The notes beneath the pieces are model-generated. The model had not been told where the DNA came from and did not search any database. It saw only the letters and a list, made by a program, of their open reading frames with translations. Shown here one piece after another: positions 1-64,000 of a DNA stretch of 64,000 bases (positions are counted from its first letter, which is position 1; each line of letters begins with the position of its first letter). A program made the translations under genes and the position numbers. This DNA comes from Bradyrhizobium sp. ORS 278 (GTDB lineage: Bacteria; Pseudomonadota; Alphaproteobacteria; Rhizobiales; Xanthobacteraceae), in assembly GCF_000026145.1 (NCBI RefSeq), contig NC_009445.1:4983501-5047500 (forward strand), given 5' to 3'.

Positions 1-2
1 CT

Positions 3-53
3 GCGATCGTCGAGATGACGAGCGATGCTCGAACAACCTCCGCGAAGAAGTGA
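3..53 (+). CDS. possible C-terminal end of an upstream gene
   Basis: An open frame enters from the left edge and stops with TGA at 51-53, giving a 16-residue tail ending in TTSAKK. It lies on the same strand as the following ABC importer, about 50 bases upstream, so it may be the last residues of a gene in the same unit. Too little remains to name a family, and it could be chance. Confidence 0.35.
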   Translation, partial: AIVEMTSDARTTSAKK

Positions 54-106
54 GGCATCTCGGACATGCGTCAATCATCGGCGCTGCAACAATGGGGAGG
101 TCACCA

Positions 107-1297
107 ATGTCTTCCGAGCTGATCACGGCCAAGTCCAAGTGTAAGTCCAAGGGCAAGTCCAACGCCAAGCCGATGAAGGCGCGATGCCTTGCGACATGCG
201 CATCGCTCGTGCTGCTGTCGGCGTTCGCCGGCAAGGCGGTTGCGGAACCCGAGGCTGTCAAGGGCCCGGCGGCCGAGCCGGAATGCATGGTGCCGTGGAC
301 CGCCGACACGAAATTCTTCAAATACCCGGCGAAAAAGGGGCCGTATCGTATCGCGCTCGCCAATGGCTACATCGCCAACACTTGGCGCATCCAGATGATT
401 CAGACGGCGAAGGCCTATGCGGCGCAGCCAGAGGTCAAGACGAAGCTGAAGGAGTTCAAGGTCGTCTCCACCGGCGAGGACGTGCCGGCGCAGATCTCGG
501 CCATCAACAACTTCATCGACTCCGGCTATGACGCCATCGTCGTCAACGCGCAGAACCCGACGGCCTTCGGTCCGGTGATCAAGCGCGCCAAGCAGGCCGG
601 CGTCGTCCTCGTCGCCTTCGACAACATCCTCGCGACGGAGGATGCGATCAACGTCAACGTCGACCAGAAGGGCCTCGGCGAGCTCTGGGCGAATTGGCTG
701 GTCAAGAACGTGCCCGATGGCGGCAAGGTTCTCGAGGTGCGTGGCGTCGCCGGCACGTCGGTCGACACCGACCGGCACAATGGCTTCCACTCCGTACTCA
801 ACGGCTCCGGCAAGAAGTGGCAGGTCACCGAGGTCGTCGGCAAATGGGACGACGGCGTCGCGCAGAAGGCCACGGCGGACGCGATCGCCACCAACGGCCC
901 GTTTGATGCGATCTCCGGCCAGGGCGGCGACACCGGCATCGTGCAGGCGATGCTCGACGCCAAGCACAAGATGGTACCGTTCGGCGGCGAGACCGAGAAC
1001 GGCTTCCGCAAGTTCTGCGCCGCCAAGGCATCGGAAGGCCTGAAATGCTCGTCGGCCGGCACGGGGCCGGCGCAGGTCGCGGTCGCGATCAAGGTCGCGC
1101 TCGCCGCGCTGGAAGGCAAGGTCGTGCCGCAGTCGGTCAAGCTGCCGCTGGCGGTCGTCGAGGATCCCAATTTCAAGAAGGATCAGGACTACTTCCCGTC
1201 GCAGTCCGACAACTTCTTCGTCGGCAATTCCTTCCCGACCTGCGGCATCAACTTCACGGCGCAGGAGATCATGGGCCAGTCGAAGGAAAACCAGTAA
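107..1297 (+). CDS. sugar ABC transporter periplasmic substrate-binding protein (ribose/PBP1 type)
   Basis: This 396-residue protein is the periplasmic receptor of the ABC importer encoded by the next three genes. The start at 107 is chosen because GGGGAGG (94-100) lies 6 bases before it; a longer reading from 50 has no such site. The N-terminus is unusual: a lysine/serine-rich stretch (residues 9-21) precedes a hydrophobic signal segment (about 27-45) with likely cleavage after AVA near residue 46. The mature part has the two-lobe type I periplasmic binding protein pattern, with a hinge-region stretch VRGVAGTSVDTDRHNGF typical of the ribose/rhizopine branch. Four cysteines are present in the mature chain. 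The ligand cannot be read from sequence; the neighbouring polyol genes suggest a sugar or sugar alcohol. Confidence 0.88.
   Translation: MSSELITAKSKCKSKGKSNAKPMKARCLATCASLVLLSAFAGKAVAEPEAVKGPAAEPECMVPWTADTKFFKYPAKKGPYRIALANGYIANTWRIQMIQTAKAYAAQPEVKTKLKEFKVVSTGEDVPAQISAINNFIDSGYDAIVVNAQNPTAFGPVIKRAKQAGVVLVAFDNILATEDAINVNVDQKGLGELWANWLVKNVPDGGKVLEVRGVAGTSVDTDRHNGFHSVLNGSGKKWQVTEVVGKWDDGVAQKATADAIATNGPFDAISGQGGDTGIVQAMLDAKHKMVPFGGETENGFRKFCAAKASEGLKCSSAGTGPAQVAVAIKVALAALEGKVVPQSVKLPLAVVEDPNFKKDQDYFPSQSDNFFVGNSFPTCGINFTAQEIMGQSKENQ
131..166 (+). repeat. 12-base tandem repeat, three copies, in the signal-peptide coding region
   Basis: Three successive 12-base units start at 131, 143 and 155. Each begins AAGTCCAA and encodes a Lys-Ser-Lys/Asn-x tetrapeptide. 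Together they form the lysine-rich n-region of the binding-protein precursor. Such a repeat could expand or contract by slippage without breaking the frame. Confidence 0.7.
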
Positions 1298-1312
1298 GCT
1301 CGCGCCGCTCTC

Positions 1313-1349
1313 AGCCGCCGCGCAATCTCGAGGTGATTGCGCGGCGGCT
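1313..1349 (+). promoter_or_regulatory. perfect 15-bp stem-loop between binding-protein and ATPase genes
   Basis: Bases 1313-1327 and 1335-1349 are perfect reverse complements with a 7-base loop. The element sits 16 bases after the stop of the binding-protein gene and 35 bases before the ATPase start. There is no clear T-run after it. This position is classic for a hairpin that protects the 3' end of the abundant binding-protein transcript or partly terminates before the less-needed ATPase and permease genes. The structure is directly visible; the role is inferred. Confidence 0.7.
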
Positions 1350-1384
1350 TCGATGTGACCGTCGCGCCAGCGCCGAGGAAGCCA

Positions 1385-2929
1385 ATGATGATCGCGGCCG
1401 AGCCGCTGTTTCGCGCGGAAGGGTTATCCAAGCGCTATGGCGGCGTGATCGCGCTCGACCGGGCGGACCTCGAGGTTCATCCGGGCCGCATCCATGCCAT
1501 TCTCGGCGAGAACGGGGCCGGCAAGTCGACGCTGATCAAGCTCATGGTCGGCGTGGTTGCGCCCGATGAGGGCCGCATGACGCTCGAGGGACGCGAGGTC
1601 GCCTTCACCAATCCCTCCGCGGCAAATGATGCTGGGATCGTCTGCATCTTCCAGGAACTGTCGCTGATCCCCGATCTGTCGGTCGCCGACAACATCCTGA
1701 TCAGTCATCCGCCGACCCGCTTCGGCATGATCGACCGGCGCGCCCAGCGTCGCGTCGCCGAGCAGGCGCTGCGCCGCGCCGGCGCCGGCGATATCCATCC
1801 GCGGGCGCTCGTGCGCGACCTGCCGCTGTCGCGCCGGCAGATGGTCGAGATCGCCAAGGCGCTGGCGCGGCAGCCCAAGATCCTGATCCTCGACGAGGCG
1901 ACATCGGCATTGACGGCCGCCGACGTCACCAAGGTGTTCGAGGTGCTGAAGCGGCTGCGCAGTGAAGGCCTCGCGCTGCTCTACATCTCTCATCGCATGC
2001 ACGAGATCGCCGAGCTCGCCGACGATTGCAGCGTGTTCCGCAACGGCCGGAGGATCTCGACCTTCGCCGCCGGCGCCAAGACCGACGCCGAGGTGATCGA
2101 GCTCATGATCGGCCGCGAATACAAGCACGCCTTCCCTGACAAGCCGGTCCGAAATCCCGACGGCCGGCCACCCGCCTTGCGCTGCAAGGCTCTCGGCTGG
2201 GGCGACCGGCTCAGAGACATTTCCTTCGCGCTGCATCAAGGCGAGATCATCGGCCTCGGCGGTCTCGACGGCCAGGGCCAGCGCGAGCTGCTGCTGGCGC
2301 TTTTCGGCGTGCTTCGCGATGTGAGCGGCGACATTTCCATCGACGGCAGCAAGGTCGCGATCGATAGCCCCGTCGCCGCCAAGTCCGAGCGCACCGGTCT
2401 CGCGCTGATCCCGGAGGATCGCAAGACCGAGGGGCTGATGCTGCCGATGTCGGTGCGCGACAATCTCTCCGCGGCCGCGTTCGACCGCTTCGCGCGGTTC
2501 GGCATCATCGACCGGAAGCGGCAGTCGGCGCTGATCGACGAGATGATCCGCCTGATCGAGATCAAGACCGCCTCCCCTGACCTGCCGGTCAGCGCGCTGT
2601 CCGGCGGCAATCAGCAGAAGGTGGTGATCGCGAAATGGCTGATGAACAGGCCGCGCATCATCCTGCTCAACGATCCTACCCGCGGCATCGATGTCGGCAC
2701 TAAGCAGGAAATCTACCGGCTGCTGCGCCGGCTCGCCGACGAGGGCGCCGCGATCCTGCTGTATTCGACGGATTATGACGAGCTGATCGGCTGCTGCGAC
2801 CGCGTGCTGGTGATGTATGACGGGGCTGTCAGGCGCGAGCTCGCGGGCGCCGAGATCACCGAGCGCGCGCTGGTCAGCAGCGCCCTCAATGTCGATGATG
2901 GCGAACCGGCGAAAGCGAGCGCGCCATGA
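1385..2929 (+). CDS. sugar ABC transporter ATP-binding protein, tandem-domain (RbsA type)
   Basis: This protein of about 514 residues carries two fused nucleotide-binding domains, as in RbsA/MglA/XylG importers. The first has Walker A GENGAGKST near residues 42-50, a Walker B ILILDEATSAL and a degenerate signature LSRRQMVE. The second lacks a proper Walker A (GLGGLDGQGQREL region), as is usual in the family, but has the good signature SGGNQQK. Its Walker B reads LLNDPTRGID, with Asp where the catalytic Glu normally sits. ATG codons at 1385 and 1388 are both possible, with GAGGAAG at 1375-1381; a longer reading from 1337 would run through the stem-loop and is rejected. The stop overlaps the permease start by four bases. 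Confidence 0.88.
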   Translation: MMIAAEPLFRAEGLSKRYGGVIALDRADLEVHPGRIHAILGENGAGKSTLIKLMVGVVAPDEGRMTLEGREVAFTNPSAANDAGIVCIFQELSLIPDLSVADNILISHPPTRFGMIDRRAQRRVAEQALRRAGAGDIHPRALVRDLPLSRRQMVEIAKALARQPKILILDEATSALTAADVTKVFEVLKRLRSEGLALLYISHRMHEIAELADDCSVFRNGRRISTFAAGAKTDAEVIELMIGREYKHAFPDKPVRNPDGRPPALRCKALGWGDRLRDISFALHQGEIIGLGGLDGQGQRELLLALFGVLRDVSGDISIDGSKVAIDSPVAAKSERTGLALIPEDRKTEGLMLPMSVRDNLSAAAFDRFARFGIIDRKRQSALIDEMIRLIEIKTASPDLPVSALSGGNQQKVVIAKWLMNRPRIILLNDPTRGIDVGTKQEIYRLLRRLADEGAAILLYSTDYDELIGCCDRVLVMYDGAVRRELAGAEITERALVSSALNVDDGEPAKASAP

Positions 2930-3906
2930 GCGAGTGGCGGTACTGGCTCGCCGAGCGGCGCGGCACCCTGCTCGCGATCGGCATCTTCGTCGCGATGTTC
3001 CTGATCTATGCGACCAATCATCCGGCCGGCTTCAGCGCCAACATGGTGCAGACCGCGTCCAACAAGGCGACCCTGCTCGCCTTCGTCGCCATGGCGCAGG
3101 CGATCGTGGTAATCACCGCCGGCATCGATCTCTCCGTGGGCATGATCCTGACGCTCACCAACTGCCTTGCTTCCTGGATCGTCGTCGGCACCGCCACCGA
3201 GACGGCGCTCGGCGTGATCGGCGTACTCGGCACCGGCATCCTTTGCGGCATGGTCAACGGCGCGATCGTGATCTTCGGCCGCCTGCAGCCGATCGTCACC
3301 ACGATCGCCACCGGGGCGATGTACTACGGCGTCGCGCTGATGCTGCGCCCCAATCCCGGCGGCTCGGTGAACGAGACGCTGGCGGATGCGCTGACGGGCC
3401 GGCTGTTCGGCGTCGTGCCGACCAGCCTCGTAGCGCTGGCCGCGGCGGCGGTCTTGATCTGGCTGCCCTATAGCCGCTCGACGATCGGCCGCGCCGCCTT
3501 CGCCACCGGCTCTTCGGAAGTCGCCGCCTACATGTCGGGCGCTCCGGTGCGCGCCGCCAAGTTCATGGCCTACACACTCGCCGGCCTGTTGTCGGCGATC
3601 GGAGGTCTGTTTCTCACGTTCTTCTCGTACACCGGCGAAGCGGCCCATGCGAGCGGCAACGCCTATACGCTGTTCTCGATCGCGGCCGTCGTGCTCGGCG
3701 GCGTCTCGCTGATGGGCGGACGCGGCAGCGCCATCGGCGCGATCTTCGGCGCGCTCGCCTTCCGCACGATCGGCGATCTGCTTTTCGTGTTCGACTTCGA
3801 TCCGCTCTGGCAGCCGCTGTTCCAGGGCCTGGTGCTGATGCTCGCGGTCTCGATTGGCGCGTTCGGGCTGCTGCGCGTGCGCAATCGACTGGAGTGGTTC
3901 GGATGA
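2926..3906 (+). CDS. sugar ABC transporter permease 1 (RbsC type)
   Basis: This 326-residue, very hydrophobic protein has about eight to ten predicted membrane segments and the conserved BPD_transp_2 loop GIDLSVGMILTLTN near residues 67-80, found in ribose/xylose importer permeases. The C-terminal half carries AVVLGGVSLMGGRGS, the typical coupling-region sequence. It overlaps the ATPase stop in an ATGA arrangement and overlaps the next permease the same way, so the units are translationally coupled. Together with the following gene it forms the heterodimeric membrane channel. The substrate is unknown. Confidence 0.87.
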   Translation: MSEWRYWLAERRGTLLAIGIFVAMFLIYATNHPAGFSANMVQTASNKATLLAFVAMAQAIVVITAGIDLSVGMILTLTNCLASWIVVGTATETALGVIGVLGTGILCGMVNGAIVIFGRLQPIVTTIATGAMYYGVALMLRPNPGGSVNETLADALTGRLFGVVPTSLVALAAAAVLIWLPYSRSTIGRAAFATGSSEVAAYMSGAPVRAAKFMAYTLAGLLSAIGGLFLTFFSYTGEAAHASGNAYTLFSIAAVVLGGVSLMGGRGSAIGAIFGALAFRTIGDLLFVFDFDPLWQPLFQGLVLMLAVSIGAFGLLRVRNRLEWFG

Positions 3907-4883
3907 GCGACGCAACGGCAACCCGGCCGGTCGCTCGCGGGATAGGCTGGCTGCGGCGAATCGATCCGGCGGTGGCGGCCTCGTTCGGCTGCATCCTGCT
4001 GCTGCTGCTCGTCGGCAGCCTCTACTCGCGCAGCTTCCTGTCGCCGGACTATCTGCTGCAGCAGCTGAAGGTCGCGAGCTTTCTCGGCGTGATCGCCACC
4101 GGCATGATGCTGGTGATCCTGCTCGGCCAGATCGATCTCTCGGTGCCCTGGGTCGTTACGACAGGCGCGATGATGGCCTGCGCCGCCGCGGCGCATGGCA
4201 CGACCGGCGCCATCCTCGCGATCCCCTTCGGCATCCTCTGTGGCGCCGCCATCGGTCTGCTCAACGGCATCGGCGTCGCCTATTTGCGCATTCCCTCGAT
4301 GATCATCACGCTGGCCGCCAACGCGGTCGCGCAAGGCCTGATGGTCGCCTACACCGGCGGCTTCTCGCCGCAGGATTCCGCCTCCAGGGCGATGCGCTAT
4401 CTCGCCACCGGAACGGCCGTTCCCGGCCTTCCGAATGCGGTGCTCGCCTGGGCGATCATCGGAGCCGCCGCGGTCTGGCTGCTGTCTCGCACCACCTTCG
4501 GCCGCGCCATCTATGCCATCGGCAACCGCGAGCGCGCCGCGTATCTCTCCGGCATCGATACGCGCCGGATCACGATGCTGGCGTTCATGCTGTCGGGCGC
4601 CCTCTCTGCCTTCGGCGGCGTGCTGCTCGCCGGCTACGCCTCGAAGGCGGCGCAGTCGATGGGCGATGCCTATCTGCTGCCGTCGATTGCCGCGGTCGTG
4701 CTCGGCGGCACACATATCCTCGGCGGCCGCGGCAGCTATCTCGGCACCATCGCCGGGGTCATCCTGATCACGCTGCTGCAGTCGATCCTCTCGGTGATGC
4801 AGATCAGCGAGGCCGGCCGCCAGCTGATCTATGGCGCGGTGATCATCCTGATGCTGCTGATCTACGGCCGCCAAAAGGAGTGA
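3903..4883 (+). CDS. sugar ABC transporter permease 2 (RbsC type)
   Basis: This 326-residue integral membrane protein is paralogous to the preceding permease. It carries the matching motifs GQIDLSVPWVVTTGAMM and AVVLGGTHILGGRGSY. The ATG at 3903 overlaps the upstream stop as ATGA and has GGAG at 3891-3894; a GTG at 3894 is an alternative. It ends the importer unit, 36 bases before the converging GlpD-like gene. No convincing terminator is visible in that short gap. Confidence 0.86.
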   Translation: MSDATATRPVARGIGWLRRIDPAVAASFGCILLLLLVGSLYSRSFLSPDYLLQQLKVASFLGVIATGMMLVILLGQIDLSVPWVVTTGAMMACAAAAHGTTGAILAIPFGILCGAAIGLLNGIGVAYLRIPSMIITLAANAVAQGLMVAYTGGFSPQDSASRAMRYLATGTAVPGLPNAVLAWAIIGAAAVWLLSRTTFGRAIYAIGNRERAAYLSGIDTRRITMLAFMLSGALSAFGGVLLAGYASKAAQSMGDAYLLPSIAAVVLGGTHILGGRGSYLGTIAGVILITLLQSILSVMQISEAGRQLIYGAVIILMLLIYGRQKE

Positions 4884-4919
4884 TCAGCGCGACGACGCTC
4901 GCGGAGCCTGCGCTGAACT

Positions 4920-6428
4920 CTACAGCTGCGCCTCGAAAGCCTCGCGCTCGGCGCGGGTCAGGTGCAGGCCGTGCTTGGTCCGGCGATCGAGCACATCGGC
5001 CGCCGTCATCGCCCACTCGCGCTCGCGCAAATAGGCGAGCTCGCGCTCGTAGAACGTGCCACCGAAATGGCGGCCGAGATCATCACGCCGGCGCGCCGAG
5101 CCGAGCAGATCGCGCGCGCAGCTGCCATAGAGCCGGGCGTAATGCGCGACCGTCTCGCGCGGGAGGTCCGGATAGTCGCGCGCGAGGCCGTCGAGGAACC
5201 GGTCGAAGGATCCGCCCAGATCGCCGCCCGGCAGGCAGGCGGCCACCGTCCAGGCCGGACCCATCCGCGGAAACCACGGCCCGAGCCGCTCCAGCGCGTG
5301 CTCGGCGAGCTTGCGGAAGGTCGTGATCTTGCCGCCGAAGATCGACAGCAGCGGCGGCTGCTCGGCCGTGCCGTGAACCTCGAACACGTAGTCGCGTGTC
5401 ACAGCCGAGGGATTGTCGGCATTGTCGTCGTACAAGGGGCGCACGCCGGAGAAGGCATGAATGATGTCGGCCCTGACCGGCGCTGCGCGAAAATAGCGAT
5501 CGAGCACCGCCAGCAGGTAGTCGATCTCGCCGCCATCGATCGCAACATCCTCCGCGCGGCCGTCATGCACGATGTCGGTGGTGCCGATCAGCGCGAGGTC
5601 GGTCTCGTAGGGGTTGACGAAGATGACGCGGCGGTCGGTGTTCTGCAGCAGATAGGCCTGCGATCCGCCCCAGAATTTCGGCACCACGAGATGGCTGCCC
5701 TTCACCAGCCGCACATTGTGCGCCGAGTTGAGGCCGGCGACACCCTGCACGACGTCTTGGACCCAGGGACCTGCCGCATTCACCAGCGCCTTCGCGCGCA
5801 CGCTGCGCAGCTCTCCGCTGTCCGACCGCATCTCCAGCCGCCAGCACTCGCCCTCGCGGCGCGCGCTGACTGCGCGCGTGCGCGGAAGGATGACGGCGCC
5901 CTTGCGCGCGGCATCGACCAGATTGAGGATGACGAGCCGGGCATCATCGACCCAGCAGTCCGAATATTCGAAACCGCGGCGGAATTCGGGACGCAGCGGC
6001 GCGCCTTCCGGCTCATGCGCGAGATCGACGTTGCGGCTCGCCGGCAGCTGCTTGCGGCCGCCGAGATGGTCGTAGAGAAACAGTCCGGTGCGTACCAGCC
6101 AGGCCGGCCGCTGCTCCGGCGAATGCGGCAGCACGAAGCGCATCGGCCAGATGATGTGCGGCGCCGAGGCCAGCAGCACCTCGCGCTCGATCAGCGCCTC
6201 GCGGACCAGGCGAAACTCGTAATATTCGAGGTAGCGCAGGCCGCCATGAATCAGCTTGCCGGAGCGCGACGACGTCCCTTGCGCAAAATCATCCTTCTCA
6301 CACAGCAGCACGGTCAGGCCGCGGCCGGCGGCATCACGGGCGACACCAGCGCCATTGATGCCGCCGCCGATGACGGCGAGGTCCAACAAGCCATCATCGG
6401 ATACGCTGCGTGAGACCGGTGCGTTCAT
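4920..6428 (-). CDS. FAD-dependent glycerol-3-phosphate dehydrogenase family protein (GlpD/EryB-like)
   Basis: The 502-residue protein has a GlpD-family layout: N-terminal FAD-binding GGGINGAG (residues 21-28), the GlpD hallmark RSGKLIHGGLRYL, a substrate/FAD domain with VNAAGPWV, and a C-terminal helical domain. Such enzymes oxidise a polyol phosphate at the membrane and pass electrons to quinone. In GlpD the substrate is glycerol 3-phosphate; the related EryB acts on erythritol phosphate. The neighbouring EryD-like regulator and EryA-like kinase favour a polyol-phosphate role here, which is inference. It is the last gene of the ten-gene leftward unit, and its start overlaps the aldolase stop by four bases. 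Confidence 0.85.
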   Translation of the reverse strand: MNAPVSRSVSDDGLLDLAVIGGGINGAGVARDAAGRGLTVLLCEKDDFAQGTSSRSGKLIHGGLRYLEYYEFRLVREALIEREVLLASAPHIIWPMRFVLPHSPEQRPAWLVRTGLFLYDHLGGRKQLPASRNVDLAHEPEGAPLRPEFRRGFEYSDCWVDDARLVILNLVDAARKGAVILPRTRAVSARREGECWRLEMRSDSGELRSVRAKALVNAAGPWVQDVVQGVAGLNSAHNVRLVKGSHLVVPKFWGGSQAYLLQNTDRRVIFVNPYETDLALIGTTDIVHDGRAEDVAIDGGEIDYLLAVLDRYFRAAPVRADIIHAFSGVRPLYDDNADNPSAVTRDYVFEVHGTAEQPPLLSIFGGKITTFRKLAEHALERLGPWFPRMGPAWTVAACLPGGDLGGSFDRFLDGLARDYPDLPRETVAHYARLYGSCARDLLGSARRRDDLGRHFGGTFYERELAYLREREWAMTAADVLDRRTKHGLHLTRAEREAFEAQL

Positions 6429-7213
6429 CGCGTCGCGCTACGCTTCGTCTCGGGCTTGCGCCGGGCTGCGGCCGCACGCGTCTTGGTGCCGGCTTTGGCA
6501 GCTGGCTTGGCAGCAACCTTGACCGCCTTCTTGACGGGCTTCGCTGACTTTGTCGTCTTCTGGTCCTGCAGCCCGTAGGTCGAAAAGCCCTGCGCCGTCT
6601 CGGCGATCTCGGCATCGCCCAGGATGTGCGGCTGTCCCAGCGCGAGCGAAAGATAATACTGCTTCGCGATGGTCTCGAGCTCGACCGCGAGCCACATCGC
6701 CTTGTCGAGATTGGCGCCGACGGCGATCATGCCATGGTTGGCGAGCAGGCAGCCGTTGCGTCCCTTCAGCGCTTCCAGCGCCAGCTCGGACAGTTCGGCC
6801 GTGCCGAAACGCGCATAGCCGGCGCAACGGATGTCGGTGCCGCCGAACGCCGCCATCATGTAGTGGCAGGCCGGAATCGGCTTGCGCGCAATCGCAAGCA
6901 CGGTGGCGTAGGTCGAATGCGTATGCACGACGCCGCCGACATCCGGGCGTCCGCGCATGATGTCCAGATGGAAGCGCCATTCCGTCGACGGCTTCAACGG
7001 CCCTTCCCAGGAGCCATATTCGCCGTCGAGCGGCATCGATGCGATCATCTCCGGCTTCATCGAATCATAGGGTGTCGCCGACGGCGTAATCAGCATTCGG
7101 TCCTTGTAGCGGGCCGAGATATTGCCGGACGTGCCCTGATTCAGACCCGAGGCGTTCATCCACCGGCACTTGGCGATGATGGTCTCGCGGAGCTGTCGTT
7201 CCTCGCGATTCAT
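6425..7213 (-). CDS. class II (zinc) aldolase, FucA-like, with lysine/alanine-rich C-terminal tail
   Basis: The first 217 or so residues match class II aldolase/adducin enzymes such as L-fuculose-phosphate aldolase. The catalytic Glu78 and zinc ligands His97, His99 and His160 have exactly the spacing of E. coli FucA E73/H92/H94/H155. The enzyme is expected to cleave a ketose 1-phosphate to dihydroxyacetone phosphate and an aldehyde. Residues about 218-262 form an added tail rich in Lys, Ala, Pro, Arg and Thr (AVKVAAKPAAKAGTK-like), resembling histone H1-type tails and absent from FucA. The gene overlaps the dehydrogenase start (ATGA) and follows the 2-hydroxyacid dehydrogenase by 15 bases, so it is co-transcribed. 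Confidence 0.85.
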   Translation of the reverse strand: MNREERQLRETIIAKCRWMNASGLNQGTSGNISARYKDRMLITPSATPYDSMKPEMIASMPLDGEYGSWEGPLKPSTEWRFHLDIMRGRPDVGGVVHTHSTYATVLAIARKPIPACHYMMAAFGGTDIRCAGYARFGTAELSELALEALKGRNGCLLANHGMIAVGANLDKAMWLAVELETIAKQYYLSLALGQPHILGDAEIAETAQGFSTYGLQDQKTTKSAKPVKKAVKVAAKPAAKAGTKTRAAAARRKPETKRSATR

Positions 7214-7228
7214 TTGGAAAACCTTTCG

Positions 7229-8269
7229 TCAGCAGGGATTGAGCGGCGGCTCGCCGGCGAGATAGCGGCGAACCTCTTCGGCCGCCTGGTCGGCGGCGAT
7301 GGTGACGGTTCGGACGGAGGCGCCGGCGATGTGCGGCGTCAGCGTCACGTTGGGCAGTTGCAGCAGCGGCCAGTCCGGCGGCACCGGCTCGATCGCGAAG
7401 GTGTCGAGCATCGCACCGGCGAGCCGCCCCGAGCTCAGCACCTCGAACAGCGCCTTGTAGTCGACCAGCGGCCCGCGCGCCGTGTTGATCAGGATCGCGC
7501 CCGGCTTGATCCGCGCCAGCGCCTCGCGATCGATGAAGCCGGTGGTCTCCGACGTCACCCTGGCATGCAGGCTGATGACGTCGGCGCGCGACAGCAGCTC
7601 GGCCAGCGCGACATGCTCGACGCCGTCATTGCGGTCCTGGGCGGTGAGTTGGACGTAGGGGTCCGTCACCAGGATCCTGCAGCCGAACGCTTTCAGCAAC
7701 TTCACCACGCGGGTGCCGATCGCGCCATAGCCGACGATGCCGACGGTCATCTCGCCGAGCTCGCGGCCCGTGCGATCGGCACGGTAGAGATCGCCGCGCC
7801 ACTCCCCGCCCCGCATCGATTCATGGCCGCTGCGGATCAGCCGAGTCTCGGCGAGCATCGCGCCGATGGTGAATTCGGCGACCGCGCTGGCGTTACGACC
7901 GGGTGTGTTGACGACGAGCACACCGTGATCACGCGCCGCCTGCATGTCGACATTCACCGGGCCGCCGCGCGACACCGCGATGAATTTCAGCCGCGGCAGC
8001 CGCTGCAGCATCGCGCGCGAAATCGGCGCCAGATGGGTCACCAGCAGCGGTGCCTCGCCGATGAAATCGGCGAGCTCATCGGGATCGCCCATGAACTCCT
8101 TGAGACCGTCGAGCTTGGAGCCGGCATAGCCATGCTCCATCGGCTCGTCCGGCCAGGGCTGCTCGAGCATGCGGATGTCGAGATGATCGCCGCAGATCGC
8201 CGTGATGCGTTCGGCGAACACCGAGGGCAGCATGAAACGGTCGCCGATGATGGCGATGGAGCTAGACAT
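7229..8269 (-). CDS. D-isomer-specific 2-hydroxyacid dehydrogenase family protein
   Basis: The 346-residue protein has the SerA/GhrB-type fold. The NAD(P)-binding motif GYGAIG lies at residues 180-185, and the catalytic triad is Arg265 (NTARGPLVD), Glu294 (FAIEPVP) and His313 (TPHIAGAS). It should interconvert a 2-hydroxyacid and 2-ketoacid; the substrate is unknown. The ATG at 8269 is chosen because it overlaps the end of the upstream kinase by 8 bases and lies at the family's normal N-terminus; a longer reading would enter the kinase gene in another frame. Its presence suggests that one aldolase product, or an oxidised form of the sugar, passes through an acid stage. Confidence 0.83.
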   Translation of the reverse strand: MSSSIAIIGDRFMLPSVFAERITAICGDHLDIRMLEQPWPDEPMEHGYAGSKLDGLKEFMGDPDELADFIGEAPLLVTHLAPISRAMLQRLPRLKFIAVSRGGPVNVDMQAARDHGVLVVNTPGRNASAVAEFTIGAMLAETRLIRSGHESMRGGEWRGDLYRADRTGRELGEMTVGIVGYGAIGTRVVKLLKAFGCRILVTDPYVQLTAQDRNDGVEHVALAELLSRADVISLHARVTSETTGFIDREALARIKPGAILINTARGPLVDYKALFEVLSSGRLAGAMLDTFAIEPVPPDWPLLQLPNVTLTPHIAGASVRTVTIAADQAAEEVRRYLAGEPPLNPC

Positions 8270-9842
8270 GGTTGGCTCCCGCGCGCTGCGCCGCAAGCTG
8301 CTTCCAGACGGGTCGCGCCGCCAGGCGTGCCTCGACATAGGCCGGGAACAGCCGCGCATAGCGCTCCGCGAGCGCCGGCTCAGGCGCCTGCGGCTCATCC
8401 AGATACGGTCTCACCCACTCCTCCGCGCAGTCCATCATGTTCGAATAGAGCCCGGTCGCGACAGCTGCGATCATCGCGGCGCCGGACGCGCCGGCTTCCT
8501 CGCGCCGGCAGACCCGGATGCTGCTGCCGACGGCGGCACCGAGAATTGCGCCCAGAGCGCGGCTGCGGGCCGCGCCGCCCGTCAGCCGGATCTCCGACGG
8601 AAGCGATCCCATCGCCGCGTAGCAATCGCGCGCCGCGAAGGCGAGCCCTTCCATGACGGCTCGCATCAGATCCCAATAGCCATGACGCGTACGCAGGCCG
8701 ATCAGCTGCGCCGATGCCTCGTGGGACACGAAGGGTCCGCGCTCGCCCGCGTCCGAGATGAACGGATGATACAGCAGCTCGCCCGCCTTCGCCTGCAGCA
8801 CGCGCTCGTCGAGCCGCCGGATCAGGTCGTTGCGCGACCGTGCGATGCCTTCCATCGCAAGTACGCCCCGCGCGACGTCGAGCAGCCAGTCGATGTTCAA
8901 CGTCGCCGCCATCGTCGACTGCATCTGCGCGTAGTGGCCGGCCACCGGGAACGGCATTGTATACCCGGTCGCCTCGGCATTGAGCCTGACGTCATCAGCC
9001 GATGTCGCCAGCCGCATGTGCATGCCGGTCGAGCCGATGATGGTGCAGCCGACATCGGGGTTGGGATCATACAACCCGCCACCGAGCGCATTGCAGATGA
9101 CATCGACATAGCCGAGCGACACCGGCACGCCCTCGGGCAAGCCTGTCTCCGCCGCGGCCATCCCCGTCAAGCGATGCGTGGTAACGACACCATCGACGAC
9201 ATCGGGGAACAGACGCAGCGAGCTGGAGATGCCGATCAGATCAGCAGATTCGCGATCGAAGCAGCGCTTGCGGAAATCACCACAGGAGAAGGACGCTTCC
9301 GACGGATCGGTGGCGCGCACGCCGGTCAGCTTGAAGTAGAGCCAGTCCTTGCAGTGGAACACCGTGCTGGCGCGTCCGAGCATCTCCATGCCGTGAGCCT
9401 GCAGCCAGGCAAGCTGCGGCCCCTGCTGACAGGCGTTGAGTCCCGATCCGGTCCGTTGATAGTGCGCCGCATTGCGCTCGCCGCTGCGGAAGGCCTCGAC
9501 GAAGCGCGCCGCGCGCGAGTCGAGCCACAACAGGGCCGGCGCGACGGGGCGGCCGTCGGCGTCGATCAGCCAGGTGCCGTCGCCCTGCCCGGTCACGGCG
9601 ATCGCAGCGACACGGCCGGAGAGCTCCGGCAGCGCGGCACCGAGGCCGCGCAGAGCAGCCACCGTGTCGGTCCAGGTCCGCGCCATGTCCTGCTCGACAC
9701 GGCCTCCCGGCAAGGTCGCATAGCTGTTGGGAATCGCGAACTCGCCGATCTGACGGCCGTCCCGCGCGAACGCGACCGCCTTGATCACCGACGTCCCGGC
9801 GTCGATGCCGACGATCACATCGCGGGTCGCGGTCGCCGCCAT
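8262..9842 (-). CDS. FGGY-family carbohydrate kinase, erythritol-kinase (EryA)-like
   Basis: The 526-residue protein has the two actin-like domains of FGGY kinases: an N-terminal phosphate loop DAGTSVIKAV at about residues 14-23 and a C-terminal RLTGGAARSRALG near the nucleotide site. The N-terminal pattern (PNSYATLPGGRVEQDM) recalls EryA of Brucella and Rhizobium from memory, and the EryD-like regulator at the head of the unit fits. It would phosphorylate the imported polyol in the cytosol. The ATG at 9842 lies 2 bases after the stop of the upstream ATPase gene, so translation is coupled. A glycerol or xylulose kinase role is the alternative. Confidence 0.82.
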   Translation of the reverse strand: MAATATRDVIVGIDAGTSVIKAVAFARDGRQIGEFAIPNSYATLPGGRVEQDMARTWTDTVAALRGLGAALPELSGRVAAIAVTGQGDGTWLIDADGRPVAPALLWLDSRAARFVEAFRSGERNAAHYQRTGSGLNACQQGPQLAWLQAHGMEMLGRASTVFHCKDWLYFKLTGVRATDPSEASFSCGDFRKRCFDRESADLIGISSSLRLFPDVVDGVVTTHRLTGMAAAETGLPEGVPVSLGYVDVICNALGGGLYDPNPDVGCTIIGSTGMHMRLATSADDVRLNAEATGYTMPFPVAGHYAQMQSTMAATLNIDWLLDVARGVLAMEGIARSRNDLIRRLDERVLQAKAGELLYHPFISDAGERGPFVSHEASAQLIGLRTRHGYWDLMRAVMEGLAFAARDCYAAMGSLPSEIRLTGGAARSRALGAILGAAVGSSIRVCRREEAGASGAAMIAAVATGLYSNMMDCAEEWVRPYLDEPQAPEPALAERYARLFPAYVEARLAARPVWKQLAAQRAGANHV

Positions 9843-9844
9843 GC

Positions 9845-10960
9845 TCAGCGCGCCTCCGCATGCCGGACGCAGACGCCGTCGGCGCCGAAGATGTGGAGGT
9901 GACGCGCGTCCAGCGTGCACGGCACGACGTCACCGGGCCGCGCCGCCACCTTGCCCTGGGTCACCGCGACCAGCAGATGCCCGGCGCATTCACCGGCAAT
10001 GTGCGACTGGTCGCCGAGCCACTGGTTGGAGACGACGCGCAGCCGCGCCTCGCCGCCGCCGATCGCGATTCGCTGCGGCCGGATTCCGACCTTGATCCGC
10101 TGCGCCTGAACCAGCGCCTGCTGAGCCGGCATGTCCAGGGTCTGGCGGGAGATATGGAACGCGAGGTCCGAGCCGGCGGACAGGCGGAAGCCGCCCTCCT
10201 CTGGCGTCACCGTCGTATCCAGCAGGTTCGTCGGCGGCTCACCGATGAAGCTCGCCACGAACAGATTGGCCGGACGGTTCTTCAGCTCCTTCTCGCTGGC
10301 GAACTGCTGCAACACGCCATCCTCCATGACCGCGATGCGATCGGCGAGCGCGCTCGCTTCGGTCTGGTCGTGGGTCACGAAGATCGCGGTCATGCCGCGC
10401 TCGGCGAGCAGGCCCTTGATGCGGCCGCGCAGCACCGCGCGCAGTTGCGGCTCGAGCTGCCCCATCGGCTCGTCAAGCAGATAGAGGTCGGCGTCGCGCA
10501 CTAGCGCCCGCGCCAGCGAAACGCGCTGCTGCTGTCCGCCCGACAGCGCGCGCGGGTAATGATCGAGAATGTCCTCGATCTCGACCAGTCGGGCGATGTC
10601 ATCGACGCGATGGGCAATCTCGGCGCGCGACAGCTGCTGCGCCTTCAGCGCAAACGCAATGTTCTCGCGCACCGTCAGCGGCGGATACAGCGAGTAGCCT
10701 TCGAACGCCATCGCCACCTTCCGCCTGGCCGGCGGCAGATCGTGGATCGGCCGCCGCGCCAGCGCGATCGAGCCCGAGCTGACGCTTTCGAACCCTGCGA
10801 TCATCCTCAGCGTCGAGGTCTTGCCGCAGCCGGAGGAGCCGAGCAGCGCGACGATCTCGCCGGACCGGATGTCCATGTCGAGTGCACGCACCGCGTGGAC
10901 ATCGGGCTTGCCCCTGGTGTGATAGATCTTGTCGACGTTGCGGATCTCGAGCATGCCCAT
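9845..10960 (-). CDS. ABC transporter ATP-binding protein, canonical partner (MalK/UgpC/GlpT type)
   Basis: This 371-residue importer ATPase has an intact active site: Walker A GSSGCGKTS at residues 41-49, signature LSGGQ (139-143), Walker B LLDEP with catalytic Glu164, and the switch His197 in VTHDQ. The Q-loop position reads Phe-Glu (residues 86-87) rather than the usual Phe-Gln. The C-terminal 130 residues form the MalK-like regulatory OB domain. It lies next to a second, degenerate ATPase, so the pair probably forms a heterodimer under the two MalF/MalG-type permeases, as in the rhizobial GlpS/GlpT glycerol importer. GAGGAGG stands 4 bases before the ATG at 10960; the ATG at 10954 is also possible. 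Confidence 0.87.
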   Translation of the reverse strand: MGMLEIRNVDKIYHTRGKPDVHAVRALDMDIRSGEIVALLGSSGCGKTSTLRMIAGFESVSSGSIALARRPIHDLPPARRKVAMAFEGYSLYPPLTVRENIAFALKAQQLSRAEIAHRVDDIARLVEIEDILDHYPRALSGGQQQRVSLARALVRDADLYLLDEPMGQLEPQLRAVLRGRIKGLLAERGMTAIFVTHDQTEASALADRIAVMEDGVLQQFASEKELKNRPANLFVASFIGEPPTNLLDTTVTPEEGGFRLSAGSDLAFHISRQTLDMPAQQALVQAQRIKVGIRPQRIAIGGGEARLRVVSNQWLGDQSHIAGECAGHLLVAVTQGKVAARPGDVVPCTLDARHLHIFGADGVCVRHAEAR

Positions 10961-10969
10961 GATGCCTCC

Positions 10970-12073
10970 TCACGCCGCCTGACGCCGTCGCGTCAGACCG
11001 ATGCGCTCACCGGTGGCATGGTCGAACAACAGCGCCGTCTCCGGCGCAAAGCGCACGAACACGTCCTCGTCGGCACCAGCCTCCAGCGCCTCCGGCGCCA
11101 GCGCCGCGAGCCATTCCGAGCCGTCGGCGAAGCGCAGCAGCACCACGGCCCGCTCATGGATCGGCGTCACCGCCACGATACGTGCGGGGATCGCGCCTTC
11201 GCCGCCCTGACGGGTCACGACGACGTCGTCGGGCCGCACGCCGAGCCAGCAGCGCTCCCGCGCGTTGGACGGCAGATTCTCCGCGTCCAGACGGACTGGC
11301 GTTTCGGCGATCGCCGCGATCAGAGCTCCCTGCTCCGCCACCGGCGCGACCTCCGAGAGGTTGATGCTGGGATCTCCGAACAGCCGCGCCACCGCGACCG
11401 ACGCCGGCCGCGCATAGATGTCCTCCGGACGCGCCACCTGCACGAGGCAGCCGTTGATCAAGACGGCAATCCTGTCGGCGATCGCCATCGCCTCGCGATA
11501 GTCCTGCGTCACATACAGCACCGCCGCCGAGCCGCGCCGCAGCAGGCTCGGGAGCTCGAGCCGCATCTCGTACCGCAGCTTGGCGTCGACGTTGCGCAGG
11601 GGATCGTCGAGCAGCAGCACCTCGGGGTTGCCGATCAGCGCGCGCGCCAGCGCGGTGCGCTGCTTCTGCCCGTTGGACAATTCACGCGGTCGGTGGCTGA
11701 GCACGTGCTCGATCTTCAGCAGCCTGCTCATTGCCGTCACCTTGGCCGCGATGTCGGACGCGCCGCTCGCGCGCAGGCCGCTGGCGATGTTGTCGCGCGC
11801 GCTCATGTGCGGGAATAGCGCAAAATTCTGGAACGCCATGCCGATGCCACGCTGCTCCGGCGGCGCATCGACGATCGAGCGGCCGCCGACCAGGATGTCG
11901 CCGCCGTCGGGCTCGAACATGCCGGCGATCATGCGCAGCAACACGGTCTTGCCGCTTCCGGACGGACCGAACACGGCGACGATCTCGCCGGGTTCGACGC
12001 TCAGCGACACGCCCCTGGCGCAGCTGACTGCTCCGAAGCTCTTGTCGATGGATTTGAGTTCGAGGCGCGCCAT
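10970..12073 (-). CDS. ABC transporter ATP-binding protein with degenerate catalytic motifs (GlpS-like)
   Basis: This 367-residue ATPase has a good Walker A (GPSGSGKT, 36-43) but three altered catalytic positions. The signature reads LSNGQ (132-136) instead of LSGGQ, the Walker B pair is Asp156-Asp157 where Glu is expected, and the switch histidine is Gln190 (VTQDY). These substitutions predict one weak ATP site in a heterodimer with the intact ATPase encoded 9 bases downstream. The C-terminus carries the regulatory OB-type domain. Asymmetric ATPase pairs are known in exporters and seem plausible in GlpST-type importers; the effect on transport is inference. Confidence 0.85.
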   Translation of the reverse strand: MARLELKSIDKSFGAVSCARGVSLSVEPGEIVAVFGPSGSGKTVLLRMIAGMFEPDGGDILVGGRSIVDAPPEQRGIGMAFQNFALFPHMSARDNIASGLRASGASDIAAKVTAMSRLLKIEHVLSHRPRELSNGQKQRTALARALIGNPEVLLLDDPLRNVDAKLRYEMRLELPSLLRRGSAAVLYVTQDYREAMAIADRIAVLINGCLVQVARPEDIYARPASVAVARLFGDPSINLSEVAPVAEQGALIAAIAETPVRLDAENLPSNARERCWLGVRPDDVVVTRQGGEGAIPARIVAVTPIHERAVVLLRFADGSEWLAALAPEALEAGADEDVFVRFAPETALLFDHATGERIGLTRRRQAA

Positions 12074-12079
12074 GGCTGC

Positions 12080-12937
12080 TCAACCCTTCACTGCACCAAG
12101 CGAGAGACCTTCGACCAGATAGCGCTGCGCATAGAGTGCGAGCAGCAAGGTCGGCGTCACCGACAGCACGATCGCCGCAGCGATCTGGCCGTATTGGATG
12201 CCCGAGGCGGTGACGAAGGCGAGCGCGCCGACTGTCACCGGCTGCTTGTCGGCGGAGGCGAGGATCAGCGCGAAGACAAAATTGTTCCAGCAGAAGATGA
12301 AGGACAAGAGGCCCGCCGCCGCGATCCCCGGCCCTGCCAGCGGCACGGCAATGCGGGTGAACGCCTCGCGCCAGGAATGTCCGGCCAGCCTATAGGCGTG
12401 CTCGATATCGGGGCTGATGTCCTCGAAATAGCCGCGCACGATCCACAGAATCAGTGGCAAGGCGATCAGCTGATAGACCCAGACGATGCCGAAATAGGTG
12501 TCGTTCAGCCCAAGCTGCTGATAGTAGAGCGAGAGCGGCAGCAGCACCAGAAGCGGCGGCGCGAAGCGGAACGACAGCAGCGTGAACGCGATGGTCTCGC
12601 CGAGCTTGAATTTGAACCGCGCGAACGCGTAGGCCGCCGGCACGCCGAGCAGCAGCGCCAGGATCACCGAGGCGCTCGACAGCACGAAGCTGTTCATCAG
12701 GTTGCGCATGAACTCGATCTGCAGATTGCCCGCCGCGGTCCGCAGCTGGCCGGAGATCAGCGCCTCATAATTGGCAAACGTCGGCTCGAACAGCAGGCGG
12801 GGCGGAATGCGCAGGATCTGCTCATTGGTCTGGAACGACATCAGCAGGATCCAGACGATCGGGAACATGAAGAACACGAGCACGAGCGCAAGCGCGATGC
12901 CACGGAAGATGCGCCCGGCGGGACTGGAGTGATCCAT
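12080..12937 (-). CDS. ABC transporter permease, MalG/UgpE type
   Basis: The 285-residue protein has about six membrane segments. The coupling-helix motif of the BPD_transp_1 family, EAFTRIAVPLAGPGIAAAG, lies in the second half, where it docks onto the ATPases. It pairs with the upstream MalF-type permease to form the channel. It is 6 bases upstream of the degenerate ATPase start and 12 bases downstream of the other permease, within the same operon. Confidence 0.87.
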   Translation of the reverse strand: MDHSSPAGRIFRGIALALVLVFFMFPIVWILLMSFQTNEQILRIPPRLLFEPTFANYEALISGQLRTAAGNLQIEFMRNLMNSFVLSSASVILALLLGVPAAYAFARFKFKLGETIAFTLLSFRFAPPLLVLLPLSLYYQQLGLNDTYFGIVWVYQLIALPLILWIVRGYFEDISPDIEHAYRLAGHSWREAFTRIAVPLAGPGIAAAGLLSFIFCWNNFVFALILASADKQPVTVGALAFVTASGIQYGQIAAAIVLSVTPTLLLALYAQRYLVEGLSLGAVKG

Positions 12938-12949
12938 CAGCGGCCTCCC

Positions 12950-13882
12950 TCAGGCGTGACCGTGGGCACGTGCGCGCAGCCGCAGCCAGTTCTTGATGAA
13001 GATGTTCGACAGGATGTTGGTGATCAGCCACAGGATCATCAGCAGCGCCGCCGAGCGACCGACATTGGTGTACTGGAAGAACTCCAGATAGGCCTGGACC
13101 TGGAACACCATCAGCCGGTCGCCAGGGCCGCCTTGGGTCATCGCATAGACGATATCGAACTGCTGGATGGAATCGAGCAGGCGGAACAGCGACGCCGTGA
13201 TGATATAGGGTGCGAGCATCGGCAGCGTGATCCTGAAGAACACGAAGCTCGCCGGCACGCCGTCGAGCGCCGCTGCCTCGAACGGCTGCCGCGGCAGCGA
13301 CCGCAGGCCGGCCAGCAGCAGAATCATGATGAAAGGCGTATAGACCCAGACATCGACCAGCACGACCGTGAACAGCGCGGTCGACGGATCGGACGCCCAT
13401 TTGAAGTCGTGCACGCCGAGCAGGCCGACGAGGTAGGACAGGATGCCGAAGCTTGGATTGGTCATCAGCTTCCACATCAGCGCGGCGATCGCTGGAGCCG
13501 TCATTAGCGGCAGCAGCAGCATGATCGAGACCGCATTGTGGAAGCGCGTCGGCCGGCGCAGCAAGAGCGCAATGCCGAGGCCGAGCAGCAGCTCGGCGAT
13601 GACCGTCACGGCAGTGTAGACCAGCGAAATGCGCAGCGTGTTCCAGAACGCGGGATCGGACAGAAAATCGATATAGTTGTCGACACCGATGAAGCCGCGC
13701 AGATATGGCAGGTTGAGCCGGTAACGCTGCAGCGAATAGACCGCGGCGGTCACGAACGGCACCAGGATGGCGATGCACACCAGCAGCGCCGGCAGGCTCA
13801 ATAGATACGGCAGCAGCCGTCTGCGCCAGCGCTTGGCGCGGCGTGGCGCCGCCTCGGTCTCGACAAGTTGGGCCATGCTCAT
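12950..13882 (-). CDS. ABC transporter permease, MalF/UgpA type
   Basis: This protein of about 310 residues has six or more membrane segments and the coupling motif ASFVFFRITLPMLAPY. It starts with a charged cytoplasmic leader (PRRAKRWRRR) before the first membrane helix. The start is uncertain: ATG codons at 13882 and 13876 and a GTG at 13897 are in frame, and none has a clear ribosome site. It lies about 100 bases after the binding-protein gene, with a stem-loop between. It partners the MalG-type permease. Confidence 0.85.
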   Translation of the reverse strand: MSMAQLVETEAAPRRAKRWRRRLLPYLLSLPALLVCIAILVPFVTAAVYSLQRYRLNLPYLRGFIGVDNYIDFLSDPAFWNTLRISLVYTAVTVIAELLLGLGIALLLRRPTRFHNAVSIMLLLPLMTAPAIAALMWKLMTNPSFGILSYLVGLLGVHDFKWASDPSTALFTVVLVDVWVYTPFIMILLLAGLRSLPRQPFEAAALDGVPASFVFFRITLPMLAPYIITASLFRLLDSIQQFDIVYAMTQGGPGDRLMVFQVQAYLEFFQYTNVGRSAALLMILWLITNILSNIFIKNWLRLRARAHGHA

Positions 13883-13919
13883 GATAGGCGTGATCACATC
13901 ATCGCACGGAAGATGGGGC

Positions 13920-13952
13920 CGGTCCGGACGCTTGTGGGGAGCGTCCGGACCG
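13920..13952 (-). promoter_or_regulatory. 13-bp stem-loop between binding-protein and permease genes
   Basis: Bases 13920-13932 and 13940-13952 are perfect reverse complements around a 7-base loop. The element lies about 30 bases past the stop of the binding-protein gene in the leftward unit. No T-run follows. It mirrors the stem-loop at 1313-1349 in the other importer, including the loop length, and probably stabilises the binding-protein message or attenuates the downstream genes. Confidence 0.65.
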
Positions 13953-13981
13953 ACGGGCGGTCAGGAAGATGCCGCGCAGCC

Positions 13982-15421
13982 TCAGCCGAGGCCGGCCTGC
14001 TTCAGCTGACGGTTGATGCTCTCGGCAAGCTTGTCGAGGCCCTCGTCAACGGTGATCTCCTTGGCCACCATCTTCTGCAGCGACGCCGCCCACTCCGTCG
14101 TGAGATCGAAGAACAGCGGCTGCGCTGTAAAGTAGATCTTCGCGCCGGGTGCCGAGAGGTCATGCTGCTCGAGATAGCCCGGATAAGACTTGGCGATGCG
14201 GTCGCGGAACTCGCTGTCCTTCCACACGGAGGTGCGGACCGGATTGACGAAGTCCATCTTGCGCGCGCCGAACAGGTCGTGCTCGACGGAGGCCGCCCAC
14301 TGCATGAAGATCCAGGCCGCGTCCTTCTGCTTGGAGAAGCTCGACATCGCCAGCGACCAGATCCAGACGTTCGGCGTCGGCGCTTTGGCGGCCGGGTTGG
14401 CCGCGAACGGGGCGTAGCCGAGATTGCCGCGCTCCTTGTTCTCACCGCCGTTCATGAAGTAGCCGAGGATGTCGGCATCGAAGATCATGCCGGAGGCGCC
14501 GGCGCCGAGATCCGTGCCGACCTGGTACCAGGTGTAGGTCGACCAGTTCTTCGGGCCCGAGCCCTGGATCATCTTGACCCACTTCTCGTGGAAGTCCTTC
14601 GAGGCCTTCGTGTTCATTGCGGCCTTGAGCTTGCCGCCCTCCATCACGAAGTCCTTCTGGCCGAAATTGGCATAGGCCGAGAGGAAGCCTGGATGGATGG
14701 TGGCCCAGGAGCGCGAGCCGCGCACGCCGACGCCATACGGGCCGCCGGCATCCTTGGTGATCTTGGCGGCGACCTCCACCATGTCGTCGAGATTGGTCGG
14801 CGGCTTGACGCCGACCTTGCTGAAGATGTTGCGGTTATAGGTGACGTTGTTGAGTTCGTAGCCCCACGGAATGCACCACTGCTTGGCCTTGCCCGAGCCG
14901 AGTTCGGAGCCGGCGACGCCGTCCCAGGCGGTCGAGGAGCGCAGGCCCGGCAGCACGTCGTCCCAGGCGAAAGCGGGGTTGGTCTTGGCTGGATCCTTGA
15001 TGTAGGTGTTGAGGTCCTCGATCCAGCCGGCCGGACCATAGGTCCAGGTCATGTAGGCGCCGGTCATGAAGGCGTCGTACTGATCCGATTTCGACGACAG
15101 CGCCGCCGTCACCTTGTCGAAATAGACATCCTCCGGGAAGATGTCGTAGGTGACGTTCATGCCGGTCAGGCTCTTGAACGCCTCGATGTCGCCGATCATC
15201 GCGTCAACGTAAGGATGCTTGTTGAGCAGCAGCTTGACCGTCTTGCCGCTCTGGGACTTCCAGTTGAAATCCGCGGCCATCGCCTTCGACATCTCGGAAG
15301 CAAAGGCGGCATTGGCGGCGACACCGGCGATGCCGAGCTTGGCGGCGCCGTCGAGCAGATCACGCCGGCTGATGTGCTTGCCGGCATAGGACGCAAAGAG
15401 ATTCTTCTCACGGTCGTACAT
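13982..15421 (-). CDS. extracellular solute-binding protein of ABC importer (Tat-exported, family 1 type)
   Basis: The 479-residue protein is the receptor for the Glp/Ugp-like importer encoded downstream. Its N-terminus has a twin-arginine motif (SRRDLL, Arg19-Arg20) followed by a hydrophobic segment and cleavage near AFA, so it is probably exported folded by the Tat system. The mature chain has the large two-lobe fold of family 1 solute-binding proteins (aromatic-rich stretch GAYMTWTYGPAGWIEDLN). A strong ribosome site, GGGAGGG, lies 5 bases before the ATG at 15421. The gene follows the EryD-like regulator by 33 bases. A polyol ligand is likely but not shown. Confidence 0.87.
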   Translation of the reverse strand: MYDREKNLFASYAGKHISRRDLLDGAAKLGIAGVAANAAFASEMSKAMAADFNWKSQSGKTVKLLLNKHPYVDAMIGDIEAFKSLTGMNVTYDIFPEDVYFDKVTAALSSKSDQYDAFMTGAYMTWTYGPAGWIEDLNTYIKDPAKTNPAFAWDDVLPGLRSSTAWDGVAGSELGSGKAKQWCIPWGYELNNVTYNRNIFSKVGVKPPTNLDDMVEVAAKITKDAGGPYGVGVRGSRSWATIHPGFLSAYANFGQKDFVMEGGKLKAAMNTKASKDFHEKWVKMIQGSGPKNWSTYTWYQVGTDLGAGASGMIFDADILGYFMNGGENKERGNLGYAPFAANPAAKAPTPNVWIWSLAMSSFSKQKDAAWIFMQWAASVEHDLFGARKMDFVNPVRTSVWKDSEFRDRIAKSYPGYLEQHDLSAPGAKIYFTAQPLFFDLTTEWAASLQKMVAKEITVDEGLDKLAESINRQLKQAGLG

Positions 15422-15454
15422 TCAACCCTCCCTATTTTTTGGAGACTTTTCGCG

Positions 15455-16471
15455 TTACCTGCCCTTCCGACTTTTGTTTTTAAGAACACCGGATGTTTTC
15501 TCCGGCTTGTCGGTACTGAGTGCCTGAGCCGTCACCTCATCGATGATGAGGCCGTTCAGAAAGCCGCTGCGCAGCACCGCGCGCAGGGCCGTGATCTTCG
15601 CTTCGCCGCCGCCGATGGCGACGATGCGGTGTTTCTTGAGATCGCTCGCCGCCATCGAGGTGGCGCGCGCCGACAGGTCGAGATCGAGCAACTCGCCCTC
15701 GGCGTTGAAGAAGTGCCCGAGCAGATCGGCGCAGGCGCCAGCGCGCTTCAGCTCGACGACCTCGTCGGGCTTGATCATGCCGCTCGACACCAGGAAGCCG
15801 TCGGCGTGGATCTGGCCGATACCGACGAACAGCAGCGAGGCCTGCTGGGCCAGCGCGAACACGTCGGCGATGCCGAACTGCTGCATCAGCACACGGCGGT
15901 CGGCGACGGAATTGGCGAACACCGGCACCGGCAGCAGATAGGCCTCCGCGCCGGTGCGCTCGGCGAGGCGATGGATGACGTCGAACGGATTGGCCGCGAA
16001 TTTTCGCGTCAGGCCGCCGAGCAGCGAGACGAACTGCACGTCGCGCGCGGGCGTCTGCGGCAACTGCGCCACGACGGCCGCGAGCGTGCGGCCGTGGCCG
16101 ACGCCGATGATCTTGTCGTCGCCGCGCTCCAACACCTGGCGCAGGAAGCTCGCGCCCTCCAGCGCCAGCGCCTTCAGCGGCAGGTCGCCCTCGCCGAGAT
16201 CCGGCGCGACGCGGCAGAAGTCGAGGCCGTAGCGGTCGGCGAGCGCATTCTCCAGCGCGACGCATTCGGCGACGGGACCCTCGACGAACACGCGGATCAT
16301 GCCTTCGCGGCTGGCGCGCGCAATCAGGCGATGCGCCTTGGTGCTCTGGATGTTGAGCCGGTCGGCGACCTCCGATTGCGTCAGCCCGGCCGCGAAATAC
16401 AGCCACGCCGCACGCGTCGCCAGCGAAGCCTCGCCGTCCACCATGGGCGCCCTGTCGGAAGCTGTCGTCAC
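15455..16471 (-). CDS. eryD: SorC/DeoR-type sugar-binding transcriptional regulator, EryD-like
   Basis: The 338-residue protein has an N-terminal helix-turn-helix (about residues 29-53, GLTQSEVADRLNIQSTKAHR) and a C-terminal SorC-type sugar-phosphate-binding domain, with GVGHGRTLAAVV and SLLGGLTRKFAANP stretches that recall EryD of Brucella and rhizobia. Such regulators bind a phosphorylated intermediate and control the catabolic operon, EryD acting as a repressor. It is the first gene of the ten-gene leftward unit and is likely autoregulated through the 16472-16627 spacer, which also serves the divergent kinase operon. The start is either GTG 16471 or ATG 16444; neither has a clear ribosome site. 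Confidence 0.8.
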   Translation of the reverse strand: MTTASDRAPMVDGEASLATRAAWLYFAAGLTQSEVADRLNIQSTKAHRLIARASREGMIRVFVEGPVAECVALENALADRYGLDFCRVAPDLGEGDLPLKALALEGASFLRQVLERGDDKIIGVGHGRTLAAVVAQLPQTPARDVQFVSLLGGLTRKFAANPFDVIHRLAERTGAEAYLLPVPVFANSVADRRVLMQQFGIADVFALAQQASLLFVGIGQIHADGFLVSSGMIKPDEVVELKRAGACADLLGHFFNAEGELLDLDLSARATSMAASDLKKHRIVAIGGGEAKITALRAVLRSGFLNGLIIDEVTAQALSTDKPEKTSGVLKNKSRKGR

Positions 16472-16483
16472 GCCGAATGCCTA

Positions 16484-16519
16484 CTTGCAAAATTCTTCAC
16501 ACCTTGCAAAAAATTGCAG
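16484..16519. promoter_or_regulatory. candidate operator: direct repeat plus palindrome in divergent promoter region
   Basis: The 156-base spacer between the divergent regulator and kinase operons holds CTTGCAAAA at 16484-16492 and again at 16503-16511, 19 bases apart (about two helix turns). The second copy is also the left half of the palindrome TGCAA-AAAA-TTGCA (16505-16518). This is a plausible binding site for the EryD-like protein and could control both operons. No clear -35/-10 pair could be assigned with confidence. Confidence 0.5.
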
Positions 16520-16627
16520 ACGCTGATCCGGCCGTCAATCCCTTAAACGTGCTGCAGCGCAACGCCCACGCCTGCCGGCGAGACCATGCAGCGGCATGCT
16601 CGCGTGCTCACAACGGGATGAGGTCGC

Positions 16628-17902
16628 ATGACGGAGTTGTTTGTCGGCATCGACTTGGGCACCAGCGGCGTGCGCGCCTGCGCCGTCGATCCCAGCGGCA
16701 CGCTGCGTGGTGCGGCGGCCGTGCCGCTGCCGGCGCCGCGTCAAGATGGCGCAGCGATCGAGCAGGATCCCGAGCTGTGGTGGCAGGCGACGACCGCGGC
16801 TCTCGTCGAGCTCGGCACACGCGTCGATCTGCAGGGCGTGACGCGCATCGCTGTCGACGGCACCTCCGGCACGCTGCTGCTGATCGATGCGGACGGACGG
16901 CCCTGCTCGCCTGGCCTGATGTACAACGACGCGCGGGCCGTCGGCGAAGCCAGACGCATTGCGGCGGTCGCGCCGCCCGAGAGCGGCGCGCATGGCGCGA
17001 GCAGCGCGCTCGCCAAGCTGTTGCATCTTCTCACCGCGGGCAGCGCCGCGCGCCGCGCCGTGCACCAGGCCGACTGGATTGCCGGACGCCTCGCCGGCCG
17101 GCACGGCATCAGCGACGAGAACAACGCGCTCAAGCTCGGCTACGATCCAGTGCAGCGCCGCTGGCCGGACTGGCTCGCTCAGCTCGGCATCGCGCCGGAG
17201 CTGCTGCCGAGCATTCTGGCGCCCGGCACACCGTTCGCCGACATCGATCCGTCGACGGCGCGCGCGCTCGGACTCTCCTCATCGGCGCGCGTCGTCGCCG
17301 GCACCACCGACGGCGTCGCCGCCTTCATCGCCACCGGCGCCGACATGCCGGGCGATGCGGTGACCTCGCTCGGCACCACGCTCGTGGTCAAGCTGATCGC
17401 CACCCAACCGATCTTCGCCGCCGCCCAGGGCGTCTACTCGCACCGGCTCGGCGACAAATGGCTCGCCGGCGGCGCATCGAATTCCGGCGGCGCCGCGCTG
17501 CTGTCGCATTTCTCGGCCGCCGATATGGACCTGATGACACCGCTGCTGCGCCCCGATGACCCGACCGGGCTCGACTACTATCCGCTGCCCAAGCCGGGCG
17601 AGCGCTTTCCGATCGCCGATCCCGCGCTCGCGCCGCGGATCACGCCGCGGCCCGTCGAGGATCACCGCTTCTTCCAGGCCCTGCTCGAAGGCATCGGCCG
17701 TGTCGAGGCGCTCGCCTATCAGCGGCTGCAGGCGCTCGGCGCCCCGGCGCTGCGGCGGGTGATCAGCATCGGCGGCGGCGCGAAGAACGCGGCATGGACG
17801 CGGATACGCGAGCGCATCATCGGTGCGCCGGTCAGCGTCGCGGCGCAGACCGAGGCGAGCTACGGCACGGCGCTGCTGGCACTGCAGGGACCGCCGCAAT
17901 GA
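16628..17902 (+). CDS. FGGY-family pentulose kinase (short D-ribulokinase/xylulokinase-like)
   Basis: This 424-residue kinase is shorter than most FGGY enzymes (about 500). It has the phosphate loop DLGTSGVRACAVD near the N-terminus, the conserved VDGTSGTLLL stretch, and SIGGGAKNAAW in the C-terminal domain. The compact length and the DGTSGT motif recall the D-ribulose kinases of plants and cyanobacteria (AtXK-1/SePSK type) from memory. It should phosphorylate a ketopentose or related sugar. It starts the rightward unit divergent from the EryD-like gene, and its stop overlaps the HAD gene as ATGA. Confidence 0.82.
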   Translation: MTELFVGIDLGTSGVRACAVDPSGTLRGAAAVPLPAPRQDGAAIEQDPELWWQATTAALVELGTRVDLQGVTRIAVDGTSGTLLLIDADGRPCSPGLMYNDARAVGEARRIAAVAPPESGAHGASSALAKLLHLLTAGSAARRAVHQADWIAGRLAGRHGISDENNALKLGYDPVQRRWPDWLAQLGIAPELLPSILAPGTPFADIDPSTARALGLSSSARVVAGTTDGVAAFIATGADMPGDAVTSLGTTLVVKLIATQPIFAAAQGVYSHRLGDKWLAGGASNSGGAALLSHFSAADMDLMTPLLRPDDPTGLDYYPLPKPGERFPIADPALAPRITPRPVEDHRFFQALLEGIGRVEALAYQRLQALGAPALRRVISIGGGAKNAAWTRIRERIIGAPVSVAAQTEASYGTALLALQGPPQ

Positions 17903-18768
17903 CTGCTGCCGCGTGTGAGATCAGCGGCCTCGCCGCGATCGCCGACCGTTTCGATCACGTGCTGCTCGACCAATGGGGCACGCTGCATGACGGCCGCACG
18001 GTGTTTCCCCCCGCGCATGACTGCGTGACGAAACTGCGCGAGGCCGGCAAGCACGTCCTGGTGCTGTCTAACTCCGGCAAGCGCGCCGCGCCCAATGCGG
18101 AACGTCTCGCGCGGCTCGGCCTGCCGCGCGCGGCCTATGACGGCATCCTCACCTCCGGCGAAGTGACCTGGGCGGGCCTGCGCGGGCGTACGCGCGCGCC
18201 CTTCACCGATTGCGGCCATGCCTGCTTCCTGATCACCAGAGGCGGCGACTGCTCGCTGATCGATGGTCTCGACCTCGTCATCGTGAACGATACGCGCGAT
18301 GCCGATTTCATCCTGCTCGGCGGCCTCGACGACGATCAGGCCGAGCCCGACCTCTGGCGCGATCGATTCGCGCAGGCCGCGGCGCGGCAGGTGCCGATGA
18401 TCTGCGCCAATCCCGACCTGATGATGTTCGGCGCAAGCGGCCTCGTTCCGGCGCCCGGGACGCTCGCGCGCGCGTATGAATGGCTGGGCGGCGCCGTGAC
18501 CTTCATCGGCAAGCCATATCAGCCGATCTTCGCGGCCGCGCTGGAGCAGCTCGGTCATCCGGACCCGCACCGCGTGCTGATGATCGGCGATTCGCTGGAC
18601 CACGATGTCGCCGGCGCTCGCGCCATGGGGATGCAGACATTGCTGCTCGCCGACGGCGTGCATCGCACGACGCTCGCCGGCGCGCCGGATCTCGCCGCCG
18701 CGACGCGCAAGCTCGCGGCTTCCGCGAGCCGCATGCCGACGTGGACGATGCAGCAGCTGGCCTGGTGA
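17899..18768 (+). CDS. HAD-superfamily subclass IIA hydrolase (TIGR01459 type)
   Basis: The 289-residue protein carries HAD motif I as LLDQWGTLHDG (nucleophile Asp24, with Trp in place of the second Asp, as in the NagD-like TIGR01459 group) and motif IV GDSLDHDVAGA near residue 230. A cap domain lies between them. It is expected to remove phosphate from a sugar phosphate. The start at 17899 overlaps the kinase stop; a longer reading lies inside the kinase gene and is rejected. Placement between a kinase and an aldolase suggests a side role in phosphate balance or in clearing a misphosphorylated sugar. Confidence 0.82.
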   Translation: MTAAACEISGLAAIADRFDHVLLDQWGTLHDGRTVFPPAHDCVTKLREAGKHVLVLSNSGKRAAPNAERLARLGLPRAAYDGILTSGEVTWAGLRGRTRAPFTDCGHACFLITRGGDCSLIDGLDLVIVNDTRDADFILLGGLDDDQAEPDLWRDRFAQAAARQVPMICANPDLMMFGASGLVPAPGTLARAYEWLGGAVTFIGKPYQPIFAAALEQLGHPDPHRVLMIGDSLDHDVAGARAMGMQTLLLADGVHRTTLAGAPDLAAATRKLAASASRMPTWTMQQLAW

Positions 18769-18783
18769 CCGAGGAGACGAGAG

Positions 18784-19809
18784 ATGCGCGAGCCCGGAGA
18801 CCTGCAAGCCCTGCGCGCGATGTCGGCGCGCGTCGGCCGCAACATGCTGCTGGTGCAGGGCGCCGGCGGTAACTCGTCGGTCAAGCAGGACGACGTGCTG
18901 TGGGTGAAGGCCTCCGGCACCTGGCTGTCGGACGCGACCGAGAAGAACATCTTCGTGCCGGTGCTGCTGAGCGCCGCGCGCGCGGCGCTCGCACGCGATG
19001 ACGAGCGCATTCCCCTCGCCGCCCCCGGCCCGTTGCGCGCCTCCATCGAAACCTCGCTGCATGCGCTGCTGCCGCATCGCGTCGTGCTGCACGTCCACGC
19101 CGTTAACACCATCGCCTGGGCCGCGCGCCGCGACGCGCGCGAGGAGTTGGCGAGGCGGCTCGACGGCCTCGCCTGGCGCCACCTCGATTACTTTCATCCC
19201 GGCCTGCCGCTGGCGCGCGCGGTGAGCGCCGTCGTCGCCCAGGCGCGGGTCGACGTGCTGATCCTCGGCAATCACGGCCTCGTCGTCGGCGCCGACAATT
19301 GCGACGCGGCCGAGGCGCTGGTTCACGATGTGGAACGGCGGCTGGCGCTGCCGCCGCGCGCGGCACCTGTCGCCGATGAGGCCGCCTTGGCGCGTCTGTG
19401 CGCCGGCACGCCCTATCGTCTGCCGCAAGACGCCGCGAGCCACGGCACCGCGACCGATCCGTTCAGCCGCGCCGTCGCCACCGGCGGCTCGCTCTATCCG
19501 GACCATGTCGTGTTCCTCGGCCCGGGCCTGCCGACGATCGACGGCGCCGAGGGCCTGGCGACGCTGCTCGCGCGCACGCAAGCGAGCGGCCTGCCCGCCC
19601 CTGTCGCCGCGCTCGTGCCGGGGCTCGGCGCCATCATCCGCAGCGACGCCAGTGCCGGCGCCGAGGCGATGCTGAGCTGTCTCGCGCTGGTGACCAGCCG
19701 CCTGCCGCTGTTGGCCGAGATCGGCTATCTCTCGTCGCAGCACGAGCAGATGCTGCTGAATTGGGACGCTGAGCGCTACCGGCAGCAATTGACCGCGAGC
19801 CGCCAGTAG
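18784..19809 (+). CDS. class II aldolase/adducin family protein
   Basis: This 341-residue protein carries the class II aldolase core in its first 200 residues: catalytic Glu89 and zinc ligands His103, His105 and His164 (HVHAVN and GNHGLVVG). The C-terminal 130 residues are an extra region. The layout is like the aldolase half of the bifunctional aldolase/dehydrogenase proteins related to RhaD, but without the dehydrogenase half. It starts 15 bases after the HAD gene and closes the three-gene unit. Rhamnulose- or fuculose-phosphate-type cleavage is likely; the true substrate is unknown. Confidence 0.82.
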   Translation: MREPGDLQALRAMSARVGRNMLLVQGAGGNSSVKQDDVLWVKASGTWLSDATEKNIFVPVLLSAARAALARDDERIPLAAPGPLRASIETSLHALLPHRVVLHVHAVNTIAWAARRDAREELARRLDGLAWRHLDYFHPGLPLARAVSAVVAQARVDVLILGNHGLVVGADNCDAAEALVHDVERRLALPPRAAPVADEAALARLCAGTPYRLPQDAASHGTATDPFSRAVATGGSLYPDHVVFLGPGLPTIDGAEGLATLLARTQASGLPAPVAALVPGLGAIIRSDASAGAEAMLSCLALVTSRLPLLAEIGYLSSQHEQMLLNWDAERYRQQLTASRQ

Positions 19810-19875
19810 CGCCAAGCCTACAGCTTGTGCGTTTCCTTCAAATAACGGTTGTCTCCGGTGGAGCTCTCATCGTCT

Positions 19876-19990
19876 CCCCCAGTGTCATGCTCCGCGAAGG
19901 CGGAGCATCCAGTACTCCGCGGCAGAGATGATCAATTGACATGTCACGGCGTACTGGATCGTCCGCCTTCGCGGACGATGACAGCGGGGG
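19876..19990. repeat. long imperfect palindromic repeat with nested hairpins
   Basis: Bases 19876-19915 and 19951-19990 form 40-base arms that are inverted copies with 34 of 40 positions matching. Each arm contains its own perfect 9-bp hairpin (19887-19908 and 19958-19979). Four of the six differences between the arms fall in two GC-to-CG swaps that keep both hairpins paired. The element fills most of the spacer between two converging genes. It resembles palindromic repeats scattered through Bradyrhizobium genomes, as recalled from memory. It could act as a bidirectional terminator. Confidence 0.75.
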
Positions 19991-20029
19991 CCGCATGGCC
20001 GAAGCGACCCGGAGCTTGCCGGCCAACCT

Positions 20030-20446
20030 CTACGCCGCGAGCGCGCCGAGCTGTTTCAGCATGCCCAGATTGTCGAGTTGCGCCCAGTGCTCGACCAGCA
20101 CGCCGTCACGGATCTTGAACAGGTCGAGCACCGCGACCCGGATCGGCTTGCCGGTCGGCGCCATCGCGCCGAACGGACCGGTGTGGGTGGCATGGATCAC
20201 CAGTCGCACCAGCACCTTGTCCTCCTCGGCGACGAGATCCAGGAGTTCCAGTTTCATGTCGGGGAACGCCGGCATCAGCGCATCATGCAGTTGCAGCACG
20301 CCCTCCGGCCCGCGCACCTCGAAGTCGAGGCCCGGATCGTGGCGGACGAAGGTTTTCGCCACATGCTTCTCCATCCACGCCGCATCGCGCGCGAGGAACG
20401 CCTTGAAGTAGTCCCGGCAGATCTGCTTGTTGGTCTCGGACATCAT
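20030..20446 (-). CDS. SnoaL-like / ester cyclase family protein
   Basis: The 138-residue protein has the pattern of the SnoaL-like polyketide-cyclase group: an N-terminal helix (RDYFKAFLARD), conserved HDPG, a central GPEGVLQLHDALMPAFPD stretch, and a C-terminal strand DGVLVEHWAQLDNLGML. These small cone-shaped proteins include cyclases, isomerases and non-enzymatic ligand-binding members, so the activity is open. An AAGGGAG site lies 6 bases before the ATG at 20446. It is the last gene of the leftward glutathione/CoA unit. Confidence 0.78.
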   Translation of the reverse strand: MMSETNKQICRDYFKAFLARDAAWMEKHVAKTFVRHDPGLDFEVRGPEGVLQLHDALMPAFPDMKLELLDLVAEEDKVLVRLVIHATHTGPFGAMAPTGKPIRVAVLDLFKIRDGVLVEHWAQLDNLGMLKQLGALAA

Positions 20447-20518
20447 CTTGTTCTCCCTTGATCTTCGTTGGTCTTGCAGTTGTCGATTGTCCATCCCGCC
20501 GCGATGCGCGCCCCGGCG

Positions 20519-21445
20519 CTACGCCGCCACCACATCGAATCCGAGGCGCGGGAAATGAATGTGCAGGTCACCGGCGTCGTGATCCCTGCGATGGATGACG
20601 ATTTCGCTCGCATCCGCCGCCACCAGCGTGCCCGTCACGGGCACGCGCGCATTGTCATCGGGCGTCACCGTGACCTTCTGCCCCGCATAGAGTCCCGATG
20701 GATCTCCATTGGGAGGAAGATGACTCGGCGTCGTCGGATGCGCGGCCTTGGCGATGGAAAAGGCCTCGTCCGCGCTCATCGCCAAGGGTGCGCCGTGCCC
20801 GAGCGCGGCGATGCGGTCGTACCAGCCGATGAGCGGCGTGAGGCCGGCCAGCTTGTCGACCTCGCCGGGGCAATTCTTGCGCATCAAAAAAGTGGTCTGA
20901 TAGCAGGTCAGGTCGAGCGCGCTCGGCCTGTCGCCGAAGATGAAGGGACGGCCGTCGGCGAGCGCCGACTTCAGCCAGGCATATTGCGCGTGCAGGTGCT
21001 GCAGATGCAGCGGCAGGCTCGGCGCCATCGCTGTCTTGCTGATGTCGATGCCGAGATAGCCCTCCTTGCGATCCCGAATGAACTCGGCCGGAAACATGTC
21101 GCCAATGAAATGCGAGATCACGCCGATGGTGGGGATCCACATCGCGCGCTCCCAGGCAAACGACAGACCGCGCGCCAGCCCTTCGCTGCCGGACGGATAG
21201 AATGTCGGCTCGGGATGCAGCCGCTCCAGCGCCGGAAGGATGATGTTGGTGTCGCAATAGATGTCGGCGCCGACCTGCAGCACCGGGATGCGGCGGTAGC
21301 CGCCGGTCAGCGGCATCAGCAGCGGTCGCGGCGGCGCCGGCGGCGTGTCGACCGAGCGCCACGGCAGCTTCTTCAGCCCGAAGGCTGAGCGGATCTTCTC
21401 CGAGAACGTCGAAAGCTCGTAATGATGCAGAATCAGCTCGGCCAT
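20519..21445 (-). CDS. glutathione S-transferase family protein with C-terminal extension
   Basis: The 308-residue protein starts with a thioredoxin-like GST domain (ELSTFSEKIRSAFGLKKL; cis-proline loop RRIPVLQVG; CDTNIILPALE) and an all-helical C-terminal GST domain to about residue 210. A further stretch of about 90 residues follows, ending in a beta-rich segment (KVTVTPDDNARVPVTGTLV); it is not part of a standard GST. The start at 21445 follows GAAGGGAAG. In this operon it could conjugate or remove glutathione from an electrophile, comparable to IsoJ/IsoI; this role is inferred. Confidence 0.78.
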   Translation of the reverse strand: MAELILHHYELSTFSEKIRSAFGLKKLPWRSVDTPPAPPRPLLMPLTGGYRRIPVLQVGADIYCDTNIILPALERLHPEPTFYPSGSEGLARGLSFAWERAMWIPTIGVISHFIGDMFPAEFIRDRKEGYLGIDISKTAMAPSLPLHLQHLHAQYAWLKSALADGRPFIFGDRPSALDLTCYQTTFLMRKNCPGEVDKLAGLTPLIGWYDRIAALGHGAPLAMSADEAFSIAKAAHPTTPSHLPPNGDPSGLYAGQKVTVTPDDNARVPVTGTLVAADASEIVIHRRDHDAGDLHIHFPRLGFDVVAA

Positions 21446-21483
21446 CTGGCGTCTTCCCTTCGTTGTTGTTGTCGTTGTGCGCG

Positions 21484-22242
21484 TCAATGCATGATGTGGC
21501 CGCCGTCGACGACGATGGTCTGTCCGGAGACAAAGCCGGCGAGGTCGGACAAGAGATACAGCGCCGTGCCGACGAGGTCGCCCGGCTTCTGCTCGCGCGA
21601 CAGCGCGCGCGCCTTCAGGAAGCTCTGTTGCCATTCGACAGGGCGGTTACGCGTCGCATCGGTGATCACGAAGCCGGGCGCGATGACGTTGACGCGCACG
21701 CCGTTCGGACCCATCTCCTTGGCGAGACCCTTGGTCATCGACAGCACCGCGCCCTTGGTGGCGACATAGTGCAGGTAGCCGGGCTGGCCGGCCACGGCGA
21801 CCACCGAGGCGATGTTGACGATGCTGCCCGATTGCTGTGCGCGCATGGCCGGCGCCACCGCCTTGCAGCAGTGCCACACACCCTTGACGTTGACCGCGAA
21901 GATGCGGTCCCACACCGCGGGATCGAGCTCATCGAACGGCGTCAGCTTGACCTCGCGGAAATACGCGGCATTGGTGATCAGCCCGTCGATGCGGCCGAAC
22001 GCCTTCATCGCCGCCGCCGCCATGTCGCGCACCGAGCCGTCATCGGCGACGTCGACCCGCACCGCCAGCGCGCGGCCGCCGGCACGCTCGACCAGCGCCA
22101 CCGTCTCATCGACGGCGTTCATGTCGGCAACGACGACATTGGCGCCGTGGGCCGCGCAGCCGGCCGCGAAAGCCTGGCCGATGCCGGTCGCAGCGCCGGT
22201 GATCACGATGGTGCGGCCGTCGAGCAGATTTGGCTGTATCAT
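21484..22242 (-). CDS. short-chain dehydrogenase/reductase (classical SDR)
   Basis: The 252-residue enzyme has the cofactor motif TGAATGIG (15-22), with active-site Asn119, Ser146, Tyr159 and Lys163 (YVATK). It ends with the usual GQTIVVDGG. Asp40 after the second strand favours NAD over NADP. GAGGGAGAG stands a few bases before the ATG at 22242; the longer upstream reading lies in the GST gene and is rejected. It may oxidise a hydroxyl group of a glutathione adduct, as IsoH does, but many alcohol substrates are possible. Confidence 0.86.
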   Translation of the reverse strand: MIQPNLLDGRTIVITGAATGIGQAFAAGCAAHGANVVVADMNAVDETVALVERAGGRALAVRVDVADDGSVRDMAAAAMKAFGRIDGLITNAAYFREVKLTPFDELDPAVWDRIFAVNVKGVWHCCKAVAPAMRAQQSGSIVNIASVVAVAGQPGYLHYVATKGAVLSMTKGLAKEMGPNGVRVNVIAPGFVITDATRNRPVEWQQSFLKARALSREQKPGDLVGTALYLLSDLAGFVSGQTIVVDGGHIMH

Positions 22243-22253
22243 GGTTCTCTCCC

Positions 22254-22853
22254 TCAGACGTAAGGCAGCGTCGACATGAAAGCCGGTCGAGCCGCCGTGG
22301 CGTCGCGCAGCGCATCGAGCCTGGGTGTCGGCTCGCGCCAGGGCGCCTCCGGAAACCGCAACCGCACGTAGTCGATGGCGACCGCGGTGAGGATCACCGA
22401 GAGGTCCGGCGTGCCGCCGGCATAGACCGGCGGATCGGCCTCCAGCGCGCGGAAGCCGGTGATGATGGTGCGCCGCCGCTTCAGCCCGACTCGGGTTTCG
22501 CCCCAATGCGGATCCATCTGCATCACGCCGGTGATGATGTTGGCCATCGCGTCGATCACGCCCATCGCAAGGCCCGCGCGCGAGATGATGCGATCGAGAT
22601 CGCCATCGAGCAGCGAGGGCTTTTGCACCTTGCGCTCCAACCAGGTCACGATCAGCAGGCTCTCGGTCAGCGGGATGCCGGAGTCGAGCTCGAGCGTCGG
22701 GACCCGCGAGGCCGGATTGAGCTTGATCAGCCCAGCATCGTCGGCCCAGGGATTGACGACTTCAGTGCCGCCGAGATCGAACCCCTTCTCGGCGAGCGCG
22801 ATGCGCGCGATCCGCGCATAGGGGCTGGTGGTGTTGGTGAGAATGCGCATCAT
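22254..22853 (-). CDS. glutathione S-transferase
   Basis: The 199-residue protein is a standard-size cytosolic GST. The N-terminal thioredoxin-like domain contains TSPYARIARIALAEKG, the cis-proline loop RVPTLE and the glutathione-contact TESLLI. The C-terminal domain is helical. It begins 6 bases after the binding-protein gene and ends 11 bases before the SDR start, so it is co-transcribed. It is the best candidate for conjugating glutathione to an electrophile such as an epoxide; this is inferred. Confidence 0.82.
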   Translation of the reverse strand: MMRILTNTTSPYARIARIALAEKGFDLGGTEVVNPWADDAGLIKLNPASRVPTLELDSGIPLTESLLIVTWLERKVQKPSLLDGDLDRIISRAGLAMGVIDAMANIITGVMQMDPHWGETRVGLKRRRTIITGFRALEADPPVYAGGTPDLSVILTAVAIDYVRLRFPEAPWREPTPRLDALRDATAARPAFMSTLPYV

Positions 22854-22859
22854 CGCTCC

Positions 22860-24068
22860 TTACTCCGACAGCAGCGACGGACAGCCACTCTTCTCGGCCG
22901 GCGTGAACAGGCTGGCGCCGGGGATCGTGGTGCGGATCTTGTAGAGATCGGCCGCCGGGTCCTTGGACTCCTTCGGCGTCTTCACTTCGGCGATCATCAG
23001 GTCCATCACGACGCGGCCGTTGGCCTGGATCCTGGCATTGGAGACCATCGGGCTGTCGATCGGGATTTCGCGGATGGTCTTGGCGATCGTCTTGGCGTCG
23101 TCCGTGCCGGCCTTCTGCACCGATCTCAGATAGTGCTGGGTCGCGACGTAGGCGAGCGCGTGCCCCATCGTCGGCACCTGCTTGTTGTTGCGGGCCATGA
23201 AGCGCTGCCCCCAGGCGCGCGAGGCGTCGTTCTGGTCCCAGTAGAACGCGACCGGGAATTTCATGCCCTGGGCGACGTCGAGGCCCATCGACACGACGTT
23301 GTTGGTGAACACCAGCATGGCCGCGAGCTTGTCGCCCATGCCGAATTCGCGCGCCTGCTTGATCGTGGTGACGAGATCGGGGCCGGCGTTGGCGAGCGCG
23401 ATGATGTCGGCGCCCGAGCCCTGCGCCTGCAGGATCTGCGAGGCCATGTCTGGCGAGTCGAGCGGATGCTTGGCCTCTCCCACCACGCTGCCGCCCGCCG
23501 CAGTCACGGCCTTCGAGGCATCCGAGGACAGGGACTTGCCGAACACGTAGTCGGCGGTGATGAAGAACCACTTCTTCGCGCCGGCATCGACGAGGCCCTT
23601 CGCGACCGCGTTCGACAGCGCGTCGGTGGACGGCGCCCATTGCGTGCCATAGGGCGAGCACTGATCCCCGGAGAAGTTGGAGGCATAGCCGCCGGTCACC
23701 AAGGTGGTGATGCCGCGCTGCTTGGCGATGGCCTGCGCCGCGAGACCCGCGGAGCTCGAGCCGCCGAGCACCAGCGCGCTCACGCCCTCCTGATCGATGT
23801 AGCGGCCGGCGAGCGAGGCGGCGATATCGGGCTTGTTCTGGTGGTTGGCCGAGAGCACCTCGACCTTGCGGCCCAGCACCTTGCCGCCAAAATCCTCCGC
23901 CGCCATCGTCGTGGCGAGCACGGTGTTCGGGCCGCCATTGCCCTGATAGATGCCGGTGAGGTCGTCGATCACCAGGATGCGGAAGGGCTTCTCGTCGGCG
24001 CGGGCCGGCGTGGCCAGCAGCAGCACGGCGGCCAGCGCGGTCACGCCGGCGGCAATGGATCGTCTCAT
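22860..24068 (-). CDS. ABC transporter substrate-binding protein, branched-chain amino acid (Liv) type
   Basis: This 402-residue periplasmic protein has an Arg-Arg-started signal peptide cleaved near ARADE (about residue 23), followed by the type I Liv/Peripla_BP_6 fold (VIDDLTGIYQGNGGPN and FFITADYVFGKSL). GAGGAG lies 7 bases before the ATG at 24068. No permease or ATPase gene for it is present in the window, so it is an orphan receptor that may serve a transporter elsewhere. Such proteins often bind aromatic or carboxylic acids rather than amino acids when found in catabolic operons. Confidence 0.85.
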   Translation of the reverse strand: MRRSIAAGVTALAAVLLLATPARADEKPFRILVIDDLTGIYQGNGGPNTVLATTMAAEDFGGKVLGRKVEVLSANHQNKPDIAASLAGRYIDQEGVSALVLGGSSSAGLAAQAIAKQRGITTLVTGGYASNFSGDQCSPYGTQWAPSTDALSNAVAKGLVDAGAKKWFFITADYVFGKSLSSDASKAVTAAGGSVVGEAKHPLDSPDMASQILQAQGSGADIIALANAGPDLVTTIKQAREFGMGDKLAAMLVFTNNVVSMGLDVAQGMKFPVAFYWDQNDASRAWGQRFMARNNKQVPTMGHALAYVATQHYLRSVQKAGTDDAKTIAKTIREIPIDSPMVSNARIQANGRVVMDLMIAEVKTPKESKDPAADLYKIRTTIPGASLFTPAEKSGCPSLLSE

Positions 24069-24108
24069 GACAGGTCTCCTCGGGCGTTGTTGGGTTGGTT
24101 CGGAACGA

Positions 24109-25263
24109 TCACTCGGCAGGCACTTTTCGATCGGCGAATTCGGCGCGGATGTCGGCGCTGTGCTCGCCGATATCGGGCACGCGGCCGAGCGCAGGCAGGA
24201 CGCCGTCGCGCAGGGCCGGCGGCGCGATGATCGAGGCCGCCCCGTGCGGCGTGTCGATGCCGACACGCCGCAAGGCGGGGTGATGCGCGAGTTCGGCGAC
24301 GCTATTGACGAAGCCATAGGCGGTGCCGGCCTCGCGCAGCTTTGCAGCCGCCTGATCCCTGGTCATCGTGGCGAACACCGACCCAACATGGCCGTCGACC
24401 TCGGCGCGGTTGGCGACGCGGGCATTGTTGGAAGTGTAGTGAGGGTGCTCCGGCAATTCCGGCTCGCTCATCACCACGCGGCAGAAATTGCGCCATTCGC
24501 GCTCGTTCTGGATCGAGATCAGCACCTGCGAGCCGTCCGACGTCGCGAACGCGCCGTAGGGACAGATCGACGGATGAGCGAGGCCCATGCGCGCGGGCGC
24601 CTGGCCGGTGCCCTCGAAATACAGCAGCGGTACGTTCATCCAATCGGCCATGCCGGCGAACAGGTCGGTTTCGATCGCGCTGCCCCTGCCCGTCTGTCCC
24701 CGCCCGATCAGCGCCTCGAGCACAGCGGCATGCGCGGCCATGCCACAGGCGATGTCGCACACGGACACGCCGACCCGGCCGGGCCCGGCAGGATGACCGG
24801 TGATGCCGGCGAGACCGCTCTCGGCCTGCACCAGCAGGTCATAGGCCTTCATGTCGGTATAGGCATTGCCTGCGCCATAGCCGGAGATATCGACCGTGAT
24901 CAGCCGCGGATGCTTTTCGCGCAGCGCCGCGGACCCGAAGCCGGCGCGCGCGGCGGCGCCCGGCGCGAGGTTCTGCACGACGACGTCGGCACGCGCGATG
25001 ATCCGATGCAGCAGCGCGGCATCGTCAGGGTTCTTGATGTCGGCGACGAGGCTCTGCTTGCCGCGATTGAGCCAGACGAAATAGCTCGACAGGCCGCCGA
25101 CCGCGGCATCATAGCCGCGCGCGAAGTCACCCTCCGGACGCTCGATCTTGATGACCCGCGCGCCGGCGTCCGCCAGCCGCGAGGTGCAATAGGGCGCGGC
25201 GACGGCCTGCTCGAACGCGACGACGAGAACGTCTTGCAAGGGTTTCTTGGGCGCAGATGTCAT
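24109..25263 (-). CDS. CaiB/BaiF (class III) CoA-transferase family protein
   Basis: The 384-residue protein has the class III CoA-transferase pattern: N-terminal DVLVVAFEQAVAAPYCTS, ADAGARVIKIERPEGD, LNRGKQSLVADIK, and a catalytic Asp probably at residue 170 (GVSVCDIACGM). These enzymes move CoA between carboxylic acids or racemise acyl-CoAs. The start at 25263 is set by family length. It is the first gene of the leftward unit, facing the LysR gene, and could activate an acid formed by the GST and SDR steps, in the manner proposed for IsoG. Confidence 0.85.
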   Translation of the reverse strand: MTSAPKKPLQDVLVVAFEQAVAAPYCTSRLADAGARVIKIERPEGDFARGYDAAVGGLSSYFVWLNRGKQSLVADIKNPDDAALLHRIIARADVVVQNLAPGAAARAGFGSAALREKHPRLITVDISGYGAGNAYTDMKAYDLLVQAESGLAGITGHPAGPGRVGVSVCDIACGMAAHAAVLEALIGRGQTGRGSAIETDLFAGMADWMNVPLLYFEGTGQAPARMGLAHPSICPYGAFATSDGSQVLISIQNEREWRNFCRVVMSEPELPEHPHYTSNNARVANRAEVDGHVGSVFATMTRDQAAAKLREAGTAYGFVNSVAELAHHPALRRVGIDTPHGAASIIAPPALRDGVLPALGRVPDIGEHSADIRAEFADRKVPAE

Positions 25264-25793
25264 GGGCACGCTCACCGCATCGGGTGGACGGCATGCGGCA
25301 CCGCGCGGGGAAGGCCATGCCGCACCGCGACATGGCCCCGCCCCCCGCTTTGTGCGGCTTGGTCCGTCTCCTCCCGGACAGGTTGTTATGTGCCGCGGAC
25401 CCTGCCCCCGATCCGGACTTGCCGTCCAATATATAATTGATAGCCTGTCCATACCCTGGAGGCATGGGTCGCGCAGGATGGAGGATAACGGTCGAATGAT
25501 GACGATCCAGCCCGCGCGCCGTTCTCCGATGTCGTCTCATGATGCCGCGCACGCGCGCGGGCCCGGCTCGCGCGGCAATCTCCGCCGTCGTCCCTACGTT
25601 CGCACCGCGAAAGCGGGGCCTCATAACCACAGGCGGCTATCGTGACGCTCGATCTCTCCCCGCGTGCCTCGAGCGAGATCACGCGGTATGGGTCACAGCG
25701 TTCGCCGGGACGACGATCGGAGAGACGTTGCCGCCGCGGACAAGGTCGTGACGCCGCGGCACGGGCACGACTGATGAGTTGTTAGGAGCCCCC
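25264..25793. other. divergent intergenic region, promoter and possible repeat remnants
   Basis: This 530-base spacer separates the leftward CoA-transferase operon and the rightward LysR gene. An AT-rich island at 25428-25442 (CCAATATATAATTGATAG) is the only likely promoter core or LysR-site area. Bases about 25540-25750 hold short GC-rich stretches that resemble degraded intergenic repeats. No credible gene was found here. Confidence 0.4.
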
Positions 25794-26792
25794 ATGGAGC
25801 TGCGCCTGTTTCGCTACTGCGTCGCCGTTGCCGAGGAAGCGAGCTTCACGCGCGCGGCGGCGCGGTTGCGGATTGCGCAGCCGGCGCTGAGCCGGCAGAT
25901 CAAGGCGGTCGAGCAGGAGATCGGCTTTGCGCTGTTCCAACGCGGCCTGCGCGGCGTCACGCTGACGGAGGCTGGGCGCGTACTGATCGCGAGCGCGCGC
26001 AGCGTGCTGGCCGAAGCCGAGGCCGCGGTGCAGAAGGCGCGGCGCGCCGGCCGCGGCGAGCTCGGGCTGCTCCGGATCGGCTTCACCGCCTCCGCCTCGT
26101 TCAATCCGTTCGTGACCGGCGCGATCCGTGATTTCCGTACCGCCTATCCCGACGTCGAGATCGAACTGATCGAGGAGGCCACCAGCTTCCTGCTCGAGCG
26201 CTTCGCCAACGGCCGGCTCGACGTCGCCTTCATCCGACCGGCTCCCGGCGAGGTGGACCATCTGCTCTCGCAGCGCGCCGTCACGGAGCCGTTGGTCGTC
26301 GCGATGCCGAGCGCGCACAAGCAGGCGGCGCGCAAATCCGTTGCGCTGGCCTCGCTCGCCGACGACGCCTTCATTCTGTACCCGCGCCCGAACGGCCGCG
26401 CGCTGTTCGACAGCATCGTCTCGGCCTGCCAGGCCGCCGGCTTCTCGCCGAAGATTCTGCAGGTCGCGCCGCAACTCACCTCGGTGGTCAACCTCGTCGC
26501 CACCGGAATCGGAGTCTCGATCGTGCCGCGCTCGATGGCGCAGGTGTCGACCGACGGCGTGGTCTATCGTCCCCTCACCCACGCACCCAAGGCCGAGATC
26601 ACACTGGTCCGGCGCAACCAGGCGGAGCCGCGCTCGGCCGTGCTGTTCGCCGACCTGGTGCGGTCGCGGGCATCGGCGTCCGCGGAGCTCTCATCGAAAG
26701 ACCCGGGCGAAATCCGGCCGATACCCAGGAAAGATCACAGCCCCGCAAAACGGAAGCCGGACAAGCCGACCCGGGCCGGTCGGCGCCGCTGA
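25794..26792 (+). CDS. LysR-family transcriptional regulator
   Basis: The 332-residue protein has the standard N-terminal winged helix (ELRLFRYCVAVAEEASFTRA, residues 2-21, with QPALSRQIK as recognition helix) and a C-terminal type II periplasmic-like effector domain. The last 35 or so residues are a basic tail (PAKRKPDKPTRAGRRR) not needed for the fold. TTAGGAG lies 6 bases before the ATG at 25794. Its divergent position makes it the likely regulator of the CoA-transferase/GST operon, responding to a pathway metabolite. Confidence 0.87.
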   Translation: MELRLFRYCVAVAEEASFTRAAARLRIAQPALSRQIKAVEQEIGFALFQRGLRGVTLTEAGRVLIASARSVLAEAEAAVQKARRAGRGELGLLRIGFTASASFNPFVTGAIRDFRTAYPDVEIELIEEATSFLLERFANGRLDVAFIRPAPGEVDHLLSQRAVTEPLVVAMPSAHKQAARKSVALASLADDAFILYPRPNGRALFDSIVSACQAAGFSPKILQVAPQLTSVVNLVATGIGVSIVPRSMAQVSTDGVVYRPLTHAPKAEITLVRRNQAEPRSAVLFADLVRSRASASAELSSKDPGEIRPIPRKDHSPAKRKPDKPTRAGRRR

Positions 26793-27507
26793 TAAAACCG
26801 GCGACCGTCGCGGGCTGCCCGACGGGCAGCTCATGCCGATGCCACAATCCTGCGAGGCGCGCCGAAGTCCGTGCTCGAAAAATGTCATTTCGGCTGCGTT
26901 CTCAGTCACATCATCTCTGTCCAGTCCTCCCATGAAAAATATTCCTGTTTCGCTTTATGCGAAATCATGGTTGAGTGTCGACGTTCCGCTTCGCCGAGAG
27001 GGGCGCATCGCGATCGTCACGACGCGCGGGGTGTGGATGCGGTGGGTGTGCCGAATCGCAGTGTGACGTAGGTCATGCGGACGAACGAGTTCGGCACACC
27101 GGCGAAATCGTAGGGTCCTGGTCTCCCGACGCCGAGGCCAAGCGGATGGTGACGATGATCCGTCCGTGACGGGGGCAAGACAGCCGGTCCCCGGGGAGAC
27201 GACGTATAAGCCGCTCAACCACCGCGCGGGGAATGCCGGGATGCCTCGGCTGAACCTGTGGTGACTGCCGCCTGCTTATCTTTCTGCAGGCGGGCCATGG
27301 GGGCGGCCAGCGCCCCGCATTCCCCGCGCCCTCTCGATCACGAGGGCGACACGACCAGGACAGCTCGGACGCTTTGCGCGCCGCGAGGCCGCAGCGTCAC
27401 ATCGCTTGTGCAATCCGCGCTGCAGATACCGCCGGTCTCCCTGCCCGATTGGCGAACGCGAGACCCCCGCAACGGACACCGGCACACTTGCTTTTGCCAC
27501 ACCCGCC
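26793..27507. other. gene-free region with structured repeat-like element
   Basis: No credible coding region is present. The stretch from about 26980 to 27410 resembles, from memory, a long dispersed intergenic element of Bradyrhizobium genomes. Its right half holds three hairpins described separately. The remainder shows nothing else that can be supported. Confidence 0.45.
27224..27347 (+). ncRNA. candidate structured RNA or repeat element with nested hairpins
   Basis: Bases 27224-27236 pair perfectly with 27317-27329 (13 bp). Inside that arm lies a perfect 8-bp hairpin, 27268-27275 with 27286-27293, with a 10-base loop. A third stem, GCCCTC with GAGGGC (27328-27333 with 27342-27347), follows. 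The closed, nested design suggests a folded RNA or a structured repeat. The strand and function are unknown; no promoter or terminator was assigned. Confidence 0.4.
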
Positions 27508-27586
27508 ATTTAATTTTTAACCGCCACTTGCTGGGCAAAATTGGATTTAATATAAATTTAAATGTACGATCGATCAGAAAATTAAT
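27508..27586. promoter_or_regulatory. AT-rich ATTTAAT cluster upstream of the Wzc/ExoP-type gene
   Basis: ATTTAAT occurs at 27508-27514 and 27545-27551, followed by the self-complementary ATTTAAAT at 27556-27563 and ATTAAT at 27581-27586. The stretch is sharply AT-rich against GC-rich surroundings and lies 70-145 bases upstream of the start at 27654. It is a likely promoter and silencer or regulator binding region; see the motif entry under findings. Confidence 0.55.
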
Positions 27587-27653
27587 CCCTTGTTTTGGCA
27601 GGCATCCGGACAGCCCGCGACCTCCGAAGCGCAACTCACGAAGCTTCACGCAC

Positions 27654-30017
27654 ATGCTGCACAATCCGAACGCAAGTACGGCTGCCTTCAATCCTCAACA
27701 GGATCACGGTTGGGAGCGGAACAGCCCCGGTATGCTTGATCTGGTGCTGGGCTTCCTTCGCCGGCGCTTTCTGGTCATCGGGATCACGACCGTCTTTGCG
27801 CTCGTTGCGAGCATCGCTGTGCTGAAAATCATTCCGCCGACCTACTCGGCCGACGTGAAGATCATGCTCGGTAACGCGAGGCCGCCGGTGCTGCAGCCGC
27901 AGCCGGCGCAGGACGACGCGCCGCCGCTCGACATCGAAGCCCAAATCGAGATCCTGAAGTCAAAGTCGGTGGCGACGGCTGTCATCAGCAAGCTGAACCT
28001 CGCTGAAGATCCGGACTTCAGCGGCAAGGCCAGTCCGCTGCACGGCTTTCTGAGCGCCGCCCGCCGGTTCGTGAGCTCGGCGCCGGAGCCCAACGCTTCG
28101 TCGATGGAGGATCTGCTCGAAGAGTTTCAACGCCGGATGAACGCGTTCCGGATCGGCACCAGCAGCGTCGTCGAGGTCGACTTCAGCGCCAGCGATCCGC
28201 AGCGCGCCGCAATGATCGCCAATGCGATCGTCAAGGAATATTTCGACCAGCAGCTGAAGGCGGAAGCAAACGAGCAGCGCACGTTGACGGCTTGGCTGCA
28301 TGACCGGCTACAGGAACTCGGCAACGACGCGACCTCGGCCGAGCGCGCGGTGAACGAGTTGAAGAGCCGCCACAACATCGTCTCCGCGGACGGCCGGTTC
28401 ATGGACCAGCAGCAGGTCGTCGACCTGACCAACCGCCTGGTTGCTGCACGGACAAACGCCACCTCGCTCATGTCCCGGCTGAACCGGTTCGACGAGATGC
28501 TGGCCACAGCCAACGGCGATACGCCGATCGAAAAATTTGCGAGCGTATCCGACTTCGCGCCGGCTGAACTGAGCGGCAACATCAATCCGCCCGACAGCTT
28601 TTCGCATAACAATGCGAACAGCACGCAGATCATCAACAATCTGCGCCAACAGTACCTCGACGACGCCAAGCGGGAGTACGAGTACTCGGCCAAGTTCGGT
28701 AGCGACCATCAGGCGGTTCTGAACATCCGCGCCACGATGAAGAGTATTCGCCAGGCCATTCTCGACGAAGTCCGGCGTCTCGCCGACGTGGCAAAGCACG
28801 ACTATGCCGAGGCAAGGCAGCAGCAGCAGGAGGTCGAAAAGGAGCTCGCGCAGGCCGTGGCCCGATCCCAGGATACCAGGGCCGCCGAGATCAGCATCCG
28901 CGAACTCGAAACCAGCGCCAAGAGCTACCGCGCCCTCTATGATACTTTCCTGCAGCGCTACATGGGTTCGGTCCAGCAGGGCTCGTTTCCGATCACCAAG
29001 GCCCGGGTGATCTCCGCCGCCACGCCGCCCAAGAAGAAGACCAAGCCAAAATCGATCGTCATGCTGGCCATTGGCCTGCTCGGGGGACTCACCCTCGGCG
29101 GCGGCCTCGGGCTGCTCCGGGAGTTGAGAGATCGCAGCTTCCGCACGACCCATCAGGTCGAAGACCGCTTGCGTCTTCCCTGCCTGTCCGTCGTGCCGCT
29201 GCTGAAAGTCGGCGAGGTGAACAAGATCACCCGCGGAACCGCCTCGGACCACGCCGGCAACACAGAGGCGGAGTGCAGCGAGCGGCTGGTGAGCAGAAGC
29301 AGCGGAGCATGCTGGGCGGCATCCGCGATGCCCTCATCCCGTTTCGCGGAATCGATCCGCTCCCTGAGAGTCGCCATCGACCAGGATCCCAACCGGACGT
29401 CGCGGAAGGTGTTCGGGCTGGTCTCTGCGCTGCCCAATGAAGGCAAATCGGTCATCGCCGCCTCGCTTGCCCAGTCGATCGCCGGATCCGGCAAGCGCGT
29501 GATCGTGGTCGACTGCGATCTCCGCAACCCGTCGCTTTCGGCCTCGCTTGCGCCCAAGGCGGGAACAGGGATTGCGGACATCGTTTCCGGAGCGCGGCAG
29601 CTCGAGGACACGATCTGGACAGATGCGGTCACCCGCCTGCATTTCCTGCCCGGCAAGGGCGCGGCGCATCGCGACACCTGCGACATCCTGGCCCATGACG
29701 AGATGCGCAAGCTGTTCGACCGGCTGCGTGAGACCTATGACTACGTGATTGTCGATCTGCCGCCACTGGCGCCGGTTGTCGACGCACGCGCCATCTCGGG
29801 TCTGCTCGACAGCTTCGTGCTCGTCGTCGAATGGGGCCGCACGCCGGCCGACGTCGTCGAGCATGCGCTGAACACGGCGCCGAACGTCTACGACTCCCTG
29901 CTTGGCGTCGTGCTCAACAAGACCGACATGAAGGTGCTGGGCCGCTACGCCAAGCATTTCGGCGACTACTACAACAACGAATATTATACTCGTTACGGCA
30001 GCGTCATGGCCGAATGA
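27654..30017 (+). CDS. polysaccharide co-polymerase with tyrosine-kinase domain (Wzc/ExoP type)
   Basis: This 787-residue inner-membrane protein controls chain length and export of exopolysaccharide. The N-terminal Wzz domain has a first membrane helix near residues 38-58 (FLVIGITTVFALVASIAVL), a large periplasmic region with coiled-coil helices (about 200-450), and a second membrane helix (IVMLAIGLLGGLTLGGGLG). The cytosolic bacterial tyrosine kinase domain follows, with Walker A ALPNEGKS, Walker A' VIVVDCDLR and Walker B YDYVIVDLPPL. The C-terminus holds six tyrosines (765, 772, 773, 777, 778, 781) for autophosphorylation. The start at 27654 is chosen because the longer frame runs through the AT-rich promoter; no strong ribosome site is seen. 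Confidence 0.9.
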   Translation: MLHNPNASTAAFNPQQDHGWERNSPGMLDLVLGFLRRRFLVIGITTVFALVASIAVLKIIPPTYSADVKIMLGNARPPVLQPQPAQDDAPPLDIEAQIEILKSKSVATAVISKLNLAEDPDFSGKASPLHGFLSAARRFVSSAPEPNASSMEDLLEEFQRRMNAFRIGTSSVVEVDFSASDPQRAAMIANAIVKEYFDQQLKAEANEQRTLTAWLHDRLQELGNDATSAERAVNELKSRHNIVSADGRFMDQQQVVDLTNRLVAARTNATSLMSRLNRFDEMLATANGDTPIEKFASVSDFAPAELSGNINPPDSFSHNNANSTQIINNLRQQYLDDAKREYEYSAKFGSDHQAVLNIRATMKSIRQAILDEVRRLADVAKHDYAEARQQQQEVEKELAQAVARSQDTRAAEISIRELETSAKSYRALYDTFLQRYMGSVQQGSFPITKARVISAATPPKKKTKPKSIVMLAIGLLGGLTLGGGLGLLRELRDRSFRTTHQVEDRLRLPCLSVVPLLKVGEVNKITRGTASDHAGNTEAECSERLVSRSSGACWAASAMPSSRFAESIRSLRVAIDQDPNRTSRKVFGLVSALPNEGKSVIAASLAQSIAGSGKRVIVVDCDLRNPSLSASLAPKAGTGIADIVSGARQLEDTIWTDAVTRLHFLPGKGAAHRDTCDILAHDEMRKLFDRLRETYDYVIVDLPPLAPVVDARAISGLLDSFVLVVEWGRTPADVVEHALNTAPNVYDSLLGVVLNKTDMKVLGRYAKHFGDYYNNEYYTRYGSVMAE

Positions 30018-30039
30018 GAAGAACCGGCCGGGGCGCCGA

Positions 30040-30300
30040 TCAGCGCTGGTGCTCGGGCCGGATGGAGGGGTGGGCGATGCCGGCCCGCTCGAGGATGCCG
30101 CGGACATAGATGCCGGAGACGTAGCCGAGCTGGACCGCGACCAGGCCGCCGATGGCCGACAGCGCAGCCGACATGCCGCTGACCACCGCAGCCGCGGCGC
30201 ATTCCACGGCAACGACGGCGACGAGTGCAATCAGGGTGCGAATATTGAAGACCGCTCCCGCGATTGTCCCGGCTCCGAAATGAAGCGCGATCACCCACAT
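30040..30300 (-). CDS. small integral membrane protein, possibly ExoX-like EPS modulator
   Basis: An 86-residue protein with two to three hydrophobic helices (ALHFGAGTIAGAVF, LIALVAVVAVECAAAAVV and LSAIGGLVAVQLGYVSGIYV) and a short basic tail. GAGGAGG lies 11 bases before the ATG at 30300. The VQLGYxxG pattern after the last helix recalls ExoX-type small repressors of exopolysaccharide synthesis in rhizobia, which act on the initiating transferase, but similarity is weak and from memory. It lies just after the Wzc/ExoP-type gene in the opposite direction. Confidence 0.55.
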   Translation of the reverse strand: MWVIALHFGAGTIAGAVFNIRTLIALVAVVAVECAAAAVVSGMSAALSAIGGLVAVQLGYVSGIYVRGILERAGIAHPSIRPEHQR

Positions 30301-30514
30301 CAGTTTTCATGCCTCCTCGGCCAGGTCGAGAGGCTAGCGGCCAATGGTTAGGGATCAGCTAAGCGGTTCGGGCGGATTCGAACAAGCGCAGGGAAGCAAC
30401 ACCGCATCGCGGAATAACCGTGATCGGCGAGCGGCGGCACGCCACGGGTGGGCTGCCGCATCTGCCTCTCCAGCCCCTGGGCCGGAGCTCGCGTACCGGG
30501 ATGGTCTCAGGTCG

Positions 30515-31720
30515 TCATTGCAGTTCCAGACCGCCGAAATGAAAGATCCTGGCGAGTTGAGGCGATACGCCGGCGAACGTCGCGGTGCAGCCCTGGCTGT
30601 CCAGCTGCTTCCGCAGCATCAGCAGCAGTCCGAGGAAGCGCGCATCGATGGCGCAGACGTTTGAAAAATCGAGTCGCACATGCTTGCGGACCGCCACCGC
30701 CGACCGGAACACCGGAATGGCCCGATCCACGTGCCGTGCATCGGCGGGCCCGGAGAGGCTGAGCGTGACCTGCCGCGAACCATAGTCCTGCGTGATCGTG
30801 AGCGCCTCGCCACGCTCATGCGTGCGCCGCATCCACCACGTCGACACCACGAACGGGAGCACGCGGGTGCACAGCAGGCGCAGCATGGCGGTGCCGTCGT
30901 TCCAGTAGCGCCGCCAGAGATACGGCTCCTCCTTGATGCGCCAGAGCCACTCGAGGCCCATGCTGCGCATGAATCCCGGCGCGCGTCTCACTGTCCCGGC
31001 CTGGAAGTTGAGGGCGGCGCCCAGATGGGCGCGGACCGGAATCTCGAGCCGCTGGTGGTTGCGCTGGAGCCAGGACTGGCCCTTCTGACTGCTCAAGGAT
31101 GCGACCAGAAAATCGGCCCCGCTGGCGTTGATCTCCTCGATGATGTGATCGCCGCTCATCTCCTCGGCGGAACAGTAGCCGGGGTTCGACCAGCCCACAC
31201 ACCGCAGCCCGCTGGATTGGCTGTTCAGCGTCCGCGCCGCGCGTTCGGCCGCGCCTTCCGGACCTCCGAACAAAAACAGCTTGAGAGACGACGCCGAACC
31301 GGCATCCGACTTGAGCGCATCGAAGATATCGGCCCCGGCCGTCCGCGTCTTGATCGGGATACCGATCAGCCGCGCAATCCACACCACCGGCATGCCGTCG
31401 ACGGTGCAGAGGTCGCTCAGGATCAGGGACTCCCTGAAGCTCCGGTTCGACTGGCTGGTGACCAGGAAGTTCAGATTGGGGGTCGAGATCAGGAAACGCG
31501 TTCGGCGTCGGGCCGCGTCGCGGATGCGGCGCAGAACCCCGCGCATTCCGATGGCATCGATCGGGATTCCAAGGACGCAATAGACGTCGCGGGACAGGTC
31601 ATCGCCCACCGCGGGATCCGGCATCAGTCCGTCCACCTCGGGCAGGTCACGCCCCGCGCCGGAGCGGCTCACGCGATAGTAGGATCGCCCGGTTTCCTGC
31701 AGTCCCTGCGTCGTCAACAT
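30515..31720 (-). CDS. WecG/TagA/CpsF (GT26) glycosyltransferase fused to a STAS domain
   Basis: The 401-residue protein combines two domains. Residues about 48-285 form a GT26 glycosyltransferase that adds a sugar to a lipid-linked intermediate: Thr80 (STPNLNFLV) and Asp108 (TVDGMPVVW) match the catalytic positions of TagA/WecG. The family motif PKQE is changed (SSQKGQSW near 210-217). Residues about 305-401 read as a STAS domain (HVRLDFSNVCAIDARFLGLL); the usual phosphorylatable Ser after Asp is Ala360, so it is probably not switched by phosphorylation. A ribosome site GAGGGAGG lies before the ATG at 31720. It has its own AT-rich promoter region shared with the divergent polymerase gene. 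Confidence 0.82.
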   Translation of the reverse strand: MLTTQGLQETGRSYYRVSRSGAGRDLPEVDGLMPDPAVGDDLSRDVYCVLGIPIDAIGMRGVLRRIRDAARRRTRFLISTPNLNFLVTSQSNRSFRESLILSDLCTVDGMPVVWIARLIGIPIKTRTAGADIFDALKSDAGSASSLKLFLFGGPEGAAERAARTLNSQSSGLRCVGWSNPGYCSAEEMSGDHIIEEINASGADFLVASLSSQKGQSWLQRNHQRLEIPVRAHLGAALNFQAGTVRRAPGFMRSMGLEWLWRIKEEPYLWRRYWNDGTAMLRLLCTRVLPFVVSTWWMRRTHERGEALTITQDYGSRQVTLSLSGPADARHVDRAIPVFRSAVAVRKHVRLDFSNVCAIDARFLGLLLMLRKQLDSQGCTATFAGVSPQLARIFHFGGLELQ

Positions 31721-31814
31721 CGACCGCCTCCCTCGAGCCTGCGCCCCCGCGCGGCGCTGACGCCGGACCCTGCCGGCGAGCTTCTCCGCCAAAGGCGGAC
31801 GACCTCAATCAATC

Positions 31815-31929
31815 ATTTAATTTTAAATGATCTGATTTATTTAATGTGTTTTAATTGTGGGCGCCAGTGTCGTTTTGAGACGCGTTCGGCGGAAACAATC
31901 CGGACAACTGGGGCGATATTTGATTTAAT
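31815..31929. promoter_or_regulatory. AT-rich divergent promoter region with three ATTTAAT copies
   Basis: Copies of ATTTAAT lie at 31815-31821, 31839-31845 and 31923-31929, with TTTTAAATG between. The region separates the leftward GT26-STAS gene from the rightward polymerase gene and is likely to carry both promoters. Runs of T-A steps make it a good target for an H-NS-, MucR- or Ros-type protein. Confidence 0.55.
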
Positions 31930-32007
31930 TGCCGCCCAGGGTCATAATCAAACATTACGGCACGGCCGGCGTGACGGCTTTAGCCATGACATTCGGGCAG
32001 AGCGCAG

Positions 32008-33396
32008 ATGGCCAGACCTTCAACGACGCACATTTCAGCAGGGCCCCGCGTCGCCGCGTCGAGCTTCGACATCTGTGCGCTGATTCCGGTCGTCGCCTTC
32101 GCCTATTCGTCGCTGATCCAGCCGCTGATCTATTTCGGCTTCCCGCCATCGCCGGGGCTTCAGGGCCTGCTGGAAAGCCGAATCGAGAACCGCATCTTCT
32201 GGCCGGCTCTGGCGGCCATTGCCATGATCATTGCCGCGCAGCGGCTCGCCCGCGGCGGACGCCTCCCCGTTCCGCCGAACATCGTCAGTCTCTGCGCCTA
32301 TTTCGGTTTCGCCGGCGCCAGCATCGGCTGGGCGCTCAAACCCGAATTCGCCTTCGTCCGCTTCGTGCAGGAAGCGATGGTACTCACCGCGATCGTGCTG
32401 CCCGCCTTGTTGTCGAACCCGGCGGTCGACATCCTGCGCGGGATGTTCTTCTGTTTCGCAGCCGGCGTCATCCTCAACGTGCTTTTGATCCCCGGCGGCT
32501 ATGCGAGCTACGCGCAATACGGCGCTCAGCTGGTCGACATCGGCTACCAGGGATATTTCTCGGGAAAGAACCTGCTCGGTGAGTTCTCCGCGAGCGCACT
32601 TCTGCTGGCACTTCACGAGCTGTGTTATGCCGGACACCGCCGCGTGTTGGGGCTCGTGGTCGCCATCGGGGCAGTCACCTTGATCTTCATCTCCAGCTCC
32701 AAGACGGCGCTTGGGCTCGCCCTTCTGGCTCCCGCTCTTGCCATCATCGTGCTGCTGTTCGCTCGAACCTTGCGGCTCTCACCGGTCCTCATTCTCGCCG
32801 CGCTGGCTCTGGCCTACATCGTCATGAGCGAGCTCGCAGGCTTCAGCACCCAACGTATCGCCTATCTGTTGACAGGAGACTCGAGCTTCACGGGCCGCAC
32901 CACCATATGGGCCTTTACGACGTCGGAGATCGCACAGCGGCCGCTGCTCGGCTGGGGCTATCAGAGCTTCTGGCTGGTCGGGGCAGATGCCCCGAGCGTG
33001 ACCGAGGCGCCCGGCTGGGTGAAGGCCATGCCGAACTCTCATAACGGCTTCTACGACACGATTTTGGAACTGGGCTATGTGGGCTTCGCCCTCCTCCTGG
33101 TGTTTCTCGCCGCGACCGTGCATGTGATCGGTCGCGTGATGGCCTATGATTTCAAGCGCGCATGGGTTCTTCTCTCGATGGCCTTGTTCGTCATGATCTA
33201 CAATGGCCTTGAAACACTGTGGCTGCGCGCGTTCGACGTCACATGGGTGGTGTTCGTGCTCGTGACCGTCGAGGCTGCGCGATACTGGAGCCGGTTACAA
33301 CAGACGACGCAGATCCACCAGCCGGCGGCGCAGCCACCGGTTCGCCCGATCGGTACACGAGCGATGTGGCGTCCCCGCCTGGGTGTTCGCCTCTGA
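32008..33396 (+). CDS. O-antigen ligase/polymerase family protein (Wzy/ExoQ-like)
   Basis: The 462-residue protein is highly hydrophobic, with about ten to twelve membrane helices. The Wzy_C-type periplasmic loop in the second half carries GRTTIWAFTTSEIAQRPLLG, then GWGYQSFW, then NSHNGFYDTILELGYVG, typical of O-antigen ligases and ExoQ-type polymerases. It most likely joins repeat units into the exopolysaccharide on the periplasmic face. The ribosome site is weak. It converges on the secreted beta-helix gene with 32 bases between. Confidence 0.85.
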   Translation: MARPSTTHISAGPRVAASSFDICALIPVVAFAYSSLIQPLIYFGFPPSPGLQGLLESRIENRIFWPALAAIAMIIAAQRLARGGRLPVPPNIVSLCAYFGFAGASIGWALKPEFAFVRFVQEAMVLTAIVLPALLSNPAVDILRGMFFCFAAGVILNVLLIPGGYASYAQYGAQLVDIGYQGYFSGKNLLGEFSASALLLALHELCYAGHRRVLGLVVAIGAVTLIFISSSKTALGLALLAPALAIIVLLFARTLRLSPVLILAALALAYIVMSELAGFSTQRIAYLLTGDSSFTGRTTIWAFTTSEIAQRPLLGWGYQSFWLVGADAPSVTEAPGWVKAMPNSHNGFYDTILELGYVGFALLLVFLAATVHVIGRVMAYDFKRAWVLLSMALFVMIYNGLETLWLRAFDVTWVVFVLVTVEAARYWSRLQQTTQIHQPAAQPPVRPIGTRAMWRPRLGVRL

Positions 33397-33428
33397 CCGG
33401 CACCGCGTGTTGTCGCAGCGCTAGCCGT

Positions 33429-35462
33429 TCATTGCATTGAGCCGGGCGCCGTCGCGAACGGCGTGCCGGCATCGAACCTCTCCTTGGCTGGCAAGACATG
33501 AAGCTTGGTCTCGGCGGCAGGATCAACCCAGGGCCACGGACGAGCGCCGAAGAAGCCGGGCTTGCTACTCAAATAAAGCGACGCCGGCAAGGCCTGCTCC
33601 GCCAAGCCATCAGTCCAGACCACCTGGTTGGTGAGATAGTCGAAATTGCCGCCGCGGATCACCGTCACCAACGTCTTCGGGTCCGCCGCCATCGTCCACC
33701 GCTCCGGGTCGTAGCCGAGCATCCAGACATTGCCCACACCGCCCTGACCCCACCGCGCCGTGCCGGATCGCATTGAAGGGTCGTCGTAGGTCCAGCCGTT
33801 CATCCGCCCCGGTCGGCCAAGCACATTGCCGACGAACGAATCCCACCATGATCCATAAGCGAGGCCGACCGCCCGGATCCCCGAACGATCAACGAAACGC
33901 TGGCGCTGCCCTGTCAGATGATTGCGAAAGAAGGTGAGGTAGATCGCGTTGCCATGCGTGTAGTCGCTGTCGGCATTGTGCGACAGGTTGCCCTCGAACA
34001 GGACATGATGTGAGCCGGCCATATGGGACGCGTTGATGCCGACCTCGACCCAGCCGGGATTGTCGAAATCGAACGAGTCGTCCGCATAATTATAGCCGAC
34101 GACGGTCCCGGCGCCGGCCGAACGAAACACCATGTTCTTGCAGACATCGACCAGGATGTTGTTTTCGATCAGGACCTCGGAAGAGCCCGAGGCAAGACTG
34201 ATCGCGTAGCCGGCTCCGCCGGGCTGCGGCCATGAGCCGGCATGAATGAAGCTGTCGCGGAGTTCGACCCGGAAGGAATTGTCGATCGCGACGCCTTCGC
34301 CGAGCCATTGAGTGACCTCGATGGATCTGGCCCATGAATAAGCCGCGGCCTCGAACCGCAGCGCGCCATCCGCGCCACCCACGATGCTCAGATTTTCGAC
34401 GCCGACCTTGGCGACATGGATGTCGCGATTGTTGGCGGCGTGGCCACCGCTGTTCTGATCAGTGCTGTAAGGCGTGAGCTGAGCCTGATGGCTGACGCGA
34501 TAGCTGATCGTCAGCGGCGATGTGAACGTGATCGTGGTCGGAGATACCTCGGCGATCTCCTTGATCTCGTTGGTCGCACGGTCGGTTCGCGCGAACCAAG
34601 ACATTGATTTTGGCAACTCGCCGGGTGTCTGGTCGTACGGTCCACCGGCATCCGCACGTGCATTGTCGTCGCCCCCTTGAACCGGATGGTGCATGTTCCA
34701 GGCGACGCGATCGCCCTGCCATACTTTCGCGGCTTCCGGAAAGCCCGCAGGCGTTGCTTGCCAGGACGCGCCCGACGCCTCGTCGAGCAGCACGATATCA
34801 CCGGCCTTGAAGCTCGCGGTGCTGGCCAGCGTAACTGTCGTCGCTCCGCGCGCACCATCCGCCAGAAGCGGGTGCGAGGCGGCGCTGTCAGGACCATTGT
34901 TCCAGCGCGACGGTCCGACGATAACGACGGGCTTCGGATCATAGCTGTAGGAGGCGGGATCGACGGGCGTCAGGATCCCGCGGGTGCCGGGAATGACGGT
35001 CGGAGTTCGGGCACGCGCGCCATTGGGCTTGACCAACCTGGTCGTGTTCGCTCCCGAGCCGCGCAGCGTGACCGGGCGATTGATCAGCAGCGGCTCGCTG
35101 AGGATGAACGTGCCGGGCCCCAGCAGCACCACCTGCCCCGCTGGTGCAGCCTGAAGCGCCGCCTGAATCGGGGCGGTGTCGTCTCGGCCGCTCGGCGACA
35201 GCGTTCGATAGATCGTCGTACGGTTCGGAATACCGCCTGCCGCCATTAGGCCGGGAGTCCAGGCGACCATGCGATCAGCTGGAAGCAAAGTATTGTCGGC
35301 TGCCGCAGCGCGCCCGGCCATGCCACTCGCGAACAGGACGAGGAGTAACAGCAGACAAGACCATTCAGCGCGACTTCTGGCACGAGCCGGTCCGCGGTAC
35401 CGGCGCGGGCGGCCGATCGGCGCCGGCAGATTAAAAAGCACCATGATTTTGACACGCACCAT
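33429..35462 (-). CDS. secreted right-handed beta-helix protein (pectate-lyase-like fold)
   Basis: The 677-residue protein starts with a basic leader and a long hydrophobic signal segment (about residues 34-54, LLLLLVLFASGMAGRAAAA). The body shows the repeated short-strand pattern of parallel beta-helix proteins: an N-terminal pectate-lyase_3-like stretch (DDTAPIQAALQAAPAGQVVL) and rungs such as SSEVLIENNILVDV and GSHHVLFEGNLSHN. Proteins of this fold in polysaccharide loci are often lyases or hydrolases that trim or release the polymer. No catalytic residue is assigned. ATG 35462 and 35444 are both possible; neither has a clear ribosome site. Confidence 0.75.
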   Translation of the reverse strand: MVRVKIMVLFNLPAPIGRPRRYRGPARARSRAEWSCLLLLLVLFASGMAGRAAAADNTLLPADRMVAWTPGLMAAGGIPNRTTIYRTLSPSGRDDTAPIQAALQAAPAGQVVLLGPGTFILSEPLLINRPVTLRGSGANTTRLVKPNGARARTPTVIPGTRGILTPVDPASYSYDPKPVVIVGPSRWNNGPDSAASHPLLADGARGATTVTLASTASFKAGDIVLLDEASGASWQATPAGFPEAAKVWQGDRVAWNMHHPVQGGDDNARADAGGPYDQTPGELPKSMSWFARTDRATNEIKEIAEVSPTTITFTSPLTISYRVSHQAQLTPYSTDQNSGGHAANNRDIHVAKVGVENLSIVGGADGALRFEAAAYSWARSIEVTQWLGEGVAIDNSFRVELRDSFIHAGSWPQPGGAGYAISLASGSSEVLIENNILVDVCKNMVFRSAGAGTVVGYNYADDSFDFDNPGWVEVGINASHMAGSHHVLFEGNLSHNADSDYTHGNAIYLTFFRNHLTGQRQRFVDRSGIRAVGLAYGSWWDSFVGNVLGRPGRMNGWTYDDPSMRSGTARWGQGGVGNVWMLGYDPERWTMAADPKTLVTVIRGGNFDYLTNQVVWTDGLAEQALPASLYLSSKPGFFGARPWPWVDPAAETKLHVLPAKERFDAGTPFATAPGSMQ

Positions 35463-35470
35463 GTCATAAT

Positions 35471-35488
35471 ATTAAATCAGGATTTAAT
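35471..35488. promoter_or_regulatory. paired ATTAAAT/ATTTAAT element
   Basis: ATTAAAT at 35471-35477 and ATTTAAT at 35482-35488 form an inverted pair with centres 11 bases apart. They lie between the divergent beta-helix and family 2 glycosyltransferase genes, 9-26 bases upstream of the former. The spacing of about one helix turn fits binding by a dimeric regulator. Confidence 0.5.
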
Positions 35489-35571
35489 TTATTGAAAGAC
35501 GCCGATGCCGCCAGCGGTTTGCCGGGAGCATTTGCGACCGGACCGCGGCCTTCCGCAAAGGGATTTGAGAC

Positions 35572-36522
35572 GTGACGCCATCGCGCCGCTACCTGTTGAT
35601 CTCGCCCTGCCGGGACGAGGCACAATATCTCCGCCGGACCCTGGACAGCGTCGCAGCCCAATCGGTGCCGCCGGCGGTTTGGATCGTTGTGGACGACGGC
35701 TCGACCGACGAGACGCCCGCCATTCTCGACGAATATGCGCGGCGGCTGCCCTATCTGCGCGTCGTGCGCCGTGCCGATCGCGGCGGGCGCAAGGTCGGTC
35801 CCGGGGTGATCGAGGCCTTTTACGCCGGACTCGAGACCGTGCGGCTGGAAGATTTCGACTATGTCTGCAAGCTCGATATGGATCTCGACCTGCCCGCGCG
35901 CTACTTCGAATTGCTGATGGAGCGCATGGAGGGAGATCCGCGCGTCGGGACCACCTCAGGCAAGCCATGGTTCGTGCATCCGCAGACAGGCGCCTTGGAG
36001 CCGGAGGTCTGCGGCGACGAGATGTCGGTCGGCATGACCAAGTTCTACCGTGTCGCCTGCTTCAAGGAGATCGGCGGCTTCGTCCGCGAGGTCATGTGGG
36101 ACGGCATCGATTGCCACCGCTGCCGCATGCTCGGCTGGATCGCCGAGAGCACGGACGCCGAAGCGCTGCGCTTTGTCCACCTGCGGCCGCAGGGTGCAAG
36201 TCACAAGGGCATCTGGACGGGCCGCCTGCGCAAGGGCTTTGGCCAGTATTTCATGGGCACCTCGCCGCTCTATCATGTGGCCGTCGCAGTCTATCATCTG
36301 CCAGCCTATCCCGCGCTGATCGGCAGCGCAGCGATGCTGTGGGGCTACTTTCGAAGCTGGCTGAAAGGTCTGCCACGCTACGACGACGTCGAGTTCCGGC
36401 GCTTCCTCCGCGCCTATCAGCGCGCCTGCCTGCGCCTCGGAAAACGTGCTGCGACGGCGCGCATCAATGCCGAGCGGGCTCAGCTTTGGCAGGCGAGCCA
36501 TCCCCTCACAGACAGCAGGTAA
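35572..36522 (+). CDS. family 2 glycosyltransferase
   Basis: The 316-residue protein has the GT-A fold of family 2: ISPCRDEAQYLRRTLDSV at the N-terminus, the nucleotide-binding DDGS (residues about 41-44) and the metal-binding DMD. It transfers a sugar from a nucleotide donor to the growing lipid-linked repeat unit on the cytosolic side. The C-terminal third has a hydrophobic patch (HLPAYPALIGSAAMLWGYF) that may sit at the membrane. The start codon is GTG, with AAAGGGA about 10 bases upstream. It is followed by the acyltransferase after 82 bases. Confidence 0.87.
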   Translation: MTPSRRYLLISPCRDEAQYLRRTLDSVAAQSVPPAVWIVVDDGSTDETPAILDEYARRLPYLRVVRRADRGGRKVGPGVIEAFYAGLETVRLEDFDYVCKLDMDLDLPARYFELLMERMEGDPRVGTTSGKPWFVHPQTGALEPEVCGDEMSVGMTKFYRVACFKEIGGFVREVMWDGIDCHRCRMLGWIAESTDAEALRFVHLRPQGASHKGIWTGRLRKGFGQYFMGTSPLYHVAVAVYHLPAYPALIGSAAMLWGYFRSWLKGLPRYDDVEFRRFLRAYQRACLRLGKRAATARINAERAQLWQASHPLTDSR

Positions 36523-36604
36523 TCATCCCACAACCGATTTTCGAACATCCCTGAAGCGATCTTTTGCAAAGCAAGTCTTTCTCCGACCTCATCGATTGGG
36601 CACC

Positions 36605-37861
36605 ATGGCCAAAATTCTCCCTTTCAGCCGGTCACGCAGTCTCGCTCCGCCCGCGACGCCGAATGGTCCTAGCGCCGCACCTTCGGCGACTGCAACGCAG
36701 GCTGGCTTCTCTCCGGCCATTCCCTCGCTTGATGGCATCCGCGCGCTTTCGGTGCTGATCGTCGTCCTCGGCCATTCGGGGCTGCAGACGCTGATCCCCG
36801 GCGGCTTCGGCGTCACCATCTTCTTCTTCCTGAGTGGTTATCTGATCACGACCCTGATGCTGTCCGAGTACCAGCGGAGAGGCACGATCGATGTCCCGAG
36901 CTTCTATGCACGTCGCGTATTCCGGCTCATGCCGCCGCTGCTGATCAGCCTGGCGATCGCCTATGGACTCACCGCGGCTGGACTGCTGGCCGGCGGAATC
37001 ACGATGAAGGGCCTGGCCGCGCAACTCTTGTACTTCGCCAACTACTACGGACTGTTCTTCGACCCCGGCAACACTGTACCGGATGGCACCGGCATTCTCT
37101 GGTCGCTGGCTGTCGAAGAACATTTCTACATCGTCTACCCCTTGTTGATGACCCTGCTGCTCGGAGCAGCGCTACGGCCTCGCAGCATCGGCGTGCTGCT
37201 CGGGATCGTCTGTCTCGGCGTTCTCGCGTGGCGTATTCACCTTGTCCACGCACCGGGATTCTTTTCCGACCGCACTTATTACGCGTCGGACACGCGCATC
37301 GACTCGATCGCCTACGGCTGCATTCTGGCCCTGATGGCGAATCCGGCACGACAACGACCACTCTCGCGCGCGCCATCATGGATCCATTGGACGATTGGTC
37401 TCGGCGCGGCAGGCGCGCTTCTGCTGTCCCTGCTCTACCGTGACCCCGTCTTCCGCGAGACGGCGCGCTACACCATCCAGGGCCTTGCGTTGATGCCGCT
37501 GTTCTATCTCGCGGTCCGCTTTGCGAACGCCGCGCCGTTCAACCAGCTCAACCGGCGCTGGATGATGCGGCTCGGAACCTATTCCTATGCGATCTATCTG
37601 ATCCACAATGTGGTGATCAGGGCGATCGACAAGAACTTCCCGGTGATTGCAGCCAAGCCGTATTTGCTGTTTCCGCTGACCCTGCTGGTCTCGGTCATCT
37701 ATGCCGCGGCGATCGAGCGCTTCGTCGAACCCTATTTCAAGCAGCTCCGGCACAAGTTCAGGCCGGGATCGGTCCCCCCCGGCGTTTCCCACGCCGGAGA
37801 CGCGGTCCAGAACGACGCCCTGGCAGAGGACCGGCGTGCTCAGCGCCTGGCTCGTCCATGA
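36605..37861 (+). CDS. acyltransferase family 3 (OafA/ExoZ-like)
   Basis: The 418-residue membrane protein has about ten helices and the family start SLDGIRALSVLIVVLGHSG, with the conserved His in HSG, and the second motif FYARRVFRLMPPLL. WSLAVEEHFYIVYPL in the middle is a hallmark of this family. It should transfer acetyl or another acyl group to a sugar of the repeat unit, as ExoZ does on succinoglycan. The start at 36605 is chosen over an upstream reading that overlaps the glycosyltransferase. Confidence 0.87.
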   Translation: MAKILPFSRSRSLAPPATPNGPSAAPSATATQAGFSPAIPSLDGIRALSVLIVVLGHSGLQTLIPGGFGVTIFFFLSGYLITTLMLSEYQRRGTIDVPSFYARRVFRLMPPLLISLAIAYGLTAAGLLAGGITMKGLAAQLLYFANYYGLFFDPGNTVPDGTGILWSLAVEEHFYIVYPLLMTLLLGAALRPRSIGVLLGIVCLGVLAWRIHLVHAPGFFSDRTYYASDTRIDSIAYGCILALMANPARQRPLSRAPSWIHWTIGLGAAGALLLSLLYRDPVFRETARYTIQGLALMPLFYLAVRFANAAPFNQLNRRWMMRLGTYSYAIYLIHNVVIRAIDKNFPVIAAKPYLLFPLTLLVSVIYAAAIERFVEPYFKQLRHKFRPGSVPPGVSHAGDAVQNDALAEDRRAQRLARP

Positions 37862-37987
37862 GCTGGAGGCCGGGCCCCATGCATCATGGATGCAATCAGA
37901 ACGGCTCGAACAGAGTTCGCGAAGGCTTTGGCCTCGCGCTGGCGCTGGTCGACGTCGACATCAAATTTTCAGATGGGACATTCCGCC

Positions 37988-39340
37988 ATGCTCAATCCCG
38001 TGCGGCTCAACGACGGTGACGCGATGATCAAGGGACCATCCGTCATTCTGGCAACGGCGTCCGCCGGAGGCACCATCGCAGCAGTGCGCAATCTCGGCGC
38101 GCAGGGCTTCGACGTCGACGTGGTGTCGAGCGACCGCCTGGGAGCCGCGGCGTGGTCCCGCTATACGAAGCGAAGATTCTCCGCGCCGCCAGAGAGCGAC
38201 AGCGAGCGCTTTCTCGAGCGATTGCTCGCGATCGGCCAATCCAGCCCCGGCCGCATCTTGCTGCCGACTTCCGACGAAACCGCCTGGATCTACGCGGAGA
38301 ACGCGCCACGGCTGCAGCGTCATTTCCGCCTCTATCATCCGCCGATTTCGAGCCTGCGGCGCATCCTCGACAAGAAACTGTTCTCCGAATCGGCCGCCGG
38401 CGTGGGGCTGACGGTCCTGCCGAGCTGGGACCCGACGAGCCTCGATGAGCTCGCGGAGCTGGCACCGACCCTGCCATTCCCTGTCCTGATCAAGCCGCGA
38501 ACCCACGTGCACAGGGTCCGCAACGACAAAGGTGTCGTCGTCGACACACCCCAGGACCTAATACTGCAATATCGCCGATTCCTCGATCGGGAGCAGCCGA
38601 GGACCGTCGATACGCCGTTACTACCCGACGCAAAGCGGCCTCTCCTGCAGAAGTTCGTGCGCATCGGGGCCGAAGGCGTTCTGTCGATCACCGGCTTCAT
38701 CGACCGCTCCGGCGAGCTGTTCGTGACGCGCGCCGCCAAGAAGGTGCTGCAGCGTTCGCAGCCGATCGGCGTCGGCGTCTGCTTCGAGGCGCAGCCCTCG
38801 CCGGAGAATCTGCCCGCGCGCGTTCGCGATCTCTGCCGGGAGCTGGACTATTTCGGATTGTTCGAGGCGGAGTTCGTCAGCTTCGATGGCCGCTGGGCCA
38901 TCATCGATTTCAATCCGCGCATGTTCAGCCAAGTCGGCATGGACATCCGTCGCGGCATGCCGCTGCCGCTGTTCGTCTGTCTCGACGCGATCGGAGATAC
39001 CGAAGCACTGCGCCGCGAAGTCGCAAGGGCTCAAACGCTCGACGATCAGCAAGCGGTGTTTCGCGATCGCTTCACGCTGCGAGCCATCCTGTTGGCCCAA
39101 ACCCTCACGGCGCGGATTTCGAGGGAGGAGCTTGCGAAATGGCGGCGTTGGTTGAAACAACACGCAGGCCACGCCGTCGATTTCGCCGCCGATCGCGACG
39201 ACCGGGTTCCTGGCATCGTTCACGCGTTTTCAGAACTTTATCTCGGCCTCAGATCCCTCCCCCGCTTCTTGCGTGCAAAAGCGGCGAACGGAATGACCAC
39301 GACAAAGACGAGCCGCAAGCTCGAGGAGCAGCACTCATGA
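37988..39340 (+). CDS. ATP-grasp family ligase-like protein
   Basis: The protein of about 450 residues has an N-terminal Rossmann-like part (SVILATASAGGTIAAVRNLG) and an ATP-grasp domain with LPFPVLIKPRTHVHRV, LLQKFVRIGAEGVLSITGF and the metal/ATP signature AIIDFNPRMFSQ (equivalent to ExNPR). ATP-grasp enzymes join an acid to an amine or thiol through an acyl-phosphate. ATG 37988 is used; 37973 and 38024 are also in frame. The stop overlaps the flavoprotein start (ATGA), so it is coupled to the next two genes. The substrate is unknown; ligation of an amino acid to a uronic acid is one possibility. Confidence 0.82.
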   Translation: MLNPVRLNDGDAMIKGPSVILATASAGGTIAAVRNLGAQGFDVDVVSSDRLGAAAWSRYTKRRFSAPPESDSERFLERLLAIGQSSPGRILLPTSDETAWIYAENAPRLQRHFRLYHPPISSLRRILDKKLFSESAAGVGLTVLPSWDPTSLDELAELAPTLPFPVLIKPRTHVHRVRNDKGVVVDTPQDLILQYRRFLDREQPRTVDTPLLPDAKRPLLQKFVRIGAEGVLSITGFIDRSGELFVTRAAKKVLQRSQPIGVGVCFEAQPSPENLPARVRDLCRELDYFGLFEAEFVSFDGRWAIIDFNPRMFSQVGMDIRRGMPLPLFVCLDAIGDTEALRREVARAQTLDDQQAVFRDRFTLRAILLAQTLTARISREELAKWRRWLKQHAGHAVDFAADRDDRVPGIVHAFSELYLGLRSLPRFLRAKAANGMTTTKTSRKLEEQHS

Positions 39341-40536
39341 GCGAGGTGTCGGTTGCCATCATCGGAGCCGGCCCGTACGGGCTTTCCCTGTCCGCGCACT
39401 TGGCAGCACGCCACGTCGAGCACCGCATCTTCGGCCGCCCGATGCAGTTCTGGGAGCGGATTGCCGAGGCCGGCGGCGAGCGCTACCTGAAATCCTACTG
39501 CTTCGGCACCAACCTCTCGTCACCGACGCCGGGCTACACCTTCGCCGATCACAACCGGCCGCGCGGGCTCGAAACCTTCGAGCCATGTTCGATGCAGAAT
39601 TTCGCAGCCTATGGCCGATGGTTCCAGCAGAACGTTGTTCCCTGGGCGGAGGATGTCGATGTCGCGCGCGTCGACCGGCAGGGCCGTCGCTTCGTCATCA
39701 ACCTCGCGGACGGCAGCGATTGCTTCGCCGAAAGCGTCGTCGTCGCAACCGGCCTGTCGGGCTTTGCCCACATCCCCCCGCATCTGCGCGCGCTGCCCGC
39801 GCCGCTGATCGTCCACACCTCGGAGATCCGCAACTTCGCCACGTTCGCGGGGCGGGACGTTGCGGTGGTCGGAGCCGGCCAATCGGCGCTTGAAGCGGCT
39901 GCGCTGCTGCTGGAGGCCGGCGCGCGGCCACAATTGTTCGTTCGCGAGGATGCGGTCCACTGGCAGACGCGTGTCTCGCGCGAGCGTAGCCTGTGGCGAC
40001 GCCTGCGCTCGCCGATCGCGGGGCTCGGCACGGGTCCCAAGGCGTGGACGCTCACCAATTTTCCCGGCGCCATGCACAGTCTGCCGGACACGTGGCGGAC
40101 GCGCTTCACGCAGACGCATCTGCCAGCCGAAGGGGCTTGGTGGCTTCGCAGCCGCGTCGAGGACAAGCTTCCGATCCATCTCGGCACGACCGTGGTCAAC
40201 GCGCGCGAAGCCGGCGGGCGCGCAGCGCTCACCGTTCGCGGGCTTGATGGACAGGAGCAGCAGATCCACGTCGATCACGTCGTCGCCGGCACAGGCTACG
40301 ACATCGATGTGGAGCGATACGCCTTCCTGGACCCTGACATGCGCGAAGCCATCGCTCGCCTGGAGAAATCGCCGCGGCTGAACGCGGTGTTCGAATCATC
40401 GGTCCCGGGCCTCCACTTCATCGGGCCGGCCTCGGCCATGAGCTTTGGCCCGTTGTTCCGCTTCGTCGTCGGCGCAGAGTACAGCGCGCAAGTGTTGTCA
40501 GCCCGACTGGCGCCGAGAGCGTCGCAGGCGGCATGA
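39337..40536 (+). CDS. FAD/NAD(P)-binding oxidoreductase (flavin monooxygenase-like)
   Basis: The 399-residue protein has an FAD motif GAGPYGLS at residues 9-16 and a second dinucleotide motif GAGQSALEAA near residue 180, the two-domain arrangement of flavin-dependent N-hydroxylases and Baeyer-Villiger-like enzymes. It ends with the conserved GPASAMSFGPLFRFVVG stretch. It could hydroxylate an amine or oxidise a sugar-linked group. It overlaps the ATP-grasp gene upstream and the thioesterase-like gene downstream by 4 bases each, so the three are translated together. Confidence 0.82.
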   Translation: MSEVSVAIIGAGPYGLSLSAHLAARHVEHRIFGRPMQFWERIAEAGGERYLKSYCFGTNLSSPTPGYTFADHNRPRGLETFEPCSMQNFAAYGRWFQQNVVPWAEDVDVARVDRQGRRFVINLADGSDCFAESVVVATGLSGFAHIPPHLRALPAPLIVHTSEIRNFATFAGRDVAVVGAGQSALEAAALLLEAGARPQLFVREDAVHWQTRVSRERSLWRRLRSPIAGLGTGPKAWTLTNFPGAMHSLPDTWRTRFTQTHLPAEGAWWLRSRVEDKLPIHLGTTVVNAREAGGRAALTVRGLDGQEQQIHVDHVVAGTGYDIDVERYAFLDPDMREAIARLEKSPRLNAVFESSVPGLHFIGPASAMSFGPLFRFVVGAEYSAQVLSARLAPRASQAA

Positions 40537-41327
40537 CGCGGGATCACGTGATCGCCTTTCTGCCTGGCGCCGGCGGCGACGCGCCGGACCTCGATGTCTT
40601 TCGCATCGGACCAGATGATCCGACCCAAGTGAAGCTCATCGCGTATCCGGGCTGGCGGCGCTACATCACCGAAGCCTATTCAGCCGACGCACTGATTGAT
40701 GATCTTTGCGCCGATATCGTGCGTACGATCCCGACGGGGCCTGTTCGTCTGGTTGGAGTTTCGCTCGGCGGGCATCTCGCCTATGCCGCTGCGCTAAGGC
40801 TGCGGGCGCAGGGTCGCGAGATCTCGGGCGTGTGCGCGATCGATTCGATGATGATCCAATCGTCCGGTCCCTCTGCGGGGTGGCGGAAGCGCGCTCTGGA
40901 ACAGGCCCTGGAGCAGATGCGCGAGCGCCGCCTCATCGACCTCTGGCGCTTCTTGCGCTCGAGGCTCTGGCGCGGTCTTGCGCGCGCGCTCGGCGATGGA
41001 CTGCCGGGAACGGCCAGACGCGCATCCAGGACCGTGTCTGTCATGGCCACGCTCGACCCGATCTTCGAGCAGGAGCTGAGCATGCGGCTTCTGCTCCGGC
41101 TCCTCGCGCCGGCGCTGGCGTCGATCGATCGCGATCCGGTCGCCCTGGACGCGCCTGCCGTGCTGCTGCGGACACCGCTCCACGATGCATCCGATGCGGC
41201 ATGGCGACGTCGCTGCCCGTGCTTGAATGTCCGCGAAATACCTGGAAAGCATCACACGCTGTTCGACCCGGAAAATGTGGGCTCGCTGCGCCAGGCCTTC
41301 CTGAGCGCCACGCCGGATTGGCGCTGA
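40533..41327 (+). CDS. alpha/beta-hydrolase, thioesterase-like
   Basis: The 264-residue protein resembles type II thioesterases of non-ribosomal peptide and polyketide systems. It opens with VIAFLPGAGGDAPDL (oxyanion region), has the nucleophile elbow GVSLGG with Ser near residue 76, and ends with GKHHTLFDPENV, whose His is the likely catalytic base. It is the third member of the coupled ATP-grasp/flavoprotein/hydrolase set. No carrier protein or synthetase gene is present nearby, so the thioester partner, if any, is unknown. Confidence 0.78.
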   Translation: MTRDHVIAFLPGAGGDAPDLDVFRIGPDDPTQVKLIAYPGWRRYITEAYSADALIDDLCADIVRTIPTGPVRLVGVSLGGHLAYAAALRLRAQGREISGVCAIDSMMIQSSGPSAGWRKRALEQALEQMRERRLIDLWRFLRSRLWRGLARALGDGLPGTARRASRTVSVMATLDPIFEQELSMRLLLRLLAPALASIDRDPVALDAPAVLLRTPLHDASDAAWRRRCPCLNVREIPGKHHTLFDPENVGSLRQAFLSATPDWR

Positions 41328-41348
41328 GCACGACGGCAGAGCCGCCGG

Positions 41349-43289
41349 TCAGCGGAACACGCGGTGCCGATGGCACCACCGGACGAACACATAGATCGAC
41401 CACACGCGCGACCAATACAGTCCCGGCGCACCGTCGAGGAATGCGCGCCAGAGGCGTTCCACCGCTGCGGGGTCGAGACCGACGGGCGCCGTGGCCTGCG
41501 GGTCGCGCAGGGTCTGGTCCATCGCATCCTGCAGGCCGCGTCGGATCCAGCGATCCATCGGCAGCACGAAGCCGCTCTTCGGCCGGTCGAACATCGAGAG
41601 ATCGAGCCCACGGAGGCCGATGCGCCTCAACATCGCCTTGCTGCGCAACGGCTCGTAGCGCGACTGATCGGGCAGCCGGTCGACCGCTTCGAGCAGCACC
41701 TGATCGACCAGCGGCACGCGCTGCTCCAGCGAGGCAGCCATGCTGGCCACGTCATTGTCGCGAAGCAGCCGCTCGCCGAGGAACAGGCGCTGCTCCATGA
41801 CGCTGATCGCCGACAGCGGCGTGCGAGAGCGCGTCTCAGCGGTGATCTTCGCCTTCATCGCCGCCGGCAGGCCATCGCTCACCGTCGCGGCGACGTCGGG
41901 CGCGAGCAGCTCGCGCTGGAAGCCCGGGAGGAACAGCGCATAGGCCATCTGATAGAGCGCCAGCAGATCATCGCCGCGCCGGACCATGTCCGGCAGCTTG
42001 GCCCAGCGCGTCTGCGCGGCAACGGCCCCGCCGGACGGCGACAGCATCCGTGAGGCCAGGGTTGCGGCCGCGACCTTCAGGCCGCCCGGCATCCAAGATG
42101 TGCGCTGCGACCATTGCTGCAAGACCGGCAGGTCGCGGAATGACGTATAGCCGCCGAACAGTTCGTCGCCCCCCGTGCCCGACAAGGCCACCGTGAACCC
42201 GGCGCTGCGGATGGCGTGAGACATGTAGTAGGCGTTCAGACCGTCGAAGGTCGGCTGATCCAGGCTGTCGAGCGCGGCGTCGAGATTGTCGACGAAGTGC
42301 TGCTCGGTCAGCACCACCTCGTGATGCTCGGTGCCGAGCGCCGTGGCGATGCGCCGCGCGATCGGCCCTTCGTTGAGCTCCTGCTCCTCGAAGGCCAGCG
42401 TGAAGGTATGGATCGGATTTGGGGCTGCGCGCTGGGCCAGATTGGCCATGACGGAGGAATCGATGCCGCCGGAGAGAAAGACGGCCAGCGGCACGTCGCT
42501 GGCGAGATGCAGTCGCAGCGTCTCCTCAAGGATGTCCGTGAGTTGCTCCTCGTCCATCCCCTGCTCTGGCGCGAGCGGAGGGATGGTCCAGAAATCCTCG
42601 TCGCGCACGGTGTTGCCGACGCCGTCGAAAGCCGTCAGATGACCGGGCGGAAGCAGTTCGACGCCCTTCACCGCCGTGCCGGGACCAACCACGAAGCCGT
42701 TCCAAACGCCGCTCGCGACCGCCTCGGGGTCGAGCCTTGGCGTGCCGAGAAGCCCTGACGCCAGCAGCGCGCGCAGTTCCGATGCGAAGGCCACCGACCA
42801 GCCGGCGTCGTGGTTCACAGCGCGAGCCACATAGAGCGGCTTGATGCCGAGCGGGTCGCGCGCCAGCAGCAACTGGCGCTGGCCCGGATCCCAGCAGGCA
42901 AAGGCAAACATGCCGCGCAGCCAGGCCACGGCCTCCGGCCCATGCAGGCCGAGGGCGCGCAACATCACGGCGGTGTCACCGGTCGATGTGAACCGCTGTC
43001 CGCCGGCGACGAGGCGCTCGCGCAGATCAGCGAAATTGTAGATCTCGCCGTTGAAGACGATGACGTGCCCGGTCACCGGATCCGTCATCGGTTGCACGCC
43101 GGCCGGCGACAGGTCCAGGATCGCCAGCCGGCGATGTCCCAGCAACGCCCCCCAGCCGCGCTCGTCCGGCTCCGAGGCCCACGTGCCGCCGGCATCCGGA
43201 CCGCGATGGAGCATGGCACCGTTCATGCGCTGCAGCGCTGCGCGGTTATCGTCGTCCAGCCGTCCGATGATTCCAGCAATACCGCACAT
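41349..43289 (-). CDS. asnB: glutamine-hydrolysing asparagine synthetase family protein
   Basis: The 646-residue protein starts MCGIAGIIG, so Cys2 is the amidotransferase nucleophile. It continues through the N-terminal glutaminase domain (RGPDAGGTW, VFNGEIYNF) to the ATP-pyrophosphatase domain with FLSGGIDSSVMA. In exopolysaccharide loci such proteins often amidate uronic acids or other carboxyls rather than make free asparagine, but both are possible. The start is fixed by Cys2. It converges on the thioesterase-like gene with 21 bases between and is the last gene of a long leftward series. Confidence 0.87.
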   Translation of the reverse strand: MCGIAGIIGRLDDDNRAALQRMNGAMLHRGPDAGGTWASEPDERGWGALLGHRRLAILDLSPAGVQPMTDPVTGHVIVFNGEIYNFADLRERLVAGGQRFTSTGDTAVMLRALGLHGPEAVAWLRGMFAFACWDPGQRQLLLARDPLGIKPLYVARAVNHDAGWSVAFASELRALLASGLLGTPRLDPEAVASGVWNGFVVGPGTAVKGVELLPPGHLTAFDGVGNTVRDEDFWTIPPLAPEQGMDEEQLTDILEETLRLHLASDVPLAVFLSGGIDSSVMANLAQRAAPNPIHTFTLAFEEQELNEGPIARRIATALGTEHHEVVLTEQHFVDNLDAALDSLDQPTFDGLNAYYMSHAIRSAGFTVALSGTGGDELFGGYTSFRDLPVLQQWSQRTSWMPGGLKVAAATLASRMLSPSGGAVAAQTRWAKLPDMVRRGDDLLALYQMAYALFLPGFQRELLAPDVAATVSDGLPAAMKAKITAETRSRTPLSAISVMEQRLFLGERLLRDNDVASMAASLEQRVPLVDQVLLEAVDRLPDQSRYEPLRSKAMLRRIGLRGLDLSMFDRPKSGFVLPMDRWIRRGLQDAMDQTLRDPQATAPVGLDPAAVERLWRAFLDGAPGLYWSRVWSIYVFVRWCHRHRVFR

Positions 43290-43317
43290 CAAACCAATCC
43301 GTTTGCAACACGCGAGA

Positions 43318-43974
43318 TCAGAACGACAAAGGATGCAGAACGAAGTCGAGAGCGAGCTTCTCGAGCTCGATGATGCCGACGCGCGCGCCGTGGCGCGTCT
43401 GCCACCAGCACTCCGGGTCAAAGCCAGAATAGCGCTCGGCCTGAACCGTCACGCGCGCCGAATGTCCCCTCATGTCGCGGTCGAGCACGCGCCGGAGACG
43501 CCGCGAGTGATCGCTGGCCGCAACGAGCACGATCGAGCCGATCGCATGCTGGTCCGACCACACCGCGAGACTTCGGCCTTCGCCGCCGGAGCCATCCTGC
43601 TCGCGCGGAATCTTCATGACGTCGGTGATGCCGAGCGAGTACAGCTGGCGGATCTGGCGCGCCGCCGCATCCTCATAGGGAAGCCCGCGCCGGATGAATT
43701 CGAGATCCTCCCCGCTCGGCGGATCGGTGAACACCGCGACACGCGTCGCAATCCCCTGCTGCACCAGATCTGCCGCCTGCAGCGCGCCGGCGCCGCCGGA
43801 ATCGTTGGTGATGACGATGACATCCGCAGGCCCGGCCTGCTCGCTGAGCACCAGCGCGCGTCCCGCGGCGCGCAGGATCGGCTTCGCCGTCGCGGGCACC
43901 ACGGCGACGAGCACGGCTCCCAGGATCATCGCGACCACCGCCGCGCTCCATCGTCGTGGCCGCCGCAGGGTCAT
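43318..43974 (-). CDS. DUF218-like (YdcF/SanA/ElyC-type) membrane-anchored protein
   Basis: The 218-residue protein has one N-terminal membrane helix (WSAAVVAMILGAVLVAVV) and a periplasmic domain like DUF218: DVIVITNDSGGAGALQAADL, a G-I-A strand, and an SIVLVAASDHSRRLRRVLDR segment. DUF218 proteins are linked to envelope and polysaccharide metabolism, with no single known reaction. The match is moderate; key family residues are divergent. It lies 8 bases after the epimerase gene and 28 before the asparagine synthetase start. Confidence 0.68.
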   Translation of the reverse strand: MTLRRPRRWSAAVVAMILGAVLVAVVPATAKPILRAAGRALVLSEQAGPADVIVITNDSGGAGALQAADLVQQGIATRVAVFTDPPSGEDLEFIRRGLPYEDAAARQIRQLYSLGITDVMKIPREQDGSGGEGRSLAVWSDQHAIGSIVLVAASDHSRRLRRVLDRDMRGHSARVTVQAERYSGFDPECWWQTRHGARVGIIELEKLALDFVLHPLSF

Positions 43975-43982
43975 CGCCGACC

Positions 43983-45011
43983 TCAAATCGACGCCGCCTT
44001 TCCCGACGGCCAGGCAGCCGCCTCGATCGCAGCCGGCTCCGGGCCGTAGGTGCGCGCTAGGCACTGCTTGTAGTCGAGCGGCGGCGTCCAGCCGAGCGTC
44101 TCCCTGAGCCTGCGATTGTCGAAGTGCAGCGGCTTGAGCATCGCATCGAACTTCTTCGGCGTCAGGATTGCCGGCACCTTGGTCGCTCGCCGGAAGACCG
44201 TGACAAAGGCCAGCCGCACCGCGGCGCTGGCCAGCCAATGTGGAACGGGCAGCCGCAAGCCGCGCTCACCGGTGCCGCGCATGTAGTCGGACAAATAGGT
44301 CCAGACCCGTTCGCCAGGACCATCGACGATGTTCAACGTCTGGCCTCGCGCCCGTGGATCGGCCGCCGCGAGCGCAAAGACATCGGCACAGTTCTCGACA
44401 TGGGTCATCGGAATCCGCGTCAACGGCCCGATCACCACATGATGCCGCCCGATCTGCTGACCGAGCGCGGCGAGATAGCCATGTCCCCGCCCCCAGATGA
44501 AGCCCGGGCGAAGGACGGTGAGATCCCAGCCGTGCTGTTCGACATAGCGTCGCGTCACCCGCTCCTGCCACCATTTGGCGACGGTGTAGCCGCCGCGGGT
44601 GTAGACATCGGGCGTCTGCTGCAGCGGCGATGTCTCATCGAGAACTTCCGATGTCGCCGTATAGTCGTAGACCGAGAAGCTGCTGCACAGCACCAGGCGG
44701 CGGCAGGCGCTCGCCGTCATCGCCTCGAGCAGCCGCTCGGTGCCACCGACGGTGCCGGCGAATTGCGCGTCCTCGCCGCCGGCAACGACGGCGGCCAGAT
44801 GGATCAGCACGTCGACATCGGCGAAGGCGCCTGCGAGATCTTGCGAGGTCCGCAGATCGGCCCTGACCACATCCACGGATGCAGGCCAGCCCAATGGCTC
44901 GACCCGCGTGGCCGGACGCACCATCGCGCGAACCTCGATGCCGCGCGCCAGCAGCGCATTCACCACGTGCCGGCCGAGAAAGCCATTGGCGCCAGTGACG
45001 AGAGCCTTCAT
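43983..45011 (-). CDS. NAD-dependent epimerase/dehydratase (extended SDR)
   Basis: The 342-residue protein begins with the cofactor motif TGANGFLGRH (GxxGxxG at residues 7-13) and carries the catalytic pair in YTVAK, with an upstream CSSFSVY serine. It should modify a nucleotide sugar (epimerise, dehydrate or reduce). The start overlaps the stop of the oxidoreductase gene (ATGA), so the two are coupled. The C-terminal 60 residues are longer than in GalE. The exact substrate is unknown. Confidence 0.83.
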   Translation of the reverse strand: MKALVTGANGFLGRHVVNALLARGIEVRAMVRPATRVEPLGWPASVDVVRADLRTSQDLAGAFADVDVLIHLAAVVAGGEDAQFAGTVGGTERLLEAMTASACRRLVLCSSFSVYDYTATSEVLDETSPLQQTPDVYTRGGYTVAKWWQERVTRRYVEQHGWDLTVLRPGFIWGRGHGYLAALGQQIGRHHVVIGPLTRIPMTHVENCADVFALAAADPRARGQTLNIVDGPGERVWTYLSDYMRGTGERGLRLPVPHWLASAAVRLAFVTVFRRATKVPAILTPKKFDAMLKPLHFDNRRLRETLGWTPPLDYKQCLARTYGPEPAAIEAAAWPSGKAASI

Positions 45012-46048
45012 GCGACCTGTTCCCTCGGCTTCATCGCTTCGACCATCCGGTTGACCGACAGCACGTCCTCGACCGTGATCGGCAAGGTCGCCCTCGCCGC
45101 CAGCGCCTGATAGGTGCGCGACAGGCACGCCCAAAGCCCCTCATAGGCGCCCGGCCCCTTGAACTTGCGCAACAGCGTCGACAGCGCGGCTCGCCGGATG
45201 TCGCGGCCTTCGTCCAATCCGCTGAAGAACGGGCGCAGCGGCTTCGGCACATTGCGCGGTCCGTCGAAGGTGAGCCGCGTCTCGAACAGATTGGCGGTGG
45301 CCTGCATCCGCTCGCCATAGACGCGCAGCCAGAACGCGTCGGGCTGGGCGCTGGCGCTGAAGCCGAGCGTCGCGGTGCCGCGCTCGGCCTCGATGACGCT
45401 GCGAAACTCGTCGAACGGCAGCGGCGACGGCTTGCGCTTGCTCCACACCGTCTGCGCAGTCCGGTGCGGGCCGACGAAAGCATGCGACAACGAGGCGAGA
45501 TGCGGCAGGAAGTCGGCGATCGCGCCGCCGGCGAGCTTGAGCGCCGGATGCGGCGCGTTCGGGTCGGCAAAGCCGTCGGGACCGAGGATGTCCAGGCAGA
45601 TCAGAATGTCGACATGCGTAACGGCGCCGAACTCACCGGTCTCGATCTTGCGCAGGATCTCCTGCGGCGCATGATTGAAGACGTAGTTGTAATCCTCGAC
45701 GACGTAACGTCCTGTCTGCTTTGCTCGCAGTGTCAGGGTCTGCAGCTCCTCGAAGGTCGAGGTCGCCGGCTTCTCCACGATCACATGCGCGCCGGCCTCG
45801 AGCGCATCCATCGCGAGACGGAAATGCGAGGTCGGCGGCGTCGTGACATGCACGACATCAGGCTGCACGGTTCGCAGCATCTCGCGGTGATCGGTGAACC
45901 AGGACGGGATCGCGTGGCGCTCGGCAGCGGCTTCCGCGGTCGCCGGCGACAGATCGCAGATCGCGGCGAGTTGCACGCCTGGGAGCGTGCTGAGGCAGGT
46001 CAGATGCTGTCGGGCGATCTGCCCGGCTCCGATGAGCGCGGCCTTCAT
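45008..46048 (-). CDS. Gfo/Idh/MocA family oxidoreductase
   Basis: The 346-residue protein has the N-terminal Rossmann motif GAGQIARQH (7-15) and the family's conserved Glu-Lys-Pro (VIVEKPATS) whose Lys takes part in catalysis. The C-terminal alpha/beta domain binds the substrate. Members oxidise or reduce sugars or nucleotide sugars with NAD(P). It sits between a family 4 glycosyltransferase and an epimerase, overlapping both by 4 bases, which suggests that it helps make the donor sugar used by that transferase. Confidence 0.85.
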   Translation of the reverse strand: MKAALIGAGQIARQHLTCLSTLPGVQLAAICDLSPATAEAAAERHAIPSWFTDHREMLRTVQPDVVHVTTPPTSHFRLAMDALEAGAHVIVEKPATSTFEELQTLTLRAKQTGRYVVEDYNYVFNHAPQEILRKIETGEFGAVTHVDILICLDILGPDGFADPNAPHPALKLAGGAIADFLPHLASLSHAFVGPHRTAQTVWSKRKPSPLPFDEFRSVIEAERGTATLGFSASAQPDAFWLRVYGERMQATANLFETRLTFDGPRNVPKPLRPFFSGLDEGRDIRRAALSTLLRKFKGPGAYEGLWACLSRTYQALAARATLPITVEDVLSVNRMVEAMKPREQVA

Positions 46049-47379
46049 GACGAGCTGGTCTCCAGGATCCTGAAATAGAAGCTCTCCAGCGCCTGCGCGG
46101 CGGCGCTCCAGGCGTATTTGTCGACGGCGACCTGCCGTGCGGCGCTGCCGATGCGGGCCGCCAGATCGGGCGCGCCCAGCAGGCGGCTCACAGCGTCGGT
46201 AAAATCAGCCGGATCATTGGCGATGAGAATGTCGCGATCAGGAACGGCCTCGATGCCCTCCGCGCCGAGGCTGGTCGAGACGATGGCTTTGCCCATCGCC
46301 ATCGCCTCCACGATCTTGAGCCGCGTCCCGCCGCCCAGGCGCAGCGGCACGACGACGGCCGCGGCTGCCGCCAGATGCGGCCGGAGGTCGGGCACGAAGC
46401 CGGTGAGCTCGATGCGGGGTCCCGCCAGAGCCTGCAGCGACGGCGGCGGCCGGCCACCGATGATCTTGCAGCGCGCATCCGGATGCCGCGCCGCGATCGC
46501 AGGCCAGATGTCCTGAACGAAATGCGTGACGGCATCGATGTTCGGAACGGTCGAGAGCAGCCCGAAATACACCACCGTGCGTCCATCCGGCGCCGGGTCC
46601 GAGCTGCGCGGCTGATAGTAATCCGTGTCCGCCGCGTTGGGAATTACTGCCGTGCGGACGTTCGAAAGGTCGCCATGGAGCCGGATCTCGTCGGCCTCGC
46701 TGCAGAGATAGACACCATCGGCCTCGGTATAGGCAGCGAGCTCCTCGCGCCGCAGCTTCCGCCAGTTCACGCCGGCATAGAGACGGCGGCCGAGACTGGC
46801 GCCCGTGTCGGCGAACTGACGCGCCAGATCGTAGGCGATCTCGTGCGAGTCCACGACCAGGCGCGGCGGCTTCTCGCCGGCTGGAGCTTTACGAAACAGG
46901 CAGTGACCAAGATAGGGAAATTCGAGATTGACGATATCGAACCGCGTCGTGGTCAGCAGCCGGTCGAGCACGCTCTGCAACTCCGGCAGCGCCACGCGCA
47001 ACCGGTCGAAACTCTGCAGCGAGACCAGCGAGCGTAGCTGCAGAAGACGTTTCGCCAGACCATCGCGGCCAGAGGCGTTACGCACCAGAACGACGTCGCG
47101 GCAATAGGCCTGCATCGCCTGCCGGCATTCTTCGAGATCGAACGCATCGTCCACCAGCGTCACCGCGGTGACATCGTGGCGACGCGCGAGCTGCGTCATC
47201 AGTCCATGCATCCGCGCCTGCGCGCCGGAGCGCGGCGGGCTTGCCGGCATGTGCGAAACATTGAGGATGCTGAGACGCCGGACGTTCGCGGCACCGGCGC
47301 TCGCGCGCGCAGTGCGACCCTGCGCTGTCGGCGCAGGGTCCATGACGTCCGGGGCTGAGGTGTCGTGGGCCATGCTCAT
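46045..47379 (-). CDS. family 4 glycosyltransferase
   Basis: The 444-residue protein has the GT-B fold. The N-terminal part has HMPASPPRSGAQARMHGL. The C-terminal nucleotide-sugar domain has VVYFGLLSTVPNIDAV, a GGRPPPSL strand and the donor-binding PLRLGGGTRLKIVEAMAMG, with the conserved Glu in KIVEA. It transfers a sugar, probably with retention, to the lipid-linked intermediate. The ATG at 47379 sits inside an ATTTAAT element; ATG 47373 is an alternative, and neither has a clear ribosome site. Confidence 0.86.
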   Translation of the reverse strand: MSMAHDTSAPDVMDPAPTAQGRTARASAGAANVRRLSILNVSHMPASPPRSGAQARMHGLMTQLARRHDVTAVTLVDDAFDLEECRQAMQAYCRDVVLVRNASGRDGLAKRLLQLRSLVSLQSFDRLRVALPELQSVLDRLLTTTRFDIVNLEFPYLGHCLFRKAPAGEKPPRLVVDSHEIAYDLARQFADTGASLGRRLYAGVNWRKLRREELAAYTEADGVYLCSEADEIRLHGDLSNVRTAVIPNAADTDYYQPRSSDPAPDGRTVVYFGLLSTVPNIDAVTHFVQDIWPAIAARHPDARCKIIGGRPPPSLQALAGPRIELTGFVPDLRPHLAAAAAVVVPLRLGGGTRLKIVEAMAMGKAIVSTSLGAEGIEAVPDRDILIANDPADFTDAVSRLLGAPDLAARIGSAARQVAVDKYAWSAAAQALESFYFRILETSSS

Positions 47380-47422
47380 TTAATATATTTAAATCACGTC
47401 AATATTATATACAGCATTTAAT
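47378..47422. promoter_or_regulatory. AT-rich element with two ATTTAAT copies upstream of family 4 glycosyltransferase
   Basis: ATTTAAT lies at 47378-47384 and 47416-47422, with ATATTTAAAT at 47385-47394 between. The 104-base gap to the flippase gene therefore probably contains a promoter, so the leftward series is not one simple operon. The first copy covers the start codon itself, so binding there would block translation initiation or transcription. Confidence 0.5.
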
Positions 47423-47483
47423 GGATGGCGACATCAATCTTGCGCCGCGCTGGCGCCGGTCATAAGCGCCGTCCGGTCACAGC

Positions 47484-48983
47484 TCACCGTTTCCGGATGA
47501 CATCCTGGATGATCGTACCTGCGACGCGGAGCGGCTCGACATGCCGGAACACGCCGACGACGACAGCGAGATAGACGCAGCCGCAGAAGCAGCCGGAGAG
47601 GATCATCCGAACGATCGGAGGATAGCTTTCGAGCAAGGCAGCCTGCAGCCACCATCCGGCCGCGGCCGTGACGATCGCGCCGATCGTCTGTGGCCCCGCG
47701 GCCCGGGCGACGAGCCCGACCCCGATGTCGATCGGCCGCCCCGCAAAGATCACCGACGGCAGGGCGAGCAGCGAATAGCCGATGACGACAGCCCAGGCGA
47801 CGCCGACCGGGCCGAACGGAAGGCCGGCGCACACGGCCGCAACCTGCGCCACCAGCGACACGATCCCCCATGTCTGCCATCGGTCGGCCCTGCCGAGCGA
47901 CAGATGCAACCAGCCTTGCGAGCCTTCGACGACATGCGAGATGCCGCGCAGCGCCATGATGCTAAGCAGCGCGCCGGCGGCCTGCCACTTCTGTCCGAGC
48001 AGCACCACGGTGAGATCCTCGGCGGTCACGGAGAGAATGGCCGCGGCTGGCATCAGAAAGAAGGCGAGGATCGACAAGGCCGCCGCGTATTTCTCGCGCA
48101 GCGCGGACGGGTTGGACTGCAGCTTGCTGAGCGCCGAGCTTCCCACCGCGTGAGTCTGGCTGAGCGCCGTCGACATCGAATTATCGTAGAGGTTCATCGC
48201 ATTCTGGTAGTAGCCGACCTGATCGGGACGGTAGAACAGCCCGAGCGCGATACGGTCGACCGCCCGCGACAGCGTGTACGCGACCGTGAAGCCGACGACG
48301 TGGAGGCCGAACCGCACCATCGATTTCACTTCGTCGTCGAAGACGGGAGCGCCGGGACGCCAGGCGCATGCCGACCACGCCGCGACCACGAGGCAGATCG
48401 AGCTGATCACCGGCCGCAGCACCAGGGCCCAGTAGCCATAGCCGGCGACGGCGGCAGCGATCGCGGCGATCGTTCCCGCCAACGTCCCGAACAGCTGGAT
48501 CTGGCCGATGCGGCCGAACTGCATGGTCCGCCGAAGCAGCGCCATATGCTGGTTGGTCAGACCCGACAGCACGAAGGTGATGGCGACGCTCAGCGCGATC
48601 GGCTGCAGCCGGTGATCGCCATAGATCCACGCGATCAGCGGGCTCGACGCGGCGACGATCATCGCCACAGCGACGCCCAGCGCCGTGCTGACCCAGAACA
48701 GCGCGCTGACCTGGGCCGGCGTCACCCTGCTCCGCTGCGCGGTCGCATCGAGCAGTCCGAAGTCGATCAGCAGCGGCGCAAAGCTCGTCAGCACGGTGAC
48801 GATGGCGACGAGGCCAAAATCCTCCGGCGCGAGCAGCCGGGCGAGAACGATGGCCGCGACGATCTGGAGCGCGGCATTACCGTATTGAATGACGATCGAG
48901 ATGATCCCGCCACGCAACGCCCGGCGTCCGAGATCCTTCGATTCCCGATGTTCTTCGAAATAGGCGGCGACGGTTTGCGACAT
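47484..48983 (-). CDS. polysaccharide flippase (Wzx, MOP/PST family)
   Basis: The 499-residue protein has twelve to fourteen predicted membrane helices and the Polysacc_synt pattern: N-terminal GGIISIVIQYGNAALQIVAA, then LARLLAPEDFGLVAIV, and a QRSRVT loop typical of WzxC-type flippases. It moves the lipid-linked repeat unit from the cytosolic to the periplasmic face, where the polymerase acts. It follows a glycosyltransferase gene after 179 bases that include an ATTAAAT copy. Confidence 0.87.
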   Translation of the reverse strand: MSQTVAAYFEEHRESKDLGRRALRGGIISIVIQYGNAALQIVAAIVLARLLAPEDFGLVAIVTVLTSFAPLLIDFGLLDATAQRSRVTPAQVSALFWVSTALGVAVAMIVAASSPLIAWIYGDHRLQPIALSVAITFVLSGLTNQHMALLRRTMQFGRIGQIQLFGTLAGTIAAIAAAVAGYGYWALVLRPVISSICLVVAAWSACAWRPGAPVFDDEVKSMVRFGLHVVGFTVAYTLSRAVDRIALGLFYRPDQVGYYQNAMNLYDNSMSTALSQTHAVGSSALSKLQSNPSALREKYAAALSILAFFLMPAAAILSVTAEDLTVVLLGQKWQAAGALLSIMALRGISHVVEGSQGWLHLSLGRADRWQTWGIVSLVAQVAAVCAGLPFGPVGVAWAVVIGYSLLALPSVIFAGRPIDIGVGLVARAAGPQTIGAIVTAAAGWWLQAALLESYPPIVRMILSGCFCGCVYLAVVVGVFRHVEPLRVAGTIIQDVIRKR

Positions 48984-49154
48984 CGGGCTTCAACCGCTCG
49001 CGGCCGCCGCGGTCGACATTCGAACGTCACGTGGCGAGCCAGTGATCAGGCGCATGAAATCCATCCGTCAAAATAGAGCATCGTGAAAACGCCTGCCGGT
49101 CCGATTTCAAGGCAGCACAGCAGCGATGACGCCGCTTTGTGGCGGAGAGAAGGA

Positions 49155-49196
49155 ATTAAATCTCACTGCGCCGACAATATCCGCTCTCGATTTAAT
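49155..49196. promoter_or_regulatory. ATTAAAT/ATTTAAT pair at glycosyltransferase 3' end
   Basis: ATTAAAT lies at 49155-49161, just past the stop of the glycosyltransferase gene, and ATTTAAT at 49190-49196 is inside its last codons. The pair lies upstream of the flippase gene and may belong to the flippase promoter. It is the only case noticed where the motif enters a coding end. Confidence 0.4.
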
Positions 49197-50320
49197 TTGG
49201 CCAGTGGCATCGATCCCTGGGCAGAAACCCCATCGGCGAGCACCCTGAGGCGGTCCTTGCGGGCGGACAGGCCGGGCATCGGCGGCAAACCGGCAGCCTC
49301 GAGGATGGTCTCCCACCGATAGACCCAGTCATGACGCAACAGGGTCTGGACGATGCCGCTCCGCCGCATCGCATCCTGCCGCTCCGGTTCGCGGTCCAAC
49401 TCCTTGATGACGCGATCGATGTCGCTCGAGGTGTGAGGCACGTCGATCACGGCGTCGGGCCAGTCGAACATTTTCGGAAACAGCTCGTTCCGGGGACGCT
49501 CTCCCAGCATGATCGCCCCCGCGGCGGCGCCCTCGAGATAGCGATACCCGAACTCCACCTGACGCCCCGTTTCGCCCGGCTCGTCGAACTTGCCGGGATT
49601 GACGAGAAAATACCTGCTCCGCTTCGCGAGATTTGCGACCTGCGCGCGGTGCTCGACGAGATCGATCGCCTGGCTGCCGCCGATCGTGTCGTGCAGATAG
49701 AAGAAGCTCTTGTCGCGCGCCATCGCGCACAACGTGCGGTGCACGGCCAGCGGCCTGCGGCCCATGCTGTAGACGTCGATCACCCTCTCGGGAGGATCGG
49801 GATACGGACAGAACTTCAGCGCGTCGATGGCGAGCGGCAGATGCGCGCAGGCCTTTCCGATCGCGTCGCCGAGCGGCTTCACCGTGCCGATCTGAAAAGG
49901 CATCACGAGGTCGAACTTGGCCATCACCTTCAGGAAATGCCGGTGCTTGGCGATATCTTTCAACCAGAGCTCGTCGAGAAGACACACGGACAGTTTGGAG
50001 GACGCCCGGATATCTTCGATCGCGTCGAACATGATGAGATCCTGCGGAAAGCCGCAGATCGCGAACACCACGTCATATGGCTGCCGAGCGGGGATCCGCG
50101 GCAGACCAGGATTCAGCAGGATGGGAGCGTGATAGCCGAGCCGTGTCGCGAAGCTCGCCCGCCGGCTGGTCGGATCGAGCCGGGGCGCCAGCAGCTCGGC
50201 GGAATCGACCTCGCAGATGATGTCCTCGAATTCGGCATGCGGGCCGCGATTCAAGGCCTTGCCGAAGATGTTCCGGAGCGAGAACACCAAGATGCGGGGA
50301 ATGTCCGGCTGCGAACTCAT
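49163..50320 (-). CDS. glycosyltransferase, GT-B type (family 1-like C-terminal domain)
   Basis: The 385-residue protein has a C-terminal Glyco_trans_1_2-type domain: YFLVNPGKFDEPGETG, EFGYRYLEGAAAGAIMLGE and a final RHDWVYRWETIL. The N-terminal half is less conserved (VFAICGFPQDLIMFDAIED). It is likely to add one sugar of the repeat unit. ATG 50320 is chosen because GGAG precedes it; ATG 50335 is possible. It lies 28 bases after the DUF4910 gene, so the two are probably co-transcribed. Confidence 0.78.
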   Translation of the reverse strand: MSSQPDIPRILVFSLRNIFGKALNRGPHAEFEDIICEVDSAELLAPRLDPTSRRASFATRLGYHAPILLNPGLPRIPARQPYDVVFAICGFPQDLIMFDAIEDIRASSKLSVCLLDELWLKDIAKHRHFLKVMAKFDLVMPFQIGTVKPLGDAIGKACAHLPLAIDALKFCPYPDPPERVIDVYSMGRRPLAVHRTLCAMARDKSFFYLHDTIGGSQAIDLVEHRAQVANLAKRSRYFLVNPGKFDEPGETGRQVEFGYRYLEGAAAGAIMLGERPRNELFPKMFDWPDAVIDVPHTSSDIDRVIKELDREPERQDAMRRSGIVQTLLRHDWVYRWETILEAAGLPPMPGLSARKDRLRVLADGVSAQGSMPLAKLNRERILSAQ

Positions 50321-50348
50321 CGTGCCCTGCTCCATCGCGGTGCCGTGA

Positions 50349-51674
50349 TCAACATGACGCGCGCTGCTCCGTCGGCCTGATCAGGCTGGCATCCAGGGCC
50401 AGCCGTGCGGCCGCCTCGATCCGCGCGAACGGCACATCGGCGCGGATCGCCATGTCCAGCAGGCTGTGCTTGCCGTCTGCCAGGTTGAGCACCCACAAGA
50501 GATCCATCTGCGTGGCCCCGCCCGCCTCACGTTGACCTGCGATCGCCCTATAGAGGCCGCGGCGGCCGAGCTGCGGTTCACCGCGGCCATCGACGCGCTC
50601 GTAGATCCGGTCGCGGTCGAGCAGATCGAGGACTTCCTCGATCACCGCGTAGGACTCGTCGAGGTGTTTCGGCTTGACGAAATCGAGATTGTCCGCGGAG
50701 GTGTGGTATTCCGGGAATGTGCCATGGACCCCGCGCATCAGGCACCCCACCGGCAGGTCGAAGCCGGGCGAGCAGAACTGCCGCTCATCGTAGCCATACG
50801 GACTGAACGGCAGGATCTCATGCCGATGGCCTGAGTGCTTCAGGACATGGGCGACGGCCCGGTCGATCGGCCCCCCCTTGCGGCTCCCCTTGTAGTGGAA
50901 GCCGCTGGCATCACCGAGGCAAGTGAGGACAAGTCCGTGCTCAACCCGATCAAGCCGGCTTTCGTTGCGATCGAGCCAGGCCAAGGCACCGATCGTCGCG
51001 GGAAGAAACAGGAAGCGATAACCCAGCCGGCTCGTCCGCCGCATCTGGCGCATCGCCAGCGCCGTCATGATGGAGACGCCGGACAGATTGTCATTGGCGA
51101 GGCTCGGATGGCAGACGTGACAGGTGATGAGGACCTCGTTCGCAGTCTCCCCGGGGATGAAGTACTCACCATAGGTCAAGGACCCTTGCGTGATCGCGCT
51201 GTCGATCTCGACCTGATAGCGATCGTCCGTCATCTCCCGCCAGAGACGGTCCGGAAGACAGAAGCCCCAATCATCCGCGTAGTAGCCGGTTCGATACGGA
51301 ATCAGATCCGGCTGATCCGGCAGCGTATGAACGTGCCTTGCGAGTTCGGCGCGGCTCAGCACGCCTTGAACCGGCTTGCTGTACCCCATCACGTGGAGAT
51401 TGTTGTCGGCGAAATCGACCAGCCGCTGGCCCGACAAGGTCGAGATGGTCGCGCCGCGAATGTTCCATTCGGCGGGCACGTGCCAGTCGAGCACCGGCGT
51501 CCCCGTCGGGACCTCATGGATCGTCAAGTCGACGTGCCGGCCGACGATCTCGAGCGTCCGGCGGACGCCCGCACCGGTCAGGCTGCGGTTGATCGGAAAC
51601 AGCTCTGCCACGAGAGCATGCAGATCGATGGCCGGCGTTCGCTCCGCGGCGGGCGATTTCACCATGTCCAGCAT
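50349..51674 (-). CDS. DUF4910/DUF2172 aminopeptidase-like protein with C-terminal winged helix
   Basis: The 441-residue protein matches the DUF2172 + DUF4910 + HTH_47 arrangement. It has an M28-like metallopeptidase core with zinc-ligand segments ITCHVCHPSLANDNLSG and EYHTSADNLDFV, and GTFPEYH close by. A winged-helix domain closes the chain (about residues 380-435, DLLWVLNLADGKHSLLDMA). The family is found in many surface-polysaccharide loci, but no reaction is established to my knowledge. It may hydrolyse an amide on a sugar. It starts at ATG 51674 with AAGAGGTG upstream. Confidence 0.78.
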   Translation of the reverse strand: MLDMVKSPAAERTPAIDLHALVAELFPINRSLTGAGVRRTLEIVGRHVDLTIHEVPTGTPVLDWHVPAEWNIRGATISTLSGQRLVDFADNNLHVMGYSKPVQGVLSRAELARHVHTLPDQPDLIPYRTGYYADDWGFCLPDRLWREMTDDRYQVEIDSAITQGSLTYGEYFIPGETANEVLITCHVCHPSLANDNLSGVSIMTALAMRQMRRTSRLGYRFLFLPATIGALAWLDRNESRLDRVEHGLVLTCLGDASGFHYKGSRKGGPIDRAVAHVLKHSGHRHEILPFSPYGYDERQFCSPGFDLPVGCLMRGVHGTFPEYHTSADNLDFVKPKHLDESYAVIEEVLDLLDRDRIYERVDGRGEPQLGRRGLYRAIAGQREAGGATQMDLLWVLNLADGKHSLLDMAIRADVPFARIEAAARLALDASLIRPTEQRASC

Positions 51675-51726
51675 GACGCACACCTCTTCAAGGACGGCCT
51701 GACCCGATTTCGGTCCTTCGGCGCGC

Positions 51727-52269
51727 TCACCACAAGGGCCGCTCGGCGAGCAACGGCCACGCAGCATCTTTCGCGGACAACACCGTCACCGGCCCCGGCC
51801 ATTTGATGCTGATCAGGGGATCGTTGTGCCGGAAGCCGTCGGAAAGCTCCTCGACATAGTCGATGCCCATCAGGTACTCGACGGTCACATCATCCGTCAG
51901 GGTCTGGAAGCCGTGGGCAAATCCGGCGGGAATGTAGAGCATCCGGCCCGTCGATGGCCCAAGCTCGCAGGCATAGACCTCGCCGCGCGTCGCTGATGTC
52001 GGCCTGACATCGACGATGACGTCATGGATCAGGCCCGCGGTGCACCGGACGATCTTGGCATCGGCCTTCGGCGCGCGCTGAAAATGCATGCCACGCACGG
52101 TGCCGCGATGGCGCGTCACCGAGCTGTTGCCCTGAACGGGCTGGAAGTCGATCTCCTCGGCGGCAAAGGTCTTCGCACACCAAGTCCGCGTGAAGCTGCC
52201 GCGCTCATCGCCGCGCACCGTGAGCTCGATCAGCCGCGCATCCGATCGTCCCAGCTGGACAAACTTCAT
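51727..52269 (-). CDS. rfbC: dTDP-4-dehydrorhamnose 3,5-epimerase-like protein (RmlC family)
   Basis: The 180-residue cupin has the complete RmlC active site: His62 (MHFQ), Lys72, Tyr132 (EYLMG) and Asp168, with spacing almost identical to Salmonella RmlC H63/K73/Y133/D170. It epimerises a 4-keto-6-deoxy nucleotide sugar at C3 and/or C5. No RmlA, RmlB or RmlD is nearby; instead it follows a C-methyltransferase gene and belongs to a set with a cytidylyltransferase, so its substrate may be a CDP-linked, C-methylated 4-keto sugar. The start at 52269 is set by family length. Confidence 0.83.
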   Translation of the reverse strand: MKFVQLGRSDARLIELTVRGDERGSFTRTWCAKTFAAEEIDFQPVQGNSSVTRHRGTVRGMHFQRAPKADAKIVRCTAGLIHDVIVDVRPTSATRGEVYACELGPSTGRMLYIPAGFAHGFQTLTDDVTVEYLMGIDYVEELSDGFRHNDPLISIKWPGPVTVLSAKDAAWPLLAERPLW

Positions 52270-52355
52270 CGCAATTTCTTTCGCTCCGAGATGCCAACGC
52301 GGCGGTATCCGAGAGCCGCCCGCTGATGCAGGGCGGGCCCCACGGATCTCGTCGA

Positions 52356-53618
52356 TCACTCCTCGATGGTCGCCTTCGGCACCGGCACGATGAACCGTCC
52401 GCCCCAGCTGCAGATATCGGCCATCTGCGCCTTGATCTCGTTCTTGATGTTCCACGGCAGGATCAGCACGTAATCCGGCCTGGCTTCGAAGATCGCCTCC
52501 GGCGGCAGGATCGGAATGCGAACGCCGGGCATGTAGCGCCCCTGCTTGGAGGGAGCGCGATCGACGGTGAAGTCGAGAAAATCGGTTCGAATGCCGCAAT
52601 AGTTGAGCAGCGTGACGCCCTTGGCCGGCGCACCATAGGCGACGATCTTCTTGTTGTCGCGTTTCAGCTTGGTGAGCAGCTCGAGCAGCGCCCGCTTGGT
52701 CTCTTTGACCTGCTCGTTCCACGCCAGGTAGATGGCATCCTCGTGCAGACCATAGGCTCGCTCGCGCGTCAGGACGTCGGCCACGTTCGGCGTTTCGGCG
52801 TGCGATGCGCCCTCGTGGCAGACGAAGAACCTGATCGAGCCGCCATGGGTTTCCGGCAGCTCGACATCGAACACGCGCAGACCCGCGCGAGCGAAGATGC
52901 GCGAGCCGGCGATCAGCGACAGATACGAGAAGTGCTCGTGATAGATGGTGTCGAACTGATGCCGCTGCATCAGCGTCAGCAGATGCTGGACCTCGAAGGT
53001 GGCGACGCCCTCCGGCGCCAGCAGAATCTTCACGCCGCCGACGAAGTCGTTGATGTCCGGAACGTGGGCGAGGACGTTGTTCGCCGTCACCAGATCGGCC
53101 GACCAGCCCTCCTCGCGGAGCACGGTCGCGTAGTTGCGGCCAAAGAACTCGACCCGGGTCTCGATGCCCTTGGCGCGCGCGGCGAGCGCGACGCTCTCGC
53201 AAGGCTCGACGCCCAGACAGGAAATCCCCTTCTGAAGCGAGTACTGCAGCAGGTAGCCGTCATTCGAGGCGATCTCGACGTGGCGCGAGGCCGGTCCCAG
53301 CTTGAAGCGCGCTGCCATGGCCTCGACATAAGAGCGGGCGTGCTCGAGCCAGGAGGTCGAGTGCGAGGAGAAATAGGCATAATCCGCGCGGAAGATCTCG
53401 GAGGCCGCCAGCAGGTCCCGCGTCTGCGCCAGACGGCACTCGCGGCAGACGAACGTCTCCAGCGGATAGAACGGCTCGGCCCGCATGTAGTTCGCCGGAT
53501 CGACATAGTCGTTGGCGACGGGCGAGGCGCCGAGATCGATCAGCTTGAGCGTCAGGTCATCGCCGCAATGGCGGCATTTGGGGGCAACGCCGACGGCGGT
53601 GGGAAGGCTCAGTTCCAT
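52356..53618 (-). CDS. SAM-dependent sugar C-methyltransferase (NDP-hexose 3-C-methyltransferase type)
   Basis: The 420-residue protein has the three-part layout of TylCIII/NovU/KijD1-type enzymes. An N-terminal zinc site is formed by Cys15, Cys18, Cys58 and Cys61. A central SAM-binding domain has EIASNDGYLL near 114-123, and a C-terminal domain includes IVAYGAPAKGVTLLNY. The catalytic-loop stretch DTIYHEHFSYLSL is typical. These enzymes add a methyl group to C3 of a 4-keto nucleotide sugar, giving a branched sugar. It is 70 bases after the SDR gene and 86 before the epimerase. Confidence 0.87.
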   Translation of the reverse strand: MELSLPTAVGVAPKCRHCGDDLTLKLIDLGASPVANDYVDPANYMRAEPFYPLETFVCRECRLAQTRDLLAASEIFRADYAYFSSHSTSWLEHARSYVEAMAARFKLGPASRHVEIASNDGYLLQYSLQKGISCLGVEPCESVALAARAKGIETRVEFFGRNYATVLREEGWSADLVTANNVLAHVPDINDFVGGVKILLAPEGVATFEVQHLLTLMQRHQFDTIYHEHFSYLSLIAGSRIFARAGLRVFDVELPETHGGSIRFFVCHEGASHAETPNVADVLTRERAYGLHEDAIYLAWNEQVKETKRALLELLTKLKRDNKKIVAYGAPAKGVTLLNYCGIRTDFLDFTVDRAPSKQGRYMPGVRIPILPPEAIFEARPDYVLILPWNIKNEIKAQMADICSWGGRFIVPVPKATIEE

Positions 53619-53688
53619 GGTTACTCCGTCACTATCCTGTCTCGCCAGATCCTGTCCGGCACGCCTCGTCGGTCTCGGCCGGACGCGG

Positions 53689-54735
53689 TCAGGTCCATTG
53701 CAGCCGGTCGTTGATCCGGGCCGTCTCCATATGATCCTGCAACACCTTGAGACGGATCAGATCGGATGAGCGGAACTCGGCGTCCTTGAAGTTCATCCGT
53801 TTGAGACCTTCGACCAGATTGGTGATCGACTGCTGCAAGGTCACCTGCGGCTGATGATGCGGCGCAAGCGAGCGATACAGGCCGAAATCCACCTTGTAGG
53901 AGCGGCTGTCGACCGGGGCCGAGGTATTGATGGACACCGCCGTTCCCGGTACGCGCGCGGCCACGGCGTTGGCGAGATCCTTGACCTGGTAGTTGCGATC
54001 GTCGGACCCGGCATTCACGGTCAGGAAGCGGCCGCCATTGGCGGCCGGCCGGTCGATTGCCCAATCGATCGCCCGCGCCATGTCGGCGACGTCGATCAGC
54101 GGACGCCACGGCGTGCCATCGGAGAGCACGCTGATCTGCCGGCGCGAAAGCGCGCAGGCGACGAAATCATTGAGCACGAGGTCAAGTCTGAGCCGGTCCG
54201 ACATGCCGCAGGCCGTGGCGAAGCGCAGGCAGGTGATGGCCATGTCGGTCTCGATCCGGGCGAGCTCCTGCTCCGATCCAATCTTCGACTTCGCGTAGGC
54301 GGTGATCGGATTGAGCGGGTCGCTCTCCTTGCGCGGCGGCCCGTCGGCGATGCCGTAGACGCTGCAGCTGGAGGCGAAGACGAAGTTCTTGACGCCTGCC
54401 GCCGCCGCCGCGCGGGCGAGCGACACCGTCGTCCGCTGGTTGATGTCGAGCGTCACATCCTGGAAGCGGTTGCCCATCGGATCGTTCGAGATCGCCGCGA
54501 GCTGGATGACGGCATCGTATCCGCGCAGATCGAGCGACATGTCGCGGACGTCGCCGTGGAACTGCTCGTCGAGGTAACGCTCCGGCAGCACCGGCGCGCC
54601 GGTCAGGCAGTGCGCGAAATAGGCGTTGTCGAAGCCGTGCAGCGTTGCGTCCGGATGCTGCGCCCGCAGATGCTTGGCGACCACCGGTCCGACATAGCCC
54701 ATGTTTCCAGTGATGAGCACCTTCAAAATCGTCAC
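53689..54735 (-). CDS. NAD-dependent epimerase/dehydratase (extended SDR, nucleotide-sugar)
   Basis: The 348-residue protein opens with KVLITGNMGYVGPVVAKHL, an extended-SDR cofactor loop, followed by VIQLAAISNDPMG and a catalytic Ser/Tyr/Lys set in SSCSVYG and AYAKSK. Unlike a typical CDP-glucose 4,6-dehydratase it lacks the GHTGFKGSWL start, so it is more likely a 4-epimerase or reductase of the cassette's sugar. The start is unclear: GTG 54735 or TTG 54726, with AAGGGG just before. It is the first gene of the long leftward series. Confidence 0.82.
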   Translation of the reverse strand: MTILKVLITGNMGYVGPVVAKHLRAQHPDATLHGFDNAYFAHCLTGAPVLPERYLDEQFHGDVRDMSLDLRGYDAVIQLAAISNDPMGNRFQDVTLDINQRTTVSLARAAAAAGVKNFVFASSCSVYGIADGPPRKESDPLNPITAYAKSKIGSEQELARIETDMAITCLRFATACGMSDRLRLDLVLNDFVACALSRRQISVLSDGTPWRPLIDVADMARAIDWAIDRPAANGGRFLTVNAGSDDRNYQVKDLANAVAARVPGTAVSINTSAPVDSRSYKVDFGLYRSLAPHHQPQVTLQQSITNLVEGLKRMNFKDAEFRSSDLIRLKVLQDHMETARINDRLQWT

Positions 54736-54771
54736 CCCTTACGCCGCGAACCAAAAGCACGATTTAAATGA

Positions 54772-54964
54772 TCCGGCAGCATTATAAATTATAATCGGGC
54801 AACGTCCAGCAAATCCGCCCGCTTGCGGCCGGGCGCACGAACAGCCGGGCTGAAGCTCCCGATAAACCCAGCCAAGTACACGCTTTCTCTGAATCGGCGG
54901 TTCATGCCGGGGCGGCTTGCAACACCCTGCCACCGCCGCTTGATTATATTCCAGCGAATTAAAT
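54772..54964. promoter_or_regulatory. AT-rich divergent promoter region
   Basis: This region separates the leftward SDR series from the rightward duplicated-module gene. It holds ATTTAAAT at 54772-54779, an AT stretch ATTATAAATTATAAT at 54781-54795, and ATTAAAT at 54958-54964, with GC-rich DNA between. The AT islands sit close to each gene start, as expected for two promoters facing apart. Confidence 0.5.
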
Positions 54965-55049
54965 AAATGCCTTGAATCCGACAAACCGAGACCGCAAATC
55001 TCGGGAGCTTTCATTGAGACGCATTGGTTGAAGAATTGAGAGACAGAGC

Positions 55050-56150
55050 ATGACGCTATCCGCCGGCGACTGGGTTCAGGTCCGCAGCAAGGAAGAGATC
55101 CTGGCCACGCTCGATGCCAATGGCCGTCTCGAAGGGCTGCCCTTCATGCCGCAGATGTTCAAATGGTGCGGCCAGCGCTTCCAGGTCTACAAGCGGGCGC
55201 ACAAGACCTGCGATACGGTGACCGGATACAACACCGGCGAATGGCTCGGACGGCGCCTGCCCAATGCGGTGCATCTCGATCTGCGCTGCGACGGCGAGGC
55301 CTATGGCGGCTGCCAGGCAGCATGCCTCATCTTCTGGAAGGAAGCCTGGTTGTTGCCGGCCGATCCTGCGCAGGCCGCAAGCGCCGATCACGACTACGCG
55401 GCAGCGCGCCAGCCGTCCGGCGGCTGCACGGCGCGCGCGGTCCTCGACGCGACCGAGTCACCCGATCAGATCGCCGGCAAGGGTCCGCGCTACAGCTGCC
55501 AGGCAACCGAATTGCCGAGCTACACGCAGCCGCTCAAATGGTGGGACGCCCGGCAATATGCCGAGGATATCGCATCCGGCAACGTCTCCGCCGGCAAGAT
55601 GTTTCGCGGCTTCCTCTACTTCGCCTATGTCGGTGCGACGATGGCGCGCCGTCCGCGCCTGGGACGTCCGGCCCGCTGGATCTACGATCGTATCCAGTCG
55701 CTCTGGGGCGGCGTGCCGTTCCCGCGCAGACGCGGCGATCTCCTCACCGACAAGGATGCGCCGATCGCCGATCTCGGGCTGCAGCCGGGCGATCTTGTAC
55801 GCGTCCGGCCGCACAAGGAAATTCTCGCGACCATCGACAAGCAGACCAACAACCGCGGCATGGGCTTCGACGCGGAAATGGTGCCGTATTGCGGCAAGGT
55901 GTTCCGGGTGCGCACGCGCGTCGAGAAGTTCATCGACGAGCGGACCGGCTACATCCGGCGCATGAAGACGCCCGCGGTGATCCTCGACGGCGTCTACTGC
56001 CAGTCGCGCTACAGCGAGAACCGGCTGTTCTGCCCGCGCGGCATCTTCGCCTGGTGGCGTGAAGTCTGGCTGGAAAAGGTGCCCGCCACCGCGATCGAAC
56101 GCCCGCAGGTCGAGGAGACCGTCGAGCTTCCGAGGCGGGCGGCCGGCTGA
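55050..56150 (+). CDS. uncharacterised protein with two copies of a cysteine-containing module
   Basis: The 366-residue protein is built from two related modules of about 95 residues, at residues 6-101 and 247-341, joined by a 145-residue linker. Both begin GDxVxVRxxxEILATxD, contain a WCG/YCG turn (Cys40, Cys281), then xRTGY or xTGY, and end with a Cys pair and FxxWxExW (Cys80/Cys88 matching Cys317/Cys328). Extra cysteines at 54, 92, 126 and 150 lie outside the shared set. No signal peptide is seen. The even Cys pattern suggests metal binding or an iron-sulfur or redox role. I do not recognise a named family. It faces away from the sugar cassette and has its own AT-rich promoter. Confidence 0.75.
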   Translation: MTLSAGDWVQVRSKEEILATLDANGRLEGLPFMPQMFKWCGQRFQVYKRAHKTCDTVTGYNTGEWLGRRLPNAVHLDLRCDGEAYGGCQAACLIFWKEAWLLPADPAQAASADHDYAAARQPSGGCTARAVLDATESPDQIAGKGPRYSCQATELPSYTQPLKWWDARQYAEDIASGNVSAGKMFRGFLYFAYVGATMARRPRLGRPARWIYDRIQSLWGGVPFPRRRGDLLTDKDAPIADLGLQPGDLVRVRPHKEILATIDKQTNNRGMGFDAEMVPYCGKVFRVRTRVEKFIDERTGYIRRMKTPAVILDGVYCQSRYSENRLFCPRGIFAWWREVWLEKVPATAIERPQVEETVELPRRAAG

Positions 56151-56337
56151 GGCGCGGTCTCATCCGGCTCACGACGATCGCCGTCCGTTGATTGGAAAAC
56201 TGACGGGATGCGTACCCGGGTCATCGCGCCCGAAGACGTGACGACCCGCGGCTGCCGGTTCGGTCGCAGACCATCGATCGCGGCGTTTCCCGCCCGTCTT
56301 TGTGTGATGAAGGCGCCTCGCCGATGGCCTGCGTCGA

Positions 56338-56991
56338 TCAGCCCAGTGACAGCTTGCGGGCCACAAAGCCTTCGGCGTAGCGCTCGGGAGCACGGCACTC
56401 CATCCCCCGAAGCCGCGCCAGGCCCATGAACGTCTCCGGGTCGAACCACTGCTTGGAGCGCTGGCTGCCGAAATGCGACATCAGCAGCGCGACCTTGCGC
56501 TTCATCACGCGTTCGGACACCGGCATGTAGAAATTGGGCCGCCCGAGATCGCCGTCCCATTTCGGGATCTCATATTCGAGCACGAGGTGATCCCGGAACG
56601 TGTTCCAGACCAGCCGATTGACCTGGCGGTGGTCCTGATGCGCATCGTCGCGACGATGCGCGAGAATGACGTCGGGACTGATGCGGCCCTTGAGCTGCTC
56701 GAACCAGGCCTTGATCTCCTCCCCCTGCTCCGGAAAGAAGCCGTCGCGGAAATTCAGGATCTCGAGGTTGCGGCCGCTTGCCTCGGCGAGAAAATCGTTG
56801 GCCGATGCGGTCGCCTCGACGCCGCGCTCGCCATTGCCGCTCAGCACGCACCAATGCACGTCCAGGCGAACGCCCTGGTCGAGCCAGGTCAGAAGCGTGC
56901 CGCCCGCGCCGATCTCGATGTCGTCGGAATGCGCGCCGAGACAAAGCACCGACAAACGGTCGCCGCGACCGGCGAGCTGCAATCCCCTCAT
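56338..56991 (-). CDS. PIG-L family N-deacetylase
   Basis: The 217-residue protein has the zinc motifs of the LmbE/PIG-L family: AHSDDIEIG (residues 20-28; AHxDDxE) and AHRRDDAHQDHRQV (HxDxHxDH-like). Members remove acetyl from N-acetylated sugars. It overlaps the cytidylyltransferase stop by 4 bases (ATGA), so the two are translationally coupled. A deacetylase next to a nucleotide-sugar synthetase suggests an amino sugar in the repeat unit. Confidence 0.86.
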   Translation of the reverse strand: MRGLQLAGRGDRLSVLCLGAHSDDIEIGAGGTLLTWLDQGVRLDVHWCVLSGNGERGVEATASANDFLAEASGRNLEILNFRDGFFPEQGEEIKAWFEQLKGRISPDVILAHRRDDAHQDHRQVNRLVWNTFRDHLVLEYEIPKWDGDLGRPNFYMPVSERVMKRKVALLMSHFGSQRSKQWFDPETFMGLARLRGMECRAPERYAEGFVARKLSLG

Positions 56992-57785
56992 CCGTTCACC
57001 ACGGCGGGAAGGTTCGCGCCGAGATGCCAGGGCGTATCGCCGCGCTCGATCATCTCCTCGAGCACCTGGCGGTCCCGGAGCGTATCCATGGCCCGCCAGA
57101 AGCCTTCGTAGCGATAGGCCATCAGCAGGCCACGATCGATCAGCCGCTTGAACGGCTGCACCACGAGCTCGTCGCCCTCCTCGATGTAATCGAAGATCTC
57201 CTTGCGGAAGATGAAGTAGCCGCCGTTGATCCAGATGTTGGAATCATTGCTCGCGGCCATGCGGCCGACCGTGCCGTCGTCGTCGAACTCGGCCAGATGG
57301 AAGCTGATCGGCGGATGGATGGCGATGAAGCAGCCGATCTTGCCGCTGCGCTTGAAGCGGTCGATCATGTCGGGCAGCGGCGCATCGGTCAGGCCGTCGC
57401 TGTAATTGGCGAGAAAGATCTCCTCGCCCTCGACGAGATGCCGGACGGCCCTCAGGCGCTGACCGATGTTGCGCCAGATCCCAGTGTCGACCAGCGACAC
57501 CCGCCAGTCGGCCGGGCGCTCGCCCAGGAGCTCGATCTTCTTGCCGAATTGCGAGATCGTGCAGTCGGTCGTAGCGGCCTGATTGTAATTCAGGAAGTAG
57601 TCCTTGACGACGTTGGCCTTGTAGCCGAGGCAGAGCACGAAGTCGCGGTGGCCGTACTGGCTGTAATACTGCATCACGTGCCAAAGGATCGGCTGGTGGC
57701 CGATCGGAATCATCGGCTTCGGAACGCTCTCGGAATATTCCCGGATCCGCGTCCCCAGTCCCCCACAGAACAAGACGACCTTCAT
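56988..57785 (-). CDS. rfbF: glucose-1-phosphate cytidylyltransferase (RfbF-like)
   Basis: The 265-residue nucleotidyltransferase starts KVVLFCGGLGTRIREYSES and continues VPKPMIPIG, the RfbF form of the sugar-nucleotide pyrophosphorylase loop. It has the CDP-glucose-family sequences VLCLGYKANVVKDYFLNY and GIWRNIGQRLRAVR. It would make CDP-glucose, the entry to CDP-linked deoxy and branched sugars. CDP-glucose 4,6-dehydratase (RfbG) is not found in this window. An RmlA role is less likely because the length and loop fit RfbF. Confidence 0.86.
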   Translation of the reverse strand: MKVVLFCGGLGTRIREYSESVPKPMIPIGHQPILWHVMQYYSQYGHRDFVLCLGYKANVVKDYFLNYNQAATTDCTISQFGKKIELLGERPADWRVSLVDTGIWRNIGQRLRAVRHLVEGEEIFLANYSDGLTDAPLPDMIDRFKRSGKIGCFIAIHPPISFHLAEFDDDGTVGRMAASNDSNIWINGGYFIFRKEIFDYIEEGDELVVQPFKRLIDRGLLMAYRYEGFWRAMDTLRDRQVLEEMIERGDTPWHLGANLPAVVNG

Positions 57786-57968
57786 GGCTCGACGTCCTTC
57801 GGCTTCATTAAAACTCAGAAATCAGCAATCATTTTCGTCCAACCCCACGGCCGCCCGGAAGACTGGCCGCGCCCTTGGCGGCAAGCGATTCTGCAGGAGT
57901 GTCGTCGGTCGATGTGCCGGACCCAGGCATCGCGGAGGTCCCGACCCACCCGACCGATTATTATTCTG

Positions 57969-58208
57969 ATTTAATAACAATTAAAATTCCAATTTTTCAA
58001 TGCCACATTGAAATATTCGTTGGCGCGACATGAATCCGCCACAGGGATCAGGAGAGGCCCCTGCCGTTGGAAACGCCGATATTCAAGCCTTCATTGCTCT
58101 TTCAGAGCCCGCGCGGCCGGTCAGCGCACGCCGTCATCGCGCTGCGGTATCGTGGGACCCACACGGCGGAATTTAAACAACCGGCGATTTTAATTGTTCC
58201 AATTAAAT
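57969..58208. promoter_or_regulatory. AT-rich promoter region of the sugar-cassette and initiating-transferase genes
   Basis: The 485-base divergent gap between the cytidylyltransferase and the initiating transferase contains ATTTAAT at 57969-57975, ATTTAAA at 58171-58177, ATTTTAATT at 58187-58195 and ATTAAAT at 58202-58208. The rest of the gap is GC-rich without a credible gene. Promoters for both genes are expected here. Confidence 0.5.
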
Positions 58209-58270
58209 GATGAATAATATACTAAGGCGCAAGCCAGCTATTTTAACCGCGTTTCGAACATCGAGATCCC

Positions 58271-59746
58271 ATGCATTACGTGGATCAGCCCGAAACTCTC
58301 GACCGGAACGGCATGCCTGGGGCCGTATTGGCGGACCGGCAAATTGAATGTCGGAAATGGCCCATCCATTATGGCGCGGTGGAGCCGTTTGCGATCACGG
58401 CGGACATCGCGACGATCGCCGTGACCAGCGTGCTGTCTGGATATCTCTATCACTTTCAGGACGCGGCCGGCGCGAACGACGTCAGCAAGTCGGTCGGGCT
58501 TGCGATCCTCGTCTCGGCCCTGTTCGTCTCGCTCATGAAGATCCGCGGCATGTATCGGCCGGCGGAGCTCCTGATCCTGTCGCGACAGATCCGCGCGACG
58601 TGCCTGACCTGGATCACCGCCTTCCTGGTGCTTGCCGGCGCGCTGTTCGCGCTCAAGATCGGCGGCGAGTTCTCGCGCGGCACCAGCATCGTCTTCGCGA
58701 TGCTGGGACTGACGGCGCTGGTGCTGAACCGGCGGATGACCGAATATCTGCTTGCGAAAGGCCTCGCTGAGAAACGCTTTTCAGGACGCAACATCGTCCT
58801 GATCACCGACGAGGCGAGCCAGGACAATCCAGGTCTCAGCCAGGCGCTCGTCGACACCGGCTTTCGCGTCAGGCGGCACTTCCTGCTTCCGGATCCCGGC
58901 GCAGCCCCCGACCAGCGACAGCACCTGGTGGCCAGCGTGATCGATTATGTGCGCGGCTCGGACATCGAGGAGATTGTGGTCGGCGCCAGCCCCGATCCCT
59001 GGTCCGAACTGCGGACGCTGGGAGCAGACCTCAGGGTTCTGCCCTTCCCCGTAAGCTTCGTGCCCGTCGGAGCGGCCGCGGAGCTGTTCAATCAGCCGCG
59101 TCACGATCTCGGCAGCACCGTCTGCGTCGAGCTGCATCGCGGCCTGATGAGCCCGCTGGAGCACGCGACCAAGCGTCTCATGGACCTAGCCCTGGCGGGC
59201 ACCGCTCTGCTGCTGCTGTCGCCCTTGTTGCTGCTGGTGGCCATCGCCATCAAGCTCGATTCGGCGGGGCCGGTCTTTTTCCGGCAGCAGCGCTGCGGCT
59301 TCAACGGCAGGTCGTTCCAGATCTACAAGTTTCGGACCATGTCGGTGCTCGAGGACGGCCCTACGATCGTCCAGGCGAAGGCCGGGGACAGCCGGTTCAC
59401 GCGCCTGGGCGCGTGGCTGCGCCGCACCAGCATCGATGAACTGCCCCAGCTGCTCAATGTCATGAACGGCAGCATGTCTCTGGTCGGTCCTCGCCCGCAC
59501 GCCCTGGCGCACGACAACGAATTCGACAAGCTGGTGCGCAACTACGCCTTCCGCCGCCGTGTAAAGCCGGGCCTGACGGGCTGGGCGCAGGTGCATGGCT
59601 GCCGCGGACCGACGCCGACGCGCGCCTCGATCGAGCAGCGCGTCGAATTCGACCTCTGGTACATCGACAATTGGAGTCTGTCGCTCGACATCGCGATTTT
59701 GCTCAGGACGCCGATCGAGCTGATCCGAGGCGACAACGCCTATTAG
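58271..59746 (+). CDS. undecaprenyl-phosphate sugar phosphotransferase (WbaP/polyprenyl PGT type)
   Basis: The 491-residue protein starts polymer synthesis by transferring a sugar phosphate from a nucleotide sugar to undecaprenyl phosphate. Four or five N-terminal membrane helices (about residues 40-160) precede a soluble Rossmann-like domain, a further helix (LALAGTALLLLSPLLLLVAI), and the bacterial sugar transferase domain. That domain carries the hallmarks GPVFFRQQRCGFNG, FRTM, RLGAWLRRTSIDELPQL, SLVGPRPH and RRRVKPGLTGWAQVHG. ATG 58271 is used; the ribosome site is weak. It lies alone on its strand with AT-rich promoter DNA upstream. Confidence 0.9.
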   Translation: MHYVDQPETLDRNGMPGAVLADRQIECRKWPIHYGAVEPFAITADIATIAVTSVLSGYLYHFQDAAGANDVSKSVGLAILVSALFVSLMKIRGMYRPAELLILSRQIRATCLTWITAFLVLAGALFALKIGGEFSRGTSIVFAMLGLTALVLNRRMTEYLLAKGLAEKRFSGRNIVLITDEASQDNPGLSQALVDTGFRVRRHFLLPDPGAAPDQRQHLVASVIDYVRGSDIEEIVVGASPDPWSELRTLGADLRVLPFPVSFVPVGAAAELFNQPRHDLGSTVCVELHRGLMSPLEHATKRLMDLALAGTALLLLSPLLLLVAIAIKLDSAGPVFFRQQRCGFNGRSFQIYKFRTMSVLEDGPTIVQAKAGDSRFTRLGAWLRRTSIDELPQLLNVMNGSMSLVGPRPHALAHDNEFDKLVRNYAFRRRVKPGLTGWAQVHGCRGPTPTRASIEQRVEFDLWYIDNWSLSLDIAILLRTPIELIRGDNAY

Positions 59747-59761
59747 GCAGCCAAGCTGCCT
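59745..59761 (+). terminator. hairpin at the stop codon of the initiating transferase
   Basis: AGGCAGC at 59745-59751 and GCTGCCT at 59755-59761 pair perfectly around a 3-base loop, overlapping the TAG stop. There is no T-run after it, so it would be a weak or Rho-assisted terminator at best. Confidence 0.35.
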
Positions 59762-59999
59762 GCGATCGCATCGCCGGAACATGTCGCGGTGACAAGGCTG
59801 GGAAATGCGCGCTGCCTGGTCGGAAACGTCAGGTGCCCGGATGCAATGCCACAGGCAAATCCCGAAAATCGTCCGACTGACGCTGGAGTCGTCGCAGCAG
59901 AATTGAGAAGTCGCATCCGGCGCACGTGGTGCCTGCGGACCCGGTAGCAGCGCACGGCTCACCGGTGGAAGAGTGCCGCCTGTGGTGATCGAGCCGGTC

Positions 60000-60383
60000 T
60001 CAGGCCCGCTGACGTCGCCCCTTGGGGGCCCCGCTTCCGTTGATGGCGAACTCTTCGATCCGACGCCCCGTCTTGATGGCTGCGACCAGCCAGCGCGGCT
60101 GCTTGCCGCGCCCGGACCAAGTCTCGGACGTCTGCGGATTGCGATATTTCGGCAGCACGCGCGGGTATTTGCGCCGCGCTTTTCCGTTGGCATTATAGGA
60201 GGGCGCGTCCTCGCTGTTCGGCCCCTCGATTACGCCGCGGCTGCGATTCAGAACCGCCAGACGACGTTCGAGCTCGCGCTTCTCAGACGTGATCCGCTCA
60301 GCCAGGATCTGGCTGATCTGCTCATGGAGCGACCAGAGGTCATCGAAAGACATCGCCTCGAAATCGAGCTTCTTGGTGGACAT
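60000..60383 (-). CDS. H-NS family nucleoid-associated protein (HvrA-like)
   Basis: The 127-residue protein has an N-terminal coiled-coil oligomerisation segment (about residues 12-46, DDLWSLHEQISQILAERI) and a C-terminal DNA-binding domain with the H-NS core KYRNPQTSETWSGRGKQPRW (residues 79-98), including the signature TWSGRGKQP at 88-96. Such proteins bind AT-rich DNA in the minor groove and silence acquired or surface genes. AAAGGT precedes the ATG at 60383. Its location inside a locus whose promoters are AT-rich suggests local control of EPS genes; this is inferred. Confidence 0.86.
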   Translation of the reverse strand: MSTKKLDFEAMSFDDLWSLHEQISQILAERITSEKRELERRLAVLNRSRGVIEGPNSEDAPSYNANGKARRKYPRVLPKYRNPQTSETWSGRGKQPRWLVAAIKTGRRIEEFAINGSGAPKGRRQRA

Positions 60384-62207
60384 GCAGCGACCTTTATCTG
60401 TGATCTCTATCCTGCCGGATTAATGTCATATAATTCGGTATTTCGATCCGCAAGTGGTTCGCTGTCGGGAAACCCGAATATTTGAGTTATATCCGCTCCA
60501 CCGACTTATTTGGTTGTAGCTTAATCAAATATCAACCAGCAACCCTATCCGGGTAAACGCGGGCCCGAGTCGCACAGAACTACGGACGCCGAACAACCCT
60601 GTTTGAAAAACGTCAAATCAAAGAGGTCTGCAAGAATTTTCCGCACTCTGCGGCGGAAAGGCGCTTAATCTTCGTACCAATCATGACGGAGCCGCGAAAC
60701 AAAGCGGCAGCACCACTTGCAGGATCATATGGCCTCTCAGCGTCCGACGACATTGCACAACCTATTCGCGCGATCAATGCGATAACCCGAACCGGGATAT
60801 TTATGCGCCTGCGAAAACTGGCGCCGCCCGATCAAATTATGCACGGCGTTGGGAACATGCCGCAAATCGGCCGAGATGCCTGCGCTGTTCGATGACAGAA
60901 CCGACCGTCGTGTCCTCCGTCGCAATGTCCAACGCCGCCGACATCTCACAACTCATAACTCTAATCGTCGAAGCCATCCTGGGACCATCGGCCGGCGTCT
61001 CAGGTCCACCTCAATATCCGACTGATCGTCGAACAGATTCACTTACCTGCGCACACAGCCTATAGCGGGCCGGACGACGCCGGTCATTCACATGGGTTGG
61101 TTGTGACTGTGACGCAGAGACGCGCACGATAAACCGACGTATTAAATAAAGCGGCGGCGTCCACAACGGAGCAAAGGTGGCGCGATTCCGAATAACTGAA
61201 AAATCTAATTTCCGCTGTTTTTTAATGCCGGGTCGCGTTGAGAGTACCCGGCCGTCCGGATGGATCCGACGCCGCAGTTCCGCGCCGCTGGCATCTGAGC
61301 GACCCGCGGGCCATCACGCGACAGGGCCCGCGTTCCGCGGGCCGCTGCGGCAACAGTCCATTAGGCCAAGCAGCTAGCGCTGTTGCTTGGTGCGCCCGGG
61401 CGTGACGCGGCGAGGCGGAACAAGGTGAGCGGTGCCGCGCTGACGCCTGTCGGACACCGAACGCCGGCTCGGGGCGCCCGGATGGTCGACGCGCTTGTCG
61501 AGACTGCAGCTGATCGACTCGATCTCTTCGAGCAGGATGTTGCACAGCTCGATTTGCGACAATAATGCGGCAGGCGCCGCATTCTCCGGTGGCCGCAGTT
61601 GCAAGCGTGATCTTGCGGTTCGGATCTTGATTAACGATGCCAGGACGGTATTCAGGGTTCGCCCACCGCCGACATCGAACTCTTCATCACTCAACGCTGT
61701 ACCAAGCTCGTCACGCACGGACGGCCCCCACTCGTTGGCGAGATTTCAGCGATCGTCTTTCAATCGTCGGCGAACTGCCATCGCGACGACGATCGGCTCC
61801 GGTGACCGGGAGGAAATTAACCACTCGCGACAAGTTAACTACCATCTGCAAGGCAACGCATTAAATACGTCCGGCGCCAATCGCGGCCCAAAAAGTAAAA
61901 ACCACCGCGATAGCGAAGGGACTTATTAAGTACCCTTCGTCTGTGACAATTAAAGCTTTAGTTTGTTCATTACGTGCCTTTTCATATCTCCTATGTCCGG
62001 AGAGAGCCGGACAAAACATTTAATTTAGGTTGAGAGACTAAATTTGCTCAACTATTGAGACAGGAAGGCGCGGATTTCCAGGCGCGCAGCCGTGTTAACA
62101 CGCGTTTTTGCTTCGAAACGGCGTCATCCCGGTCCTGGCAAATAAGAGCGGCGTGTCGCGCAGGACGGTCCTGCCGCGGGCGCCAGAAACGTCCGCAAAG
62201 CTGGGCT
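60384..62207. other. long gene-poor region with AT-rich segments
   Basis: About 1.8 kb without a convincing gene. It holds ATTAAAT at 61141-61147 and 61860-61866, ATTTAAT at 62018-62024, and a perfect 7-bp stem (GGCCCGC with GCGGGCC) with a 5-base loop near 61326-61344. One weak minus-strand reading frame is listed separately. GC content varies more than in coding neighbours, which fits regulatory DNA or a decayed insertion. Confidence 0.4.
61374..61718 (-). CDS. doubtful small protein
   Basis: A 114-residue frame with GTG start contains a helix-like stretch LLSQIELCNILLEEIESIS and a charged N-terminus (MRDELGTALSDEEFDV). The composition is more protein-like than neighbouring frames, but the last 35 residues are arginine-rich like out-of-frame GC-rich DNA. 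No ribosome site and no family were recognised. It may be a remnant of a broken gene. Confidence 0.25.
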   Translation of the reverse strand: MRDELGTALSDEEFDVGGGRTLNTVLASLIKIRTARSRLQLRPPENAAPAALLSQIELCNILLEEIESISCSLDKRVDHPGAPSRRSVSDRRQRGTAHLVPPRRVTPGRTKQQR

Positions 62208-62486
62208 CTACCGGACTACCGACCGATCCGGCGCCCCGCAGATCACGACGCGCCGATATTTCGGACCCCGGGAGGTCTCCAATGCAACCGTCCTTATGCA
62301 CCCCGGATAGATCGCGAGATTGTAGTGGAACGGCGTTGCCTGGAACGCACCGTGCAGCCGGCAGAAGCTGCTCAGATCCGGGCCGCATTCGGTGACCGGA
62401 TAAGGCCCGCGCGCCGAGACAGGACCGGACACGCCGGCCAGGAGGAGAGCGAGGACGGCGATCCTGGTCACGTTCGACAGCGGCAT
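62208..62486 (-). CDS. small secreted protein with cysteines, unknown
   Basis: A 92-residue protein with a clear signal peptide (IAVLALLLAGVSGPVSA, cleavage near residue 23) and a short mature domain containing four cysteines (TECGPDLSSFC, YPGC and VICGAP). GGGGA lies about 4 bases before the ATG at 62486. It resembles the many small periplasmic hypothetical proteins of Bradyrhizobium; I do not recognise a named family. Two disulfides are plausible. Confidence 0.55.
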   Translation of the reverse strand: MPLSNVTRIAVLALLLAGVSGPVSARGPYPVTECGPDLSSFCRLHGAFQATPFHYNLAIYPGCIRTVALETSRGPKYRRVVICGAPDRSVVR

Positions 62487-62912
62487 GCGTCCCCACAAGC
62501 TGATCGGTTGGCAACAGGGCCCAGCATAGACTTGAACGGCCGCCGCGCACAACTGGCCGGCGGGTCCGGCTGGATCGCCTTCCGATTCGCGGCGGACGAC
62601 GATCACGCCCACGTTCCCGCGTCCGATTCCAGCCTCTGGGGATAACAGATGCTCAACGGCTTTCTGCTTAGATTTACGGAGTTTGGTCACTCGGAGAAAA
62701 TTTGCCAGCTTGCGAACACCGTTATGGCCATCGGCGGCGTCGAACGCGGCGATTTGATGAGATGGAACTGTGGCCTAATTAGCACGGCGAGGCAAAAGCT
62801 GGCTGGGACGAACGGGCGTGCGCTTTCGCCGCGGAAGGCGGCCGGTTAACTTAGGAACCGAGTGGGATGGTCATCGCCCCCTCTGGGTGGGGAAGATGCC
62901 AGGGGAATTCCT
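62487..62912. other. intergenic region before the export lipoprotein gene
   Basis: About 425 bases between the small secreted protein (leftward) and the outer-membrane export protein (rightward). No credible gene is seen; the moderately AT-rich part at 62650-62790 is the likely promoter area for the export gene. No ATTTAAT copy was noticed here. Confidence 0.35.
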
Positions 62913-64000
62913 TTGTCGTATCCGAAGACGGGTTTGAAGGCCTGGATAAATCCGCGTCGCTCGCAGAAGGCGGGAGGCGGTGCGGAATCTGCCGTCGGCA
63001 GAAGCGCGGTAAGCCGCTTCGGCTTCCGTGGGATTGGCCGTGGTTCGCGGAGCCTTGCCCTCGTCGCACTGCTGGCATTGCTGCCGGCGTGTTCTCTGCT
63101 TCCGGGGACGGGCCCGACCAGCGACGCGGTCAGCGACAATGCCACCGCCAGCGTCCGGTCGAACACGGCGCTTCCCTATGCGCTGGTCGACGTCAGTCCA
63201 GAGACGATCGGCTTCCTCTCGCAGCCCAACCTCGTGACCTTCCAGGGCGTGTTTCCCGACAAGCGGCCCAAGCCGGTGCAGGTGGCCGGTATCGGGGACG
63301 TCCTGAACGTCTCGATCTTCGAAGCCGCTCCTGGCGGATTGTTCACCCCGCCGACGGCTGCGGGTGCCCGTCCCGGCAATTTCGTCGATCTGCCGGCACA
63401 GGCCGTCGACCAGCAAGGCAACATCCGCGTGCCTTACGCGGGCGAGATCGTCGCCGCAGGCCGAACCCTGCCCCAGATCGAGCAGGAGATCGTCTTCCGC
63501 CTGCAGAAGCGCGCGCTCGAGCCGCAGGTCGTGGTCAGCCTGAACCAGCAGCATTCCGCCGTGGTCAGCGTTCTCGGTGACGTCAACACGCCGGGGGTGC
63601 TCGCACTCAACAGCGTCGGCGAGCGGCTGCTGGCGGTGATTGCGCGCGCCGGAGGCCCCAAGCACGAAGCGATCGAGAGCTACGTCACCTTGCAGCGCGA
63701 CGGCAGGCGCGTTCGCGTCCTGCTCGCCCGCGTCGTTCAGGATCCGCGCGAGAACATTTTCATTCGTCCGAACGACGTCGTCTACATCACCAGGGAATCG
63801 CCGACCTTCACCGCCCTTGGCGCGCTCAACCAGAATGTCTTCGGCTTCAACTCGGAGATCTCGTTCGACACGGAGACGCTCACTTTGGCGCAGGCGATCG
63901 GCAAGGCGGGCGGCTTGAACGACCAGCAATCCGATCCGGCCGAGGTCTTTCTGTATCGCTACGAGGAGCGGCCGCTGCTGCAGAAGCTGGGCGTCGACAC
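62913..64000 (+). CDS. polysaccharide biosynthesis/export outer-membrane lipoprotein (Wza/OPX family), partial
   Basis: The frame is open from 62850 to the right edge. A lipobox LLALLPAC places the lipidated Cys at codon 63090. The following part has Poly_export and SLBB features: KPVQVAGIGDVLNVSIFEA, DQQGNIRVPYAGEIVAAGR, VSVLGDVNTPGVLALNS and FIRPNDVVYITRE. Such proteins form the outer-membrane pore for the polymer and work with the Wzc/ExoP-type protein. No ATG is in frame upstream of the lipobox: TTG 62913 (AGGGGA 6 bases before) and GTG 62862 (AGGA 5 bases before) are the options, leaving 59 or 76 residues before the Cys, longer than a normal lipoprotein signal. The C-terminus lies outside the window. 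Confidence 0.85.
   Translation, partial: MSYPKTGLKAWINPRRSQKAGGGAESAVGRSAVSRFGFRGIGRGSRSLALVALLALLPACSLLPGTGPTSDAVSDNATASVRSNTALPYALVDVSPETIGFLSQPNLVTFQGVFPDKRPKPVQVAGIGDVLNVSIFEAAPGGLFTPPTAAGARPGNFVDLPAQAVDQQGNIRVPYAGEIVAAGRTLPQIEQEIVFRLQKRALEPQVVVSLNQQHSAVVSVLGDVNTPGVLALNSVGERLLAVIARAGGPKHEAIESYVTLQRDGRRVRVLLARVVQDPRENIFIRPNDVVYITRESPTFTALGALNQNVFGFNSEISFDTETLTLAQAIGKAGGLNDQQSDPAEVFLYRYEERPLLQKLGVD

What the first reader, a model, noticed from the sequence alone, without database searches (positions are those of the whole stretch)
27508..62024. ATTTAAT heptamer repeated across exopolysaccharide promoters, with an H-NS gene inside the locus
By hand I count 17 copies of ATTTAAT/ATTAAAT between 27.5 and 62.1 kb (27508, 27545, 31815, 31839, 31923, 35471, 35482, 47378, 47416, 49155, 49190, 54958, 57969, 58202, 61141, 61860, 62018), plus ATTTAAAT variants. 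All but one are intergenic, and none was noticed in the first 27 kb. At about 65% GC, fewer than one copy would be expected by chance in 64 kb. The spacing and T-A steps fit a target of an AT-binding silencer (H-NS, MucR/Ros). The HvrA-like H-NS gene at 60000-60383 lies within the same locus, so local autoregulated silencing is possible.
Basis: partly seen in the sequence, partly recalled or inferred. Interest (0 to 1): 0.72.

Follow-up and report, generated by a model that had tools for sequence, protein, structure and literature searches.

The report
Local silencer gene with its address motif
A short DNA word (ATTTAAT) is packed into the promoters of one sugar-polymer gene cluster that carries its own H-NS-type DNA-binding protein, and related soil bacteria largely repeat this pairing around their H-NS genes but not at the similar clusters examined without one, so the word is probably that protein's landing site.

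Summary
All 17 copies are at the listed positions and are 17 of 46 in the 7.46-Mb genome; the 29 elsewhere equal a reversed-word control (30). Sixteen of 17 are intergenic, in promoter-bearing gaps. The only H-NS-family gene detected in the genome lies in this locus.

The pairing recurs. Pooled over 6 H-NS-linked polysaccharide loci, ATTTAAT is 4 times commoner than comparable AT-only words (5-10 copies per 20 kb in each); at 47 polysaccharide loci of 15 genomes without a detected H-NS gene, and 20 unlinked loci of H-NS-bearing genomes, it is not enriched. It stays top-ranked at 23 H-NS loci without the neighbouring sugar-transferase gene. MucR is in 22 of 22 genomes tested, cluster or not, so it does not explain the pattern. 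The refined word is [C/G]ATTTAATT.

Best reading: a locus-encoded H-NS nucleates on ATTTAAT(T) and silences its own Wzx/Wzy-type exopolysaccharide locus, probably including itself. Binding and silencing are inferred, not shown. H-NS silencing is known; a near-private address code for one locus is the new part.

The parts
60000..60383 (-). H-NS family gene (127 aa, TWSGRGKQP signature), the only PF00816 gene detected in the genome
   Evidence: 61.7 bits; 1 match in own genome; sequence; model; C-terminal domain nearest to Bv3F and Ler
58271..59746 (+). WcaJ-type undecaprenyl-phosphate glucose phosphotransferase, convergent neighbour of H-NS; such a neighbour in 54 of 77 named H-NS loci
   Evidence: (TIGR03023 425.6 bits, cut-off 410.75)
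27732..30017 (+). Wzz/BY-kinase type chain-length regulator at the far end of the locus
27508..27514 (+). ATTTAAT site, 217 bases before the Wzz/BY-kinase gene
27545..27551 (+). ATTTAAT site, 180 bases before the Wzz/BY-kinase gene
31815..31821 (+). ATTTAAT site in divergent gap WecG-type glycosyltransferase / Wzy_C protein
31839..31845 (+). ATTTAAT site, same divergent gap
31923..31929 (+). ATTTAAT site, same divergent gap, 78 bases before Wzy_C gene 32008
35471..35477 (-). ATTTAAT site in divergent gap beta-helix protein / 35572 gene
35482..35488 (+). ATTTAAT site, partner 11 bases away
47378..47384 (+). ATTTAAT site at the start of glycosyltransferase 46045-47379
47416..47422 (+). ATTTAAT site, 36 bases before the same gene
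49155..49161 (-). ATTTAAT site, 171 bases before the Wzx-type flippase 47484-48983
49190..49196 (+). ATTTAAT site, 206 bases before the flippase; inside the 3' end of 49163-50335
54958..54964 (-). ATTTAAT site in divergent gap epimerase / 55050 gene
57969..57975 (+). ATTTAAT site in the gap upstream of the WcaJ-type gene; kept in 2 of 3 nearest relatives, once inverted
58202..58208 (-). ATTTAAT site upstream of the WcaJ-type gene; kept in 3 of 3 nearest relatives
61141..61147 (-). ATTTAAT site 757 bases upstream of the H-NS gene; kept in 0 of 3 nearest relatives
61860..61866 (-). ATTTAAT site about 1.5 kb upstream of H-NS in the long gene-free gap; kept in 3 of 3
62018..62024 (+). ATTTAAT site about 1.6 kb upstream of H-NS in the long gene-free gap; kept in 3 of 3
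27732..59746 (.). Wzx/Wzy-type exopolysaccharide/capsule locus (glycosyltransferases, flippase, Wzy_C protein, acyltransferase, sugar-nucleotide enzymes, plus less typical genes such as an asparagine synthase-like and a thioesterase gene)

Best explanation
ATTTAAT, more fully [C/G]ATTTAATT, is the high-affinity (nucleation) site of the H-NS-family protein encoded at 60000-60383. Sites set singly or in twos and threes (11-84 bases apart) in the divergent and tandem promoter gaps of a Wzx/Wzy-type exopolysaccharide locus let H-NS nucleate, spread or bridge, and hold the locus silent until an unknown counter-silencer acts. Sites upstream of the hns gene suggest autoregulation. In this genome the address code is confined to this locus, so the protein acts as a local silencer rather than a genome-wide one. 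Shown here: the cluster, its promoter placement, its confinement in this genome, its recurrence at H-NS loci, and its absence at the unlinked polysaccharide loci examined. Inferred: that H-NS binds the word, that the result is silencing, and autoregulation.
For: 17 of 46 genome copies in the locus, background elsewhere. Only detected PF00816 gene of the genome is inside it. Six of six relatives' H-NS-pair regions (chosen from 16 genomes with such a pair) hold 13-25 copies per 60 kb against 0.5-1.3 expected, and their hns-hns gap holds 1-3 copies in 6 of 6. H-NS-linked sugar-transferase loci: 6 of 6 with 5-10 copies per 20 kb; unlinked polysaccharide loci: 0 of 67 with 4 or more. At matched AT-word density (0.6-1.2 per 20 kb) 13 H-NS loci average 4.07 copies against 0.60 at 5 control loci. 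Rank 1 (ties included) of 35 AT-only words in 10 of 12 groups of 79 named loci and at 23 H-NS loci without the adjacent transferase. ATTTAATT: 271 in 585 kb of H-NS-locus intergenic DNA, 0 in 236 kb of control intergenic DNA. 582 intergenic sites form 353 flank clusters, so the sites are not copies of a few ancestral promoters, though diverged orthologues can escape that clustering. Of 5 sites compared with three near relatives, 3 survive in 3 of 3. H-NS copy number correlates with genome-wide motif excess (Spearman 0.57, 60 genomes, no tree correction).
Against: No binding or expression data. 15 of 43 close motif pairs in H-NS-bearing genomes lie more than 60 kb from any detected H-NS gene (counted by hand). 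Of 77 named H-NS loci two have no copy (L230, L237) and four have one (L165, L225, L226, L238); 8 of 13 further H-NS loci have fewer than 4. Convergent gaps of the named loci also hold copies (52 of 505, enrichment 3.67 against 4.43 in divergent gaps), so placement is not strictly at promoters. Site 61141 is not conserved. General AT-richness is raised at these loci, so part of the excess is compositional, and one other word, CAAATTAA, is strongly enriched too (7.3 times). Genomes with one H-NS gene have no larger genome-wide excess than those with none (1.50 against 1.47). The protein has RGK, not the exact Q/RGR tripeptide. H-NS-less genomes also lack this locus lineage among the loci examined, so loss of H-NS alone was not observed.
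Confidence: 0.74

Rival explanations
1. The sites are targets of MucR/Ros, the zinc-finger silencer that controls exopolysaccharide genes in other rhizobia.
For: MucR is present in this genome, binds AT-rich DNA with T-A steps and controls exopolysaccharide genes (passages of PMC8857273 and PMC9779718).
Against: MucR is in 22 of 22 genomes, including 15 without a detected H-NS gene whose 47 polysaccharide loci show no enrichment (0.64 times). Four other polysaccharide loci of this genome hold 0 copies (L128-L131). Only 4 of 17 sites overlap the AAATA core; the best-enriched contexts, CATTTAAT and GATTTAAT, do not contain it. A MucR target peculiar to this locus lineage is not excluded.
Confidence: 0.08
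2. No cognate protein: the locus is a foreign, AT-rich segment, and ATTTAAT is only the commonest word of its AT-rich promoters.
For: Other AT-only 7-mers are also denser at H-NS-linked loci (1.94 against 0.23 per 20 kb at H-NS-less ones).
Against: ATTTAAT is 3.6-3.9 times the mean of comparable words and ranks first at H-NS loci, against 0.74 times and rank 20 at control loci; excess persists at matched AT-word density, though with only 5 control loci; conserved in diverged flanks; a G/C boundary on one side (CATTTAAT 9.8 times its class) is not expected of mere AT drift.
Confidence: 0.1
3. Another regulator, or a promoter element, inherited with these loci reads the word, and H-NS is a bystander.
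For: The locus carries another gene with a helix-turn-helix part (HTH_47 in 50349-51767), and the loci share a Wzz/BY-kinase and a transferase as well as H-NS.
Against: Enrichment is about as strong at 23 H-NS loci without the adjacent transferase (3.61 times, rank 1); a relative of the HTH_47 gene was found in only one of six relatives' regions; sites have no clear preferred orientation, unlike promoter hexamers. I did not annotate every regulator in every relative.
Confidence: 0.08

Closest known systems
H-NS of E. coli/Salmonella (high-affinity consensus TCGATAAATT)
   Same: Same domain family; AT-rich promoter targets; the consensus in the recalled degenerate form tCG(t/a)T(a/t)AATT agrees with [C/G]ATTTAATT at 8 of 9 positions by my hand alignment (TCGATAAATT seen in a passage of PMC3661553; degenerate form recalled from Lang et al. 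2007, not read)
   Different: E. coli H-NS is genome-wide (established knowledge) and favours several adjacent T-A steps such as TATATATA (passages of PMC4466236); here TATATATA is rare (10 against 271 ATTTAATT), the E. coli form itself is rare (TCGWTWAATT 8), and this genome shows no excess outside one locus
Bv3F of Burkholderia vietnamiensis (PDB 2l92)
   Same: Best PDB match by sequence (E 8e-7) and by Foldseek (probability 1.00, E 0.016, 42 columns); RG-type minor-groove loop
   Different: Both matches cover only the C-terminal DNA-binding domain; here the loop reads RGK
Island-encoded H-NS homologues (Hfp/H-NSB, H-NST, Ler)
   Same: H-NS relatives encoded inside an acquired locus; Hfp affects K15 capsule (passages of PMC7074111)
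   Different: Those act with, or against, a chromosomal H-NS and on genes outside their island; here no second H-NS was detected in the genome and the word is confined to the locus
MucR/Ros xenogeneic silencers of alphaproteobacteria
   Same: AT-rich targets, exopolysaccharide control
   Different: Unrelated zinc-finger protein; distribution does not follow the motif
Rok of Bacillus
   Same: Silencer with short preferred words enriched in its binding regions and under-represented in the host genome (abstract of PMC6212790)
   Different: Winged helix, different words (AACTA, TACTA)

Membership tests
H-NS (PF00816) | C-terminal H-NS DNA-binding domain above the curated cut-off | tested here: met
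H-NS (PF00816) | TW(S/T)G.G..P signature | tested here: met
   TWSGRGKQP; T88-G93 and P96 invariant in the 24 sequences of A2 (window plus 23 relatives)
H-NS (PF00816) | exact Q/RGR minor-groove tripeptide | tested here: inconclusive
   RGK here; K94 invariant in the 24 sequences of A2, a conservative change of the last Arg
H-NS (PF00816) | N-terminal helical oligomerisation domain joined by a flexible linker | tested here: inconclusive
   one long helix 13-52 (mean pLDDT 88-95 for residues 11-40), low-confidence linker, then the C-terminal domain; a single chain was modelled, so oligomerisation itself is untested
H-NS (PF00816) | binds AT-rich DNA and silences | not testable with these tools
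   needs EMSA/ChIP and a deletion mutant
MucR/Ros regulon | if MucR read the word at polysaccharide promoters generally, the cluster should occur where MucR and such loci occur | tested here: not met
   15 genomes with MucR, 47 polysaccharide loci, no enrichment
Wzx/Wzy-type exopolysaccharide locus | initiating phosphoglycosyltransferase, flippase, Wzy_C protein, Wzz/BY-kinase | tested here: met

The most novel reading that the evidence does not exclude
An alphaproteobacterial H-NS lineage with a true sequence address code, [C/G]ATTTAATT, that works as a self-contained local silencer cassette: silencer gene plus its word planted in the promoters of whatever polysaccharide genes are swapped into the same locus, with little or no global role. 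The locus would keep one regulatory code while its genes turn over.
Probability: 0.4. Interest if true: 0.76.

Novelty: new variant of a known kind. Interest (0 to 1): 0.62.

Why it matters
H-NS is usually treated as a global silencer that reads AT-richness. Here one short word and one linked gene tend to predict each other across several genera, and in this genome the word has no excess outside a single locus. That makes several points testable: how sequence-specific an H-NS can be in a GC-rich host, whether a silencer can be local, and how a polysaccharide locus with swapped genes keeps its regulation. It also predicts a switch for surface polysaccharide in photosynthetic bradyrhizobia. On print: the listings for H-NS with Bradyrhizobium (17 of 17 seen, 14 of 14, 15 of 67), HvrA with rhizobia (none) and ATTTAAT with H-NS (2 of 2) showed no title on such a system; I did not read those papers through, and most subscription papers are not held.

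Tried and rejected
Markov-model k-mer ranking (upper part) was uninformative for the 7-mer because its parts are themselves enriched; composition-matched words were used instead. A remnant of the second, divergent H-NS gene of relatives was sought in the window by tblastn and not found: the only strong hit of each of four queries was 60000-60383 itself. Rfam found nothing at gathering threshold in 26000-64000. A sigma-70 scan of 57700-58500 found none. NCBIfam did not name the H-NS protein. Plasmid search: 313 records with distant H-NS relatives, one of them Bradyrhizobium (43% identity); a plasmid source is not indicated. The O-antigen ligase of ORS278 is BRADO5200 (passages of PMC4743980); I did not map that tag, so that this locus is a different one is my inference. 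VIA-align listed no solved match to the N-terminal part beyond one weak, unrelated row.

Limits of the counts. My gene calls come from a rough codon-model script covering on average 66% of H-NS-locus DNA against 82% of control DNA, so gap types in relatives are approximate. PF00816 absence in 22 of 60 genomes rests on a first look in which up to 184 candidates per genome were cut to 103 scored; 'only one' in this genome on 150 of 163 scored. The 15 H-NS-less genomes were chosen from the 22 for few contigs. In one search the H-NS-linked set is 6 of the 7 regions (G047 was not), the window slice is 44001-64000 rather than centred, and a few control stretches are 16-17.5 kb. One search kept the best 80 of 322 relatives, so the named loci lean to close H-NS types. 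onward drop 2 of 79 named loci (L187, L214: same genomes as G064, G047). The alignment covered only 5 of the 17 sites. The pair pattern covers gaps of 0-30 bases and not pairs in the ATTAAAT...ATTTAAT order.
Full report
WHAT IS THERE. The window is bases 4983501-5047500 of a one-contig genome of 7,456,587 bases. The nearest H-NS relatives by name are Bradyrhizobium sp. SRS-191, B. aeschynomenes 83002 and SSBR45G (89-94% identity), photosynthetic-type strains by recall; also from recall, the genome length is that of Bradyrhizobium sp. ORS278. They are 17 of 46 in the genome. The reversed word has 3 in the window and 33 in the genome, so outside the window the motif stands at 29 against 30. The outside copies differ in context: 5 of 29 are followed by T, against 9 of 17 in the window, and one pair lies close together, 65 bases apart. 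They are also mostly intergenic (24 of 29). The 20 kb to the left of the window hold none, nor do the readable 15 kb to the right, the nearest 5 kb being withheld.

ANATOMY. From 27.7 to 59.7 kb the genes are those of a Wzx/Wzy-type exopolysaccharide or capsule locus: Wzz/BY-kinase protein, WecG-type glycosyltransferase, Wzy_C protein, acyltransferase, sugar-nucleotide enzymes, glycosyltransferases, flippase and a WcaJ-type phosphotransferase, with some less typical genes such as an asparagine synthase-like and a thioesterase gene. The H-NS gene 60000-60383 converges on the WcaJ-type gene. Sixteen of 17 sites are in gaps that hold promoters: 11 divergent, 5 tandem, none convergent; one is coding. 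For 14 of the 17 the nearest called start downstream lies within 217 bases (47378 touches its start codon); for 61141 it is 757 bases away, and 61860 and 62018 have none within 900. Over the seven regions, 37 neighbouring pairs of 117 sites are within 120 bases of each other, in all orientations about equally (10, 10, 10, 7); a control word of the same letters, TAATTTA, has 25 copies and 2 such pairs.

IS IT H-NS, AND NOT JUST EXOPOLYSACCHARIDE? Of 60 genomes drawn from the genus, 38 have a PF00816 match and 22 do not. Sixteen have a divergent pair of H-NS genes about 1.1-1.6 kb apart (my count). I took six: all six 60-kb regions hold 13-25 copies where 0.5-1.3 would be expected, and the gap between the two H-NS genes holds 1-3 in each. 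Pooled with window 27001-64000, ATTTAAT is the commonest of the 64 AT-only 7-mers (117; next 77; median 25). I then took 16-20 kb around initiating sugar transferases (PF02397). The 6 H-NS-linked loci have 5-10 copies each, pooled 4.0 times the mean of 34 comparable AT-only words; 47 loci of 15 H-NS-less genomes have 7 copies in all (0.64 times); 20 unlinked loci of six H-NS-bearing genomes have 6 (0.88 times); none of these 67 has 4 or more. Thirteen other H-NS loci have 49 copies (3.3 times), 5 of 13 with 4 or more; four of the 13 lie 48-75 kb from a pair, probably the far ends of the same loci.

BEYOND THE GENUS. A scan of named genomes gave 79 H-NS loci, the best of 322. ATTTAAT ranks first (ties included) of 35 words in 10 of 12 groups, including Rhodopseudomonas, Tardiphaga and Afipia, second in Rhodoblastus and third in Nitrobacter. 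Singly, it ranks first in 42 of 63 loci labelled Bradyrhizobium or Bradyrhizobiaceae. Of 77 distinct loci, two have none and four have one. The WcaJ-type neighbour lies convergent to H-NS in 54 of 77. The 23 without it still show 3.61 times enrichment, rank 1, against 3.90 in the 54. So the word follows H-NS more closely than it follows the transferase. The loci are related to each other, but their 582 intergenic sites (with the seven regions) fall into 353 clusters by flank similarity, and between the Wzz, WcaJ and H-NS genes, found in all six relatives' regions, the gene content differs strongly. In these 77 loci 394 of 505 sites are in tandem or divergent gaps, but 52 are in convergent gaps, 29 in called genes and 30 at locus ends.

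THE WORD. Within its G+C class in H-NS-locus intergenic DNA, ATTTAAT is 4.06 times the mean; single-base variants are mostly 0.3-1.7 times, with 2.1-2.6 at some changes of positions 4, 5 and 7. The 8-mers CATTTAAT (9.8), GATTTAAT (6.0) and ATTTAATT (5.6) are stronger; one word outside the series, CAAATTAA, reaches 7.3. ATTTAATT occurs 271 times in 585 kb against 0 in 236 kb of control intergenic DNA. The consensus [C/G]ATTTAATT agrees at 8 of 9 positions with the E. coli H-NS consensus in its degenerate form (recalled); the plain form TCGATAAATT is quoted in PMC3661553 (passage). The E. coli form itself is rare here (TCGWTWAATT 8 against 1).

CONSERVATION. Five of the 17 sites fell in the stretch aligned with three near relatives: 58202, 61860 and 62018 are kept in 3 of 3, 57969 in 2 of 3 (in one as the inverted word), 61141 in 0 of 3; 200-column identity in these gaps is roughly 40-77%.

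RIVALS. MucR is in 22 of 22 genomes examined, 15 of them without a detected H-NS gene. AT-richness is a partial confounder: other AT words are about eightfold denser at H-NS-linked loci than at H-NS-less ones. At matched density, though, 13 H-NS loci average 4.07 copies and 5 control loci 0.60. A different regulator cannot be ruled out.

LIMITS. Nothing here shows binding. Of 43 close motif pairs in twelve H-NS-bearing genomes, 28 lie within 60 kb of an H-NS gene and 15 do not; two more such genomes have no pair, and six H-NS-less genomes have 0, 0, 0, 0, 0 and 1 (counted by hand). Genome-wide, the motif-to-control ratio is 1.47 in 22 genomes with no H-NS gene, 1.50 in 8 with one and 2.10 in 8 with four, so where H-NS genes are many there may be further targets; 'local' is claimed for this genome only. 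H-NS-less genomes show no close relative of this transferase among the loci examined (best 45% against 54-59% in the six linked regions), so I could not watch the motif decay after loss of the gene alone.

VERDICT. Real, conserved, and best read as the address code of a locus-encoded H-NS.

Noticed in passing
window 60384-63077: About 2.7 kb without a called gene between the H-NS gene and 63078, with three motif copies and stretches up to 77% identical in near relatives; 16 of 60 genus genomes have a second, divergent H-NS gene next to the first.
   Followed up: partly
G005:C1:5318298-5372461 (L063-L065, L149) and similar in G029, G055, G064: The polysaccharide locus seems bracketed by H-NS genes: a divergent pair at one end and a third, different H-NS gene 48-75 kb away (positions).
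   Followed up: no
G023:C1:6763556, G027:C1:3743889, G039:C1:1830779, G033:C1:3342594: A near-identical pair of motifs (ATTTAAT, 13 bases, ATTTAAT; G033 a looser variant) recurs in four genomes away from any detected H-NS gene.
   Followed up: no
G005:C1:3381635-3381669: A tandem run of ATTTAAT at 9-10 base spacing, far from detected H-NS genes.
   Followed up: no
H-NS-locus intergenic DNA: A second word, CAAATTAA/TTAATTTG, is 7.3 times its G+C class at H-NS loci (110 copies) and 2.4 times at control loci.
   Followed up: no
PMC6907758, Table 2: The H-NS and IHF binding motifs appear to be swapped in the table as held.
   Followed up: no
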